A DNA stretch of 64,000 nt. Source: Pohlia nutans. Its lineage: Eukaryota; Streptophyta; Bryopsida; Bryales; Mniaceae. Positions 1-64,000 of this stretch are shown here, piece after piece (the first letter of the stretch is position 1; the number at the start of each line of letters is the position of its first letter). Made by a program: the position numbers and the translations under genes. The stretch lies in assembly GCA_022496805.1 (NCBI GenBank), contig CM040092.1, forward strand, positions 937,555 through 1,001,554. Reading direction: 5' to 3'. The notes beneath the pieces were generated by a model. That model was not told the origin of the DNA. It ran no database searches and saw nothing but the letters and a program-made list of their open reading frames with translations.

Positions 1-768
1 TACTTTTTTAAAAAATTAATGGAAAATTCCAAAGATGTTTATTTTTACATGTTTGAATATACAAAAGAAAACATAGCTCAAGATTACATGAAATACCATC
101 TTTTTCATGAAATTTGAATGAAATTGGGGTGTTCTTGTGCACTGTCACATGCAATGTTTCAGTTATGGAATCTAATGTATTTACAAGTATATAATAACCA
201 TTTTATGAAAATTTTGGTACTGATAACACAAATTTAGCCTTTCTAAACCACCTAAAATTATTTTTACACTAAAATTATTATTTTATATTTTTCTATGGTT
301 TTTTGAAAAAATTAAAATTGCCACTTCTAATGCACCGCGATGGAAAAAAAGGTACACCCTACCATGCATCCATCCCCCATTATTAATTTGTAGAACTCCT
401 AGAAGTTGCGTTTCATGAACCCAAAAGCCAACATAGTTTTGGCCAATGAAAAGTGGTCACATGGAGCAACTTTATGTTCGGGAATTAATTTCATTGTTGT
501 CGGTTATAGGTGAACCCATAGTATAAGTCATGGTATCAAAGAACTTTTCACTTTGATTTTTTTTGATAAATTTAATTTTGAGAAAAAAAAACTAAAAAAA
601 TTACCATTCTAGAGAATCTTTGTTTCTCTATGAAATAAAAATATCTTATCGAAAACCTTCAACATTTTCCATGCTAAAAACCTTATTTTATTGGTTATGG
701 GTACTTCTACCTTAGAGGCACAAATAGGGTGGTTTACCTTAATCTTATGTACTACAAGGTGGTGATCC
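1..768. other. AT-rich stretch without a recognisable gene
   Basis: Homopolymer-rich A/T sequence with no open frame of note and no terminal structure that I recognise. It lies 5' of the LINE endonuclease relic and could include the decayed LINE 5' end or first ORF, but nothing supports that. Confidence 0.5.
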
Positions 769-1170
769 TTGAAATGGGTTAGGCTAAGTCGGTTGCCTGG
801 GGATGTCTCGGTGGTTAATATTTACGCGTCGACTAGAGCAAGAGAGACGTGTGCCTTGTGGGAGGAGTTTTTGGTCGCACTCCCACGGGACTGTCAATGG
901 CTAATGTGCGGTGATTGGAATTTTGTTGAAAGACAAGAGGAAAAATCTAATCTCAATGGCAAGATCATTTCGGCCGGGGAGAGTAGAGTTTTCTTCCTTC
1001 TCAAAGACGTAAATGAAGCGGACGACCAGTTCCTAGTCTCGGGGAGAATTAAATTTTCCTGGGACAATAGATGGCGCACTGGGACAAGGTCACTTGCAAG
1101 GCTTGACCGTTGTTACACCTTCACCCAAGTTGGGGCAGGTCCCCCGCTCATTATAGAGTATGTCATCTGA
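769..1170 (+). pseudogene. LINE AP-endonuclease domain fragment
   Basis: The 133-residue frame resembles the middle and end of the endonuclease/exonuclease/phosphatase fold of plant LINE ORF2. Visible signatures are NIYAS near residue 18, a WEEF segment, GDWNFVE near residue 48 (the GDxN catalytic motif) and the terminal FSWDN...LARLDRCY block. In intact ORF2 the endonuclease nicks target DNA to prime reverse transcription. The N-terminal part of the domain is missing or lies in another frame, and a stop follows residue 133. The first methionine is only the first in the open frame, not a real start. Confidence 0.8.
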
Positions 1171-1254
1171 GGGGACTGCAATCATACAGATCATCTTCCG
1201 GTCAGTCACACGGCCCAACTGCTACCCTCATGGCAAAGGAAGTCGGCCTATAAG

Positions 1255-1776
1255 ATGAGTGCTTTCTATCTTAAAGACCCCGTTGTCAGGGAAGCAGTGG
1301 AGCACATTTGGCGAGAGAACTTCCGCTTGGGTTTTACTCGGAAACTGAGACGAGTGATTAAGTTTTACATGTCCTTTTGCGTCCAAAAATTTGCAGAGAC
1401 GAAGGTGGCCGAGCTGGCACTGTGCCAACAGTTTGAAAACCTGCAGGCCAAACTTTATGGTGACCGGCTCAACTTTGCCCTTCAGAAGAGGTTAGGAGCA
1501 GTTGGGGATCTTCTTAGTGAGTTTGAGAAGCACTTGATTAAAGGGCGGCGGGTGAGGAGCAGGGTGAAATGGAAGAGAGTGGAAGACTTTTGCTCCCAAG
1601 AATTTTTTAAAGCGTCCAAGGCCTACACCGAGGCCTCCAATCTGATAGAGCTCGAGGATGATGATGGGGTCCTCCGCTCGGACCAAGCTAGGCTTGAAAA
1701 CGTGTGTTCCAAGTACTACACCAAGTTGTACAAGGAGCCGGCGTGCACTGCTGCCCAAAAAAGGGCGTCCGCATGA
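1255..1776 (+). pseudogene. LINE ORF2 linker region between endonuclease and RT
   Basis: A charged frame of about 173 residues with the spacing expected between endonuclease and reverse transcriptase. It contains FYLKDP, then a long basic helical segment, and ends with a pattern like SDQARLENVCSKYYTKLYKEP, which matches the conserved stretch just before the RT domain in plant LINEs. It has no catalytic role of its own. A stop at 1774-1776 separates it from the RT, whose first recognisable words (SGLDGMITEFF) begin near 1890 in another frame. Confidence 0.65.
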
Positions 1777-2414
1777 GCCTTGGCATGCCTGAGTGACAAG
1801 CTGTCCGAGGCTATGAAACTCTCCTTCACGAAGCCCATCAGTGAAAGAGATCTCGGTCTGGCATTAAAGGTATGGATTCAGGTAAGGCCTCCGGTCTAGA
1901 TGGTATGATTACGGAATTCTTTTAGTGTTACTATGACCTCATTAACGTAGACTATCTCACAATGATTACGCGCGATGTGGAGTTGCGTCAGCTGCCCCCT
2001 AGGGTCACCCGTGGCCTTCTTTCCCTTATTCATAAAGGTGATGCTAGGGGGCGGTTGACAAACTGGCGTCCCGTAACGCTGCTAAATGTGGCCTACAAAC
2101 TCTTTGCGAAGGCCCTACAATTCTATGCAAAGGCCCTACAACTTAGACTTCAGTTGGTGCTCATGGATATCATTGATTTTGACCAGTCGACTTTCCATCC
2201 TATGCGGTTCATTCTTGACAACATTTTGCTCACGCATGAGACAATGGTCTGGGCTGAGCATTCCAAACAAGCCCTTCTCTTCCTAAAACTTGATTTCTCA
2301 AAGTCTATGACATGGTTGACTGGACTTTCATGTTCCGTGCTATGGAGGAGTTAGGAATCCCGGGTTAGTTTATTGAGATGACTAAAATGTTGTTTCATGA
2401 CGCTAAAGCATCGG

Positions 2415-2993
2415 TTAACCCCTAAAGGACCGGGGGGTGTTGACTAGCTCTTGTTTTGTTGACTAGCTCTTGTAGCAAGCTCAATTCCTCATTGGTGTGG
2501 GGTAATTTTGACGATCGGCACCGTTGAAATTAAAGAAGACTTACGTAGCATTTTTATGAAAAAAGGATCAACAAAATCGCACAATTTTTGAGAAAATGCC
2601 ACCGTTGAGAAAATTGATGGAACTTGTTCGGGGTATTTTGTACACATGATGAAATCAGATTGTTCAAAAGTGCTCCAAAAATTCTGAAATTTTACTGTGA
2701 GTAGAGATCATCATTTTAAACATGTGATAAAAATTTCAAGTAATTTGGAGGTGTGAGGAAGAAGATATGAGGGTTTGAAGTGACATCTAAATACCGTCTT
2801 TGCAACTTAAAAAAATCACCAAAAATCGCTCACTTGATGAATTTTCGATCAAGAAGTCCGTACAGATTCAGCTCTCAAAAAGAGCTAGGGTCTCCTTGTT
2901 CCTCATTCTACAATTCAAAGCCCAAAAACCTGAATTTTCTCACTTTCTAGTTCCAGAAGTCGCGTGGGGGCCTTACGGTCCTTTAGGGGTTAA
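2415..2993. mobile_element. TTAA-flanked non-autonomous DNA element (piggyBac-like MITE)
   Basis: The body at 2419-2989 (571 bp) has near-perfect terminal inverted repeats: CCCCTAAAGGACCG at the left and CGGTCCTTTAGGGG at the right. It is bounded by TTAA at 2415-2418 and 2990-2993. The LINE RT frame resumes exactly when the body and one TTAA are removed, which is direct evidence for insertion at TTAA. TTAA targeting is characteristic of piggyBac. The interior has no transposase. A related element lies at 53781-54325. Confidence 0.85.
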
Positions 2994-3022
2994 AGTGAAT
3001 GGGTCGCAATTGGGGGTGGAGT

Positions 3023-3044
3023 GGGGGGGGGGGGGGGGGGGGGG
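3023..3044. repeat. 22-nt poly-G run inside the LINE RT
   Basis: An uninterrupted G tract occupies the place where the RT should encode RGVRQGCP. It may be a genuine expansion or a sequencing or assembly artefact; such tracts are poorly resolved by polymerases. It also makes the region a strong G-quadruplex candidate on the plus strand. Confidence 0.9.
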
Positions 3045-3508
3045 TTAGTTCCCTACCTTTTCATGGTAGTGGCCGAGGCTCTTAACGCCATGTTCAAAAA
3101 CGAGGTCAACGCCGGGCTGGTTAAGGGTATCCGTCTCTCCAGGGGGAATAGACAACAAGTTCTAGCCCAGTTCGCTGACGATACCTCATTTACTCTTCTA
3201 GGTGAGGAAGGGCCCGTCAAAGCCTTAGTCGCGATTCGGGATGAATCTCTCAACCAGCTTTGTGGACACCTTCTTGAACGATTGTGTGATTAAAAAACTG
3301 CAGTATTGGTGTACAACTAAAAATCAACTCAATCGGCTATGGTGTGATAGTAAATAATGTGCTCCTTTCCTCCATTATTTACTTTGCCTCTATCTCAGGT
3401 GGCACGAAAGATGTTATTAAGAAGGTAATGTCGTCCATCATGAACTACATGTGATCGGGTATAATACACCATGCTTGTACCAAGGTAGCTTGGATCTAGT
3501 GTTGCCAA

Positions 3509-5160
3509 ATGAAGAACCTAGGACGGATTAATGTCATCAATTCGGAAGATGCTTTAGTGGCCCTGATGGCGAAATGGATTTTTAAAGCATGTGAACCTAG
3601 TACGCCCAACCTCCTTGCGTTGCTCCGTCACATGCTTAGCTACTTCCTGCCTTACAAGGAGGGGAGATGGGTCCTAAGCCTCGACTACTTCACCATGGCG
3701 CAATTCCAGGTTCATAAAGGATCCAAAGTTTGGAATTGGGTCGGGACGTCCTGGGAAAAATTGCAACCGGACCTTGAGCCCGTCACGCCATCCATACTAG
3801 AAGAAGTTGGCACGGAATCCTTTTGGTGGTCCCCTTTATTGCCTCTAATTGGGCATGTCTTCTCAAAAACAAAGCCGCCCACTTGCATAAGCGCACCTTT
3901 AAAAAAATTTGGGACGTTAGAGTAGAAGGGCGTTTTCTGACAGCAGAGGAGACTGGTTATCAGTTTAGGCTGCTCGTTGGAGAAGCTGGCGCGTGGAGAG
4001 TGGCTACGCGGGCCATAGAAGCCAGGTGGGGCGGACTGCTCGTTAACGCTGCCCCTAATACGTAGGCAGATGAGTGGGTGGGCTAGTACTCCCTGGCAGT
4101 TGACAGCCTTCCCTGAATTGTGGTACAAGTGCTAGTAAACACGGCGCTGCGAATTGGAGCTTATGCTTAGGAGTGGCCGGATCAATGGAATGGGTCCAGC
4201 TTCTCGGTTTTGCCCATGTCATATGTCCTCCGTGCGAACGAGGTCGTGACCGACGCATTCACAGTGCAAAGTGAGACTGGGACACTTCATCGCGTAAGGG
4301 TTGCACAAGTTTTGAGGGGACCCAAGAAAATCCATGTGTGCTTGTTTTATGGTCGGGTTGATAGGCTTACATGGGATCCACATAAGTTTCTGTGGCCCAT
4401 AGAGGATAAGACCATCCTTTTGATGGACTTCACTGCGAAGATAGGTTGGGAATTACTGAAGAAGAGTCATCAGGTACACAACTAGGTCACACGTAAATGG
4501 GTTGGAATTCTCTCGAACAACTACAGACTGCAGTGGAAGACTGTGTGGCTCAAGGAGCGCACTCGGACAGAAGACGGCTTATTATGGCTTATTTGGTACC
4601 GGGCCGTCGCGGTTAATCACTGGAGAGGGAGGATTGATGGAACGGTCGACATTAGGTGCCCGGTGTATTCAAGGCGCTCATAAGAATCGGTTCTCCATCG
4701 ATTCTGGGAGTGTCCGTCAGCACAACACGCATGGCAGTGGACGATTCACATTATGAACTCACTTCCGGAAGGCCGCGAGGCACAAGGCTCGTGTCGGTCA
4801 CTGACGTGGCGACAAGACATTTTTTTGAATAGAATCCTGCGTAAATACAATCCTCTCAAACGATTTTGGCTTGAAATCCGTTCACTAGTCTTATGGGCAC
4901 TTTTGATAGAACGCAACAATGTAGTGTTCAAACTTCTGCAGCATATTTGGAGTGGCATGGTGGATTACAGCCGTATGGGGTGGGCTAGTCTTCATTGCAA
5001 GACTCCTAGGTCGCTCGCTGCGGCGCAGCAGAAACTTGATAGATTCACGTTGAGAAGATGTAGGTTTGACTTCTTCGCGCGTATGGTTGATGGCAACCCC
5101 CAGTGGACTCTTATGGGGCCGAACGTCGGGTTCGTTTTTCAACCGCCTCTCTCTGCACTC
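3509..5160 (+). pseudogene. LINE ORF2 C-terminal region (zf-RVT-like)
   Basis: Several short frames together resemble the C-terminal third of plant LINE ORF2. Near 3509-3700 the pattern is GRINVINSEDALVALMAKWIF. Near 3530-3930 it continues in two overlapping frames (a frameshift near 3900). At 4753-5160 it ends with FWLEIRSLVLWALLIERN, the conserved segment after the zf-RVT zinc finger. The zinc-binding part itself (about 4500-4750) is scrambled by stops. Function: nucleic-acid contact and target-primed reverse transcription in intact elements; none here. Confidence 0.7.
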
Positions 5161-5754
5161 CGCAGTGGCCGGGAGTCCTTTCTTCCCTTGTCTTGCATCG
5201 GGTCTGTCTGTCTGCCCCTTTGCCTTTTGGTCACGCCACTTGAGGTTGACCTGGCTTGTGCTTTGGTTTCTTTTGCAATGAAATCCCGTTTCATTTGTTT
5301 CAATTTAAAAAAAATAATTTAAAACAAACAATTAAATTAAATCAGTTTTATATTAAATTAAATAATTAATTTAATTTAAAAATTAAATAAAATTAGCTAC
5401 TACGGTACCCAGTATGAACACGTGCATCGATCATCTGCTGCAGAATTGAATGGAAGGACAACACAGACACTTTAAAGCTGGTGAACTTGTGATACCATCC
5501 TCGAGACCATCCTTTCCCATTACAGAGAAGTACTAGTATACAGGCCGGCCCCTCACTCACTGACTGCATACAGAGACTAGTAAGTAGTGCAAGAGGGCTT
5601 GACTCTTGCCTGGACTCACTGTGGGTTTCTTTTTTAGTCAACAAATGGAGTCTACAAGTTGGAGAAACCAATATTTGCAGTTTCAATGTAGAATTAATGT
5701 TGTCAAGGCCAAAGTGTTGGCTGGATACTCTGGAGTCCTCCCATTTTGGACTTC

Positions 5755-5860
5755 AGTACGCAGATTATTGCCATTATTGTGAGTTATAGAATTAGTGTGA
5801 GATTTCCCACCAATCCTCAATTAGTGTGAGACTTTACACACAATCCTCACCCCCGACTCT
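5755..5860. repeat. Dispersed repeat, copy 1 (second copy at 8555-8695)
   Basis: The sequence starting GATTATTGCCATTATTGT and containing CCTCAATTAGTGTGA and TTTACACACAATCCTCAC occurs again at 8555-8695 in the same orientation with a few differences. The second copy has extra tandem AATTAGTGTGAGAATTCTC units. No open frame; possibly ends of a non-autonomous element. Confidence 0.7.
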
Positions 5861-5960
5861 AAACCCAAACCCCCCCCCCTTCGACTCTTAATTTCCCCTC
5901 GACATTAATGCAAGCACTATTCACCCATGAGTCACACTTTGGCCCTCCCCCCCCCACCGT

Positions 5961-6085
5961 CCTCCTTGTCGGGTCTATTTGTTAGTTGTGTTCCTCCGGC
6001 CATGCCACTTGTGGCTGGTTTGGCTTGTTGTATGTTTCTCCTTGCAATGAAATTTCGTCTTATTTGATTCAAAAAGAAAAAAGAA
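5961..6085 (+). mobile_element. 5'-truncated LINE 3' end
   Basis: The stretch GGGTCTATTTGTTAGTTGTG ... TTGCAATGAAATTTCG ... followed by an A-rich tail is clearly similar to the last 120 bp of the LINE at 5200-5318. It is a short 5'-truncated copy, as produced by incomplete target-primed reverse transcription. Its presence 650 bp downstream of the larger copy indicates repeated activity of the same family. Confidence 0.7.
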
Positions 6086-6579
6086 AAGAAAAGAGATGTG
6101 GATAGATAAATGATTGGATGAAAAACTGGTTGAAACTCATTAAAGTGAGGCAGTTTGTGGATCGGTTGCCTACATGTTTTCCATCCATAGCATATGGTAT
6201 TCCATCCACACATATGTATTTTCATCCTTGGCATATAAAAATTCATCCATGCTTTTGAAGTTCATCTATGTGAAACTTCCATTCAAGAAAATTTGACATG
6301 TGACACTAAACATGTCATATATGACACTAGTATGACATGTGACACTAGAAAATATGTTTGTCACTTTTGGTATTCCATAACCTAATGTATGTGTTTTTGA
6401 ACAAATGTGTCACAAGATGATAGGCTATTCACTCGTGGGTTAGAACTCATAATCAAAGTTGTTCTTTAGGACCACTAGATCAATCATAAAAGTGAAATTG
6501 GAAGGTTTTCATTAAAATAAAATAAAAAAGGGACACATTAGGTTATGTCCCCACATAATCGGTTCGGGACTGCTGTCCC

Positions 6580-6835
6580 TCACACAGCCATGCACTGGTT
6601 GCAAACCCTAAACCTTGCCAATCCCTACATTCCAACCTGTGGATGGTTGTGTGATATCAAATAGCTTTATAATTGTTTTTTATATATTTTTTAGATTGGT
6701 TTTTTAATCCCCGAGCCATGCACTGGTTGCTAAACCCTAAATCTTAGTGCATGCATGGCTCTGTGATATCAACCAGTGCTTGATGGATCATTCCAGCATG
6801 TGGATAGCTATGTATATCAAATGGCTTTTGGATCG
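6580..6835. repeat. Imperfect tandem duplication of about 130 bp
   Basis: Two successive blocks share GCCATGCACTGGTTGC, AAACCCTAAA, GTGGATGGTTGTG or GTGGATAGCTATG, and ATATCAAATRGCTTT. The single CCCTAAA words are not an array. Unknown origin, no coding potential. Confidence 0.6.
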
Positions 6836-6909
6836 CTTATTTTTTTTATCTTTCTTTTGTATGTTTACATTTTTGAACCAAGTATAACATATCTGGTGAA
6901 TGGTGACCA

Positions 6910-6934
6910 GCCGTCCTAGCTCAGTTGGTAGAGC
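6910..6934 (+). tRNA. tRNA-Lys(CTT), 5' part (acceptor and D arm) before an insertion
   Basis: GCCGTCC TA followed by the D arm GCTC-AGTTGGTA-GAGC. The seven acceptor bases pair completely (two G-T wobbles) with GGGTGGC at 7427-7433, but they do not pair with anything next to them here. Box A of the internal promoter lies in this part. Confidence 0.75.
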
Positions 6935-7369
6935 TCAGGATAATCTCCAGATTCCAAGCGAAGAAGTCTCAGAACCTCCTTCTCTCCCAGAAGGACAAGA
7001 AATCAGTTTTCTTCCTTCTCACTTAACTTATATTTGAGCCCTTCTGAGCTTCGCTTACAGGCACAGTTTTGGGCTTCCATTGAAGGACATCCCTTCTCTG
7101 AAGATGATTAGTTTCCTGATTTTAGTGCTTTCTTTTATTAGGTTCTCTTGAACCGATCCACCTTCTGGTTTTGATCATTTATTTCTTGAATGGTTTTAGT
7201 TTAGCTTTCTTTTAGCTAGACTTCTTGGAGTTACCCTCTCCAGCGCAAGCTTATTGTATGCGCGAGCTTTAGGTTGCTTTTTGGTTGCTTTTTGCCTGGC
7301 TCTCAGGAAGCCTTTACGGTGCATTCACCGTGATGTATGTTTCTTTTTTATAACCTGAAGCGGGATTTC
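6935..7369. mobile_element. 435-bp insertion that splits the tRNA-Lys gene
   Basis: The insertion is bounded by a 17-bp direct repeat: AGCTCAGTTGGTAGAGC at 6918-6934 and AGCTTAGTTGGTAGAGC at 7370-7386 (one mismatch), which is part of the tRNA D arm and behaves like a target-site duplication. I see no terminal inverted repeat, no poly-A tail and no open frame, so the class is unknown. A 17-bp duplication would suit a retroelement. The alternative is unequal recombination between tRNA copies. Confidence 0.6.
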
Positions 7370-7434
7370 AGCTTAGTTGGTAGAGCACAAGGCTCTTAAC
7401 CTTGTGGTCCAGGGTTCGAGCCCCTGGGGTGGCG
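7370..7434 (+). tRNA. tRNA-Lys(CTT), 3' part with duplicated D arm, anticodon and T arm
   Basis: After the duplicated D arm comes anticodon stem-loop CAAGG-CTCTTAA-CCTTG (anticodon CTT, lysine), variable loop TGGTC, T arm CAGGG-TTCGAGC-CCCTG, acceptor strand GGGTGGC and discriminator G. The bases just upstream (GGGATTT) cannot pair with this acceptor strand, so this half alone is a pseudo-tRNA. With the 5' part at 6910-6934 it makes a standard 73-nt tRNA-Lys. Boxes A and B are both present, so Pol III transcription of the broken gene is conceivable. Confidence 0.75.
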
Positions 7435-9200
7435 ACATGTGGCCCCAACTTTTGGATAGTGTCTACGAGTACCTTTTAGGGCGGGCTTCCATGTGAGCAT
7501 TGGGCCGGTGGACACAACTAAAGGACAAAAAATGAGGTCCCAACTTCCACCCATGCTCGGTGAGCGTTGAAAGTGGACTTGCAAAGTCACCCACATCACC
7601 ATGTCATCAATGGGCTACGTGATTGTTTGTTTTGTGAAGAGTTTCTAATTTTAACTACTGGATTGGTCTACCGTACGTGTGCATGCATGGAAGTGATCTG
7701 TGCTTTTTTTTATTTTTATTGACGGAGAGTTGATTATAAGGACCGGCCCGACTCTGCATGGAAGGAGACCCTTAAAGGGGGAAGTAATCTTGCACCATTG
7801 GTCCTTTGTCCGGTGAACATTGTGGGTCAAATAGACACTTTATTTACGTCGGCCTTGATTTCTTACTACTTCAACTTTGCTCTTTGGATATCCTTTAAAC
7901 ATCAAGAGGACTTGGGCGGGGCAGCCCGGAAGGCATCTAAATTTTTGGAGAAAAAGAAGAAGAAGAAGAAGAAGAAAAAACGGCTCTGCTAGCCAGCCAC
8001 TGCTGCAACACTTTTTAAAAAACGACCTTAGTTGCCCAACTTCAACTCATGTTCAAATCGATTACTTTGATTGCTTGTGGATGATCCCAAATGAGCAAGT
8101 GGAGAATCTAACTTTTTTTTTTAGTAGCTTTCCAACGCACCAATCCTCGCTTGTTTTGGTTGAGGAAAACTACTTTTTTTTTTAGATTATTCTTTCATAA
8201 AAAGCCCATGGGGCTTGCTTTGACGTTTAAGGGATATGTTGCATCGTGGTCAGGTTCTACATAAATCAATTAAATTCAGTTCAACAATGCCACATATCAT
8301 GTTGTAATTGGATTACTGTAATTTGGACGGTCTTCCAAAATCTGACATGCAAATTCGATTTTGACGCCACGTTGTCTGGATTTGACCTTTACGCACAGTA
8401 ATTACAAGTAAACATTTGCTAGAAATAACATAGAAGTGTCACATTGAATGTGTTATGAATAAGTATGATGACGTGGAAAATTGTGTTATCTTGTTTATCC
8501 ATAACACAATCAATGCGACATATACATGTTATCTTTAATGGAGTTTTCTACTACACCGATTATTGCCATTATTGTAAGTCACAAAATTAGAGTGAGATTC
8601 CTACCAATCCTCAATTAGTGTGACTTTACACACAATCCTCACTACCCACTGTGAAAATTCTCAATTAGTGTGAGAATTCTCAATTACTGTGATGCATATA
8701 CCGTATTTTTTTTTTTCAATTTTGGCACTCTTGTGCCAAATAATTATTTTAATTTTAATTTTAAATTTTGGCAGTCCCAAAATATTGGAATTTTTGTAAA
8801 AATCCATATTAGTTTTTTAAGATTTTGGAAAGTAATTTTTTTAAATTCAGGCTTTTTCAAAAATAATATATTAAAATTATAGCCGAAACTGTAAAGGTAC
8901 TACAATAGTTTTGCTGCAACTACAATTGGTAAGTAATTCCAAGATTCTTTTACCTTGTGCATAGGATGTCATGATGTTCAAAGCATTTACACTAGAGACG
9001 CCTTCAAAATGATAAGCATCATTTGAGTTGAATTCCTACTGACTATTTTTTGTGACTTTTAATTTTAAATGGTTTAATTGACACAAAAAATGGTTACTAA
9101 GATATACACACCCAAATGGAACAGATTTCATTCTTCAACATTTAATAAATGCAGTTGAACACCAATTTGGCTTAAAACTATGTAAGTTATAAAGAATTAC
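7435..9200. other. Gene-less stretch with simple repeats
   Basis: It contains an (AAG)n-type purine tract at about 7949-7980, T runs, the second copy of the dispersed repeat at 8555-8695 and AT-rich sequence. Short open frames here are not supported by any recognisable motif. Confidence 0.5.
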
Positions 9201-9895
9201 CAATAGGAGTTGAAGAGTTTTTTTGAGGCAACTAGTTGCACTTCAAGGATGTGCATTTAAAGAGAGCCTAGTGTCATGTTATCTTATGATTTCAACTTTA
9301 AAAAATTGTAAAATATTAATTAAATGTTTGAAAATTATAGGGGGAGAGGATCGTTGTTGGAGTAGGATCTCAAGATTCGACATTCGTTGGATGTTGTGCA
9401 CTTTAAGAAAAATATTATTGAAAATGTTATGAAAACCATATTTCGAGATTAAAACACCTTTTGAGCACGGTTGGACAAAAAAGAGGTGGGTATACAAAAT
9501 CATTTGTGGGTTGTATTTGGAAAGATATTGGACCTTTCTACGTTCTAACCAAAATGGAGCTGAAGGTGTTTGTGACCATGTCCGTTCGTTATGGACTCCT
9601 AAGTTACGAGGAAAAAGTATCTGAAGACATTGAAAAGATATGTCCGAAGTCGTGCCACACCAAGGGGAAGCATGGTTGAGGGCTATGTCATAGTTAAAGT
9701 AGTGGGATTTTGCACCGAGTACATGCAAAACTACACAATGACAACACCAAGAGTGTCAAATGACAAAAAAAACCGATCAATGTATGATGAGATTTTGGAA
9801 GTGAGTGGGGGACTGGTACTTGTTTCATCAATTATGACAATGGATCCATGAATTTGTGGCAAACAACTTGGCACCATTGAGGAATGGAGAAAGTA
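9200..9895 (+). pseudogene. CACTA (En/Spm) TNP2-type transposase relic, DUF4218 end
   Basis: Shifted frames recover the C-terminal part of the DUF4218 domain of plant CACTA transposases. Frame 9630-9851 includes VRSRATPRGSMVEGYVI, FCTEYMQNYT and SMYDEIL, and a further shift gives WIHEFVANNLAPLRNGE ending near 9892. The same words, in better condition, are in the large CACTA at 30660-31555 (KPEGSMAHGYLREE, YDEIVEG). The relic has several frameshifts and no termini that I can pair. It is too diverged to be a recent derivative of the large element. Confidence 0.75.
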
Positions 9896-10557
9896 AGCAA
9901 CATTCATGAACTACTCTAGTAATACATGTTGACAAAATTACTATAGTTATGAAGATCCATGTGCATGTATAGAAAATGTGACTGATTGAATGGGATTGTA
10001 ATTTAAGATATTATTGACATTGGTCTTCAACATTTGTCTATCATTATAAGTAAATTTGACTATATTTGATCAAATATGAGTGTTGCATAAAATTTGGACT
10101 ATAATGAATCAGTAGATTCCATCATATAAAGACCTTGTAGTACATGGACCAAAAGTATGATTGTATGACTCCCTAATTAAGATACTCAAAACCATAACAT
10201 AAATATTTGTTCTATATTGCAGAAGACACAAGGAAGCCATGGGATCTCGTGATAGGGCGCGTCAAGAATTTTGGTAAAAGAGACGGAATGGCCAGATGGT
10301 GTACCCTCCTAAGACGCGTGATGAGAAACAAATCTATGTCTAGTAAGGGTAATTTTTTTCCTATTTCTCTTTCAATTGTTTGTATTTAGAAAATAAGAAT
10401 GATTGAAAGAGAAATAGGAAAATAAACACTTCTATAATTACCTTCACCACAAATTAATGTCCTATAAGGGTGTTTTCTCAAATTTCTATATTTAGAACAA
10501 ATAATCGCACTAAACAATGTATGTTTGTCCTTGAACTCCCCCAAAAAATTATACTCT

Positions 10558-10602
10558 ATATATATATATTAAAATTTTATTTATTTATTTATTATTATTA
10601 TT

Positions 10603-10633
<31 letters not shown>

Positions 10634-10634
10634 G
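10558..10634. repeat. AT microsatellite cluster
   Basis: Runs of (TA)n, (ATTT)n, (ATT)n and again (TA)n follow one another. Low-complexity DNA that probably breathes easily; no gene nearby. Confidence 0.9.
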
Positions 10635-11688
10635 AGTTTTAAATATGACTACATCTTTCGATAGCCAAATTTGTACACCAACAATGTTGACAGTAGTGGC
10701 CTTCCACTGCATTCGAATTTTTATATTACCCTAAATCTTTGGATTTGACTGCTCTACTACGTAATCAAATTTGTACGCAAATATTTGACTAAATGTTCCC
10801 TAAACATGTTTCCACAGCGCATCCATGGACTTCCCAATGTACTCGAAGGCAACGTTTCATTGTATTGGATACGATGAACAAATTTGACTATATGTTTTGA
10901 TTTCCAATCAAAATGAGGAGGCTAAGTTTAGCCACTTTCAAGCCCATATCATCAGACTCACTACAGTTAGAAAAAACACTTGGTGAAGTTTCAAAATGGA
11001 AAAAAGTCATGATATGTTGTATGATCATCATATGTCTTTTAGAGGGATTGTTGGTTTTGCTAGTGTGAAATGGGCTTCAACACCAAAGAAGGGCAAGTAA
11101 AGGAGTTTGATAACCCACTTGTTGTCGCACTAGCTACACTTGCATATAAGTGAACTATGTGGTATTTAATTCTTCTTCCTTACTATGGATGCTGGTGGTC
11201 TTTATTGCATACATGAGAACTTTGACCGCACGAGTGGTCAACGCTTCAAAGAGTTGAGCCGGAATGAGTGGGGTAACCCTAGGCCTCCAAGCATGGACTT
11301 CTAAGCACCTATATTCACATATTACTATAAATAAACGCTGGAGATAAAAGGAAAAAAATGGGAAAAATATTTGGATTTGACCTAGAACCGAAGTTATCTA
11401 GGGCAATTGGGGAGAATCGATGGTAAAGAGGAGCATCTAAGGTAAATAAAGGAATCTATTGTTGATTCATGAAATCCAGGGTAAATAAAAGAAATCCATG
11501 GTCAATTCAAAGAATTAGGGTAAAAAGGAAGCATTTAGGATAATTTCAAATAATCTAGGGTAAAAAATATTACAAAGGTAAATCGGATCATTTCTAAAGT
11601 AAAAAGAATTCTACTATGATAACTAGGATTCCACTAAGATAAAGAGGATTCTAACTATGATACATATGTTTTTGATTGTGACAACCTA

Positions 11689-11773
11689 TGGAGGATAGGG
11701 ATGGAGGATAGAGATGGAGGATAGGGATGGTGGTTAGGGATGGAGGATAGGGATGGAGGATAGGGATAGAGGT
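11689..11773. repeat. 13-bp minisatellite
   Basis: About six imperfect copies of a unit close to ATGGAGGATAGGG. The flanking 11395-11660 holds a looser series of AGGGTAAAtaaAG-like words, perhaps an older array. No gene in 9900-12450. Confidence 0.75.
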
Positions 11774-12454
11774 TTAATCAAAATAACTGAAGCAAGACAA
11801 GGCTAAATGCAATAATAATGGATAAAGAGGGTGACTAATGGATGACAATTAACAATGGATGACAATTAACAATTAAAATCCATAAAATATACATTTGGTC
11901 TTAAATTTGTGAATGCATCCATTCAAGCATAGTGATTCTAATTGCCCAAATGAATATGGAAATCATTAATTCACAACAAGCCAATCATGCATCAAATAAC
12001 TACAAATCAAATCACCAATCATTCATCAAAACATGGGAAGACGGAGCAACGATGTGGCCAACAATTCAAAATAAAATGTGATTAAGATCACATCCATTAA
12101 AAATAATCAAAACAGTTTTACAATAATTGGGCGTCTGGATTGTTCAAGGGTTGCCTGTGTAACAAACCTCCCAACAGGTTTGCCACCAACTCTCACAACA
12201 CTTAATGATTAATTCCTTATTGAGTTGAAAAAACTCAAATCTTAGACCAACAAGATCTTGGTTTAAGATCAACCACCCAACCAAAGATAAGGGATCTCAA
12301 CAAAAAAGAGCCTCTACCTTCTCACCCTCGAGCTTTATATCCTCAATAAGTCCCTTCACCATAGGAACTAGTAGTCTATCTCTAGTCTTTTTACTTTCTA
12401 TCTTCAAAATTAGATCTAGTCCATAGATCTTTAAGTCTTTTAACTTTTAAATTT

Positions 12455-12602
12455 GGAGTGGTCTAACTCCAGTGCACCTCATCTAGAGTTGTCTAACTCT
12501 TATGCCCATGTTCTCAATCTAGAGTGGTCTAACTCTAGTACACTAAATGTGGAGTTGTCTAACTCCAATGCACATGTTGTCAGCTTGGAGTTGTCTAACT
12601 CC
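12455..12602. repeat. Five hairpin repeats GGAGTTGTCTAACTCC
   Basis: A 16-bp interrupted palindrome, [GA]GAGT-[TG]GTCTA-ACTC[CT], occurs at 12455, 12485, 12521, 12551 and 12587, spaced 30-36 bp apart. Both arms change together (GGAGT/ACTCC and AGAGT/ACTCT), which preserves pairing. Two further copies in reverse orientation are at 15431 and 15467. A different family from the 19-bp palindrome farther right. Confidence 0.8.
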
Positions 12603-12641
12603 AGTCTATCCCATCTTCAACTTGGCTTGCTCCCATCATCC

Positions 12642-13934
12642 CACTACAAGAATACTAGGCCCAAAATGACTGAAATTTGACAGTTTTCTGTCAATTATGA
12701 CAGTAGAGGCCTTTTTGAAGCATGCTTTGAGGTACTCAAAGCATTTTATTGTTTGAATTGACAGACTTTTGTTGGTGTTTTTTTTTTTTTTTTTTTTGTG
12801 ACAACTCATGTGAATTCTCACTACACCATATTTTCAGTATATTTTGGTGCACAATTGCGCATAGCAAGTGATCTTATTTTGAAATGTTTTCATCAAAGAA
12901 AATTTAGAACACCAAGTCATCTTTCACCTCCCAAGAGAAATTTGTGATTTCAAGTTTCTATGCATGAGATGTGGACAAAATTCAGTAGGGTTGTGAAGAA
13001 TGTGCATGAGTTGTTTGAGAAGAAAATGTGTTGATCAGACTTTCGAGGCTCAATTGTGCATAGTAGACTAGCTTATTTTGAGCAATGTTCAACTAAGCAT
13101 ACTTGCACAATCAAGTCATCTTCCACCTCCAACAAGAATTTTGTGATTTGAAGTTTCTATGCATGAGATGTGGACAAAATTCAGTAGGGTTGTGAAGAAT
13201 GTGCATGAGTTGTTTGAGAAGAAAATGTGTTATGATCAGACTTTCTAGGCTCAATTGTGCATAGTAGACTAGCTTAGTTTGAGCAATGTTCAACTAAGAA
13301 TATTTGCACAATCAAATCATCTTCCACCTCCAACAAGAATTTTGTGATTTGAAGTATTTATGCTTAAGTTATGCGCATTTTTGTAGAATAGTTTAACCGG
13401 TGAATAAGAGAGAACAATGGGAGGAGTTCTACATATCCCATACTCATTGTCAACACTAGTGCACTGAATTTTGTATAAAGTACAAGACTTCATGTCCTTC
13501 TCCACTCACAATTAGGAAGTGAAATTCACATTCATCCATCCTTGACATACCATTTGGAAATGTGTAAATTTTACTCTAAATATTAATAAAATAGTTGATT
13601 ATTTTATCAATTATAAATTTTAATGTCGATGGTAATTAATTGATTACAGTGGAAATATTTTCTGAAAAAAGTAATTTACTTTAGGGTAATTAAAAGAAAT
13701 AGGTATTGTATAAATTACCGGGATCCGCTTGTAATTCCAGCGTGTCATTCACGTAAAAGCCACGTAGAGGCCAAGTGTCACAACCATAGCTTTCCTCATG
13801 ACCCACCGAAATTGACAGAATTTGTACAGAACTCTGTCAAAATGGTGTCCGAATCAAGTGATCCGAGATGACAGAAAGATTGACAGAAGGCTGTCTAAAT
13901 TCTGTCATTCTGGACGCGGTTCTTCTTGTAGTGA
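12642..13934. mobile_element. Non-autonomous CACTA element, 1.3 kb
   Basis: It starts CACTACAAGAA and ends TTCTTGTAGTG. Subterminal copies of TGACAG/TTGACAGAA lie near both ends, as in the 20-kb CACTA at 26904-47182, which suggests the same transposase could act on both. There is no coding capacity; the interior is a tandem repeat of about 200 bp. The flanks do not give a clean 3-bp duplication: ATC follows the right end and is one base away from the left end. It sits inside a hairpin- and minisatellite-rich element. Confidence 0.8.
12913..13410. repeat. Tandem repeat of about 200 bp inside the small CACTA
   Basis: Three units begin near 12913, 13112 and 13316 with CAAGTCATCTTYCACCTCC. They contain ATGCATGAGATGTGGACAAA and GAGAAGAAAATGTGTT. 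The third unit is truncated. Such arrays are common fillers in non-autonomous elements. Confidence 0.8.
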
Positions 13935-13960
13935 TCCTCTGCTTACACACTAAGGATCTC

Positions 13961-14020
13961 AACTCTACCCCTCAGGGTATCAGCTGTACCATGCCTCACA
14001 TGGTATCAACTGTACCTCCA
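13961..14020 (-). repeat. Short block of the 21-bp minisatellite, inverted
   Basis: Words such as CTCTACCCCTCAGGGTATCA are the reverse complement of the unit that forms the array at 14731-15235. A third block, also inverted, is at 15885-15955. Confidence 0.7.
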
Positions 14021-14730
14021 AAGGTACATAACAGGGTGAAAGCACGAAAAACTGTACCAAAAATTTAGTCTGATATACTAAAATAATAATTGTTTTGGTC
14101 AAAGGCCATAAATTTATATCAAAATATATCGTATTTTGGTTTTAATTTCATGAAGCCCTCTAGAGTTCTTATAGGTACTTGAACCCAAATTTTCAGAACA
14201 AAATCTTCAAAAAAGTTTACAAAAAGTAGTGTTTGAAAATGAATGCCTAAATCCAATCTCGGTTGCAAAATTGATGGCCTTAAATACACTCAACATAAAT
14301 ATAATTTTTATGACCTTTGAGATAATGATAGAATTGTGGTCCTTGTCCAAAAAGAAAGTAGATTTTTTTTTTTTGATATACATTTTGCTTGTTTTATATC
14401 AACTTTGTTGATTGTACGTAATTACTTTTTCAATTTTGGCCACTTCTACATCAATAAAAAATTTATAACTACTTATTGAAGATCATTTTCTCAAATTTTT
14501 TTGGTAGACTTTATAAAAAAATAGGTGTTTTATTTTATTTTTATTTATTTATTTATGAAATTCAAATTTATAATGTATTTTTGAACCCTGCACTGTTGAA
14601 TGGTCATAATAGTTAGAGGTGGTACACTTTTTCATGCTTTCACCCGACAGCCTGAAGCTTGTTGTTGAGTTGGAAGGCCTATAATGGTTTGCCCTCTGTA
14701 ATATCATGTTGCGACCTCCATATTGTCTAA

Positions 14731-15235
14731 GTAGAGTTGATATTATGAGGGATATAGTTGATACTTTGAGGGGTAGAGTTGATATTATGAGGGATATAGT
14801 TGATACTTTGAGGGGTAGAGTTGATATTATGAGGGATATAGTTGATACTTTGAGGAGTAGAGTTGATATCATGAGGGATATAGTTGATATTCTAAAGGGT
14901 AGAGTTGATACCATAAGGGGTAGAATTGATATCCTAAGGGATATAGTTAATACCCTAGGAGATATAGTTGATATCTTGAGGGATAGAGTTGATACCATAA
15001 GGGGTAGAGTTAATATTTGGAGGAATATAGTTGATACCATGAAAGGTAGAGTTGATAAACCGACGGATATAGTTGAAACATTGAAAGGTAGAGTTGATAT
15101 CCTGAGAGATATAGTTGGATATCATAAGGGATATAGTTGGATATCATAAGGGATATAGTTGATACCTTGAGGAGTAGAGTTGATATCCTAAGGGATATAG
15201 TTGATAACATGAGGGATAGATCTTGATTGTACCTT
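14731..15235 (+). repeat. 21-bp minisatellite (42-bp higher order)
   Basis: Units alternate between GTTGATATTATGAGGGATATA and GTTGATACTTTGAGGGGTAGA-like forms, each 21 bp. Because 21 is divisible by three, both strands stay open for long distances and spell heptads such as VDIMRDI/VDTLRGR. I regard the array as non-coding: no other exon, no codon bias and equal openness on both strands. Confidence 0.85.
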
Positions 15236-15430
15236 GAGGGATAGGTGTGATAGCACATTGGAGGAATGCATCCCAAAAGATGAATGCACTAACTATATGT
15301 GAGGATGGTTAGTATGTAAGTAGAGATAAAGTCAAGATAAACAACTCAAAGTGAATGAGTTATGTTGGGGGTTGGAGAGCTTCAATTGAAAGGATGCCTT
15401 GAAGAATTCCAAGTTAAAGAATTGTGCAGT

Positions 15431-15482
15431 GGAGTTAGACATCTCCATCTACATGATAAATGCACGGGAGTGAGACAACTCC
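15431..15482 (-). repeat. Two hairpin repeats, inverted relative to 12455-12602
   Basis: GGAGTTAGACATCTCC at 15431 and GGAGTGAGACAACTCC at 15467 are reverse-complement relatives of the five units at 12455-12602. Together with inverted minisatellite blocks they give 12.4-15.9 kb an inverted, foldback-like organisation. An (ATT)n tract is at 15806-15835. Confidence 0.65.
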
Positions 15483-15796
15483 GAGATCAGGACGAGTGCA
15501 CATGAGATAAAAAAACTCTAAGCGGTAATCTTTGAGATATAGATAGATAGCAATCTCAAAGGGATGAGTATTAAGATTTAAAGTGACTAGTACTACTACT
15601 TTAGAGATGACTCTAGATGGAACCGAAGATAGAACTCTAGATATAATAGTAAAGTCTTAGACTAAATTGATAGTCATCGTTGCTACAAGATTGAGCTCAA
15701 ACAGATGAAAGGACTTTTTTGGTTGGAGTCTCTCATTTATGGTTGGGTGGTTGAGCTATTATGATTCCCATAGGATGATTGTATTACCCGTATATT

Positions 15797-15831
<35 letters not shown>

Positions 15832-16705
15832 ATTATTTACAATTGGCCTAACTAAATATTTCCGTAGGAGGTTTGTTACAATTAGTAACTCTACCCCTCA
15901 TGGTATCAACTATATCTTTTAAGGTATCAAATGTATCCCATATGGTACATGACATAAGGGGACCAAAAAATTAAAAGGACTTACCATGTAAAAATTACCC
16001 CGTGGTGAAAAAAAACCGTTTGGTAATAATTTTTTTTTTTTTTTGTAATTGTTTGACTATATGATTGTGTCAAAAAATAAAAATGAAATTGCCGTGTTTT
16101 TGTATGGTAATGGTAAATATTTATATAGCATGAAATGTTGATAAATTAGTATGGGACCCTATTGAAAACAGTTGCATCTCAAAGACCAACTCCATTTGAC
16201 GATCCGTCACAACATATGTCTGATATCTACCAGTAGTTATGTCTTTGTCATTTTGCTCTTCACCCAATTCAGCTATGGTAGTGTTAATTATTTTTTATTT
16301 AAAATAAACTTGTTCATAAACTCTTTTGCAAAAGTTGTCATAAATGATCACTTATTTTTTATATGAGAATTTTGATTAAAAATGAAACAAAATGTTGAAA
16401 TCTTTAACCATGGGATCTTCTTTTTACCTTCGTTTACTCTGTGTGCAAAAACTTTAGCCATAAATTCTTTACAAATTATGTGATCTAAATTCTCAAAGCA
16501 AAAAAGTTTTTATTTTTTATTTATTTTATTTTAATTTATTTAACATGTTCTTATGTGTCTTCCTACTTGAAATTCAATAAAAAAAATATTAGGGGGCATT
16601 AGAATTGAGACTCCTTTTTTTTCCATATCATATACACCATACCAAATTTCAAAACTTTATCATACAATGCCAAATACAAATAGAGCTTGCACTCTCGATC
16701 AGGAC

Positions 16706-17395
16706 CTCAAGGGCGGTTTATACTAGGAACCAAGAAGTCGTCCCATGGACCTTTAAAATTTGTAATTGGCCCCACGAACTCGTCCCGAGACAACTTCAGT
16801 TTACACAACTCTAAAAAAAGAACTTACACCATAAGAGTCAAGGTTACCAAAAAGGCTATAAAGTGTCTTAGTGGATAATGGTTCATTGTCTAGTTCATTT
16901 CTGGTGGATCGAATAAAAGAGGTTCTAGCCGCAAACTCGTGTTAAAAAATGCCAAAAAATCAAAAGTGTCGGATTGATCTGAAAAGTTCAGGGTAGCACA
17001 ATGTGGCCATTCTAAACTCAAATTTGTTGAAATGTTTGCACTAGGAGTTGCAATTTGGGAGATATAGACGCCCACAAACAATATGAAACAATATGTTTAA
17101 AATATTTGGAGGTCTATATCTAGCAAATTACAAATTGGATTCCAAATATTTTTACATAATTGAGCTCGCATTGGTCTAATTAATCTGGTAGTGAAGTTTT
17201 GAAATGATTTATGAAATTATTTTTCCTTCAATTATAATATGTTTTAAAAAATCAACCCACCCTCTTTTGGGTGCATGGGCACTCCTCCCGATTCAAGTTC
17301 GCTTTACACTATGGGAAGTGACTAGGAGCTTTAAGAATATCATTTTCATTTCTCTTGGTCACGGCTTGTGACCATAAAGTGTGGCCATGGATTTT
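16706..17395 (-). mobile_element. Old PIF/Harbinger-like MITE copy
   Basis: The left part (GGGCGGTTTATACTAGGAAC, ACTCGTCCC) and the right part (TCGCTTTACACTATG, CTTGGTCACGGCTTGTGACC) match, in reverse orientation, the two halves of the MITE at 57986-58405. The middle is diverged or carries extra sequence. No clean target duplication remains. Confidence 0.6.
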
Positions 17396-17633
17396 TTTCA
17401 TTTTTCATAGTTACATCCATAAACTTGTATTTAACTAATTATGGAAAAATTCATAGTCCATAAATAAGTCGGTCCTCAGCCGACAAATGCCAAATATGCA
17501 AAGGATGAAAAAACCGGACCATGAATATAGAAATGCGAGGATTTTTTTTTTTGATTTGAATATTAAAATCAGTGAACAAATACAAGTTGCTCAAATGGAG
17601 CAGAAGAGAGTCGGCCCGCAACCGATAATCATC

Positions 17634-18313
17634 CTAATATAAAGAATAGGAATATTCTCTACCATGAGGAATCCCGTACTTCAGAGCATGTGCAACTTCG
17701 TAGTGAATCTGTCCAGGTCTATGAGAATGCTTCATATAATCACTGACAAACTTAAACTTATGTAAGGGATAAATGAAGGGAAGAATATTTGTAGCAACAT
17801 TAGGAATAGTCCTGCTTGATGGGGTATTGGGGTCAAGTCTCCCTGAAATGGCCAAGGCATGTAGCACGCAACATCAGGAGTCCTACGTAGAGAGAGAGGG
17901 CTAACATCAACGAGGAGGACTTGGTCAGGCTTGCATACATCCCTCGAATGGCGTTTAGAATAAAGGGTGTTGAGAACCTTGTAACACCAGGGGAAATTCT
18001 CACTACGTTCACAATATTCTCTACCAAAAACAAAGGATAGCCTATCTACAACGCCCTCCGGGAGGATAAAACTTAGCAAGAGCTTCAAGTCTCGGATTGG
18101 CATCTTAGACCACAGGCCAACATGGAATCGCTCCAACAACATTGCAAACAACTTCCTAACACCTGGCCTCCTGACAACATTCCGATGAGCATTCCAACGA
18201 TCTGGCATAACAGTAGGATTGATGAAGCAAAGCAATCCCGAAACATAGAGAACAATACATTTCTTGACGGCATGAGGTTGAGCGAAATCAGAATCCATGT
18301 GGTAATCTCCCTG
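17634..18313 (-). pseudogene. HAD/FCP1-like protein 2, catalytically degenerate
   Basis: The exon seems to open after the acceptor TTTGTTCAG near 18313 and reads KKCIVLYVSGLLCF, RPGVRKLFAMLLERF, LWSK and VLLVDVSP. These are the positions of HAD motifs I, II and IV in the FCP1/NLI-interacting family, but the nucleophile motif DxDG is YVSG and the DD pair is DV, so it cannot be a normal phosphatase. A frameshift near 17810 moves the last part (PFIYPLHKFKFVSDYMKHSH) to another frame. It is probably a paralogue of the neighbour at 18980-19803: both end in a similar QxLxPLxxK... segment. Confidence 0.65.
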
Positions 18314-18412
18314 AACAAAAAACAGACGAATAACTCATAAATATGATGGTTAGATAATGAGCAAGAGCAGACGAGTCGGACGACAATGACAAAAAAGGCA
18401 AGTTGCGGAACA

Positions 18413-18894
18413 TATCGGCCGGCAGTCGACAACATGATAGAAGCTAGAATATGGAGAACATATCGGCTGGCAGCTGACAACAGTATGAACATGAGAAATC
18501 GAATTGCACAACACAAAATAAGATCAAGGGAAAGATACAAAAATAAAAGAAGACAAAGAATGATGTGAAAATGGGCTGAAACGCTCATAATATTGAACAG
18601 AAGAAAAACCATCGAAATGATAATTCCAACAGTCATTCTACTACAGAAATAATACAGTATTAACAAAAAAAAAGGTCCTCAAAATGTACAGTTACTGGAT
18701 AAGGACGTCCTCAAAACTACACAGTATGCTACAGAGTATCCAGCTACAGAAATAGATCCTCATCATTTACAATTACTCGATATTAAGTAGGTCCTCAAAA
18801 GTGCAGTCTCTCACAAAATTTACACCTATGCTAAAGATATATAACCTAGGTGTCTAGCAAAACTGGAAAAATGTCTATCGGCCGGCAGCCAACA
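18413..18894. repeat. 19-bp palindromes, cluster 1 (3 copies)
   Basis: Copies at 18413-18431, 18461-18479 and 18876-18894, with small changes in the right arm (GTCGACA, GCTGACA, GCCAACA). They lie in the spacer or intron between the two HAD-like genes. Confidence 0.85.
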
Positions 18895-18979
18895 AGTAGA
18901 GCCCCATCGACTTCGAGGTTGCTCGGTGTCGGAACTTGAAAATCTCCAACGCTAAAAAAATGGCTAGAGATTATTCAAT

Positions 18980-19803
18980 CTACAATTCCCCTAGGATCAA
19001 GCAACTAGCTCCGTTAGCTTTTCGTACCAGAAAAATGCGGGCTCGCCCAAAAGTTTGGTTGGCCTCGAAAAACTCTAGAACAGATTGACCAGAGGACCTG
19101 AGCTTATACAAAAGGGGTTGTAAAACTTGCAAAAGGAAAGGTTTTTGATTCTTCTTCAACTTCGCCTCCGAGTACATCGTGCAGGTAGGTGGGTGAAAAG
19201 CATTAAAAGGATTGTTAAGGACGTTCTTGTATGGGGAGTCATCAATGAGGAGAGTGTTAGCCTTAGTGGCTCCACGCGCCACCAACAGAGGACTGCGTTG
19301 AAACATGTGTTCTAATGGCTTCAAAAAATAAGGCTTCTCGGGAGAGTCCTTGTCTTTGTAAGCACTCTCCCTGCACATACTTTGCCTAAACTGCAAGTAG
19401 TTCTCTGGAAGGCGAGGGACCTTACCCCGAATGAAATCAATCCGAGGAGCAAGGTTGTGCTCCTGGACACAAGACCAGAAACAAATTTTGAACTCACTGT
19501 CCACACACCAATCCAAGAAGTCCGCCAGACCCGGTCTAGCCCTGGACTCACCCTTCTTCATTCCCTTTTTGCCACCCAAAATTTTAGGGGGAGTCCAGTG
19601 AATGAGTGTCCCATTGACGTCAAAGAGAAGAAAATATTTTAAAGGGGCTACCTGCGGACCGGCAGACGGAACTGGCGATAACTTTGCGGTATGAGCAGTA
19701 TCACCCTCGACTGCATTATCGTCCTCTGACTCCTCTCCAGAGTGTGCACACCCTCGGGAAGAGCTATCGTCGCGGTCCGGTGACTCGTATTCACCAAACT
19801 CTG
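18980..19803 (-). CDS. HAD/FCP1-like phosphatase domain protein 1
   Basis: The exon opens after an acceptor TCTTGCAG near 19804 and runs to TAG at 18980. After an acidic low-complexity leader comes a HAD domain: motif I FLLFDVNGTLIHW (DxNG instead of DxDG), RPGLADFLDWCV, motif II KICFWSC, a lysine in KPYFLKPLEHMF, and motif IV TLLIDDSPYKN. The family includes CTD-type Ser/Thr phosphatases; the N in motif I is seen in plant relatives and may lower or remove activity. An upstream exon is likely but not identified. The upstream spacer carries three palindromes. The domain assignment is firm; activity and substrate are unknown. Confidence 0.75.
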
Positions 19804-19915
19804 CAAGAGGATGAAGCATTCATACGGTGAACGACAAGATAGTAGTCAAGCACTCCAAACTCAATAGAAAATGAATGAGTCAGGATAAAATTGAATAGCT
19901 GACGATGATAATTTG

Positions 19916-20057
19916 CATCGGCTGGCAGCCGACATGGCATACTTGTCGGCTGGCAGTGGATACAAAGCCAAGTAGAGGCAGTGAGCTGAATGCTCAAAAT
20001 CATAAAGACACTAGATTCTAAGAAATCCTGATAATTTGTATCGGCTGGCAGCCGATA
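19916..20057. repeat. 19-bp palindromes, cluster 2 (3 copies)
   Basis: Copies at 19916-19934, 19944-19962 (28 bp after the first) and 20039-20057. They lie between the end of the ParB-like gene and the HAD-like exon. Confidence 0.85.
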
Positions 20058-20456
20058 TAGAGCAAAATAAATCCAGTGAGCACAATGCTCAAAATATTGC
20101 AGACAGTAGACACTAAGGAATCCTGCCTATATAAGCGCAGAAGGTTCTAAATAAGGACTTAATCGATGTGAATCTACAATGCTAGTGCAGAATCTATGGC
20201 ACTCTATATACAATAGACTAAGACACTACTCCATCGTCTGGGACAAACCTCCAGTTGGCCGCGGTCGCTTTGGAGAAGCTTGACCCGAGCGCGACGGTGA
20301 TAGAGGCTCATTCGGCGCGTCAAGCTCTGCCGCGTTGTCAGGGAAGTCAATCTCCGCATTCTCTGCCTCGAGCAACCGCTTCCTAGATGTTGCTCCACGA
20401 GAATCAGCGGACATCAGGGTTGACCTCCCAACTCCCCCGGGTAAAAGAGCAGAGGA

Positions 20457-20935
20457 TGTCGGCTGGCGGCCGACATGAGGAAGACCGGATAGCACCGAGG
20501 ACTTCATACGTTCTCCCGCTCGATTATCACCAACATCGACGCTTCGCGATCCAGGCACGATATCCGCCAAGCGCTTCGTGATAACCTCGGACACCAGAGG
20601 ATCATGCAAAATCCACTTGCATTGAGGAACCTCTAAAAATGTGGAGATCCTCTAGGCGCTCTAGTGGAGCTGCCCCTGCGAGGCAGAATCTGATACCGAC
20701 AAGGAAGAAGAGTCCTTCGTAGACTGTGACAAATTGATGTTCTTCCCAGGCGTCAGCGGAAAGCCCGAAGTATCCATCGGCGGTGGAGATGCTGGAGGGT
20801 CCCTCTGTCGGCCGGCAGTCGATACCGGCTGGGAGGATACGGTGGTGGCATGTGTTAGAATGGGGGGAGTTTTATCCAGCTCATCCGCCTCTTGGTCAGC
20901 TAGATTGACTGCACGGTGTCGGCTGGCAGCCGATA
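20457..20935. repeat. 19-bp palindromes inside coding sequence (3 copies)
   Basis: Copies at 20457-20475, 20806-20824 and 20917-20935 are all in the last exon of the ParB-like gene. They are read in different frames: VGRQPT for the first, SxAxR-type words (VSTAGR, VSAASR) for the other two. None introduces a stop. Confidence 0.85.
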
Positions 20936-21170
20936 CAGGTGGTCCAGCAGCTTCATCTAGCGGAATCTCCGGAATATTGGGATCCGAAGTAGTTGGCCCA
21001 ACATCTACGTCGGTGTCCATGTCTTCAGGGATAGTGGGAGGAGCAACGACCCTCTCCAAGTTCATCCCCTTCACTCGATCGTGGGCCCTCGATACATCAT
21101 CCTAGGACCGCACAAATTTGAGAACAGACCTGCCATTCCTCTGCACATACAAGAAATTAGATTAGCAATG

Positions 21171-21189
21171 TATTGGCCAGCAGCCGATA
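21171..21189. repeat. 19-bp palindrome in an intron
   Basis: TATTGGCCAGCAGCCGATA lies in the short intron between the donor at 21248 (GTAAGC) and the acceptor near 21147 (ATGTGCAG) of the ParB-like gene. Confidence 0.8.
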
Positions 21190-22616
21190 GGCGAGAATGT
21201 CAGAAGTAGGGAAATGAAGTAGGAGATGATGATAAAGTGGGAGCTTACCAGGCCTATCTCAGTATCATTACTGCTTCCCCAAATGTTCATGACAGTAGCG
21301 GGCGTCGAATGCAGAGAGGGCTTGAGTAGCATCTCCAGCGTCTCATAGTCGACGCCGCAAAATCCGCCATTCCAGTCTACAGCTCCATCTGGACACGCCT
21401 GGAACCAATCCAAGGGCCTTTGGATTCCAGTGAATTTCTTGAAGACGTTGAAGAGGTCCACCCGCGTCTTGGGATATGACAACGACAATGTGACAAGCAG
21501 ATGAGAGTCCAAATCAGACTTCTTAAATCCAACGCGTTTAGAGGGCTGATAGTACACAGTATGCACCGCCCACGAATTAGTCTCCACACCCGTAACATGT
21601 GAGAGGATATCGCGCTGCCTTGCATTGCTGATGAAGAGCATAGGGACAGGAATCTCCGGGCGCCTAGGCACGTCCTCATCATAGTCGTTGATGAAGACTG
21701 GTTTGTCGGATATCACTACCGCGCGCTTTGCTATAGACAGGATGTCACCTCTGTTGACGAACAACGGGTCTCCTGAAGATGAGTATGCAAAGAGCACAAT
21801 CATCTTGGGGTAGTCGGTGATGGGCACAACGGTTTCTGTACCCGCATCCAGTGCATCTAAGACGTCTGAAATCGAATCCGCGCGCTTGCAGTCATAGAAG
21901 GCCTTTGCACCGCTGATCCCCGCTATTGGAACTTGCACCTTAGTGAAAGACTCCAGAATTTGATGAAAAATTGGGGGAGCAATACCATTCTTGGACTTGT
22001 CCGTTGTGGGATTCATTAGATTTGCGCATCCCAGCAACTACTCATTCCCGTCTGTATACTTCTTCATGTCAGTCCAGATATTCCGGACAATGTCCATAGT
22101 GAAGTTCATTTCCGCCGCCAACTTCTCCCAATCGCTATCGGGATACAAAGTCCAGCCAGCGTCCTTGCACGGCAACGGGTACCCCTTAATCTTCTACAAA
22201 AGCTCGTTCATTATAATGCGATCGAGCTTCTTGTTGCGACACCAATCAGCCAACGTGAGCTTGTCCCGGGTCTTGCTGTTGTTCTTGATGCAGATCCGTT
22301 TCGCAATAATTTCCCTTCCGAGCTCGATGAGATCAGAGTCACTCAAACCCAAAGTTGGGACGAGGTCGGTCTTCATAATGTTTGTCATCGGCACCCGAGG
22401 AACTAAGCCTGGCTCGCTACCGTCATCTCTGATCAGCTCTCCTGCCTCCCATGCATCGAAAACTTCAAGCGAGCCATTCCAGGTCTCGCTCTTAGAAAAT
22501 ACGAGGGGAAACTTACTTGAGACCTTCTCCTCAACAAAATGTGCCATCACTTGGGCCTTTGCAGCCTGCAGAATAGACAAGGAGTTGTGTTAGACTATGA
22601 ATCCCACAAGCGTATA

Positions 22617-22751
22617 TGTCGGCTGGCAGCCGATACATCATTCGAAGAAGCATAGCAAACCTGATATGATATCCTATCGGCTGGCAGCCGACACATGATA
22701 TGACAAAGGAAAGCAAAGGAGAAGTGAGATCCTATCGGCTGGCAGCCGACA
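22617..22751. repeat. Three 19-bp palindromes at exact 58-bp spacing in one intron
   Basis: Copies start at 22617, 22675 and 22733. All three are in the 208-bp intron 22566-22773, which joins ...KPSAAFE to AAKAQVMAHF in phase 0. More than a quarter of the intron is palindrome. Confidence 0.9.
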
Positions 22752-22773
22752 GACACTAAGCATAATGAATTAC

Positions 22774-23260
22774 TTCAAATGCTGCAGAAGGCTTGCCACC
22801 ACCTTGATGTGGCTCTGGGCATCCAGCTCTCTTCCAGGCGGCCCTACCAAGCTCGGCGTAAAAGCGGAATGTCTCGTTCGCTACCTTCTCCGCGATGTTC
22901 AAATTTAGTGCGTTGGAGACTCTCACTAGCACCTTTGGATCATGACTGAAGACCGGGATCACCTCGAACTCGAGCAGCTCCTTGCGTGCTTCAGAATTAG
23001 CCAGAAACTGCTCTGCAAGCTCACGACAGGCTGTAACAGTGTGTTGTCCACCGATTATGTACCAGTGGACATTCGGGTGCTTCCACCACGCAATCTTGGA
23101 ACCATCGGGCATCGTTGTAAGGGCATCCTCCGCGGGAATCGAGTTCATGACAGCATCTATTCCGCTGTCAGTTAACAGTGGCGCGCGTTTCAGCGGAACA
23201 CCATGGATCTCAGGCTTCTTCGTGATTGCTCCATAGCCCTTGTAGATGGTCTTTACCCAT
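22774..23260 (-). pseudogene. ParB/sulfiredoxin-like exon of the large gene
   Basis: Within this exon the segment WYIIGGQHTVTACRELAEQF matches the GGxHR-type box of the ParB/Srx fold (the ParB N-terminal domain and related nucleases). It is preceded by a TDSGIDAVMNSIPAEDAL segment compatible with the ParB boxI helix and followed by FEVIPVFSHDP, compatible with the next strand. In bacteria the ParB domain binds CTP and loads on parS palindromes; plant relatives are uncharacterised as far as I know. The arginine of GGxHR is a threonine here. Recognition rests on a short motif. Confidence 0.6.
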
Positions 23261-23301
23261 CATCATGCGAAGAACATGGTCAGCTCAGCCGTATAGAAAG
23301 G

Positions 23302-23320
23302 TGTCGGCCGACAGTCGATA
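23302..23320. repeat. 19-bp palindrome at an exon-intron border
   Basis: TGTCGGCCGACAGTCGATA lies just downstream (minus sense) of the lysine-rich exon of the ParB-like gene, probably within an intron. Confidence 0.75.
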
Positions 23321-24300
23321 GCAATGTACAAATCATACAAAGTGACAAAGACTGAAAATTCCCCTGACCCAAGCGCTCCTTGGCGATTCTCCTGTACTTC
23401 AGCTCGTCCGGCGCAATCTGGAGCTTCTCCAACGGAATCACACCCGGAAGCCTCCGTTTCTTATAGGGAAACGCATGCCCAAGTCCGACCTCCAACACCT
23501 TGTAAATCGAGTCGATCTCACTGTCCTTCGTCTTTGTCGACATTCGATTTCCACGCAATAAGGCTTCATCTAGTGACAGAACTAGCTCCTTCCTAGTAGC
23601 GGCCTTGCCCTGCTGTTTTGGCTTGCTGCCCTCCCCGGTTTCTTGATCCGCTTCCTGATCAATTGCTTTTCCCATCCCTGGAGCACCTCTCCTCTTCCGC
23701 GACGGGGTGGCCTTCTTCTTCCCTTTCTCCTTCTTCTTTGCCACAGCCTGCTCTTCCTCTATTGCGGCTTCAACAATCAGATTAGCGTTGATTCGAGCAG
23801 AATTCATCGGATCCCACGAACTAATGAACTCATCGAGATCTGCGGGGGACGAACCCTCAAATGTCATGCCTTGCTCATTCGCCGCCTTTCCGCAGGCTCT
23901 CTCGGTGCACTTCAACCAGGGAAGTAATACTGCTATGTTGTCAGGCTGACCGTTGGATTCACCAATGGGCATCAAGCTGATGAGCAGATCGACTTCTCAC
24001 CCGCCTCCGCAACCGCAAGGATGCAACCATGCCCAGGCATCACATTTCCCTTCAGGACGATTGTGCATACAATTTCGATTTGTTTAGACGCGCCCTCCCT
24101 CCAGTAAAGACCCCACTCTTCAATTGCTGGGTTTCCAGCCCACACACCGCGGGGAACAATGTCGAAGCATTTCACATCCGTTCTGGCTAGGGGCGCCCCA
24201 AGCAGCTTAGTGAGGAGACCCGACTTCCTGCATTGTCATAACAATTATAAGTCTCTATCGACACAAAATCACTACCCGATGTTTGCAAAAACACAAATAG

Positions 24301-24644
24301 TGTTGGTTGCCGGCCGACACCAAACCACTATGGGCAACCCGAGCTGATCCCTGTATAGGGAATTGTATCGGCTGCCGGCCGATACATCAAGATAAACCTA
24401 ATTCTTTCAAAGACCTACCAAGAGTTCAAAGATAAGAGATGAGACAAAAATTTTCTCTGTTATGTTCCGGTCGACTACGTTGTGTGCTTGGTCACGATTG
24501 TATCGGCCGGCAGCCGATAGGAAGTTTGCTATCGGCAACCAGCCGATACAATCAAGCACTACTAATCCTCAATCAGGCATTGACCCAATATACTGTATTG
24601 GCCGGCAACCGACATCTGCTACCGCTATCGGCTGCCAGCCGATA
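24301..24644. repeat. Dense palindrome cluster in a divergent intergenic region (6 copies)
   Basis: Copies start at 24301, 24366, 24501, 24530, 24596 and 24626; two pairs are 29 and 30 bp apart. Half-sites follow near 24856 and 24880. This is the spacer between the minus-strand ParB-like gene and the plus-strand gene at 25856, the natural place for a shared promoter. Confidence 0.85.
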
Positions 24645-24896
24645 CACTGATCAGATGAACAAAATAGCAGAGATGTGCGTACCTTGGGTTCGTGGCCATC
24701 TGATCCTGCGAAATTGCTGTAAGTATCGGTGCTGCTGGTCCCGGTATCAGCTGGTGCACTCCCCAGTATAGGCTGGTACACTCCATGTATCGGCAGCTGT
24801 AGCAAAGGTGTCGGATGTTGTCTATCCTGTATTGGTTGGTGCAGAAAAGTAGTCAATCGGCTGGCGGACAGAGCGCGAGTATCGGCCGCCAGCAGG

Positions 24897-25020
24897 TAAG
24901 AGAGGAGGGAGGGAAGGTGAGGGAGGGAAGGTGAGGGAGGGTGAGGGCAAAGGGAGGTGAGAGGGAAGAGTGAAAGTGAGGAGTGAAAATGAGGGAAAGT
25001 GAGAGGGGGAGGGAGAGTAA
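24897..25020. repeat. Purine-rich GAGGGAGGGAAGGT tract
   Basis: About 120 bp of almost pure G/A on the plus strand with several GGG runs, in the divergent spacer. It could form a G-quadruplex or triplex, or be a CT-rich promoter element read on the minus strand. Confidence 0.75.
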
Positions 25021-25614
25021 CCCCCACCACCATCCCTCATTCCCTCCTCCGTACCATCATTGCGCACCCGCCAGTCAATTCGTACGCCGCCAAAGTGTCA
25101 AATAAAAAGATTCCATCCATCCTATCGGACGCCCGCCTACACATTTTCATCCACCCTACTCACTAGGTTGCAATCATTACTCTATTCTATCAACAAATTA
25201 ATCCATTCCAAGAAGTTCATCAAAGATCAAATTCATTCCAAGAACTTCCAAGGAGTTTGAAATTTTCTTGATTTTGGCGCCAATTGCGCATGGGAATTCC
25301 CCTGGGGTATCCATTATGCTTCCATTTTTTTCATTTCACTCTAGGATTGTTGCGCCAACTGCTGACCTCTGAGTTTAGGTACTCTTTCTCTCTGTGATAG
25401 AATTTTGTGGCAATTTTGATTCTAGCGTGTAGAATGAGCCTGGCACTTTGATTCTAGAATGTAGAATTATGTGGCAATTTTGATTCCAGCATGTGGAATG
25501 AGCTTGCAAGGTTGTTGGTTTTGATTTTTGAGGTCTTCTGAACCCATTTGGCATATCTGAGCATTCTGAGCAATCGTCTGGTGTACACAATTCATTACTC
25601 CTATGTTGTGCCAT

Positions 25615-25850
25615 TATCGGACGCCAGCCGATACCGTGTAGCTCACCAGCCGATATCCTCATGTGAAATCGGTGGTCACCTAATCCCTATCGGCCGCCGG
25701 CCGATCCTGTGTTCGCTCTTTGCCACATATTGCGTGAAAGTCGACTGAAGTCTGATTCAGAATTTTTTGTTCCATTCCACAGTTTCTGTGTTAGGTTATC
25801 GCTGTCCTCCCTGAGTTGTAGTGTCTATCCCTATTGGCTAGCAGCCGATA
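25615..25850. repeat. 19-bp palindromes upstream of the plus-strand gene (3 copies and a half-site)
   Basis: Copies at 25615-25633, 25688-25706 and 25832-25850, plus a half-site near 25638. The last ends 5 bp before the ATG at 25856, in the presumed leader. Confidence 0.8.
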
Positions 25851-25855
25851 CAATT

Positions 25856-26824
25856 ATGAAGAGATCACTTCCTTTGACGCTGGATACTGAATCAATCGAC
25901 TCTTTCACCAAGAATGGTAGCTCTGGGCGATGGAAATTGGGTAAGGGAGTGGTAGTTGCGTTAACCCACTCCGAATTCTACTATGCCGGACGTGCAGTTA
26001 TCAATTGCATTGTCTCTCGCGACCCGTTTCTCCTTGATGTGCGGGTTCTGGAAGTTTCTGACTCAATTGAGATGATCATACTTTACCCTACGGGTGACCT
26101 TAAGTATCTCAGTCAATGTGCTGGAAGAAATATCGTTTGGGAGGAGCGATATGTGAGACCATATATTGATGAGATTGATACTGTTCCCAAGCCTGTCGGC
26201 TGGCAGCCTACACCGGACGGTACTAAGGAGAAGCCCATCGATCAATTCCTTACTCTCACGGTGAACATGGAGGTAGCTCTTCTGCACAGTGACGGATGTG
26301 ACCATCATTGTGCTAGAGTGGGAATCATCGTGGAGTGCTCTCCAAAGGGAACTTGGGAGGGATTCCGTGCATCTCATAGCTTTTTCGTCATCGTTCGACT
26401 CATGACGGTGAAGAAGGATTTCTTAGGCTTGGCGGCATACTGCGAGAATTCAGATCTGTCTTCCCTTTGTGATTGCCTCGGATATAGAATCTTATGGAGC
26501 GGATACAAGGTCCGGCCGTTGGATCCTTCCTTCGCAAAGGAACATCCTATCGGCTGGCAGCCGACATTGCCAAGATTGAAGAAAGTTAAGCTAGAGGCAG
26601 ACGACAGCGGAGTGAACAATGAATCACCAACGAACGAAGGTTGTGGTAGTTCTGGGAATGCACAATGTGGAATAGGTCTCATGGAGTCCGAGCGCAGTGA
26701 TGACGGTGGCTCGCAGACGGATACGCGAGTAGGTAGTGGCCTTGAACTGAATGGTCATGCTGCCAACTTCGACTATGTTCATTCAACTCCTCTCGACCAG
26801 AGCGACGGTCCGAGCAATGGATAG
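25856..26824 (+). CDS. Unknown protein with internal duplication, cargo of the host element
   Basis: About 322 residues from the ATG at 25856 to TAG. The frame opens earlier (25709), but the extra residues include a translated palindrome and look like leader. Two repeats are visible: residues about 30-105 (VVALTHSEFYYAG ... YVRPYID) and about 135-225 (EVALLHSDGCDHH ... YKVRPLD), each with the pattern ALxHS, a central hydrophobic strand, LSxLxxCxGxxIxW and [YK]xVRP. Each repeat is followed by one in-frame palindrome encoding VGWQPT or IGWQPT. The tail is acidic and low complexity. I do not recognise the family. Transcribed divergently from the ParB-like gene. Confidence 0.6.
   Translation: MKRSLPLTLDTESIDSFTKNGSSGRWKLGKGVVVALTHSEFYYAGRAVINCIVSRDPFLLDVRVLEVSDSIEMIILYPTGDLKYLSQCAGRNIVWEERYVRPYIDEIDTVPKPVGWQPTPDGTKEKPIDQFLTLTVNMEVALLHSDGCDHHCARVGIIVECSPKGTWEGFRASHSFFVIVRLMTVKKDFLGLAAYCENSDLSSLCDCLGYRILWSGYKVRPLDPSFAKEHPIGWQPTLPRLKKVKLEADDSGVNNESPTNEGCGSSGNAQCGIGLMESERSDDGGSQTDTRVGSGLELNGHAANFDYVHSTPLDQSDGPSNG
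26194..26212 (+). repeat. In-frame 19-bp palindrome encoding VGWQPT
   Basis: TGTCGGCTGGCAGCCTACA inside the gene at 25856-26824, directly after the first internal repeat of the protein. Confidence 0.9.
26548..26566 (+). repeat. In-frame 19-bp palindrome encoding IGWQPT
   Basis: TATCGGCTGGCAGCCGACA inside the same gene, directly after the second internal repeat. It is the last copy before the nested CACTA. Confidence 0.9.
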
Positions 26825-26903
26825 GGCATACTAGAATCAGATGTTGGTGTAATGTTCGTATCTGAGCACGAATCACTGCAAATGACGACAATGCGTTGGC
26901 CGT

Positions 26904-27060
26904 CACTACAAGGAAACGGGCACCGAAATGACTGGAAGTTGACAGAAAATTGTCCAGAATGACGAACTCAGAGTTCCGGACCCCGACTTCTGTCAGTTCT
27001 TTCAATTTTATGCGTAATTGACAGAATTCTGTCAATTTTCCATTGGAAAGGTACACCGTG
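26904..27060. promoter_or_regulatory. Left terminus and subterminal motifs of the CACTA
   Basis: After the terminal repeat come GTTGACAGAAAATTGTC, CTTCTGTCAGTTC and TTGACAGAATTCTGTCAA, so the core TGACAGAA is present in both orientations. By analogy with En/Spm, such arrays bind the TNPA-type protein. Confidence 0.75.
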
Positions 27061-27983
27061 GACCTCCCGTCCAGAATTAGCGGAGTCCTGTGCCTACGTG
27101 TAAAGGCTGCTGAACATGTCCTCTGTATGATGCCTTAGGTATAATAACGTATCCATTACCCAGCTGTGAGTGACAATACTAGTATTCATGTCGCAAATTT
27201 TAAATATATATTATCATTAATTACATATATTCAGATCAAATAACGACTACAATTTTTAACATGCAACAAAAAAAATATGTACATGTACGTAAGAGATGTA
27301 GAGTCCACCAAGTTAGATATGTTTTGTTTAAGAACACGTACATGCATCGGCAAGTTCTACATTACTCCACCCTGGAAAGAAAATCCTTGTATTGTGAAGT
27401 CCTTCTGTCTAATTTGCTATCTTTGATTGGGCAAATTAAAACAATCCTCTAATTTATTTTTATCTCAAAATTCTGTACGTTAACCTCACATGATTGCCTC
27501 AACTATTTTGAGTACCTCATAGGATTACACTTACATCGTCCCTCACAATTCTGTAGCATAGGTGTATATAGAACTTGTTGTACTACTCCACAGCGTTGTC
27601 AGTGTAAAAGGTAGCGCTGAATTTCAGAATCCTGTCTCCTGTACACATTCAAGTTCATTTGTGATTTTAGAGTGGTTTTAGGTGAAACTGGAACTCTTAC
27701 TTCTTGATAGTAGAAAAAACAAAATTCCTTTCCTCATAGTACGTAAATGGCTTTCAACTAGTGATACACTTGTGAAGCAGTAAATGTCATACTTAGGTAC
27801 ATTCTATGAGAGCATTTTTTACTAAAAAAGAACATGTATAAGAAGGAAAATCCAAAATATAATATAATATTGTCATGCTTACTAGAACGACATTCATTAA
27901 TGCAATGCAGAATCGGTTTATCCTTGCCTGTGAATTGCCCAGTCGCCACAGAAACCGCGCACTACCTCCATAACTGTCCAATT
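27061..27983. other. CACTA left non-coding region
   Basis: AT-rich, with no recognisable gene. It lies 3' of the TNP2 gene and may hold its 3' untranslated region and terminator. Confidence 0.5.
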
Positions 27984-29177
27984 CTACAGTTCTCTGTCTG
28001 AAGTCTCCTCATTCTCTGAGTGATCTGAGGACATGCCAGAAGTCGAATACTCTGTGGACGTTTGTTCTTCCCCTGAAGTCCAACCCCCCTCGCTGTCATC
28101 GTCCTCTCTTGGATTCTGCCTTTGCCGCACGTTTCTCTGTTCCCGGACTTCGTTCTCTGCCGTCGTGCTTCTACGTCCACGTAGTCCCCTGTATAGCCGT
28201 TCCTCTTCGTGTACTTCGTCTTCTTCGCTGTCTACAGTCTCTTCCTGCTCTCTTGCTATTGGTGTGTTCAAATTGGCACGCCTGCCAGTTGTGGCTCCTC
28301 GACCACGTCCACGGCCCCCGTGTCCACGTCCTCTGCCCCTGTTCAGTCGAACGACTGGTTGTATTATCACATCTTCCCCAGTTGCTGCCGGTTCTACATC
28401 ATTTTCTCCAACCTCGCAGTCAGGTCGTAGCCCTTCAAAATCTTCGTCTTCCCCCATTCGAAATAGTTCTGCCTCCTCTTCGTCTTTATTATTCGGTACG
28501 ACTCGCTTCCCTCGAACCTCCTTCCTCAATACGACTCTCCACCCTGGTGACTCCCAAGCCCTGGAATAAGACACCTGCTCACAGTGTCTAGGGAATGCGA
28601 AGCTATCTCGGCCTAAAGTACCGTATCTTCTGTCAAAGTTCGCTAATGTGAACCCCCACTTGTCGCGTTTTATCGTCGCATTGTCACCATTGTAGTTCGC
28701 TTTCACAAAATTGCACACCAAAACCACCAAACAATGTCGTCTATAATTCAATTCCAGAATTTCCTCAATGTGCCCTACATATTCTACATCTGCATCCACC
28801 TGGTTAGCATATCTTCTACCGTTCTTGCAAACCTGTCTAAATGTTGTAGCGACGCCACTATCACATGTTCGGAAGGGTCGCTCAGAGCTTAGCACTCTAT
28901 AATGGTTACCATATGCGAACATGGACTTGTAAGCTGCAGCTACAGGTAACGGACCTCTAGCGGTATCTACTACCATTGGATCCACAATTGCGCCGAGCTG
29001 TTGCTCCCGTCTCACCTCTTTCAGGACCCATTGCGAAAATTCTGGAATTTTGGAGAGTTCTGGTGGGTATGCGAACCGGTATCTCCTCCCATGTCGACGT
29101 TGATCACGTCTATACTGCTCTCTTTGTTGATCTCGCTCAGTCACAGCCTCTGCGTATTTACTATACAATGACCACAT
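27984..29177 (-). CDS. CACTA TNP2 gene, last exon (DUF4216 and RG-rich acidic tail)
   Basis: An open exon of about 397 codons. Residues about 85-245 match the DUF4216 domain found at the C terminus of plant CACTA transposases: YKSMFAYGNHYRV, CDSGVATTF, VEYVGHIEEILELNY, KWGFTLANF and WRVVLRKEVRG. A GRGRGHGGRGRGRG block follows near residue 285, then an acidic serine-rich tail to the TAG. The true 5' splice border was not identified: in-frame stops lie just upstream of the first ATG. DUF4216 has no known enzymatic role. This is the best preserved part of the gene. Confidence 0.8.
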   Translation of the reverse strand: MWSLYSKYAEAVTERDQQREQYRRDQRRHGRRYRFAYPPELSKIPEFSQWVLKEVRREQQLGAIVDPMVVDTARGPLPVAAAYKSMFAYGNHYRVLSSERPFRTCDSGVATTFRQVCKNGRRYANQVDADVEYVGHIEEILELNYRRHCLVVLVCNFVKANYNGDNATIKRDKWGFTLANFDRRYGTLGRDSFAFPRHCEQVSYSRAWESPGWRVVLRKEVRGKRVVPNNKDEEEAELFRMGEDEDFEGLRPDCEVGENDVEPAATGEDVIIQPVVRLNRGRGRGHGGRGRGRGATTGRRANLNTPIAREQEETVDSEEDEVHEEERLYRGLRGRRSTTAENEVREQRNVRQRQNPREDDDSEGGWTSGEEQTSTEYSTSGMSSDHSENEETSDREL

Positions 29178-30659
29178 TATTAGTTACCTCCGGTTGAAAA
29201 TCCCACACTGTTCATGCTGTACTGTTGAACTGAAAGAGGTCAACACTGTTGAAATGTTGATTTAATTTCAAAACCTACATCAGAAACCATACTACGTCTA
29301 CTCTGACCGCTTATCTGTTCTACTAACTTCGATATATGTAACTTCGAACTTCGATACTACTACTAGCTTCGATAATGTCTTATCCAATGGCCGGATGTAA
29401 TCATATTACATTACTTATTTCTCTTCATTTACAATTGTAGAAGTATGGGAAGTCGTGAACCTGGTGAAAATTGTACTAACTGTAGTTCAAAATTGGAATC
29501 GTGAAAATAAAGTCAGAAACTGAAGGAACTCTAAAACTTCTTAGAATCACCACAGCACAGATTATGTTATTTCAAACTCGATCAACATATTTTACTAAAC
29601 AAATATTGAATTTTCGTACATAATCAAATATACAATGAATAATTCATTTAAAAATTTCAAATGTTTTAATTAAATACTGGTGATTGTATAAATGAACCCA
29701 ACCGTTACGACAATATCTAAAATTCCAAAATAAGAACTGTCATTTTTATATCAACTCCATAATGTTCTTCTTAATAGTATTTTGAATTGCTTTCTCTCAA
29801 ATTGTCAATTCCAGGGACACCTTGGTACGTTTAGAGGTTAATCACCCACAACTAAAAACTCATTAAAATGAAAACCAAAACTTGTAGCTTGCAGTGCCGT
29901 TCACTTACCTCTCACACCCTAACCACCCACGTACGTACAATTCTGCTTTCTATTACAGAGTCTGTAATACCCAACGTATATCCCTAACCATCGCATATTC
30001 TATAAAATGGATCACATACGGAATCAGAGCTTTTTGACGTTCCCAGCAATGCTTGGGTGAAAATCATCCAATTATATGGAGAATTGTCACCAAGTTTTTG
30101 TCCTAACTAATGGTTGGATGTACTCTTACTAGAGTACATATTTTCCCAAATATACAAATGTGCAAGTATGTGAACTTCTTCTAGAAGCCAAAATTCCATA
30201 GTCTCCAGTTCAAAGTGGAAGCGTGTACAATGAGGTCATACCTTAAAGAAACACAGATATTTGAACGTACAACCACATTTACGACTATCTCATTTCAAAC
30301 TCATTCCAACACATTTTACTCATTAACTGCTGAAATTAGTTTCAGAATGAAATTTTAATTTTAACTCCTAAATTTTATAATTAATTATTGGTGATTCTAT
30401 GAGTGAATTGAACCGTACAGATGTAATCCAAAATTCATATTCTAGAACTTCCGTTTGTATATCAAGTACAAAATGTTCTTCTATATGGTATTCTAATTTA
30501 TTAATTTTTTGAAATTGCCAATTTCAGGGACACACTGGAACGACTCGAGGTTATTGAGGCCTATATCAACGTCATCCCCCATAGACATGCAATTCTCAAA
30601 AACCCATGAACATACAGCAATAAATGTATATAGTGCAGTAGCAAGCAGTTAGGATGTAC
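29178..30659 (-). other. Probable intron of TNP2
   Basis: AT-rich non-coding DNA between the DUF4218 exon (donor GTACAT at 30659) and the DUF4216 exon. It contains two similar segments near 29800-29850 and 30520-30570 (CAGGGACACnnTGG...CG...GAGGTTA), an old duplication. Confidence 0.55.
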
Positions 30660-31555
30660 CTTCTGTATGGCTCCATATGCTCGGTGTTGTCCAACACAAA
30701 GCCATGGACTAGCTTCTGGAACTGTGTTGTCATCACTCGATCCCGGCTTGCACCCTCCACAATTTCATCGTACATTGCCGGTTCCTCTTTATCGTCCCAG
30801 GCACGCTTTGTTGTTGGAGTGTATTCTGCGAGATACTCATTCAAAAACCCTATAGATTCTTCTCTTAAATACCCGTGTGCCATACTACCTTCCGGTTTAG
30901 CTTTGTTCTTAACAAAGCCTTTTAAGCCTTTCATGTATCTCTCAAATGGGTACATCCATCGGGTCTGTACCGGACCACATATAAACAATTCCTCTACCAA
31001 ATGGATAGGTAGATGCATCATAATGACAAATACGGACGGTGGCAGCTCTTTCTCCAATGTGCAAATGGTTTCTGCCACCTCCTCTAGCATTTCTATTTTT
31101 TTATGTTTATCTACCACCTTTGCACAGACTTTTCTAAATAACCGACTAACTCTCATTACTGCTCCAACTACCCGAGGGTGACCAATATTTCTCAAACACA
31201 ATGGGATTACCTGTTGAAGCAAAATATGAAAGTCGTGTGTTTTTAGCCCTCGTAATTTACCGTCTTGTATCCTCTTCCCCAACGCACCAACGTAATAAGA
31301 GGGAAACTTTATTTCCCGAAGAACACTCAGAAATTCCAATTGATGTTCTTTTGACAATATGTATGGTGCGTCCGGCTTGAAGTATGAATGGCCGTCTGCA
31401 TTTCGTTGTAGGTGGAGATGCCTCCTTATGCCGCGTGCTCGCATATCCTCTCTTGAGTTTGCACCATCTGTTTCACCAAATAGAGTACGAAGTAGATTTT
31501 CGCAAACATTTTTCTCACAATGCATTGCGTCCAATGTATGACGTGTTGGAAGTTT
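30660..31555 (-). CDS. CACTA TNP2 gene, exon with transposase end and DUF4218
   Basis: It opens after GTGGACAG at 31556 with KLPTRHTLDAMHCEKNVC, the conserved RHxLDxMHxEKNVC block of the tnp2 family, and runs into DUF4218: LKTHDFHILLQQVIPL, LPPSVFVIMMHLPIHL, RWMYPFERYMKGLKGFV, KPEGSMAHGYLREE and PAMYDEIVEG. It closes at the donor after MEPYRR. It joins the upstream exon (...SIFYELPYWE) in phase, as in other tnp2 genes. In En/Spm this protein performs excision and binds ends together with TNPA. This exon is intact. Confidence 0.9.
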
Positions 31556-33984
31556 CTGTCCACAAATTACAGAAGTGGTATTACTTCAACAGACCATTCC
31601 CGTGAGCTACACTGTCTCATTTCATTGCAGAATGCTACATACATTCGATTACCCTGAAGCACTAGCCCTATGTTAATTTCTTCAACATCCAACAAGCATG
31701 TATCACTTGAAAACCATGACCACAGAATTTGCTTTCAACATCCTCTGGCCCCTACAGCAATGGCGCAGGATTGTCTGTTGTACATAGTACTGTTCTATTT
31801 TCTCGTACCAGGAACGCACGGTCGGCAAAAAAAAAAAGCCCGAAGTACAAGCCGAACTATAAAATAATATTGTCTAGTATATTTGTCGACGACATCAAAA
31901 ATGAAGACAATAAAAATAGTCCCGACGCACATACTGCCCGAGGGTCGAAAGCCCGTCCATTTCCACCAATCCAATAGAAAGTTACCATGGTATCAACCTC
32001 TATACCTTTTACAGTAGAGGTCAAATTCCAAAGCCTGTGCACATTCAAAATGCTTTGATGGCAACACGTTTTGACCACGGAGACGGCCTCTCAACAGAAA
32101 GTTTGGGTCTTACATTATGCCATACCCGTCCCTATGGTGGAGACGCTACGATTTATTTTCATAAAAAATGACACTATTTTTTTTTGGCTATTTTCAGTAC
32201 TTTGATTTGGATTCTCAACAAAGTGTGGACTTTCAATGCCACTGCCTCTCGATATTGACGGTCAAATATTTTGTCGAAGTCATAAAACATTGTCAAGTAT
32301 TTTGTCGAAGTCATCACAAATGAATTCAACATAATTAGTCGAGGAAAAAACAGAAGACAACGTTTACCGTATTGTAAAAATCAATGTTATATATCAGTAG
32401 TACGTGTTATTCAAAGGAGTCATTTCTGTAACTGCCAACCCCTGATTTTAGCAATTTTTTTCATTATTCGCAACGAAGGGAGCCACCCGGCCTTCCTGGT
32501 ACACTACTATAAGTACCCTACCTCGTCAATGGTTTTGACATAAATTAAATACTTATATTGAAAGAGCAACAATGCTCATCCTGTGGTTCAATTATTCTGA
32601 CTTGGACCTCCCAAAATTTGATGGAGAAATTACAGTTCAACAAAACACTGTGGGAATCTTACACTCCCATATGGTACTTCGACCGCTACGTTTAAAATTG
32701 CATTACCAAGCATAGATTAGAACAGGACTTGTCACAATGACCAACTCTAATATGCCACAGACTTGACCCGATGACTGCCTACCTAGACTGCAAGGATTAA
32801 GAGTTATTTCAAAATACAAACCTCCGCTGCACAATACCGTTGCCAATACAATGCAACGTTCTGAACATAAATAGACCTCTAAAATACCCCAGCAGCAACA
32901 ATACTTTTCTTCTTCACTGTACAGTGGGGTCCAACATGGAATGGCGTTTTTGGTTTCGCAGTGAGAAAAATTTCAGTACTGCCAACTTTGAAAGCCTCCC
33001 GAGAGTTCAAATATTGGTATTTTACCACGAAATTTTTACCAGAGACTTATCTTTAAGTTAATTATATGTATGCCAAATTTCAAGGCCAAAAGATTCACCC
33101 AAAAAAAGTTATTCAAAATCTACAAACATTGGTAGCTGTGGAAAGTTTTTCACTGCTGCCAACTTTGAAAGCCTCCCGAGAATGGAAATTTTTTTTCCTT
33201 ACTTTGATTTTTTTTTGTAGAAACCAATTTGTGTTAGTAATATATGATAAAAACATCAAGTCTAAAATATTAGTGAAAAAAAAGATATTAACAATCTATC
33301 AACATGTGTAGTTGTGGGAAACAATGGGGAAACCATTTCATTCCTACCAACTTTGAATACTGCCAACTTTGAAAGCCTCCCGAGAGCTCAAAAATTGGTA
33401 TTTTACCACGAAAGTTCTACCAAAGAAATATCTTTAAGTGAATTATATGTACGCCAAATTTCAAGGCCAAAAGATTCACCAAAAAAAAGTTATTCATAAT
33501 CTACCAACATAGTAGTCAAAGTTGGTAGCAATGAAATGGTTTCCCCCATTGATTCCCACAACTACACATGTTGATAGATTGTTAATATCTTTTTTTTCAC
33601 TAATCTTTTAGACTTGATGTTTTTTACCATATATTACTAACACAAATTGGTTTCCACCAAAAAAAAATAAAAGTAAGGAAAAAAAATTTCCATTCTCGGG
33701 AGGCTTTCAAAGTTGGCAGCAGTGAAAAACTTTCCACAGCTACCAATGTTTGTAGATTTTGAATAACGTTTTTTGGGTGAATCTTTTGGCCTTGAAATTT
33801 GGCATACATATAATTAACTTAAAGTTAAGTCTCGGGTAAAAATTTCGTGGTAAAATACCAATATTTGAGCTCTTGGGAGGCTTTCAAAGTTGGCAGTACT
33901 GAAATTTTTCTCACTGCGAAACCAAAAACGCCATTCCATGTTGGACCCCACTGTACAACACTAATGAAATTAATGTATACGTAC
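31556..33984 (-). other. TNP2 intron of 2.4 kb with a nested foldback element
   Basis: It is bounded by donor GTACGT (33984 side) and acceptor GTGGACAG (31556 side), joining two conserved tnp2 blocks. It contains the 1.03-kb inverted-repeat element at 32922-33953. The rest is AT-rich without a gene. Confidence 0.75.
32920..33955. mobile_element. Foldback Tc1/mariner-like element, TA target duplication
   Basis: The body at 32922-33953 (1032 bp) has inverted arms of about 437 bp (32922-33358 and 33517-33953) starting CAGTGGGGTCCAACATGG. It is flanked by TA on both sides. Each arm contains two copies of CTGCCAACTTTGAAAGCCTC; the loop contains a third, so the arm itself arose by duplication. TA duplication and the CAGTGGGG start point to Tc1/mariner (Stowaway-type) mobilisation. 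No transposase. Because it lies in a transcribed intron it could form a long double-stranded RNA. Confidence 0.9.
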
Positions 33985-35496
33985 CTCCCAATATGGTAGT
34001 TCATAGAATATGCTGATTCGTTTCACGCCCGTTTTTTTAACTGGGTCATGCTTTCCGTTCGGGCGGCCACCAAGCTCCAGGTATGTTTCTCTCCAGCCTC
34101 CGCGTTGTATCATTGTCAACCCTGTTTGTCTGGGTGGCGCTTCGTCATAGCTTGGGCGGCCATTGAATGCAGCTCGAGCGGCTCTCCATCGATGATTACG
34201 GCGAAGCCACCTTCGATTTCCTAGAAACACTGTCTTGTGCACGTGCTTCGAATATTCTGCAAAGGTACCTTCACCGCATACAGGGCATCCAGCATACCCC
34301 TTCCCTGATTGTCCAGATATCAAGGTATATGCTGGATAATCATGAATTGTCCACATAAGCAAGCCTCGCAATTTGAAGGTCCGATTTTGTGGCACTCTTT
34401 CTGACATGTCCACTGCGTCTACACTCTAAACCACAGCTTCTTCAACTCATGCACAAGCGGTTGTAAGTAGATGTCGATGGTCTCTTCGGATGGCGAGCTA
34501 GGTCCGGGGATAATCATAGTCAAACAGATGAAAAATCTTTTTGTCACTAGGTAAGGTGGTAGATTATACAAAACTAACATAACCGGCCACACAAAATGCT
34601 TGGAGGATTGCAAACTATACGGATTGACACCGTCTAGTGCAAGGCCCATCCTTACGTTTCTCTCCTCACTGCTGAACACTGGAAATTGCTCTTGGATGAA
34701 TTGCCACTGTTCACTGTCCACAAGAGATCGCATTTTTCCGTCCTGAGAATGATTTCCAGTGTAGATGCCAGCGTAGATGCTTCGCTAGTTCCGGGCACCG
34801 AAACATTCTTCGTAGCCTTTTTATAATGGAGAAATATCTTAAAACTCTAGTGGGAGTTGAACTAGACCCAGGTATATACCTTGACCTCAAACATTTTGGA
34901 CAATGGTCTAAGTTTGCATTGTCTTTCCAATACAAGGTTTTCCCACACTCGCAGCAGTGTATTGCGTCATGCGAAAGACCTAGTTTCATTAACAATCGCT
35001 TCATCTCATAGGAAGATTTAGGACAGGTGTTCTCGGCCGGTAATACATCGTGCTTCAAAAAGGTCAATATTTTGTCCAGACAGTGGTGGCTGACAGAAAA
35101 CAACGTGCATAACGACATCAGAATAATGCTGAATTGCAACCTGTTTGTTTGAGACCCCGGAAATAATGGCTCGGCAGATTCTCAAAGTAGTGACTCCATT
35201 ATGGGCGTCTTGTCTGGTTCCTCCTCTTCAGATGATAAGTCCTGGAAATCTAGCACAGAATCCTCCTCTCCTCTGATTTGTCTGTGTATTTCGTCTGCAC
35301 GACCAAAATAGTTTTCCACCATTTCCTCGAAGTTAATGTCGACATTCGGAGGTGCTGCTTCAAAATCGTTCACATCTTCAGCATCTAAGAATACATCATC
35401 CTCTTTTGCGGCAGTAGCTTCGCCTGGACGCACTTCACCGTTTTCTTCATTCACAGAATCACCATCTGCTGCAGGTGAGTCTTGCCTTTCTTCCAC
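33985..35496 (-). pseudogene. CACTA TNP2 gene, N-terminal and central exons (tnp2 core), decayed
   Basis: Successive frames give the tnp2 transposase core: PKSSYEMKRLLMKLGL, YWKDNANLDHCPKC (zinc-binding like), RVLRYFSIIKRLRRMF, then SSEERNVRMGLALDGVNPY, WPVMLVLYNLPPYLVTKRFF, IPGPSSPSEETIDIYLQPL, then FKLRGLLMWTIHDYPAY, GCPVCGEGT, and IFYELPYWE before the donor. The N-terminal part (35185-35496) is acidic. Defects: an in-frame TGA at 35182-35184 and frameshifts near 34745 and 34425. The gene cannot give a full protein as read, so the element depends on another copy unless these are assembly errors. Confidence 0.85.
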
Positions 35497-35915
35497 ACGT
35501 TGGTTGGGATTCCTCTACGTTACAAGAGCAGGCTGTGAGAATTAGCTTCAGTAGTGTACGGTATTAGAGCCGACAAGTATCACAGTAAACCATTTAACCG
35601 AATTTTATTGCAACAACCAACTTCTTATGAGAACTGGGATTGTTCGCACGGATGGTGAGATGACAATATTCGCAATCCACTATACTTAACGACAGCCGTA
35701 TATATTATTTCATGTGCGGGATAAAGAATGCTATCGTTTCTCTGGCACCCGTATTTCAAGTTCATTGATAACTTTAGTCACACAGCTTTAGTCAATCAGA
35801 CTCTGTAAATCTGTGGTATACCGAATATTGCACTTGCTGGTTATCTGTGAGTTCTGTCTACAATATGAAAACACTTCGTGAGAATAAAAATTTCTCATAA
35901 TGGCAGAAGTGAATT

Positions 35916-36200
35916 TTATTTCAAAAAACCCCTGATTGCAGAACTCACCAGTAGAGGTTCAAGAAGTGTAGGGTCCCGTCCATATTTTCGATGATGCGTT
36001 TCTACGGTATGAACTAAATGCGTCTTAAAACCGTGGCAGAGTATGCATCCACAGGGATATCGTGTAATCCCCTGTCGAGCAGCAAGAGCCCGCTCTACAT
36101 GGTACGCTTGTCCAAGTCTTGCTGGCCTCATACTGAAAATTCCTGCGGTGTCATGAGTCGATGTAAATATTCTCCATACACATGAAGCAAACACATTCAT
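35916..36200 (-). CDS. Probable 5' exon of TNP2
   Basis: The frame contains ITRYPCGCILCHGFKTHLVH followed by VETHHRKYGRD, which resembles the N-terminal Cys-rich transposase-associated segment (CPCxxC...HLxxxGF) of CACTA transposases, here with a changed spacing. Exon borders are not resolved. It is in the right position and strand for the TNP2 gene. Confidence 0.45.
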   Translation of the reverse strand: MNVFASCVWRIFTSTHDTAGIFSMRPARLGQAYHVERALAARQGITRYPCGCILCHGFKTHLVHTVETHHRKYGRDPTLLEPLLVSSAIRGFLK

Positions 36201-36561
36201 ATTAGTATGTATGTACAGAAAACACCTTGAACAGAAAAGGACGTAGAGCCTTTATAATGGTGCACTTTTCCAATGAATCATACAATTATAAGGGGAACAA
36301 CATCCCGTAATTAGTGTATTAGGACTATTCTCTACAATGATGAATTGTTGTATTTGCCCAATATTTGTTAGAGCACTCTTGACACATAAATAGGACAAAA
36401 CCACACTGAAGTCATAGCATAAAGCAAAAAACTGATTCATTAACCGTAATGTTCCATGGGAAAGACAATACAGAAGGTCGGTATTGGAACACCGACCTGT
36501 GGCACAATGCCGGTGATATGTCTATGTGCGCCTAAGATCCCTAAAACAATGAACGTCTATG

Positions 36562-36927
36562 TCACTGGTATCTGTCAGATGTACGACGTTTGAGATTTGT
36601 CAATGCTAGCTGAGTTTTTTTCTTCTGAGGATGTTCACAAAAGCAAAGGTAATGAGGGAAAATGGGTACTGAAATTGGCTCATTCCGACAGAGTAGACGT
36701 TTCTTCCGAATTTTGTCATCCAATGACAATCCTTGTCGGGGTGGAGGAAGTTTACAGTCGCAATTGGGTGTTCGGACCCAACGAAGAACTACACATCTGA
36801 TACATTTGCAGTCGTCGCAGACATGGCCAGCATTGAAAAAAAGGTAAAGTCGGGTGATGAATGGGCATGACGTGAACCTGTAGTTCCAATAAGCAACCTC
36901 GGAAGAACTATCGGTATCTGTAGACAT
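36562..36927 (-). CDS. Cys-rich ORF upstream of TNP2, possible first exon
   Basis: Starts MSTDTDSSSEVAYWNYR and contains a Cys cluster CDDCKCIRC ... NCDCKLPPP. Not recognised. It could be the first exon of the TNP2 gene (same strand, 360 bp upstream of the next exon) or chance. Acidic start and Cys-rich middle are the only visible features. Confidence 0.35.
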   Translation of the reverse strand: MSTDTDSSSEVAYWNYRFTSCPFITRLYLFFNAGHVCDDCKCIRCVVLRWVRTPNCDCKLPPPRQGLSLDDKIRKKRLLCRNEPISVPIFPHYLCFCEHPQKKKTQLALTNLKRRTSDRYQ

Positions 36928-37987
36928 TATGTGCTCTCACGAATATCAGTGAAGAGGGGGTGGTGAGCTCGAACCTGTCAATCACACAGAGCATGCAGAA
37001 GAGTACGATTTGGTCGTGGGAATGGAGAAGCGCACAAATCTAACCTCCAAATTCACCGATACTGTTGTGAATTTCCTGCATGATCACAATTATGTATAAG
37101 TACCGCAGCTAATGCCATGGTCTGAATAGCTCCATGCATGATACAATTACAAATATCATAAACATTAGATCTGAAATGAGGTTTTCAATGTGCTGTCATT
37201 TTAATTTTACTCTTCTTAGTGACTCGGTCTCTCAACAGTGCCTCAACTCCGCCAAGTATTGTTCATATCATCAGTGATTGAACTATACATTCACAAACGC
37301 CCAACCAATTCTTTCAATTCCATTCTCCATTATCATTGTGGACACAATTATAAAATCCGTAAATGCAAATCCTGCTCGTCATACTATTGTGAATTGCGAA
37401 GCTAAGAAAGAGGACAGTGAATTCCTTACTTGAAGTGAGTGTTGATTACCGCGGTAGGAAGAGTGCGCTGTAGCTTTCTTGCGCAAGACAGATTGTTTCA
37501 GTTGGTAACAAGTTAGAGAAATTGGTTGGAATGAGCTTATGATTTTGCTGTTGATGGAGTTTCTGCAATCCGGATTTTAGAAATGAACTGGCAGGTATGA
37601 ATCCAGTCCTGGGCTTCCTAGCGTCCTAGGAAACTATGTGAAAGCTGTCAGAGTCGAGTCTTGAAAGAGATACCAGTACAGCCGTCTCTTCCTGTAGATA
37701 ACCTCCAAGAATTCTTCAGGTCAGAAAAACAACCAAATCTATTTAAAATACAAGTATTCCGTGCTCGATCAACTCACGAGTGCAAGAATTGGAGCCCACG
37801 TAGAAAAATCCCCTACCAAAGAAAACTAGCCAAGTTAAAAACTGCCAATTGTAACGCCATTTTCTAATGTAAACCCTATGAATTGTACCGCGGTTAGATA
37901 TTCTAGAACACCTCTCGAGGTGGCTCTCTACTAGTAGACTTGATGCTGTACACAAATAGGTGAAAAGGAAGTAGCTTCAGGGCATAC
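36928..37987. other. CACTA internal spacer without recognisable gene
   Basis: Mixed-composition DNA between the TNP2 5' region and the captured exons. Nothing identifiable on either strand. Confidence 0.5.
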
Positions 37988-39019
37988 CTCGATAAAAGGT
38001 TGATTTCCAGGGCTAGCAACAATGTATGCAGAGATGCGCTTCGCTCGCTCCACAGAGTATTCAGCTCGTCCGTTCCTTATACTACGCACCTGTTTCCCCG
38101 ATTCCCAATGAATTAAATTTCACAATTAAATAATCTACAAGTAATACGTCAACCGATTGTACAATAGCCAAAGCTGTCCACATTTGTGTATTCCTCAAAC
38201 ATTCTAATTCTACAATATATCATCAGATTCACAATCATATAAGATGTTGAGTGCATGATTGTGTTGAGTGCATGTGATGAATCATACCAGAGCCTGCAAA
38301 TTATCGAACTCTTGCAACGCCTTCAAGTCCCTGGGACGACCAAATTGCGGCCATGGTGATACAATTAGAGCAGTACCTTCATGTGGCATGCCCTACACAT
38401 CGACAAACCCAAAACATTCAAGATTTAATCGGATGACAGTGCAGAAATTAATATTTCTGACCGTGCAATCCAGGCACCAACTCTGCATGCATGTCTACTA
38501 AAAGCTCCAGGATAATACTGATGCAGAGTTTTAAAAAGGTACTTTTGAAGTTGTAGAAAGGTGATGACCTGCCAAAGCTCTTCAGTGACAAACGGCAGGA
38601 AGGGGTGAATCAATCTCAACACGGTTTCAAACACGTAAAATAGAACTGCCTGAGCCCGTGACAAGGATATTGTATCCTCGTTCTTGTAGAGTCTAGTTTT
38701 ACTGGCCTCAATATACCTGAACACACCCGAAGATTGTAGCAAGCTTTAAATGGAAAGTGAAGACAGTTAAATATCTCCAATACAGAGGCCTTCCTGAGAT
38801 GCTGTTTTCTAGATGCACAAGTGTCAAACCTTCTCAGCAGAAAGAGTTTATATTCACAAAACCCAACGACGGTGAAAGTACTCAAAATCAGAATATGGTT
38901 TACCAACATAACAAAAACAGTCCTACCAAGGATCACAAAGGCAGTAGGCTTCCTACCAGTCAGCAAAATCGCTCCAAAAGAAGTCGTAGATAGCTCGGCC
39001 AGCTTCGTGAAAGAAAAAT
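37988..39019 (-). pseudogene. Captured fragment of a valyl-tRNA synthetase gene (four exons with introns)
   Basis: Four minus-strand exons in correct order encode the end of the catalytic core and the anticodon-binding domain of ValRS. 39019-38957: FFFHEAGRAIYDFFWSDFAD; 38716-38569: YIEASKTRLY and HPFLPFVTEELWQ; 38392-38288: ALIVSPWPQFGRPRDLKAL; 38089-37988: IRNGRAEYSVERAKRISAY. The D-W/Y-I junction is restored in phase by the GTAGGA donor and the TGTTCAG acceptor. All splice sites look usable. I think it is nearest to plant organellar-type ValRS, a judgement from memory. The rest of the gene is absent. Its place inside a CACTA indicates transposon gene capture at DNA level. Confidence 0.85.
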
Positions 39020-41006
39020 CTTGAATCTGGTGCTTCCATGGAAACGGTTAGAAGGATTGGACAATTATTTCGGGGAAAGAAATGCCAAAAAAATCGAACA
39101 GTTATTTTCGGAGAGAGGTGGAAATAAAACAGAGACGTCAAATGCCACTAAAATGGATTCCTTTATATAGATTTTTTATCTTATTTTAATAACATATTTG
39201 AATTAGGTACTTGTACACTACTTTTTATTTTTTATAAAGAGATTCATGTGTAAAGTGTACACAATTCATACTAATGGATTCTAATAATGCAACACACAGG
39301 AGCCGTGGATACTGCACAAGTTCTCAGAGGACTTCTATGGAGGAGAGATAAGGCTTCTGGCACTGGGATAAATTCGCCTTTCTTCTAGACGTTTTCCTTA
39401 ATGTATTGGATTCTAATCCTGTATTAAGCTGGATAGACTGAGATGCAAACGACACCCTGCTCCCACACAGAATTAATTAATTTTCTCCAGAAAATAATGA
39501 ATGTTTCACCATAGCAAATGCCATTATCATTTTAAAACTAACATGGAATAACACGTGGAATACAATTAGGAACTTAATAAGCAGAGTAGACTTAAATTCA
39601 TGATTTGTAATAGGGAAAAAAAACCAGCATAGTTCAGTAATGTACAGATCAGAATGCATGCTAAGTTAATGGGGTTCAAGTAAGTGAACCAGTCCCCGCT
39701 TGTCTATCTACCACATCTTTAGTTTCTAGCAGACAGGCAGGAGAGTAAATTATTATGTTACTAAATTGTGTGCTTACTCTGAATGTAATGTTTATTGAGC
39801 ATGGAATTGTTTGGCCTGAAGATTTTCTGACAAAGATTTTGGCATGAGCAACTGTGTTTGTGTAATGTACTGTGCTATATTATATATAACTGTAGGCTAC
39901 TCCGTGCTACAATTCAGTACAGGTAGGTTCAGGGAACTAAATTTTCCCCAATGTAAATTCTACAGGTTAACGTGTAAAAGAGAAGTTAATTAATATTACT
40001 AATCCAAATGCATGTACCTGTCGCAGACACTGGAGATAATAGAGGGATTTTGCAAATCCACAAGATTTTGTAGAAAATCAATCACACTGACTGATTTGAC
40101 ATCTATGATGACGGAATGAGTGCTTCTTATAACTGTGTCATGACGGCTGTTGCTGCGGAGGCTGAGGCATTGTGAATTCAGGAACCTGTTTGTTTGGGTA
40201 AGAGACGAACCAGAAATTGGTGGTACCTCTCGCGTTGCGCCTGCCACTCCTCTGTGTAGACGGAAATGTAATTTGCGAATTGGTTTTGGTGTTTCTAACC
40301 CCACGCGAAGCAAACTGTTGAATCCACAGAACTTGCGTGTTTACGTAGTCGCTTCTGCAGTGTCACATAGCAAGCACATGAATTTAAGTTTAGGTAATCA
40401 TGATGAAGGTATCGGAGTATGAACTCCATAGATACAGAACAATAGTTGCAAATGAAGCTGCTTTGAAGGACAAAACTGGAGTGGACAAGTTATTGTAAGG
40501 AACTCACCCGCATATCCGCGCTGTAGAAACAGTACCGGTAGTGTGTTGGAAGCAAGTTTGCGTGCGCTTGAGTGTCGTTGCGGACTTCGCAAATTTTCCT
40601 TGTCCAGCGATATGATGCATGTGTTGTCGCTGTAGGAGGGTTTCTAGCGCTAGCGTCCGCCATGGCCATACCTCTTTCCCGATTCTTGTGCTGCACCGTC
40701 ACAGTAAAATCCTGTGAAGAAAACAAATATAGAAATTTTCAATGCTCCTCAGCCGCACTTTCTGTAGGTGTTGCTAGTGGGCGAGTCACAGAGTTCGTCC
40801 AACTCTGTATTTCTGGATGAAATAACTGCACATTCATGCACTTCGAGGCACAGTTTCCAACGGTTTTTCCACTTGCTGTTATTTTTGTCACCCTTTTTGT
40901 CAGAATGGGTGAGTCATTCTAACGCAGTTGTTGTGGCCGCCCTCTTCGCAACAGATACTCTGCTCACAATGCAAAGGCGTTGGAGGAAGCGAGGACTGCT
41001 TTAGCG
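39020..41006. promoter_or_regulatory. Central divergent region of the CACTA
   Basis: Between the captured exons and the start of the plus-strand gene. It may hold the promoter of the plus-strand gene and unresolved 5' exons on the minus strand (frames at 39999-40313 and 40490-40726, neither recognised). No promoter motif is distinct enough to call. Confidence 0.35.
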
Positions 41007-44000
41007 ATGGGGGAGATCAGAACACCATCACTTCCGAGTCCAGAACCATCCGACGGTGACATCAGTGAAGGGGAGTCAGCGGAGGGGGAACCTGCAGCAA
41101 GCGCTCCGGACATCGAGAGTAGCGGAGAAGAATACCAAAGAGAGACAGTGGACGGTAGCAGCTCAGGGAGTGAATCAGAGGACTCGGACAAGAGTTACGG
41201 GGACACGTGTTCTGGAACTACAGAGTCATCTGCATGTACTAGGGAAACGACTACGGAATGTAGTTTATCTGGCTACAGCTCCGGCAGTGAGGAGGAGGAC
41301 ACAACTGACGACGAGGATTCAACTTCCAGCGAAGAAAACCCTAAGGTATGTGACCCTCCTTATTTAGAATTTCTAGTTCTAGTGATTATTATGCCTTCAT
41401 ATAATTTTGTTTGTACCTAAGTACAAGCGTGAACCCTGGTGGTTTGGGGTTTCACTGTAAAAAAATTAAGGGACGAGGAACACAAAAATAGCGTGCCACA
41501 TTCTAAGCAATTAACAGCAGTATTGTTTAGTGCATAGTTAGAATTCTGTCATGGTCTGCAAAACAATATACTACTAGAGTACATTACACTGAATTACTCT
41601 TGCCTTCCACGTTCTGGTAGTGGCGGTCCTTCAAGTCCTTATAAAATGGTGGACATCGTGAAATGAGTGGTACTGTGGTGATGCAATTCAGTATTGCTAT
41701 GCAGGAAAACTATAGGAAGTTAATAAGAGGAAATATGCAATGTATGACAGAAAGGAATAGAATTAGCATGTTAGTACGATTTTAGTACGTGCTAATTCGT
41801 GAGTCACAGAGGGCAGTGAAGAAGTAGTGAGATGACTATGTGGAGGACAACATTTTCCATTCGTGATTTTAAAAGAATAAGGCAAATAGCAATTACGTTG
41901 TTTTTGCCAGAGTGACTACTATCAGGATATAAGAATTGACAGACAGCAAGTTTCTGTAGGGAGTGTAAGTCATGTCAGTCACTACGTACGCCTGATTCCA
42001 CAAATGATTTGTTTAGTGCTGCAGTGAATGGGTTAGTTATTAGTTTGTTGCTTTTAGAGTGTAGTAGTGAGTATTATGTCATACAATGTCTATAAAGGTA
42101 ATATGATGTAGAACACATTCGCTCAGACATTTTGTTATTCCACACTCTGAGGGGAATGACACATTGTAGTGCAACGCAGTGCATGGGTTAATACAGAAGA
42201 CACCCTAAACTATAATATGCTTGTTTTTAACATTCATACTGCATGCGTATTGTACGTCTGGACTCATACAGTTATAACAATACGGGGATACGCTCACATG
42301 TTGTGGATTTCATGGATGAAGTCTTGCTTCCTTTCTGCAGCAAGGCGGAAGTGGACTCAAATCTGTGAAGGAAGAAAGACATGCAGTTGTTGGGGCAAGA
42401 AGATCCACAAGATCCAGTACAAGGGTAACCCGTACTACGGAAATTAAGCGCGCTGTGGAGGAACAAAGCCACGATGTTGGTACAAGGCAGAGTGACCCTC
42501 CAGAAATTGGTGAATGTGAAGTAAGTTCGAGTATCATGCACAGTGAACTTTTTGCATGTTAAATTTGGAAGTGCATGAACCGTAAAAGTACAATGTAAGC
42601 AGTATCTAATGCTTGGAGTTAACAGGTACTTGCGAAGTCCTTACACAATATTACAGAAATCAAGGAGATTGTGATAACAATCCCCGGAGGCGAAGAAAGT
42701 CGTGGCAAACTAAGAAATCATCTTGAAATCCCAGAAGGAACTTCAGACGAAACACCACAGCGGTCACACACAACAGTAAGATGTCACTTAAATGAAAATG
42801 TATGTTGTCCGTCCTGGGATTGTGAAAGACAAATTTAAAATAAGTATGCAATTACATGCAATATAAGAAAGTGATGTTCAAGCTTTGTTACACTTTACAA
42901 TGCTTCTAGTGCATAGTTAATAGGTATGTCGTAAGTTCTGCGCTCATGAATGTCTCATGAATCATGCAGTCCATGAATTGTTCTTTGAACTTCACGAACA
43001 GTTCTCTATACTTTGAGAAGTGTTATATATGACAATTTTTTTCTGGATTTGATTTGGTGGAATGATCAGGTTATGGCTCCAACCACTGCTTCTCGCAAAA
43101 GTAGAGAAGAATTTGTACAATGGAAAGAGCCAACGAAGGTATTAGGCAATGAGAAACTTATTCCAAGGGTAGAGTCAACAGCAGGAGCTAAGAGGAAAAA
43201 ACAAGCCAGACGTGAGAAAGTAATTGTGGAGGCGCCTGAAGACTCCCCTACAGACAGTGAGACGAATACACTGCCGGAAGTCGCACCTGAAAGCGAACCC
43301 CCCACCCACAGTCAACCAGCAATGGATGAAATGTCTAATAAGGAACCTGGAACTCCTACTACTGCTGCTCCGAAGAGATTTGTACCCCCTAGACCAACTA
43401 CGGCGACGACATCCAAAGGACCACAACAAGGACCATCTATATCTGCGGTGCACCAAGTACGTCAAGCATCCATGTCGCCACAAGCCCGTCAGTACCAGAG
43501 GGTGCAACCACATGCACAGAGAAACATGGATGCGGATGCAGGTTTCGATTTGGCGAATACACATGCACCAAGGAACGCACCAAGACCTTCGGGTATGCCA
43601 ATGTTTTGCATGTGGGGAATGGATATGAGGGAAGTAGTGCTGCACAGGACAACTCACCGTGAGCAGATATAATGACTCTGAATATGCGTATGTCAATTTT
43701 ATGAATGTGCAGTACTTTGATTTTATTGATATTCATGAGAACATGAGTAGTATGGACAGAAGGTTATGTATGATGCTTCTAACAGTAGAATGACTGCAGT
43801 GGGTAAACAAGTGCACAGAGGACCGGAACTTTACCGGGGTCCAAGTGCGACTGCCCAAGCATCTTCACCTACGGAAAGGCAGGTGCGTAGTCCTTCGGGA
43901 ATGGGTGTGAGGGATTCGCCAGCACCACAAGCACCGGCACGATAGAGAGAGTTCACTACAGAAACCTGCAGAGTGTCTCCAGCACGTTCAACTCAGCTAC

Positions 44001-46053
44001 ATAGTAGAGTACGAGACAGATCGGCGGGTCGTAGTGATCAACATCGACGGTATGTGAATTATGGGGAGCGAAATCCGACCTCTGATCGCTGTGGAAGTCC
44101 TGGTGTCGAAGAAGGGCATAGAAGTTCTCCAAGTTCTCTAAATGTCGGTGATGGCAGAGACTATTCTTTCTCTCTCTTCGAAGTATGTATTACACTAAAG
44201 TTATTTCTGTTTTGTTTTGGAGAGTAACGGGAAATTGGATGGTAAGTCCTGTTAGGCAGAATTCCCGTAGCCTGGATATATGAATTACACCAGAATGGGG
44301 TACGGAGATAAAGGCCCAGAATTCTATCGGTCTGATGTTGGTATGTAGTATGCTACAAGGGTAAGAACATGTTTCCTACAACGGTGTTCTGTTATGTATG
44401 TGAACGTTGTGTATTAGCTACAAACGTGAATTATGGTTTCCAAGTTCTAAAGCCGTGACAGTCAATAAGGAAATGATAATGTACTGCAGTAGCCGAAATT
44501 CTGAATACAATCCACTGTTCATTCAATTGTAAATCCAGGACGTGGGAAGGGAGCGACATCATAGAGTGAAGCAAACAATGGGGACATCAGAAGAACGTGG
44601 ACAGCACCAGCGAGAACCGTACTCTTTTTACAATGACAACGAAGATGACGCTAGCAGGGACAGCGAAGAGGACGAAGATGAGGGAGATCGTGCAGAGGAG
44701 CGAGAGTATTCAACAGACCATGACGAAAGTGCTGTACTAGACCCGAAACCGTATGCAACCGAAACCGAGAAACGTAGGGAAATGAGACATGCTCAAGCAG
44801 CGCGGGAAAGAGAAGGCGAGAGGCGAAGCAGAGCAGGATTGCCTCGAAATTACCTTTTGATAGACGAACACACAAGAGAGCCATATGGGCAAGGTGTTGG
44901 TAATTGGAGGAAAGAGCTTATGCTTCTGTCTAGAAAATTGGACCCAGCAATAGGTTGTATAAATAATCAACCTGAAATCCTTGTCAAAGAAATTGCTGAT
45001 TGGATCCAGCACACCTGGGAATACAGTGGGCCAATCAAGGACAAGTATGTCAAAGAGGTTATAGCCCGCGGAGTGTTGCTGAGACGGTCTGAGTTGTGGA
45101 ACAAAATTAGGCGAGATGAGCCTAAACCGAAGGACGTATCAGACCGCACTTGGCGCTCATTGGCCAAGGAACTGCAGAATCCAGCGACTATAAGGAAAGC
45201 TGAGGACTGTAGCCGTGCAAACGCAAGTCGGGTAAATTTCGGAAGAACTGGCCCGTCAGGTGAGGTGGGCGTGCGGCAGAAGCTTAAGAGACGATTTTGG
45301 AGGTCCCCCGATCCTGACGAGGTGCAGTTCGAAATGGTGCGAGACAAAGGATATGGCGGACGCTCCAAGCGTAATCAAAAATTTGATAATGTCATGCATG
45401 GAAGCAAAATGGGAGCAAAGCCAATGGAGGAAAATGCATTCCAAGAAACTGTCGGTCATGAAGAGTGGGAGTCTCCTAGAGAAGACTGTAATCCGCCTAT
45501 GCAATCTCATGTACCAGTTGGAGGTGAGCGCAACAGTGAGGAAGATGTGCAACCTGCAAAGAACACAGCTCTAACCTCATGAGTGTTATCTATTTCAGAG
45601 GGGCAGCTCTCCCAACATCCAATGGTGATTAGACTGATGCAAAGGTTGGAGGCTCTGGAGGAGAGGAATCATCACAGCCCACTTCCAATTCAAGCACCAC
45701 AAGTTCATAACATATCCAAGGAACCTGCTCATGAGCCATTAGAGCAGATTGCAGTCGAAGAGGAGCCCATGGCAGAAGTACCACGTGAACGTACTACTGA
45801 ACAACACGGGGTGAGAATTCATGTCATTACTAGATAGCGGTCCTCTTGTGTTTTGATGCAGTGTATTAAAATTGAATTAAACAGTGAAGACATGATACTT
45901 TGCATGAATATGAAGTAGAGGTTGTATATGTAATATACTCTTTATTTAAAAAAATAACCTTTGACACAGGGTGCGGAAGATGGTGCGGACCTACAAGGCA
46001 GCCAAGCAACAAGAAAATTTGGTCGCACGAAGAAAAAATCGAAGCGGTCTTAA
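41007..46053 (+). pseudogene. CACTA second gene, TNPA/Ptta-like (Transposase_24-type), multi-exon
   Basis: Exons from splice sites and phase: 41007-41345, 42341-42520, 42626-42775, 43070 to about 43592, about 43760-44182, 44539-45523, 45599-45810 and 45970-46053 (stop). The start is the ATG at 41007. Exon 1 is acidic and serine-rich; middle exons are basic or proline-rich. The long exon carries the recognisable domain: PKDVSDRTWRSLAKEL ... GVRQKLKRRFWRSPDPDEVQ, similar to the plant Ptta/En/Spm transposase family, then a short coiled-coil-like VIRLMQRLEALEERN. The last exon ends KKKSKRS. An in-frame TAG at 43943-43945 interrupts the fifth exon. In En/Spm, TNPA binds subterminal motifs; this is the presumed equivalent. 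Confidence 0.65.
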
Positions 46054-47182
46054 ATAAGTAAGTCCTATGTCAATGAGTTCTTATTCCTATATTTCAGAAT
46101 GTAGCACCGATTACGATGTCTCCATGTCTTAGTTGTATGCCCCCCAATAAGAAATAATTAACATATAAAATCACTGAATAAGACACTTCTTTCAGCTTGT
46201 ACATAAAGAAATAGATAGTTTTGAATTCAGTGCATAGTTGGACTCAAGTTTACTCCATTATATAAGCAGCTAGTGATATGTTTCATAATCTTGTTCTTCA
46301 AAGTTGTATCACAGTTGTGGATCAGGTGTATATTTGTAGATTGAAAACAGAGAGGCAGATTTTATCCACCAGCACTTGACACAGCAGTGGATGATTATGT
46401 GCAGGGCAAGCATAATTAAACTGAGATGCAAATGTTTGGAGCTTTACACGAGGAAAGGAAGAACAGTGTATATCATGGCCTCTCAAAACGTACAGGAACT
46501 ATGCACAATCTATGCTTGGCAGGCTATGTAGACAGATAGTGATGTCCACACTTAACATACCGGCTTATTCACTATCAAGTTCTACTTGTCAATAGGAGGA
46601 TAGTACACAGACTTAGACGGTCCTAAACATTCATAGTGTTAATGTGATTCTATGAGTCATTTTGGACAATGCAGCAGTGTGCTCAATTGCATCAGGACAT
46701 TCGTCCGTAGACAGGTCCTCCTGTCACAACTGTCCACATGGATATATACAATTTTTTTCTACATACCCTTATTTCCATGGTGGAAAATGTAATTGGTTGA
46801 GCAAAATCCACATCAGCAGGCTTTACTAATTTGCAATTCAGTAAATGTGAAATTAAAATGCTACCATTCGTCCAGTTGTGAGCACCTCTCGAAAAGGGAG
46901 GACACGAAGTTTCCAAGAAAATGCGCTGCAACGACTTACGGACTTTAACACTGCCATTTACTAATGCCATGACAGTTACTATAATGCTGACGTGGACCAG
47001 TAAATCCACTGTGGCAAAGGGTTCAAGAGATACAAAGCTGACGTGTATAAATGTCCATAATGACAGCCGAATCAACAGAATTTTGTCAATCCCGTAGCCA
47101 AATCAGGGTCTCCTAATTGACGGGACAGTTGACATAAAACCGTCAAATTTTTGTCAAATAAACCACAGATGTTCTTGTAGTG
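46054..47182. other. CACTA right non-coding and subterminal region
   Basis: No gene. The last 130 bp carry TGACAGCC, ACAGAATTTTGTCAAT, TTGACGGGACAGTTGAC and ACCGTCAAATTTTTGTCAAA before the terminal GTTCTTGTAGTG. These correspond to the subterminal words at the left end. Confidence 0.7.
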
Positions 47183-47286
47183 CGTTATCTCGCACTAGAC
47201 TCGAGGATGGTCGGCTTCTATTTGATATTGTAACGCTCTGCTCTGAGGCTGCTCAGTTGGACATTCTGGACTGTGCCGGTTTGTAA

Positions 47287-49956
47287 GGTATTCCTCGAAA
47301 TCCCTATAGATCTGTTCGTCGAAAAATCTTATCCAAAGATCAGCCCCATGTATCCAAATTGAAATTCAAGACTTCGGAGGATGAGGTTCGGAAGGTTAGT
47401 TCTCAGAGGTGCTGCAAGTATAGGTGCTGTCAGACATTTCCTTGGGAGTCCACGAGGATCCTCGGTCGCAAGTTCTATTCTTGCTCATTTGAAATCACGA
47501 GAGAGACAGCGTATGCTGTCCAAACACAGCTTCATGTTCGTGCTCCCGGGGGAAGGAAATTCATTACCTTTGAAGTTGTTGACATCTGCAAGAACGCATG
47601 GTACATTATTCATGGAGTCTCAAGATCTGCATACCACGTCTATAAGGCTGCAGCTGTAGGAAGAAGCGTTAGCGGGTCGCATGGAAATTCAGGATCACTT
47701 CGTCCTCGTCCCCAATCCCCACTCTATTCAAGCCCGAGCAACCCTGTAGAAAATCATTGATGAAAATGCTGACCAGATGCCAAACGAGTTCAGGCTCGTT
47801 GGTAATAAGCTTGTGGATAATCTGAAGGTTGTCCCCTCTGCAATGAATTGGGACCATATGCGTGAGCAGGTGAACTATGTACGTCTGTGCCCTCTGATCT
47901 CCCTGCTCGTTGTTTTGTTGTTGGTTTTTATCTGTCGGCTGCCAGCCGACACATTTGTCCCAAGCTGAGTCTACGTTGGGTTTGTGCACTCGGCCACGTT
48001 CGTTGGGCATGCGCGGCTTCTTTGCAATATGTCTCTGTGCCTTCGGACGTTGGGTGTGTTGGCCGACAGCCGATACGATTTGCAATGTCCTGCAAATTGA
48101 TTGGATATCATTTCTTGTTGGCTGGCGGCCGATAGAATTCCGTCGCCTTCATTCTAACACTCTCTCCTGCAACCGGCTAGCAGGTTAATGAGAAGTGTAA
48201 TCACAAGCCTGTCTTGCAATCAACTATGAGTGTGCTTCGAACGAACCATTTCAGAATTGTCGAGGTGAAGGCTGTTGAGAATCACAAAGGCCACTGCTGG
48301 CCTCGGACAGATTCCTATTTCCTGTATTGGGATGTTGACTCATGGCCACGTGATGGTGCGTATGCCCACTATTCTACAGCACTGTGGCCTGGCGATTCCA
48401 ATTTTACTATATCCTCTTTGTGTCGTGTCTTGCGAGCGCTGGAAAGGCCACCAATTCGTAAATCCCGGGAGTTGTTTCCCACACCGCCACAAAATAGCTT
48501 CTTTCAGGCTCTCTTACATGGCAAGTCTAGGTGCTTATCTTCTATACCGCCCGCTACTAGGATATGTACAGTTCCTCCTCTCCATGGACGCCCGGCGGTG
48601 CCTCTTCCTAAGAAGCTCTTCTTGCAACTTGATAACTCCGCCAAGGACAACAAGAACAGATTTGTAATGGCCTTCTGTTCTTTACTAACTTCTAGGCGCA
48701 TATTCAAGGAAGTCACTGTTGGATTCTTGATTGTTGGTCATACTCATGAGGACATTGATGCGCATTTTAGTTACTTGTCCAAACTTATCAAGTGGAAGAA
48801 CACCTACGTTGTAGCAGATCTCATGAAGGCTTTCATGGACTCTCAGAAGACGGTGGCCTTCATTCCCGAATTTGTTCAAGTGGTAGCAGATTTCAAATCA
48901 TATGTTAAAGACTTCCACCACGACGGTGTCAACAAGATTGTTGGATTGGGTGATATGCATCTCTTTAAATTTTTTGTCGAGGAGGACGGAGATGATTGAG
49001 GTTGGCCAGTGATGAGATACAAGAAGCAAGCAACTGATTCTTTTTGGCTCCCGCCGGGTCCTCTTGTCAAGATGTGGACGGCCGACTGCCACGGTAGACC
49101 TCGTTTTCCAACTAGTGATCCACATCCTGTTCCATTTAAGCCATTATGGGGAGTTACGGAGGTTAATCCGAGGAAATTGAATTCTGAGAAGGAGCATGCA
49201 AGGGCTAGTGAATGCACAGAGAAGCAGGGTTTCATTAGGAATGGAATTTCAAAGTATATTGAGTTTTGGAAATTCGGTATGGCCCGTAACAGAAGATACT
49301 CTGAGGAGATGGCCGGATGTGTTGCTTACTGGGAGCGATTCTACGCGGAGATCAATTCTCCATTGCCCACAGCGCCTGCAGCACTTGTTGAGGGATTTTG
49401 GCCCGTATCAGATTGGTCTCGTGATCAGGCTCGTGCAACCCCGGATTCTAGATCTAGTCCATCTAATTCGGAGGACATTACGCCCGAGGATGATGTTGAC
49501 CCTTTTCCTTATTGTGGTCCGGCAAAGGGGAGACCAAGGTTGACTTTCAATCCATTCCGAGTTGTGCTGCTTGGAGACTTTGTTCTGTGTCGACCAAGCA
49601 ACAACCATTACCTACCTGTTTGGCTTGGACGAGTGCTAGAGTGTGTCGACCTTTCCCTGAGCTCCAACTACGGCAACTTTAAGGTAGAATGGTGGATTCC
49701 TATGAGATCAAAGAAGGAGGGAAAGTCGGTTGTCGCCAGGGAGTGTTGGACACGCCGTTGGCAGAAAGAGCCTTGTCTCCCTCAAATTGTGAACGCTAGC
49801 ATTGTCTTGTTCTCTCATAGAATGCCCTCGCATGCCAAAAAAGGGCCACCTGCTACTCATGTAATTCCTGAGACATTCGTCGCAGCTGCATTGGCGAATC
49901 TTGAAGCCGCTGGTGCTGTAATGGAACAGGATATTGAAGATGAAGCGGACGACTAA
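47287..49956 (+). pseudogene. DUF7869-type putative transposase of the host element
   Basis: A first block at 47287-47760 has CKYRCCQTF and DICKNAWYIIHGVSRSAYH with GSHGNSG. A second block at 47756-47880 (IIDENADQMPNEFRL) follows after a frameshift and a TAG near 47747. An intron runs from about 47880 (donor GTACGT) to 48183 (CTAGCAG), then a long exon 48184-49956. That exon includes LPKKLFLQLDNSAKDNKNR and VGHTHEDIDAHFSYL, which I recognise as the core of DUF7869-family proteins, probably RNase H-like transposases. An in-frame TGA at 48997-48999 splits it; the same frame continues to 49956 with KFGMARNRRYSEEMAGC, a possible chromatin- or DNA-contact tail VEWWIPM. The CACTA lies about 100 bp upstream of this reading frame and probably cut off its 5' end. 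Confidence 0.7.
47933..48134. repeat. Three 19-bp palindromes in the transposase intron
   Basis: Copies at 47933-47951, 48057-48075 and 48116-48134 (the last two 59 bp apart), all within the 304-bp intron. These are the first copies after the nested CACTA. Confidence 0.9.
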
Positions 49957-49964
49957 GTGCCGCC

Positions 49965-50044
49965 TATCGGCCGGCAGCCGATACGCTGTTTGTGGATGTA
50001 TTCCTACTCATACTCATTGACGACCTATCGGCTGCCAGCCGACA
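49965..50044. repeat. Two 19-bp palindromes just after the transposase stop
   Basis: Copies at 49965-49983 and 50026-50044, 61 bp apart. The first begins nine bases after the stop codon. Confidence 0.9.
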
Positions 50045-50050
50045 CGGAAC

Positions 50051-50505
50051 TCAGGTGAATTCTCGTTGGCCGTTCTTACCATCCCATGCGCCTGTTGTAT
50101 TGAGGAACACGCCGAAGATACTCAAGACATGACGAGGCTTGCAACCATGGTGTGCTCGCCCTTGGTGAGGTAGTCTCTTCAGCCGATTTATGTGCTCGCC
50201 CTTGGTGGGGTAGTCTCTTAGCTGTGTCCCTCATTATCTGGAGTAGATTTTCTCTCATAGCAAGTGAACTATGAACTGACCTCAGGTGGATTCTCGTTGG
50301 CCATTCTTACCATCTCTTGCGCCTGTTGTGTGGCGGAACACGCCCAAGATATCGACATGACGAGGTTTGCAACCATGGTGTACTCGCCCTTGGTGGAGTG
50401 GTCTCTTCTACGGATTTATGTGCTGGACTCTTTATCGGCTGCCAGCCAAATACTCCTCTTAGCTATGTACGTGATTGTCTTGAAGTAGATTTACTCTCAT
50501 ACCAT
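50051..50505 (+). repeat. Tandem duplication, period about 231 bp
   Basis: Both units start TCAGGTG[AG]ATTCTCGTTGG and contain GTTTGCAACCATGGTG or GCTTGCAACCATGGTG and CTCGCCCTTGGTG. In unit 1 the CTCGCCCTTGGTG segment is itself doubled. A palindrome at 50433-50451 is in unit 2. Confidence 0.8.
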
Positions 50506-50560
50506 TGTCTTCGGCCAAATTGGCTGGAGATTTGTACAAAACAACTTTTACTTTGGTTAG

Positions 50561-50760
50561 AGACAAGGTAGATGGAGCCTTGTCTTCCTCAAGTTGTTCA
50601 CGTTAGTATTGTCATGTTCTCTCACATGATGCCTTCGCATGCAAAGATGGGGCCTCCAGCTACTCACGTTATCCCTGAAGCCTCTGTCGCAGCTGCTCTG
50701 GCTAACTTGGAGATTGCTGGCGTCGTAATGAATTGAGACGTTGACAATTATTCAGAGGAA
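50561..50760 (+). pseudogene. Second copy of the transposase 3' end
   Basis: The frame reads EPCLPQVVHVSIVMFSH, then PSHAKMGPPATHVIPE and ASVAAALANLEIAGVVMN before TGA. This is about 75 percent identical by eye to the last 60 residues of the gene ending at 49956. It is a partial tandem duplication of the 3' end including the downstream spacer; a palindrome follows at 50773-50791. Confidence 0.8.
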
Positions 50761-50772
50761 TAAACTACCAAG

Positions 50773-50791
50773 TGTCGGCCGCCGGCTGATA
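50773..50791. repeat. 19-bp palindrome after the duplicated 3' end
   Basis: TGTCGGCCGCCGGCTGATA, in the same relative place as the copy after the main transposase stop. A half-site follows near 50867. Confidence 0.85.
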
Positions 50792-51239
50792 CCTCTTGCC
50801 TCTTACCATAGTTAGTTATATGTCGTCGGACCACTGCTTCCACCAACCTCAAAATGGTATCCTACCTCTGTCGGCAGATTACCTTGCTACTAACTTAAAT
50901 TTTGTTAATCTACATCTCATATGAATTTTTTGATGTTTGTAATATGTGAATGTTGTCATGTATAATCTCTATGGTTGAATATCATCAAAACCATTTAGAT
51001 TATTTGTAAATGAATTCTAAAAGAAATGTTTTGAACATTCACAAGAAGTGCATTATTCAATTATATTTTATGTTGCACTAAATTGTTATCACTTATAAGT
51101 GAGAAGTTCTACACTTGGATAGAAGTTACGAAGATTTAGAGTTTACAATTTGTCTAAATGTCAATTCATACGAAACTATGTAACAATAATGTAGACTTGA
51201 TAGTTTAAATGAAACTCATGTCCAATGGATATTTAATCA

Positions 51240-51640
51240 TCTTATTACCCTTTGGCTTTTAGTTAATTCTACCAAAATCAAAGAGATATAATTAATTCTG
51301 TATATTATGTGAATTATGGAAGTTTGTTAGTGAGATATTATATATATAATTGTATATGATGAATTTTAGGATTTGATCAGTCATTCCAAAATCCAAAATT
51401 AGATTTGGAATTGAATACAATCAAGGACAATAAATACCCGTCAATATTAATCTTGTGCTTTTAGCCAATTTTACCAAAATCAAAGATAAATTATTTCTTT
51501 TTATATTTTATGTGAATTATGGAAGTTTAGTAGTGAGATTTGATATATATAATTGTCTATGATGAATTTTAGGAATTAGATTTGGAATTGAATACAATCA
51601 GGGACAATTAATACCCATCATTGTAAATGCATGCAATTGA
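51240..51640. repeat. AT-rich tandem duplication, period about 211 bp
   Basis: Two units share CTTTTAG[TC][TC]AATT and ACCAAAATCAAAGA, then GTGAATTATGGAAGTTT, then GATTTGGAATTGAATACAAT. No coding potential; 50800-51880 is otherwise empty of genes. Confidence 0.75.
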
Positions 51641-51890
51641 GAGGGCAAGGTACATGGCCTAGATTACTTAGTGCTCTCTAGGATACTCTAGGTACTTTGT
51701 GTGAATGGCGGCTCACATGAGAGTGCAATTCATTTGAAGTACTCTCCTCTTCCAACATTTCAATATTTAGATTTGTGAGCTTCTTCTCCTTCACCATTCA
51801 CTTCTTTCCCTTCCTCATTCACCTCCTCCTTGTTTTTCTGGTCATAGCCTTCCTCCTCTATATCTTTGGAATTTGTGCAAAACTTTCACC

Positions 51891-52367
51891 ATGGATTCTA
51901 GACTCCCATCCCATGAGGATCCACCTCTCCCTCCTCATCCTATGTGTCTGGGATCACTGACCGGGTACTTGTGGTTTGTTTACAATTCTGATGCATGTCT
52001 CCACAGAACTCTTCCTCCTCATCCATTGTTGCAAGGGATTGTTAGTGTCGCAGATGATTGGTTTTGGAACTACCACTGTCACCTAGAGATGTCACAGTTG
52101 GAGGCTCATTCTGGCATTGCATATGTTGAAGTGGCAGACCTTGTGAATCGTCCATCGACAGATTTACTTCGCGACGTGGCAGTGATAAAAAAGGAATGCG
52201 GGTGCGTGCAACTTGATTTCTGCGATTGTTCTTTCACAGCATCGAATGAAAGCGAGAGGAAGGAAGTGATTAATATATCATCGGATACATCTCCCAATTC
52301 CACGGTGCAGAACGATGTGGTTGGAAATTCGGATGCCGCATTAGTGGGGAGCAACCGCCAATTTTAG
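51891..52367 (+). CDS. Unknown small protein of the host element
   Basis: 158 codons from ATG 51891 (context ACCATGG) to TAG 52367. Visible: proline-rich start, then GYLWFVYNSDACLH and PLLQGIVSVADDWFWNYHCH, a middle acidic helix-like stretch ending in ECGCVQLDFCDCS (four Cys), and a serine- and asparagine-rich acidic tail. No family recognised. The leader contains two CT-rich blocks. Palindromes are found 250-325 bp downstream. It could be a terminal exon of a larger gene. Confidence 0.5.
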   Translation: MDSRLPSHEDPPLPPHPMCLGSLTGYLWFVYNSDACLHRTLPPHPLLQGIVSVADDWFWNYHCHLEMSQLEAHSGIAYVEVADLVNRPSTDLLRDVAVIKKECGCVQLDFCDCSFTASNESERKEVINISSDTSPNSTVQNDVVGNSDAALVGSNRQF

Positions 52368-52618
52368 TTTTCACATAGGCAGCACCTCCCGGAAATTTTG
52401 TTTGGCGGTTGATTTTGAGATAGTAGCGGTGGGTTTTCGGTTTGCACAGGCACGAATTTCGCCTTGTTCATAGCGGTATTGCGAATTTTGAGGCACTAAG
52501 GTTTTACAATTGTGAAGATATGAAGTAGTGTAAGTATTTTGTTGGCTAGCTTAGTGGCCTTTGCTCACTGGTCAGGAGCATGTACAAATGTATCATGAAT
52601 ATTTAGTAATACTACCGA

Positions 52619-52711
52619 TGTCGGCTGCCAGCCGATACCTCTAGCTTGCTGGTTATATGTCGTCCTTCTGTTGGATGTTGATCTCAACGGTGTATCGGCT
52701 GCCGGCCGATA
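52619..52711. repeat. Two 19-bp palindromes near the right limit of the host element
   Basis: Copies at 52619-52637 and 52693-52711. Degenerate relatives near 53318 and 53408-53426 are the last traces to the right. Confidence 0.85.
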
Positions 52712-52926
52712 CCTGTTTGACAGTCTTTCAACTTGGTCGTAGGTGACTATCTTGTATGTCATATTCGAATTGAGTTGTGCTGCTCATGGACTTGTACAGA
52801 CATCAATTCATTATATGAGGGAATTTCCTTTTCCATATGAACTTCAATTGTATGATTGGTATATATGGCCTGTGTTTGCACTCATCTATTCCCTGAATTG
52901 GATTTTCTTGGAGTGATCTCTGCCAC

Positions 52927-53271
52927 ATGCACTACTAGAGAGTGCGTCAAAACCAAGACAAAACCAAGACACATCTGTTGGAACCAACAGAGAATGGGTT
53001 TAACGTAGCAAACATTTAGTCATCTGCACAGAACAAACAAGTTTTCTCTTGGAACCAACAAGTTTTCTCGTTGTTTAGCGTGCATGGCCATTTCAATATA
53101 GTGGCTTCGATTACATAATAACTATATGTTGCGTTATGTGCTACTACCAAAAATCAAACTGCATTTTCTGTTCATTGTGATCCGGAATCAACTGTTCCTA
53201 ACCCGCACAGAACCAACAGAATTTTTGTTGATTTTCTCTTACACTGGAACCCCATTTCTCTAGTAGTGATG
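52927..53271. mobile_element. 339-bp non-autonomous CACTA element with ATG target duplication
   Basis: The body at 52930-53268 has 12-bp inverted ends CACTACTAGAGA / TCTCTAGTAGTG. ATG at 52927-52929 and 53269-53271 is the 3-bp duplication. The interior repeats GGAACCAACA[GA]. Terminal bases differ from the 20-kb element (CACTACTAG against CACTACAAG), so it is another CACTA family. Confidence 0.9.
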
Positions 53272-53292
53272 TTTAGGGTTTAGGGTTTAGGG
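53271..53292 (+). repeat. Interstitial telomere-type repeat, three TTTAGGG units
   Basis: GTTTAGGG TTTAGGG TTTAGGG immediately after the right end of the small CACTA. Three units are few, but exact, and match the usual plant telomere sequence. Confidence 0.85.
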
Positions 53293-53592
53293 TATGGGTT
53301 TATTTAGTAATAATTGTGTTGTAGGCCGGCCGACACTTTTCTTTGACTTGTTTGCCTTAGTTTTCTCTACTTTAATTGTTTTAATGGGCTTGGTTTCTAA
53401 GGAGAATGTGTTGGCGGGCCACCGATACTATTCTATGAATATGTTCATAATTTCTTCATATTCAAGTGTTTTCCAATTATTGCTACCTCATTTTGGACAC
53501 TATCTACAATTTTTGGACATATTTCACCGTCATAAATTGTATGAATTTGTCCATAATTCGCACAATAGTCCATAATTAGTTAAATATCAGTT

Positions 53593-53609
53593 CATAGTGT
53601 AAACCGCCC
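53593..53609. mobile_element. Isolated Harbinger-like MITE terminus
   Basis: TAGTGTAAACCGCCCCT equals the end of the MITE at 57986-58405. No partner end was found nearby, so this is a fragment. Confidence 0.4.
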
Positions 53610-53776
53610 CTCATAGTGATTACAAAACACCCCATTGTAGAGAAAATGGTTGCTAAAATTCTCAAATGAATTCCCTCTTCAATTCTTGCAATATACTGAA
53701 GGAGAAAGTATCTCTAAACACATGGGGGAAAAATGATATTTTTGGAAAATCTAAACTTTGGATATGAGTTGACTTG

Positions 53777-54329
53777 TTAACCTTTAAGCGTCCACACTAC
53801 ATTTACCTGGTCAAACCTCATCAATTTCTCACATTTAAAACGTATTATATTTTTTTGGTATTTTTCTCATATGATTTATTCTTAAACCAATTTACACTGA
53901 TTTTTTCAAAATTATTTAAATGAAAATGAATTTTATAAGATTTTTCAAAAAAAATCTCTTGTAGTAGCCATAGTAATTACAAAAATGCCTAAAATAGTAT
54001 GATTTTCTGAGGAAAAGTGTAAATAATAGTGATGAACAACAAGGTGTAGGTGGCATGCTTCTCGAATTTACATAAAAAGAAATTTGATTGAATTTTTTTT
54101 CTGCAGTGTATGTTGGAATTTTAGGGCATTGAGCTTTAAAGTGTTGTAAAAAACGCAATTCTCACAATTTTGAAGAATCGTAAATTGAACGGGAAAGTAG
54201 AAGAAAGCTCCCACACCTTTTTAGCTAGGACCATTTTCATTTGAAATTAGGAACTAGGTGAAAATCAGTGTTTGACTGAAAAACAATCAAACACAGCCAC
54301 ACGGGGCTCCTTGCAAGCTTAAGGGTTAA
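53777..54329. mobile_element. TTAA-flanked non-autonomous element, second copy type
   Basis: The body at 53781-54325 (545 bp) starts CCTTTAAGC and ends GCTTAAGGG, with TTAA on both sides (53777-53780 and 54326-54329). Similar in size and end sequence to the element at 2415-2993. A related terminus, TTAACCTCAAGC, lies near 54458, so a third, fragmentary member may follow. Confidence 0.7.
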
Positions 54330-55890
54330 AAAACTATGAAGGCATTACAGAGTTCAATCATCACATCATGATACATGTTATCACAAGTTTGTGAAAATAA
54401 CATCTAATTACAAAAATTATTATTTACTTTCAAAAATTCATAGCAAATAACATGTCTTAACCTCAAGCTGCCCAAATGTTCATTTTTGGACGATGTACAG
54501 ATTTCATCCACATTTTTTCATTGGACATGCACTTTTCGCATGGAAAAAAATACTACAAAATTCTATGGCAAGATAGCTTCATTTATGTGTGATCCAATTA
54601 GAAGGGAATGATTTGTGAAAATCTCATGCCTCGTTTTATGTTGCAGTGATTCACCAAAAACTTCAAAGATTTTAGTCTAAATGAGCTCTTGAAAAAAATT
54701 TACCCCTAAAGGACCAAGTATCCTAACTAGGACATAATTTAGGGAACCGGATAGGTTCTGGTGAACACATTTTTAATCGAATTTCGGAGGAAATTTAATA
54801 GTGGATTCCCCAATGGGGATTTTTTGTCTAAACATCATAAACATCTCCAAACGCAACGAAAATTAGTACACAACTAAGTAACATCATATAGAATGTGAAA
54901 GCGAAGTGTGACAAGTTTTGGTAGTGAATATTTTGATGTAGCCACGGTCAAACACATCTGAAATTTTTGGGCGGGTGTTTTTTTGAAGTGCTTATTTCCA
55001 TCAAACCCAATTATCTTGCAATCCGTGTGGTCAAATTTAACAAAATTTGTTGGGGTTGTTTTTCAAATAGTTTAGAACAAGATCTTACAGTCAGAAGATT
55101 AAAAAAACATTTTTTGGAATATTTGCATAGAGGAGAAATGACAGCATTAGAGTGCTTTAGAGGAAAGACACTCCAGTCCTTTCGAAGTTAAGCAACCAAA
55201 GAATCTCCAAAAATCACTACATTTAGAATATTACATTCAACCCATCACAAAAAATTTCATCCACATATTGTCAATATCTTATTCGTAATTTAATTACAAA
55301 ATATTGGTGACAGCAATTGTAGATCTAACTGTATGGATAATATCTCAAATTTATAATGTTCTCCTTTTATTCATACATCAAGTTCAAAATATCCCTCTTC
55401 GTGGCATTTGATAACGCATCCTTGCAAAACTGCCAATTTGGAGAAGGGTGGGACATTTGGAGTTAACTAAAAGCATATTTAGTTCAGTTCGGTTTTGGAA
55501 TGTGGATGATAAGGATTGTAATAGAGGGCAATTGGAGAGTGTCGTACCTATGATGGATTACAATCTCGACCCTAATTTCGTCAATTCAGAAATTAACTTC
55601 ATGACTCCTGTAGTAAGAAAGATGTTTTGGGAAAGAAGTGCATTCTTTCATTACTTACATCAAGCATCTCTCCACATGAGAGATTCCCTCCATCCACTAA
55701 AAATTGCTATGAATACATCACCCTATTAGATCATCAATACATGGGGTGCACCCCTCATGCAATGAATCTTTTTTATCTTTATTTCCCTCCAAGTTCCTCT
55801 CTAATTTGAGGACACTCTCCAACATACATGTTGATCCCATCAATACCATGATCATCCCCATTTCATTCTTTCTCTTTTCTGCCTCTAAAT
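54330..55890. other. Gene-poor stretch with weak ORFs
   Basis: A 93-codon frame at 55448-55729 (MGHLELTKSIFSSVRFW ... MTPVVRKMFWERSAFF) is not recognised and probably not a gene. Otherwise AT-rich sequence. Confidence 0.4.
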
Positions 55891-55891
55891 G

Positions 55892-55951
55892 GTCCACACA
55901 CACAAACACACACACACACACACACACACAAATATATATATATATATATAA
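55892..55951. repeat. (CA)n(TA)n compound microsatellite
   Basis: CA repeats pass directly into TA repeats. A poly-T tract is at about 56007-56020. Confidence 0.9.
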
Positions 55952-56309
55952 ATTTTGCACTAATATAAATTCAAACTCAAACAAAGACCAAACTCTATTT
56001 CACAAGTTTTTTTTTTTTTTTCACAAATAAAGGGAGACCCTTTACTACAAAAGGAGGTAAAATTCAGGGCCACCACAACAAGACCACTGAGGGGCAAAAA
56101 AGAGACCGACCACTAACTGTTGAAGTTCGTAGAATTGAATACAACCCAATTAATGGAACCACTTATCTATTATAGAAGAGATGTTGTTTGCCCCATGGGT
56201 GGTCAAACTTTTCGTACTCTGCATTTGTAGACTAGTTTTGGGTTTATGGAAAGCCTAGGGTTAAATTTCTTTTTTTCTAAGAAAATTATTTCATTGTCGA
56301 AGAACAGAC

Positions 56310-56394
56310 ACCCCACAACCACATAACATAATAGAGCAATGGGAGCCAACACCCTTTTGCAATGGGACCACAGTCAGTTACAATTAGAAACTAA
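56310..56394 (+). repeat. Repeat segment with an empty paralogue at 62415-62480
   Basis: ATAATAGAGCAATGGGAG ... CACAGTCAGTTACAATTAG matches 62415-62480 (ATAATAGAGCAATAGGAG ... CACAGTCACTTACAATGAA). In the second copy the sequence runs on without the MITE that follows here. Confidence 0.85.
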
Positions 56395-56749
56395 GGCCCG
56401 CTTCACATTACATGGAGTGGCAGAAAAAAAAAAAGCAACCGCAATGTAAAGCACATTTATTGCTAGCCACATCATCTCAAGTTGCAAGGAAAGTGCATGG
56501 TTGAGACGAGACAAGAATGCTCGATGAGAAAGCCCAAATTTCAAGAGCTTTTGGGCAAACTTTCTCGGAAGGGACTTGTTGCCAATCAATGACACCTAGG
56601 ATTTCTTTTCATTTGAAGGAATGATGTGGAGAGTTGCCTTTGCCACTAGTATGAAGGCACAAGAGGCAATCATTTATTTGTGAGCGAATGAGAGGTTGTT
56701 ATAGCCGCAAGGTAAGCTGCCGCTCCCACGTAATGTGAAGCGGGTCTAA
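56392..56749. mobile_element. PIF/Harbinger-like MITE, TAA target duplication
   Basis: The body at 56395-56746 (352 bp) has ends GGCCCGCTTCACATTAC and GTAATGTGAAGCGGGTC and is flanked by TAA. The paralogous site at 62480-62500 reads straight through (AATTAAGTATATGTGGCAAT), an empty target with a single TAA. Confidence 0.9.
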
Positions 56750-57040
56750 GTATACGTGGCAATAGAGTTAACCGAAAAGTCAGCCAAAGAGGAAAGTTTT
56801 GCGAAACTCGTGTAAAATTCCTCTTGAACTCATATTGAAATATAAATAGACCAAAAACTAGTCTATGACAAGTTGGGAGACAATCTAAAACAATGCACTG
56901 TCATTATTCTCCATACCTCGCTATGACTCCCACACCTTTCACTAAAGCTCCAAGCCCATGGCCGACAAGGAGACAATTTATGACACGATACTATTCAATT
57001 TAAATATAGTTCAGTAGAGAAGTTAGAAGTAGAGCAAACG

Positions 57041-57156
57041 CTAATAGAAAAGGTGGCACTGCCGAGGGAGATGCCTAGGCAAGTAGTGCCCAATTCCATG
57101 CATGCAAAGTGATTTTGTCTAGGCATGTCCTTGGGGAGCACCACCTTTTCTACTAG
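57041..57156. repeat. 116-bp imperfect hairpin
   Basis: CTAATAGAAAAGGTGG at the left pairs with CCACCTTTTCTACTAG at the right. Pairing continues inward through GATGCCTAGGCAAG / TTGTCTAGGCATG with a few mismatches around a loop of about 30 nt. It may be a very small MITE or a MIRNA-like foldback. Confidence 0.6.
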
Positions 57157-57459
57157 TGAAAAAGGCAGGTTGGATGCACTTCTTTTGAGTTAACTTTAAA
57201 GACATTCATGGAATACTAATGGCATTCCCTCATAGCGTGGCCACCCATGCCCTCCCAGAGTCTCTTACACTCAAGAACTAGATGAAAAGTGCAAAGGGCC
57301 CTTTAGAAATGCCTCTTGACTCTCAATCCTAGCGTGTTAAAAAATGACCCTTCAAATCACTTTTTAGTTGACTATATTCTACAGTCTACTTGTGATTGAT
57401 TCATTGACTATTTGATGTGCACTTTTGATGTGTGAGGGGCGTACAAGGATGGGGGGGTG

Positions 57460-57881
57460 TTAGAGCATGCCCAGCAGCTCCAGACCAAATATGTCTGCCA
57501 AGCATTAAATTGAGGGCCATTTTAACTTAGAGGAATGTTAAGCAAGAAGTAGCCCAGCAACACTCCTTGTGCGAACACCAAAGCAACTTATAAAAAGAAG
57601 ATTTTATGAAAGTAACTTGATGACCTTGAAGCACGGGCCGGTGAATAGTCTTCAAACTCGTTATTTAATTGTTGATTGAGCAAAGATGCTTGCATGGTGT
57701 GAAAATTTTGTTTGCACCAAAGCTTCTGTAGATGGCGGGGAAACTCCAAACTTTGGCTCCAAAAATTATTTTTTAGCGTTTAGTGGATAGTTGCTGGGCC
57801 AAACTTCGAAGCAAGTGGAGATGACTACACCAACTCTTGGCGTTGGTCCCTCCAAAACACCTGCTGCTAGGTATGCTCTTA
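57460..57881. mobile_element. PIF/Harbinger-like (Tourist-type) MITE, TTA target duplication
   Basis: The body at 57463-57878 (416 bp) has ends GAGCATGCCCAGCAGC and GCTGCTAGGTATGCTC (14 of 16 paired), flanked by TTA. GAGCAT...CAGC ends are typical of Tourist-like elements. Confidence 0.85.
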
Positions 57882-57982
57882 GTGCAAGGGTAGGGGAGTA
57901 TAAGTATAAGGGCTCTTCAAATGTAAATGAATAATTTTAGCGAGTCACCTCTAGCGTGCATGGTTGTGAATGCTCTCATTAC

Positions 57983-58408
57983 TTAGGGGCGGTTTACACT
58001 ACGGACCAAGAGCCGTGACCAAGGAAAATGGATTAATTCCATGGTCACACTTCACAGTCACACTTCAAAAAAATGTAATTTTTAAAGCCCTTGGGCCTCT
58101 CACTAAGTGTAAACCGAACTTGGACTGGGACTTAAAAAAATAATAAAATGTCATTTCAAGCCCATGGTCTCCTCGTTCGGCAATGAGAGAACCCTTTTTG
58201 CCTCTCTCACCATAAAATCCGGGGGACCCTTCAACATTATCCACTAGGCCTATTTCTAGGCCTTTTGAGGACCTCAACTCCTTTAGTCACTTTTCTTTTT
58301 TTCTTGTAGTGTAAACCCAAGTCATCCCGGGACGAGTTGATGGAACCAATCACAGATTTTAGAGCTACATGGGACGAGTTCTTGGTCCGTAGTGTAAACC
58401 ACCCCTTA
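57983..58408. mobile_element. PIF/Harbinger-like MITE, TTA target duplication, empty paralogue known
   Basis: The body at 57986-58405 (420 bp) has ends GGGGCGGTTTACACTACGG and CCGTAGTGTAAACCACCCC, flanked by TTA. The empty counterpart is at 62545-62570 and again in the tandem unit at about 62610 (CATTACTTAAAAAAGTGGG). Internal GTGTAAACC words suggest an older nested end. A decayed copy is at 16706-17395. Confidence 0.9.
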
Positions 58409-58955
58409 GAAAAGTGGATGTAAGTGAAGATTATCTTTCGATCCAGTTTTCAAAAGTGAGGGTGCTCCATTGCACTGCGCTATGATGCCATGCAGGAATC
58501 AGCAGATGGAGGAACAAATGTCATAAATAAAAGGAAAGTGTCATAAAATAAGGAAAAGGAAAGAAAAGAAAATGCGGAGAAGGGGGAAACGTGAGTGACG
58601 GAGCCAAAAGGACAAAGGGCACATACGTAAAGAAGCGGTAAAGATTCCAATAAGACTAAGAGAAACTTTTCCCGGGCAGCCAATGGAGAGGGCGAGACAA
58701 AAGAGCCCCTTCTATCCAGCACGTTCTACCAATGGGCGGGCAGACCAGAGATTTAGGATCCTTTATTTCTGCAGAAAAGATATCCCCCTTCTCACTCTTT
58801 ATTAATTGCCTGGGTGCTCTCTATTTTCAGCCTCCAGGCATGTCGACACTTTGTGGCTCTCACTGCTTACCCACAAAAACTTATTTATAACACATATTTG
58901 GGGCTCTCAATTGGTGGAATTCAGCACACAGTTGGGTTCATCCACTTCACTCATT
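58409..58955. other. Stretch without recognisable gene
   Basis: Continuation of the repeat that is also present near 62570-62690 (GTGAAGATTATCTTT ... GGGTGCTCCATTRCACTG), then unassigned sequence. Confidence 0.5.
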
Positions 58956-60193
58956 GGCCATTCACATCAAGAAGCTCCAGCACTTGCGTTGCGTTCCTGG
59001 AACAGTAAGGTAAATTTCAAAAATAATATACAATTTCTTGCGGTGTTAGAGTCTTGTCTCTTCCTACTTTTGGCCAACGCGTGTGCGTTGGTGGAGCGCA
59101 AATTTCTTGCGGCACCCAAAATGCGTTGGAGCAGCTTCTTGCATGCGTCAGTTTAAAAATAAATAAATTACAAGAGCACACTATGGATACCAAAAACTTA
59201 CTTTGCCATACTCGCGTTGGGTGACTGGTGTGAACGGGCTATGATTGCTCATGGCCCATTAACACCAAGCCTCTGCCGCACTTGCATTCGCGTTCCCGAA
59301 ATGGAGGAAGGTAAAACCCAAAAACAAAAAAATATTGAAAGCCTTGTCTTTTCTTGCTGCAACTACTGTACAACTACAATTCACTACCGCAAGTTGGGCC
59401 ATGCTCCTTTTTTGCGTTGCGTTCCTTCTTGTCATGCGTTCCAATAATTTCTCATTTCATATTTTATATTTCTTGTTTCCCAACAGATTCCCTCAAAGTT
59501 ACCTGACGCACGCATGGATGCTGAAGCTCTGCTATATGTGAATGGGCCATCATTCACATACACCAATACTACTGCATGCATGCGTCAGGTAACTTTGAGG
59601 GAATCCGTTGTCAACCAAGAAATATAAAATACACAATTAGAAATTACTCTAATGCAAGACATAAAGGCACACAACACTAAAAAGGAGCATGGCTCTACTT
59701 GCGACACTGTAATGCAGTTGCACAGTGCCTGAAAAGTAGTTGCAATAGAAAAAGACAAGGCTTAAGGCTTTGAATATTTTTTGTTTCTCGATATTACCTT
59801 CCTCCATTTCGGGAACGCAGATCAAATTCTGCAGGGGCTTGGTGTGAATGGGCCATGAGTGTATGACCATCCATTCCAGTCTCTGAAGGCCCGTTCACAT
59901 ACACCATTTCTGCTGCACGCATGCGTGCGTCAGATAACTTTGAAGGAATATGAGGTAACTAGAAAAATCTAAAATAGGCAGGAAGGAATTATACTACCGC
60001 AAGACAGAAAGCAACACAACGCAAAAAACGAACTGGACTATACTTGCGGTAGTATATTGCAGTTGCACAGTGCTCAACAGTAGTTGCAGCAGGAAAAGAC
60101 AAAGTTTTAAATATTTTTTTGTTTCTTCATTTTACCTCCCATCCTTTCAGGACCGCAAACGCAACAGTGGCACTAGACTGGTGTGAATGGGCC
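58956..60193. mobile_element. Cluster of four related MITEs (hAT-like ends)
   Basis: Copies at 58956-59242, 59253-59548, 59545-59854 (inverted relative to its neighbours) and 59888-60193. Ends are GGCCATTCACA/GGCCCATTAACACC and TGGTGTGAATGGGCC. They share GTTCCCGAAATGGAGGAAGG, AAAGACAAGG and ACGCATGCATGCGTCAGG-type words. Copies 2 and 3 abut at a shared GGCC and form a large inverted repeat. I see no clear 8-bp duplications, so the hAT label rests on the ends only. Confidence 0.65.
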
Positions 60194-60329
60194 ATGAATA
60201 TCTCACCCATTGGACGGACTTGATTAGCATAAGTTATTTCATGCCTTTCAGTTCAGTTAGGTCACAAAGGGTTGGATTTCTCCTTTTTCTATCTGTCCAT
60301 ATTTAGTGATTTGGTAGATAACTCACTAC

Positions 60330-61287
60330 GGGCTGCTTTACACTTAGGGCCGCTTCACACTATAGGCGTCCAAGTCGAGAGGCCGTGGGATTGAGTGGCC
60401 AAACTTTGTTGAGAGTCCAAAGAAATGGGCTGAAAATAGGCAATAAAATATAGTTTTCATGTTTTTATGAAAAGAAATCGATGGCCTCTCGACCATAGTT
60501 TGGGTCTCCATTCCCATCGGACCCAAACTTCTTTTCGAGAGGCCGTCGCCTTGGTCAAAAAGTGTTGCCATGTAGGCATTTTGGAAGGCGACGGCCTTTG
60601 GACTTTGGCCTCTAGTGTGAAGGATCAAGAGGCCGAATTCTTGGCTCTTGCAATCCGATTGGTGGAAATCGACGGCCTCTCGACCTTCGGCCTTAGTGTA
60701 AAGCGGCCCTTAGGAGTCTGGCCGGTTGATTTTAGGCCCAGTGCAACAAAATTTCAGCCTATATTATCCTTAGGCATGGCCTCAAGCACTCAATATAATA
60801 AGTTTAGAGTTGGGTCAATTTCTCCCATATGTAAAGGGGTTGGGTCAATTTCTCCCATATGTAAAGGGGTTGGGTCCATGGTATACGTTTTTTGGAATTT
60901 ATGGGCCCAACTCCTAGTACAGAGGCATTAGGCCTAGGCGTTGAGCCTATGAGTTGGCCCATTGTCTATATTTCTTGGAAATTTTAGTCCATATTAGCCT
61001 TGGAAAATTTTCTTTTTATTATTTAAAAATAAACTTAAAAAATCAATGAAATGTGCACTCGGGCCCAAGCTCAAAGTTTGGACCTTCATATTTGGTGGAC
61101 CCAAATAATAGAGTTGGGCCCGTGTAAGAGCTTGTCAGATTTAATCTAAAAAATGTTTTGGTTGCATTGGACTGGACTCCTGGTGGAAAGGGGTGGGGTT
61201 GAAAGAATGGCTTTCGACCAATGACAAGTGAGGATTTGAGCCCATTTGCACATCATATTAGGCCTGAATCTTAGTGTAAAAAGGCCC
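60330..61287. mobile_element. Possible outer MITE carrying the element at 60347-60709
   Basis: Ends GGGCTGCTTTACACTTA and TTAGTGTAAAAAGGCCC are inverted and similar to the inner element. The flanking triplets are TAC and TAA, so the duplication is not exact. A 30-bp tandem duplication (GGGTTGGGTCAATTTCTCCC) lies at about 60813-60872. Confidence 0.45.
60344..60712. mobile_element. PIF/Harbinger-like MITE, TTA target duplication
   Basis: The body at 60347-60709 (363 bp) has ends GGGCCGCTTCACACTATAGG and CCTTAGTGTAAAGCGGCCC, flanked by TTA. It has GAGAGGCCGTCG-type internal repeats. It seems inserted 14 bp inside the left end of another element whose ends are GGGCTGCTTTACACTTA (60330) and TTAGTGTAAAAAGGCCC (61287). 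Confidence 0.85.
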
Positions 61288-62395
61288 TAAGTTATGGCAT
61301 GTGACCAGCCAAACATTTTTTTTGGCTAGAATCTTACTTTATTTTTGGAGTACCTACTTTTATACTAGAAAAAATGGGCAAAAGAGTGGATGAAATTGCC
61401 AAAGTCTTATCAAAAGACATTCTATAATCATCAATATTTGGATGAAATTTCCTTATACCATACCTAGAAGGCAGGGTCGGCAACTCATGTTTAATATTTG
61501 ATTCATTTGCCGAAATGATGTGAATATTTTCTAAAATTCTATGGATATTCTCTTAGATTCTTTGTTTCACAATAGAAAATAGATTTTTTGAAAAAATAAT
61601 TTACTAAAAATTTGAGCTTCTCTATTTAAAATTGATTTTGGCCGACTCCTCTTCCGAGTACAGTAATATATATTTTCATGGATGAACACACACACATATA
61701 TATAGATGATTCTATCCAAAAAGAGTCCTACCTTGTTACATTCCAAGGTGTGTGTTGCTCTACCAACGGAAAAACAAAAAAATTGGTTGCATGTGACTCT
61801 TGTCATGCATTGGTGTGTATTGTACCTTCTCATAGCATCGCCATTTGTCCAAAAAACATTCACATTTTGACTTCATCACTAGTGGGGTCCATTTTGATTA
61901 CCCCACCCATGCAACTCGCTATATTCACTTGTCTCCTAGTGTGCAAAAACCAAAAGTAATCTTCATATTTTATTATTCAACTTACTATCTGTAAAAGAAA
62001 AAGTAGCATTTGCAGAAGTTGCACAACCACGGCAAAAATTGGCTATTTTCCGGCATGCCAAGGCAAAGAGAATATTTTGAAGGGTTCAAACATTAATTGC
62101 TTGCTTATCATCCCAAAATGTTGTCCTCATCTATTTTGAAAGACGGGTGGTGATGTTCTTACACTATTCTGGTTTATGGACTCCTCCCTATATACAACAC
62201 GATTTATTTTATTTAAATCAAAATTATATATACCGTAGGTGGAGGGCAATGGTGGGTTGGGTTGCATTGGCAGCAAATATTTTTATTAAAAAATGTTTTT
62301 TTTTAAAAAGCTTTTTTTTAAAGGTAAAAAGGAGAATCTTGATGAATGTTTCATGTGTCAAACTTTATTTTTCAAAAAAAATAAAAAAAATCTGA
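61288..62395. other. Gene-less AT-rich stretch
   Basis: Only short frames without motifs; A/T homopolymers and short CA/TA runs near 61685-61705. Confidence 0.5.
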
Positions 62396-62414
62396 TACAC
62401 ATGTGCCACATTCA

Positions 62415-62690
62415 TAGCATAATAGAGCAATAGGAGTAACATTCTTTTGCAGTAGGATCACAGTCACTTACAATGAAAAATTAAGTATATGTGGCAATGA
62501 CACGGTAGTCTCAAAATTTATGGAATACAAATGGCATTCCTTCATTACTTAAAAAAGTGGGTTCAAGTGAAGATTATCTTTTGATGGAATACAAATGGCA
62601 TTCCTTCATTACTTAAAAAAGTGGGTTCAAGTGAAGATTATCTTTTGATCCACCTTTCAAAAGGGTGCTCCATTACACTGCTCTATTATA
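62415..62690 (+). repeat. Paralogous repeat copy without MITEs, with a 64-bp tandem duplication
   Basis: This is the counterpart of pieces around 56310-56390, 56750-56770, 57200-57235 and 57965-58480, but uninterrupted. A 64-bp unit (starting TGGAATACAAATGGCATTCC) is present twice at 62521-62584 and 62585-62648. Confidence 0.85.
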
Positions 62691-63037
62691 CTATGTTGCC
62701 CTCCAACCTACTGTGTAATTTTTATTATTATTTATTATTTATATTTTTTACACAAATAAAAAGGAACCCTTTACTGCAAGAAGAGGAGGACTACAAGCAC
62801 AACCCAACCCCCACCAGTTCAGTCCTACTGTATAATCTAAATGAAAGTTACACGACCATAATATCATTGCAAAAATAAGACACAGAGTGTGCTATGGCCG
62901 AAGAGCATGACCACTCGACCTGACAAAGACGCCCCTTCATACAGATGAGAAATTTGCCCTTCATTCCTTTGCATCTTAATTGATAATATGGGAAAAAGAA
63001 AAAGAACAACATGAGTGGCCTTCAATCTTACAATCTC

Positions 63038-63415
63038 ATAGAGCCCACGCACATGAAGCAAAATAGTGGCGGGCGCCAACGAGTTTCATCCCTTTGAGGC
63101 TGGCGCAGTGGCGGAATTCTCCCGTCGCCAACGAGCACCGCCACAGCCTGCTTCACTGGCGTTTCACCCTTTACCTCCCCGAACTTACTGCCCCGATTGC
63201 CGATTTCAGCCCCGGAATTACTGCCGGCGGGTGTTTTTACGATTTTGCAACTTCTTGCTGGCAGGGCGTGGCGGGGTGTGCATCAACTCATGTGCGTGGG
63301 CGCTCACTCAGCCATTGACCCCTCGATTTCTGGACCACTCGCGCCCCGCCACCTGTCATGGCGGATGGCGGGTGGCGGGGCTCAATCTGAGCATGTGCGT
63401 GGGCTGATAGAGCCC
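63038..63415. mobile_element. GC-rich MULE-like element with 9-bp target duplication
   Basis: The direct repeat ATAGAGCCC at 63038-63046 and 63407-63415 flanks a 360-bp body whose ends contain inverted CACGCACATG / CATGTGCGTG. A 9-bp duplication fits Mutator-like elements. The interior (63060-63400) is strongly GC-rich in an AT-rich setting and has open frames on the plus strand, so it may hold a captured gene fragment (Pack-MULE-like). I recognise no protein. Confidence 0.6.
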
Positions 63416-63787
63416 CAATAAAAAGAAATACATTTTGGTCCAAAATGACCCTAAACTACCTCAACACTAAATTAGCAAAATTTACACTTTTTTGAAATTT
63501 TACCCTCCTGAAATTTTGTATATTCTCGTTTTTTAAATAACAACAACGCATTCACGCACATCAAATTTTCCATGTATTAAAAGAAAATTAAACATAATGT
63601 GCAATTTTGTTTTATTAATATCTGATAAAAAATCAGAACAAAATGCTTCATTTCATATAAAGTAAATAATATTTGCACAATCCTACTACATCAAAGGGTT
63701 CTCCCTTGAGTACTATCCCGATCTGTACTACTGCTCCACCTCTTGAGTATCAAGAATCATTTCAGAGGACTGAGTTTCTACTTCCTT

Positions 63788-64000
63788 TCATGTCTTGCTC
63801 TCCAACTGTTGTTCCTCGAGTAGTGCTCTAATCGTTGAAGGGGTCTCATGATCGGTATAATCTAATGTTCTCATGACCATGGCTTTTGCTACCGGATAGG
63901 GAATGCTATCCGTGTTTAAGTCACCCTCTAAAATGAAGACGACCTGCTCATATGTGTAGTAACCATCTTCTTCCAAATGACGATACTTCACTGCCTTGAG
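63788..64000 (-). CDS. C-terminal part of an unknown gene cut by the window edge
   Basis: The minus-strand frame is open to the window end and reads KYRHLEEDGYYTYEQVVFIL ... ALLEEQQLESKT then TGA. Regular acidic/hydrophobic alternation looks coding, but I do not recognise it and see only about 70 residues. Confidence 0.4.
   Translation of the reverse strand, partial: LKAVKYRHLEEDGYYTYEQVVFILEGDLNTDSIPYPVAKAMVMRTLDYTDHETPSTIRALLEEQQLESKT

Follow-up and report, generated by a model that had tools for sequence, protein, structure and literature searches.

The 64-kb stretch of DNA analysed here (the window) contains 34 listed copies of a 19-bp palindrome, which raises the question of what such a word does and what keeps it in place in exons, introns, leaders and spacers alike.

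Palindromes and their host transposon

All 34 start positions given in the preliminary description are correct (pattern T[AG]T[CT]GGC[CT]G[GC]C[AG]GCCGA[CT]A). The copies, with TRTYGGCYG-S-CRGCCGAYA as consensus in the window, deviate from the pattern by 0–3 mismatches: 16 are exact, 14 have one mismatch, three have two and one (50433) has three. At ≤3 mismatches the window holds 39 sites in total (additionally 17609, 24880, 25123, 53317 and 53409), all between 17.6 and 53.4 kb and none in the window flanks or at 26904–47182, in agreement with the earlier claim of confinement to one element. A chance origin is excluded as previously stated, since 20 shuffles of the 64 kb yielded on average 0.0 sites at ≤2 and 0.15 at ≤3 mismatches. 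The sites form arrays in two leaders and are further present in introns and coding-sequence linkers as well as close to the element ends; they were multiplied locally through tandem duplication.

The host transposon (Table 1) comprises ~15.9 kb of own DNA plus a nested CACTA (En/Spm) element. Its ends are identical in two further copies, E1 and E2, and a 4-bp target site duplication (TSD) is present in all three (AAAT in E1, TCAA in E2). The nested element has Pfam matches to TNP2 (PF02992) and DUF4218 above and to DUF4216 below cut-off, and the sibling copy E2 provides the corresponding empty site. Palindromes are missing from 26.6–47.9 kb because this stretch represents the separate nested element, and a de novo search for repeated palindromes at 26904–47182 retrieved no cluster. 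Hence, of the earlier notion of one element, residence of the palindromes in a single transposon stands, but that transposon is split by the CACTA insertion. Affiliation of the palindrome-bearing element itself with CACTA (En/Spm) was ruled out (TIR AACT...ATTATGGA, 4-bp TSD, TNP2 only in the nested element).

Table 1 Features of the palindrome-bearing transposon (positions within the window)
Feature	Position	Strand	Remarks
Whole palindrome-bearing transposon	17422..53592		TIR AACT(T/G)(G/A)TATTTAACTAATTATGGA at both ends
TSD, left copy	17418..17421		4 bp, CATA
TSD, right copy	53593..53596		4 bp, CATA
Nested CACTA (En/Spm) element	26904..47182		3-bp TSD CGT; none of these palindromes
Small insertion CACTACTAG...CTAGTAGTG	52930..53268		Missing at the corresponding E2 position; 3-bp overlap between alignment ends
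25 of the 34 listed palindromes (18413 to 26548)	18413..26566		Many within 24.3–25.9 kb, between two divergent genes
9 of the 34 listed palindromes	47933..52711		Pattern scan
Left subterminal palindrome, degenerate	17609..17627		3 mismatches; pattern scan
Two right subterminal palindromes, degenerate (53317, 53409)	53317..53427		3 mismatches each
NIF-like phosphatase gene piece	17735..18334	-	PF03031, E=1.8e-5
NIF-like phosphatase ORF	18980..19819	-	PF03031, E=1.7e-7
GGQHT gene, multi-exon (earlier "ParB-like")	20229..23996	-	Exon limits approximate
Transposase gene, first exon	25862..26821	+	Two tandem beta-barrel domains, predicted
Transposase exon, RCC...CC motif (DUFn)	47287..47757	+	
DUF7869 exon	48181..48996	+	PF25273, E=6e-38
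DUF7869 protein, C-terminal part	49000..49953	+	

The match to PF25273 (130.7 bits, cut-off 26) assigns the element to the DUF7869 type. The DUF7869 protein of the window copy is probably non-functional, since a stretch found in its homologues is missing. Palindromes 26194 and 26548 in the first transposase exon encode VGWQPT and IGWQPT, respectively, stretches of low model confidence that are likely to be linkers. In case of the GGQHT gene, palindromes are located in open frames near the 3' end (20457, 20806 and 20917), between exons and in the leader. Its previous designation as ParB has no profile support; neither a ParB match nor anything else relevant was obtained for the protein in Pfam (ParB: E≤1), NCBIfam (E≤5) or a PDB profile search (E≤10). 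Pfam scans of 10 element ORFs, one more element ORF, nine other window ORFs and the ORFs of a related family (type C, see below) revealed neither VANC-type domains (DUF1985, DUF287) nor a MULE transposase.

Ordinary conserved coding sequence, the explanation against which the preliminary description had set its reading, does not describe the sites. Five of the 39 lie inside tblastn-defined frames and three more in ORFs of 141–146 codons, while many of the remainder belong to introns, leaders and spacers in which the window copy and E1 cannot be aligned. In database proteins, such palindrome words are translated in all three frames.

Different palindromes in related transposon lineages

Inspection of eight DUF7869-gene loci among 160 listed revealed four transposon lineages in this genome with four different palindromes. 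Family A carries the palindrome of the window. Family B (gene 79 % identical), defined by one 5.5-kb locus here and by peptides, which occur in three reading frames of database proteins, has TATCGGCGG-N-CCGCCGATA; family C (61 %) has YATCGRGRGATCYCYCGATR and family D (42 %) TTAGGTCGA-N-TCGACCTAA. The genome-wide scan proposed in the preliminary description returned 1714 A cores (9 for the reversed pattern), and the counts for C and D were 196 and 940 (control 0 each), the patterns for A, C and D being of different length. Among the 50 A places listed, all on one contig (C1), 41 form five clusters and nine are isolated, belonging to no recognised element. Nine 10-kb loci around the isolated cores contained no element gene detectable by tblastn; therefore, isolated GC-rich cores form a background that is larger than the reversed-pattern control suggests.

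Positions of the palindromes relative to gene structure are common to families A, B and C. At the D locus, three degenerate sites were noticed first and ten more in upstream DNA fetched thereafter; all 13 are in the leader and none at intron or 3' slots. No gene other than that of the transposase was found in all four families. The finding that each related family examined has its own palindrome points to a self-recognition code, presumably read by a transposon-made protein.

The palindromes are thus proposed as targets of a dimeric protein encoded by the element, most likely serving family-specific anti-silencing as known for VANC (probability about 0.7). Candidate binders are the DUF7869 transposase and the divergently transcribed GGQHT protein. 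A dimer would read two TRTCGGCYG half-sites flanking the central G/C, site and protein would have diverged together in each DUF7869 lineage examined, and no family would respond to the protein of another. Once bound, the protein would keep or make copies of its own family active in a sequence-specific manner; autoregulation or transposition would be a close alternative role.

The latter may even be the sole purpose, the transposase then using the sites just to transpose (end recognition, synapsis) or to repress its own genes, unrelated to silencing. The presence of the transposase gene in all four families, arrays in the transposase leader and degenerate family A sites near both ends agree with this explanation, but the majority of sites lie at a distance from the ends, spread across ~16 kb in introns and coding linkers, which is more than end recognition would be expected to require. 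Such a restricted function is considered unlikely, and a role in transposition is not exclusive of anti-silencing.

Site conservation and independent variation of the arms

The window copy (W) was compared with its recent sibling E2 and with the diverged copies E1, E3 and E4. With gaps set aside, substitutions were markedly less frequent inside palindromes than in the rest of the alignment for E1 (18/189 versus 1774/7568), E4 (21/185 versus 1180/5527) and E3 (2/38 versus 268/1022). With E2 they were about neutral, at CpG (18/164 versus 159/1058) as well as at non-CpG positions (24/470 versus 468/10861). The palindromes accordingly resist divergence over long times and decay neutrally between recent copies. 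W and E1 both occupy 13 of the 15 gene-structure slots read from the slot comparison, although introns and spacers mostly fail to align; the right subterminal slot is specific to W and that in an intron within DUF7869 to E1.

Identity of the palindromes could also be kept by functionless homogenisation through gene conversion or tandem turnover. Tandem arrays with gained and lost units do exist, and neighbouring sites along the element tend to have the same centre base (11 runs versus 19.5 when shuffled, P=0.003). However, in six such arrays (four of A, one of C, one of D) palindromes have an identity of 0.89–0.93 versus 0.40–0.79 for spacers, which are thus not homogenised, single sites occur in coding linkers and introns outside arrays, and decay in recent copies is neutral. 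This explanation is regarded as improbable.

According to the preliminary description, outer positions often change together such that pairing is kept. This could not be confirmed, as the arms vary independently. At pair 2–18, the 40 window sites comprise AT (12), GC (5), GT (12), AC (10) and AA (1). Across 144 sites from six loci, matched pairs amount to 66, with 76.3 expected under independence, and the two arms of a site show more differences (1.875) than do arms after shuffling among sites (1.710 ± 0.055). Such independent degeneracy supports half-sites predicted to be read by a dimeric protein, for which it is the expected pattern. Selection for RNA or single-strand DNA hairpins (processing, pausing, cruciform) would account for the near-perfect 9-bp arms, but covariation between arms is absent, arms of the same site are no more alike than those of different sites, and equivalent slots are filled by words of different spacing (odd, 19 bp, in A and B; even, 20 bp, in C). 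Moreover, an RNA hairpin with a one-base loop is a poor hairpin. Hairpins as the selected feature are therefore highly improbable.

Equally hard to credit are self-spreading mini-palindromes, each copy being a tiny mobile insert that jumped within the element: the identical word in exons, introns and spacers and the lack of stop codons in all six frames of the consensus words would suit such inserts, but in the previously suggested comparison for presence or absence of single copies, all 33 of the 40 window sites that align in full with E2 are sites there too (six of the other seven fall inside an E2 deletion and one is cut by it), no precise empty site of a single palindrome was found between W and this one close sibling, the additional sites of E2 belong to tandem-repeat stretches, and families share slots while the word itself differs.

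Of the two earlier interpretations, self-spreading is hence disfavoured, and predicted protein-binding sites are retained, supported by independently degenerate half-sites, long-term conservation and a different palindrome per family, partly at the same places.

Relation to known systems and implications

Systems to be compared include the TnpA sites of CACTA elements, the palindromic sites of ParB-parS, and the mobile REP/BIME and Rickettsia palindromic elements. In En/Spm, TnpA sites serve transposition or repression of own genes. The present palindromes resemble these subterminal sites as many copies of a short, here predicted, protein site with some near the ends, but they span the whole element including its genes, and ends and TSD are not those of CACTA. 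As in bacterial ParB-parS, palindromic sites adjoin a gene, formerly called ParB-like; here, however, dozens of sites are present in a eukaryotic transposon and a ParB profile match is lacking. Occurrence also inside ORFs is shared with REP/BIME and Rickettsia palindromic elements, from which the family-specific sequence, the restriction to one transposon in the window and the lack of evidence for independent insertion set the present sites apart.

The anti-silencing reading is modelled on VANC of Arabidopsis VANDAL elements, for which short family-specific motifs within tandem repeats have been described (PMC5735166), among them the 9-bp YAGTATTAY arrayed in one orientation, located mainly in noncoding sequence (PMC5735166, PMC10398659). 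Both systems combine a short family-specific motif, of high density in a single transposon family but rare elsewhere, with tandem repeats of differing unit number. In both, motifs differ between related families, and sites occur in introns as well as in intergenic and terminal regions (PMC5735166, PMC10398659). In contrast to the motifs described there, the present one is a 19–20-bp palindrome, some sites are coding (26194 and 26548 in the transposase exon; 20457, 20806 and 20917 in open frames of the GGQHT gene) with most being noncoding, the VANC/MULE domains are absent from the scanned ORFs, the element is of DUF7869 type with a 4-bp TSD, and anti-silencing is putative.

A tentative generalisation, given somewhat less than an even chance, is that DUF7869 transposons possess a general address system, in which each lineage would have a private palindrome, distributed over leaders, introns, coding linkers and ends, rewritten as a set when lineages split and read by its own protein, with several independent sets in one genome. 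A literature search retrieved no paper under the name DUF7869 transposons. If true, such an address system would mean that sequence-specific self-recognition and anti-silencing had originated a second time, independently, outside VANDAL elements, differing from the latter by palindromes placed inside coding sequence as well. Apparently at least four orthogonal protein–site pairs coexist in one genome, so that recognition of own copies by selfish elements, and the joint change of dispersed sites and protein, could be tested directly by a 4×4 binding matrix. Should anti-silencing be the role, the VANC strategy would have arisen more than once.

Palindromes of the window and their carrier transposon

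The preliminary description had reported 34 copies of a palindrome (TRTYGGCYG-S-CRGCCGAYA, type A) confined to one element. All 34 are present at the positions claimed (16 exact, 14 with one mismatch, three with two and one with three), and a pattern scan found the remainder of the window free of type A palindromes. With three mismatches allowed, 39 sites were counted, every one within 17.6–53.4 kb, versus a mean of 0.15 matches in the shuffled window (0.0 at two mismatches); a de novo search detected no repeated palindromes elsewhere in the window. From 17609 to 53409, sites on the left are centred on G, those in the middle and on the right mostly on C (11 runs vs 19.5 expected, P = 0.003); this clustering could point to local copying or to a polarity.

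These palindromes are carried by a DNA transposon (W) whose terminal inverted repeats read AACT(T/G)(G/A)TATTTAACTAATTATGGA. Its insertion duplicated a 4-bp target site (CATA for W, TCAA for its close sibling E2, AAAT for the more diverged relative E1). The middle of W is palindrome-free because a CACTA element containing TNP2, DUF4218 and DUF4216 pieces (the last below cut-off) inserted there; E2 has the empty site, and the main aligned blocks of W and E2 are 93–96 % identical. Common to W and E1 are, on the minus strand and in this order, two NIF-like phosphatase genes and the GGQHT gene, and on the plus strand a gene divergent from GGQHT followed by a small ORF. The divergent gene encodes two predicted beta-barrel domains, an RCC...CC segment, DUF7869 (PF25273; the exon of W lacks a stretch found in homologues) and a C-terminal part, together taken as one protein and named transposase. 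For the former designation of the GGQHT protein as "ParB", profile searches give no support. The DUF7869 gene is absent from E2, the deletion ending at two CTGTCGGC words; palindrome half-sites may thus serve as deletion end points.

Features of the window, of W relatives and of further loci
Feature	Position	Remark
Tandem array, 21-bp repeat AGTTGATATCATGAGGGATAT	14690–15220	outside W
Two NIF-like (CTD-type) phosphatase genes	17735–19819	inside W; relatives in E1
Nested CACTA element, 20.3 kb	26904–47182	interrupts W; 3-bp duplication CGT
Long inverted repeats	around 32918–33957	in nested CACTA
Plus-strand ORFs	42989–43669, 44533–45579	in nested CACTA
Segment deleted in E2	47931–50867	
Insertion CACTACTAG...CTAGTAGTG, 339 bp	52930–53268	in W; 91.5 % identical copy at a different place within E2 (C1:12406202–12406540)
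GTTTAGG (telomere-like) tandem repeat	53271–53302	adjoins 339-bp insertion
E2, sibling of W	C1:12.398–12.413 Mb	
E1, relative of W	C1:3.397–3.419 Mb	
Different 17-bp palindrome TGCACTGATTCAGTGCG, four copies	L020 7038–8886	near C1:21.943 Mb
Inverted duplication of GGQHT gene leader	L024–L025 (C1:37.9897–37.9919 Mb)	palindromes kept on both arms

Arm symmetry and conservation of the sites

If pairing were selected, the palindrome arms would be expected to covary. Joint change of paired positions had indeed been proposed, but the arms show no covariation, matched pairs being about as frequent as expected or rarer. At pair 2-18, 17 of the 40 sites in the window are matched and 23 unmatched. Across 144 sites from six loci, which were drawn from related copies and do not represent independent events, matched pairs number 66 (76.3 expected) at 2-18 and 68 (75.6 expected) at 8-12, and the arms within one site are slightly more different than shuffled arms. 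This lack of covariation makes a selected hairpin unlikely. Independence of the arms is the pattern that a dimeric protein would give if each subunit recognized the R of position 2 and the Y of position 8 in its own half-site.

When W is compared with its recent sibling E2, the one close copy used to assess gain and loss of sites, palindromes differ at 11.0 % of CpG positions (rest 15.0 %) and 5.1 % of non-CpG positions (rest 4.3 %), a near-neutral divergence as would be expected of dead copies. In comparisons of W with the older relatives E1, E4 and E3, palindromes are much less diverged than the rest (18/189 vs 1774/7568, 21/185 vs 1180/5527 and 2/38 vs 268/1022 differences, respectively; alignable sites only). 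Introns and spacers of W and E1 are partly unalignable, yet the palindromes stand in the same slots of the gene structure, 13 of 15 being filled in both by our own count. Only W fills the right subterminal slot (at three mismatches); only E1 has a site in an intron interrupting DUF7869, an intron that W lacks. In six tandem arrays from three families, identity is 0.89–0.93 among palindromes and 0.40–0.79 among spacers.

Family-specific palindromes of related transposons

The genome searched comprises 697.8 Mb in 332 contigs; its CACTA elements and GTTTAGG repeats would fit a plant. DUF7869 was located at at least 160 places (150 of 1693 candidates scored), and palindromes were inspected at eight DUF7869-gene loci (W, E1, E4, L037, L043, C10, C2, L019). 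A further locus (C13, 76 % identical) contains a single exact type A site besides a few decayed ones. Nine of the 50 type A cores listed (all on one contig) are isolated, and tblastn at their loci revealed no element genes nearby.

The earliest hint of a second palindrome came from barrel-protein homologues with IGGPPI or VGGPPT versus VGWQPT in the window. Among 145 proteins (120 of 234 DUF7869 homologues plus 14 and 11 others), the type B word TATCGGCGG-N-CCGCCGATA is read in three frames (YRRSAD/CRRSAD, IGGPPI/VGGPPT, SAARR), and none was seen with both this and the window's word. The exact 17-bp type B core occurs once in this genome, 0.5 kb from a DUF7869 exon (79 % identical), and therefore the type B-word proteins cannot all derive from it. 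Type B is based on these peptides and one short locus (5.5 kb) with two sites, one on either side of the DUF7869 exon.

Family C, a large group (DUF7869 61–65 % identical), carries a 20-bp palindrome, YATCGRGRGATCYCYCGATR, with 26 sites at up to three mismatches in two loci (19.5 kb) and 196 exact cores genome-wide (control 0). These sites stand in the leader of the transposase gene, before DUF7869 and behind the gene, as well as in an array in the GGQHT leader (mostly 60-bp spacing) and after one GGQHT exon. CC segment, DUF7869 and C-terminal part form one open frame of 1163–1171 codons, an intron apparently being read through; the N-terminal part resembles the barrels by eye only, tblastn giving no significant match. 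Family D (42 % relative, C1), based on one locus and the genome count (940 cores, control 0), was first recognized when three degenerate copies of TTAGGTCGA-N-TCGACCTAA were noticed immediately upstream of its gene. Up to four mismatches, 13 sites were found, ten of them within the 3.5 kb before the gene fetched afterwards and eight at 76-bp spacing; all lie in the leader, none being seen in an intron or behind the gene at this locus.

At two mismatches, no A, B or D sites were found in the C loci and no A, B or C sites at the D locus. The half-site differs from that of A at one position in B, at more in C and throughout in D, in step with DUF7869 identities of 79, 61 and 42 %; one central base is present in A, B and D, none in C.

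Candidate binding protein and possible anti-silencing

As judged from these sequence patterns, the element most likely encodes a dimeric protein that binds the palindromes of its own family. Either the transposase or the GGQHT protein may be this binder. The transposase has an edge, since it was found in all four families, whereas the GGQHT protein was seen only in families A and C (29 % identity, E = 3e-13) and not in the incomplete pieces of B and D.

In two reports (PMC5735166, PMC10398659), VANC21 of Arabidopsis is described to bind a short motif that is dense in VANDAL21 and evolves through tandem repeats, a related VANC protein to have different motifs, and methylation to be lost over the whole VANDAL element. 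A palindrome-bound protein in P. nutans would likewise cover the whole element, as the arrays in both leaders together with the intron and coding-linker sites would spread it from end to end. Such element-wide spread would exceed what transposition should need and would resemble VANC action; by this analogy, the outcome of binding may be anti-silencing of the transposon.
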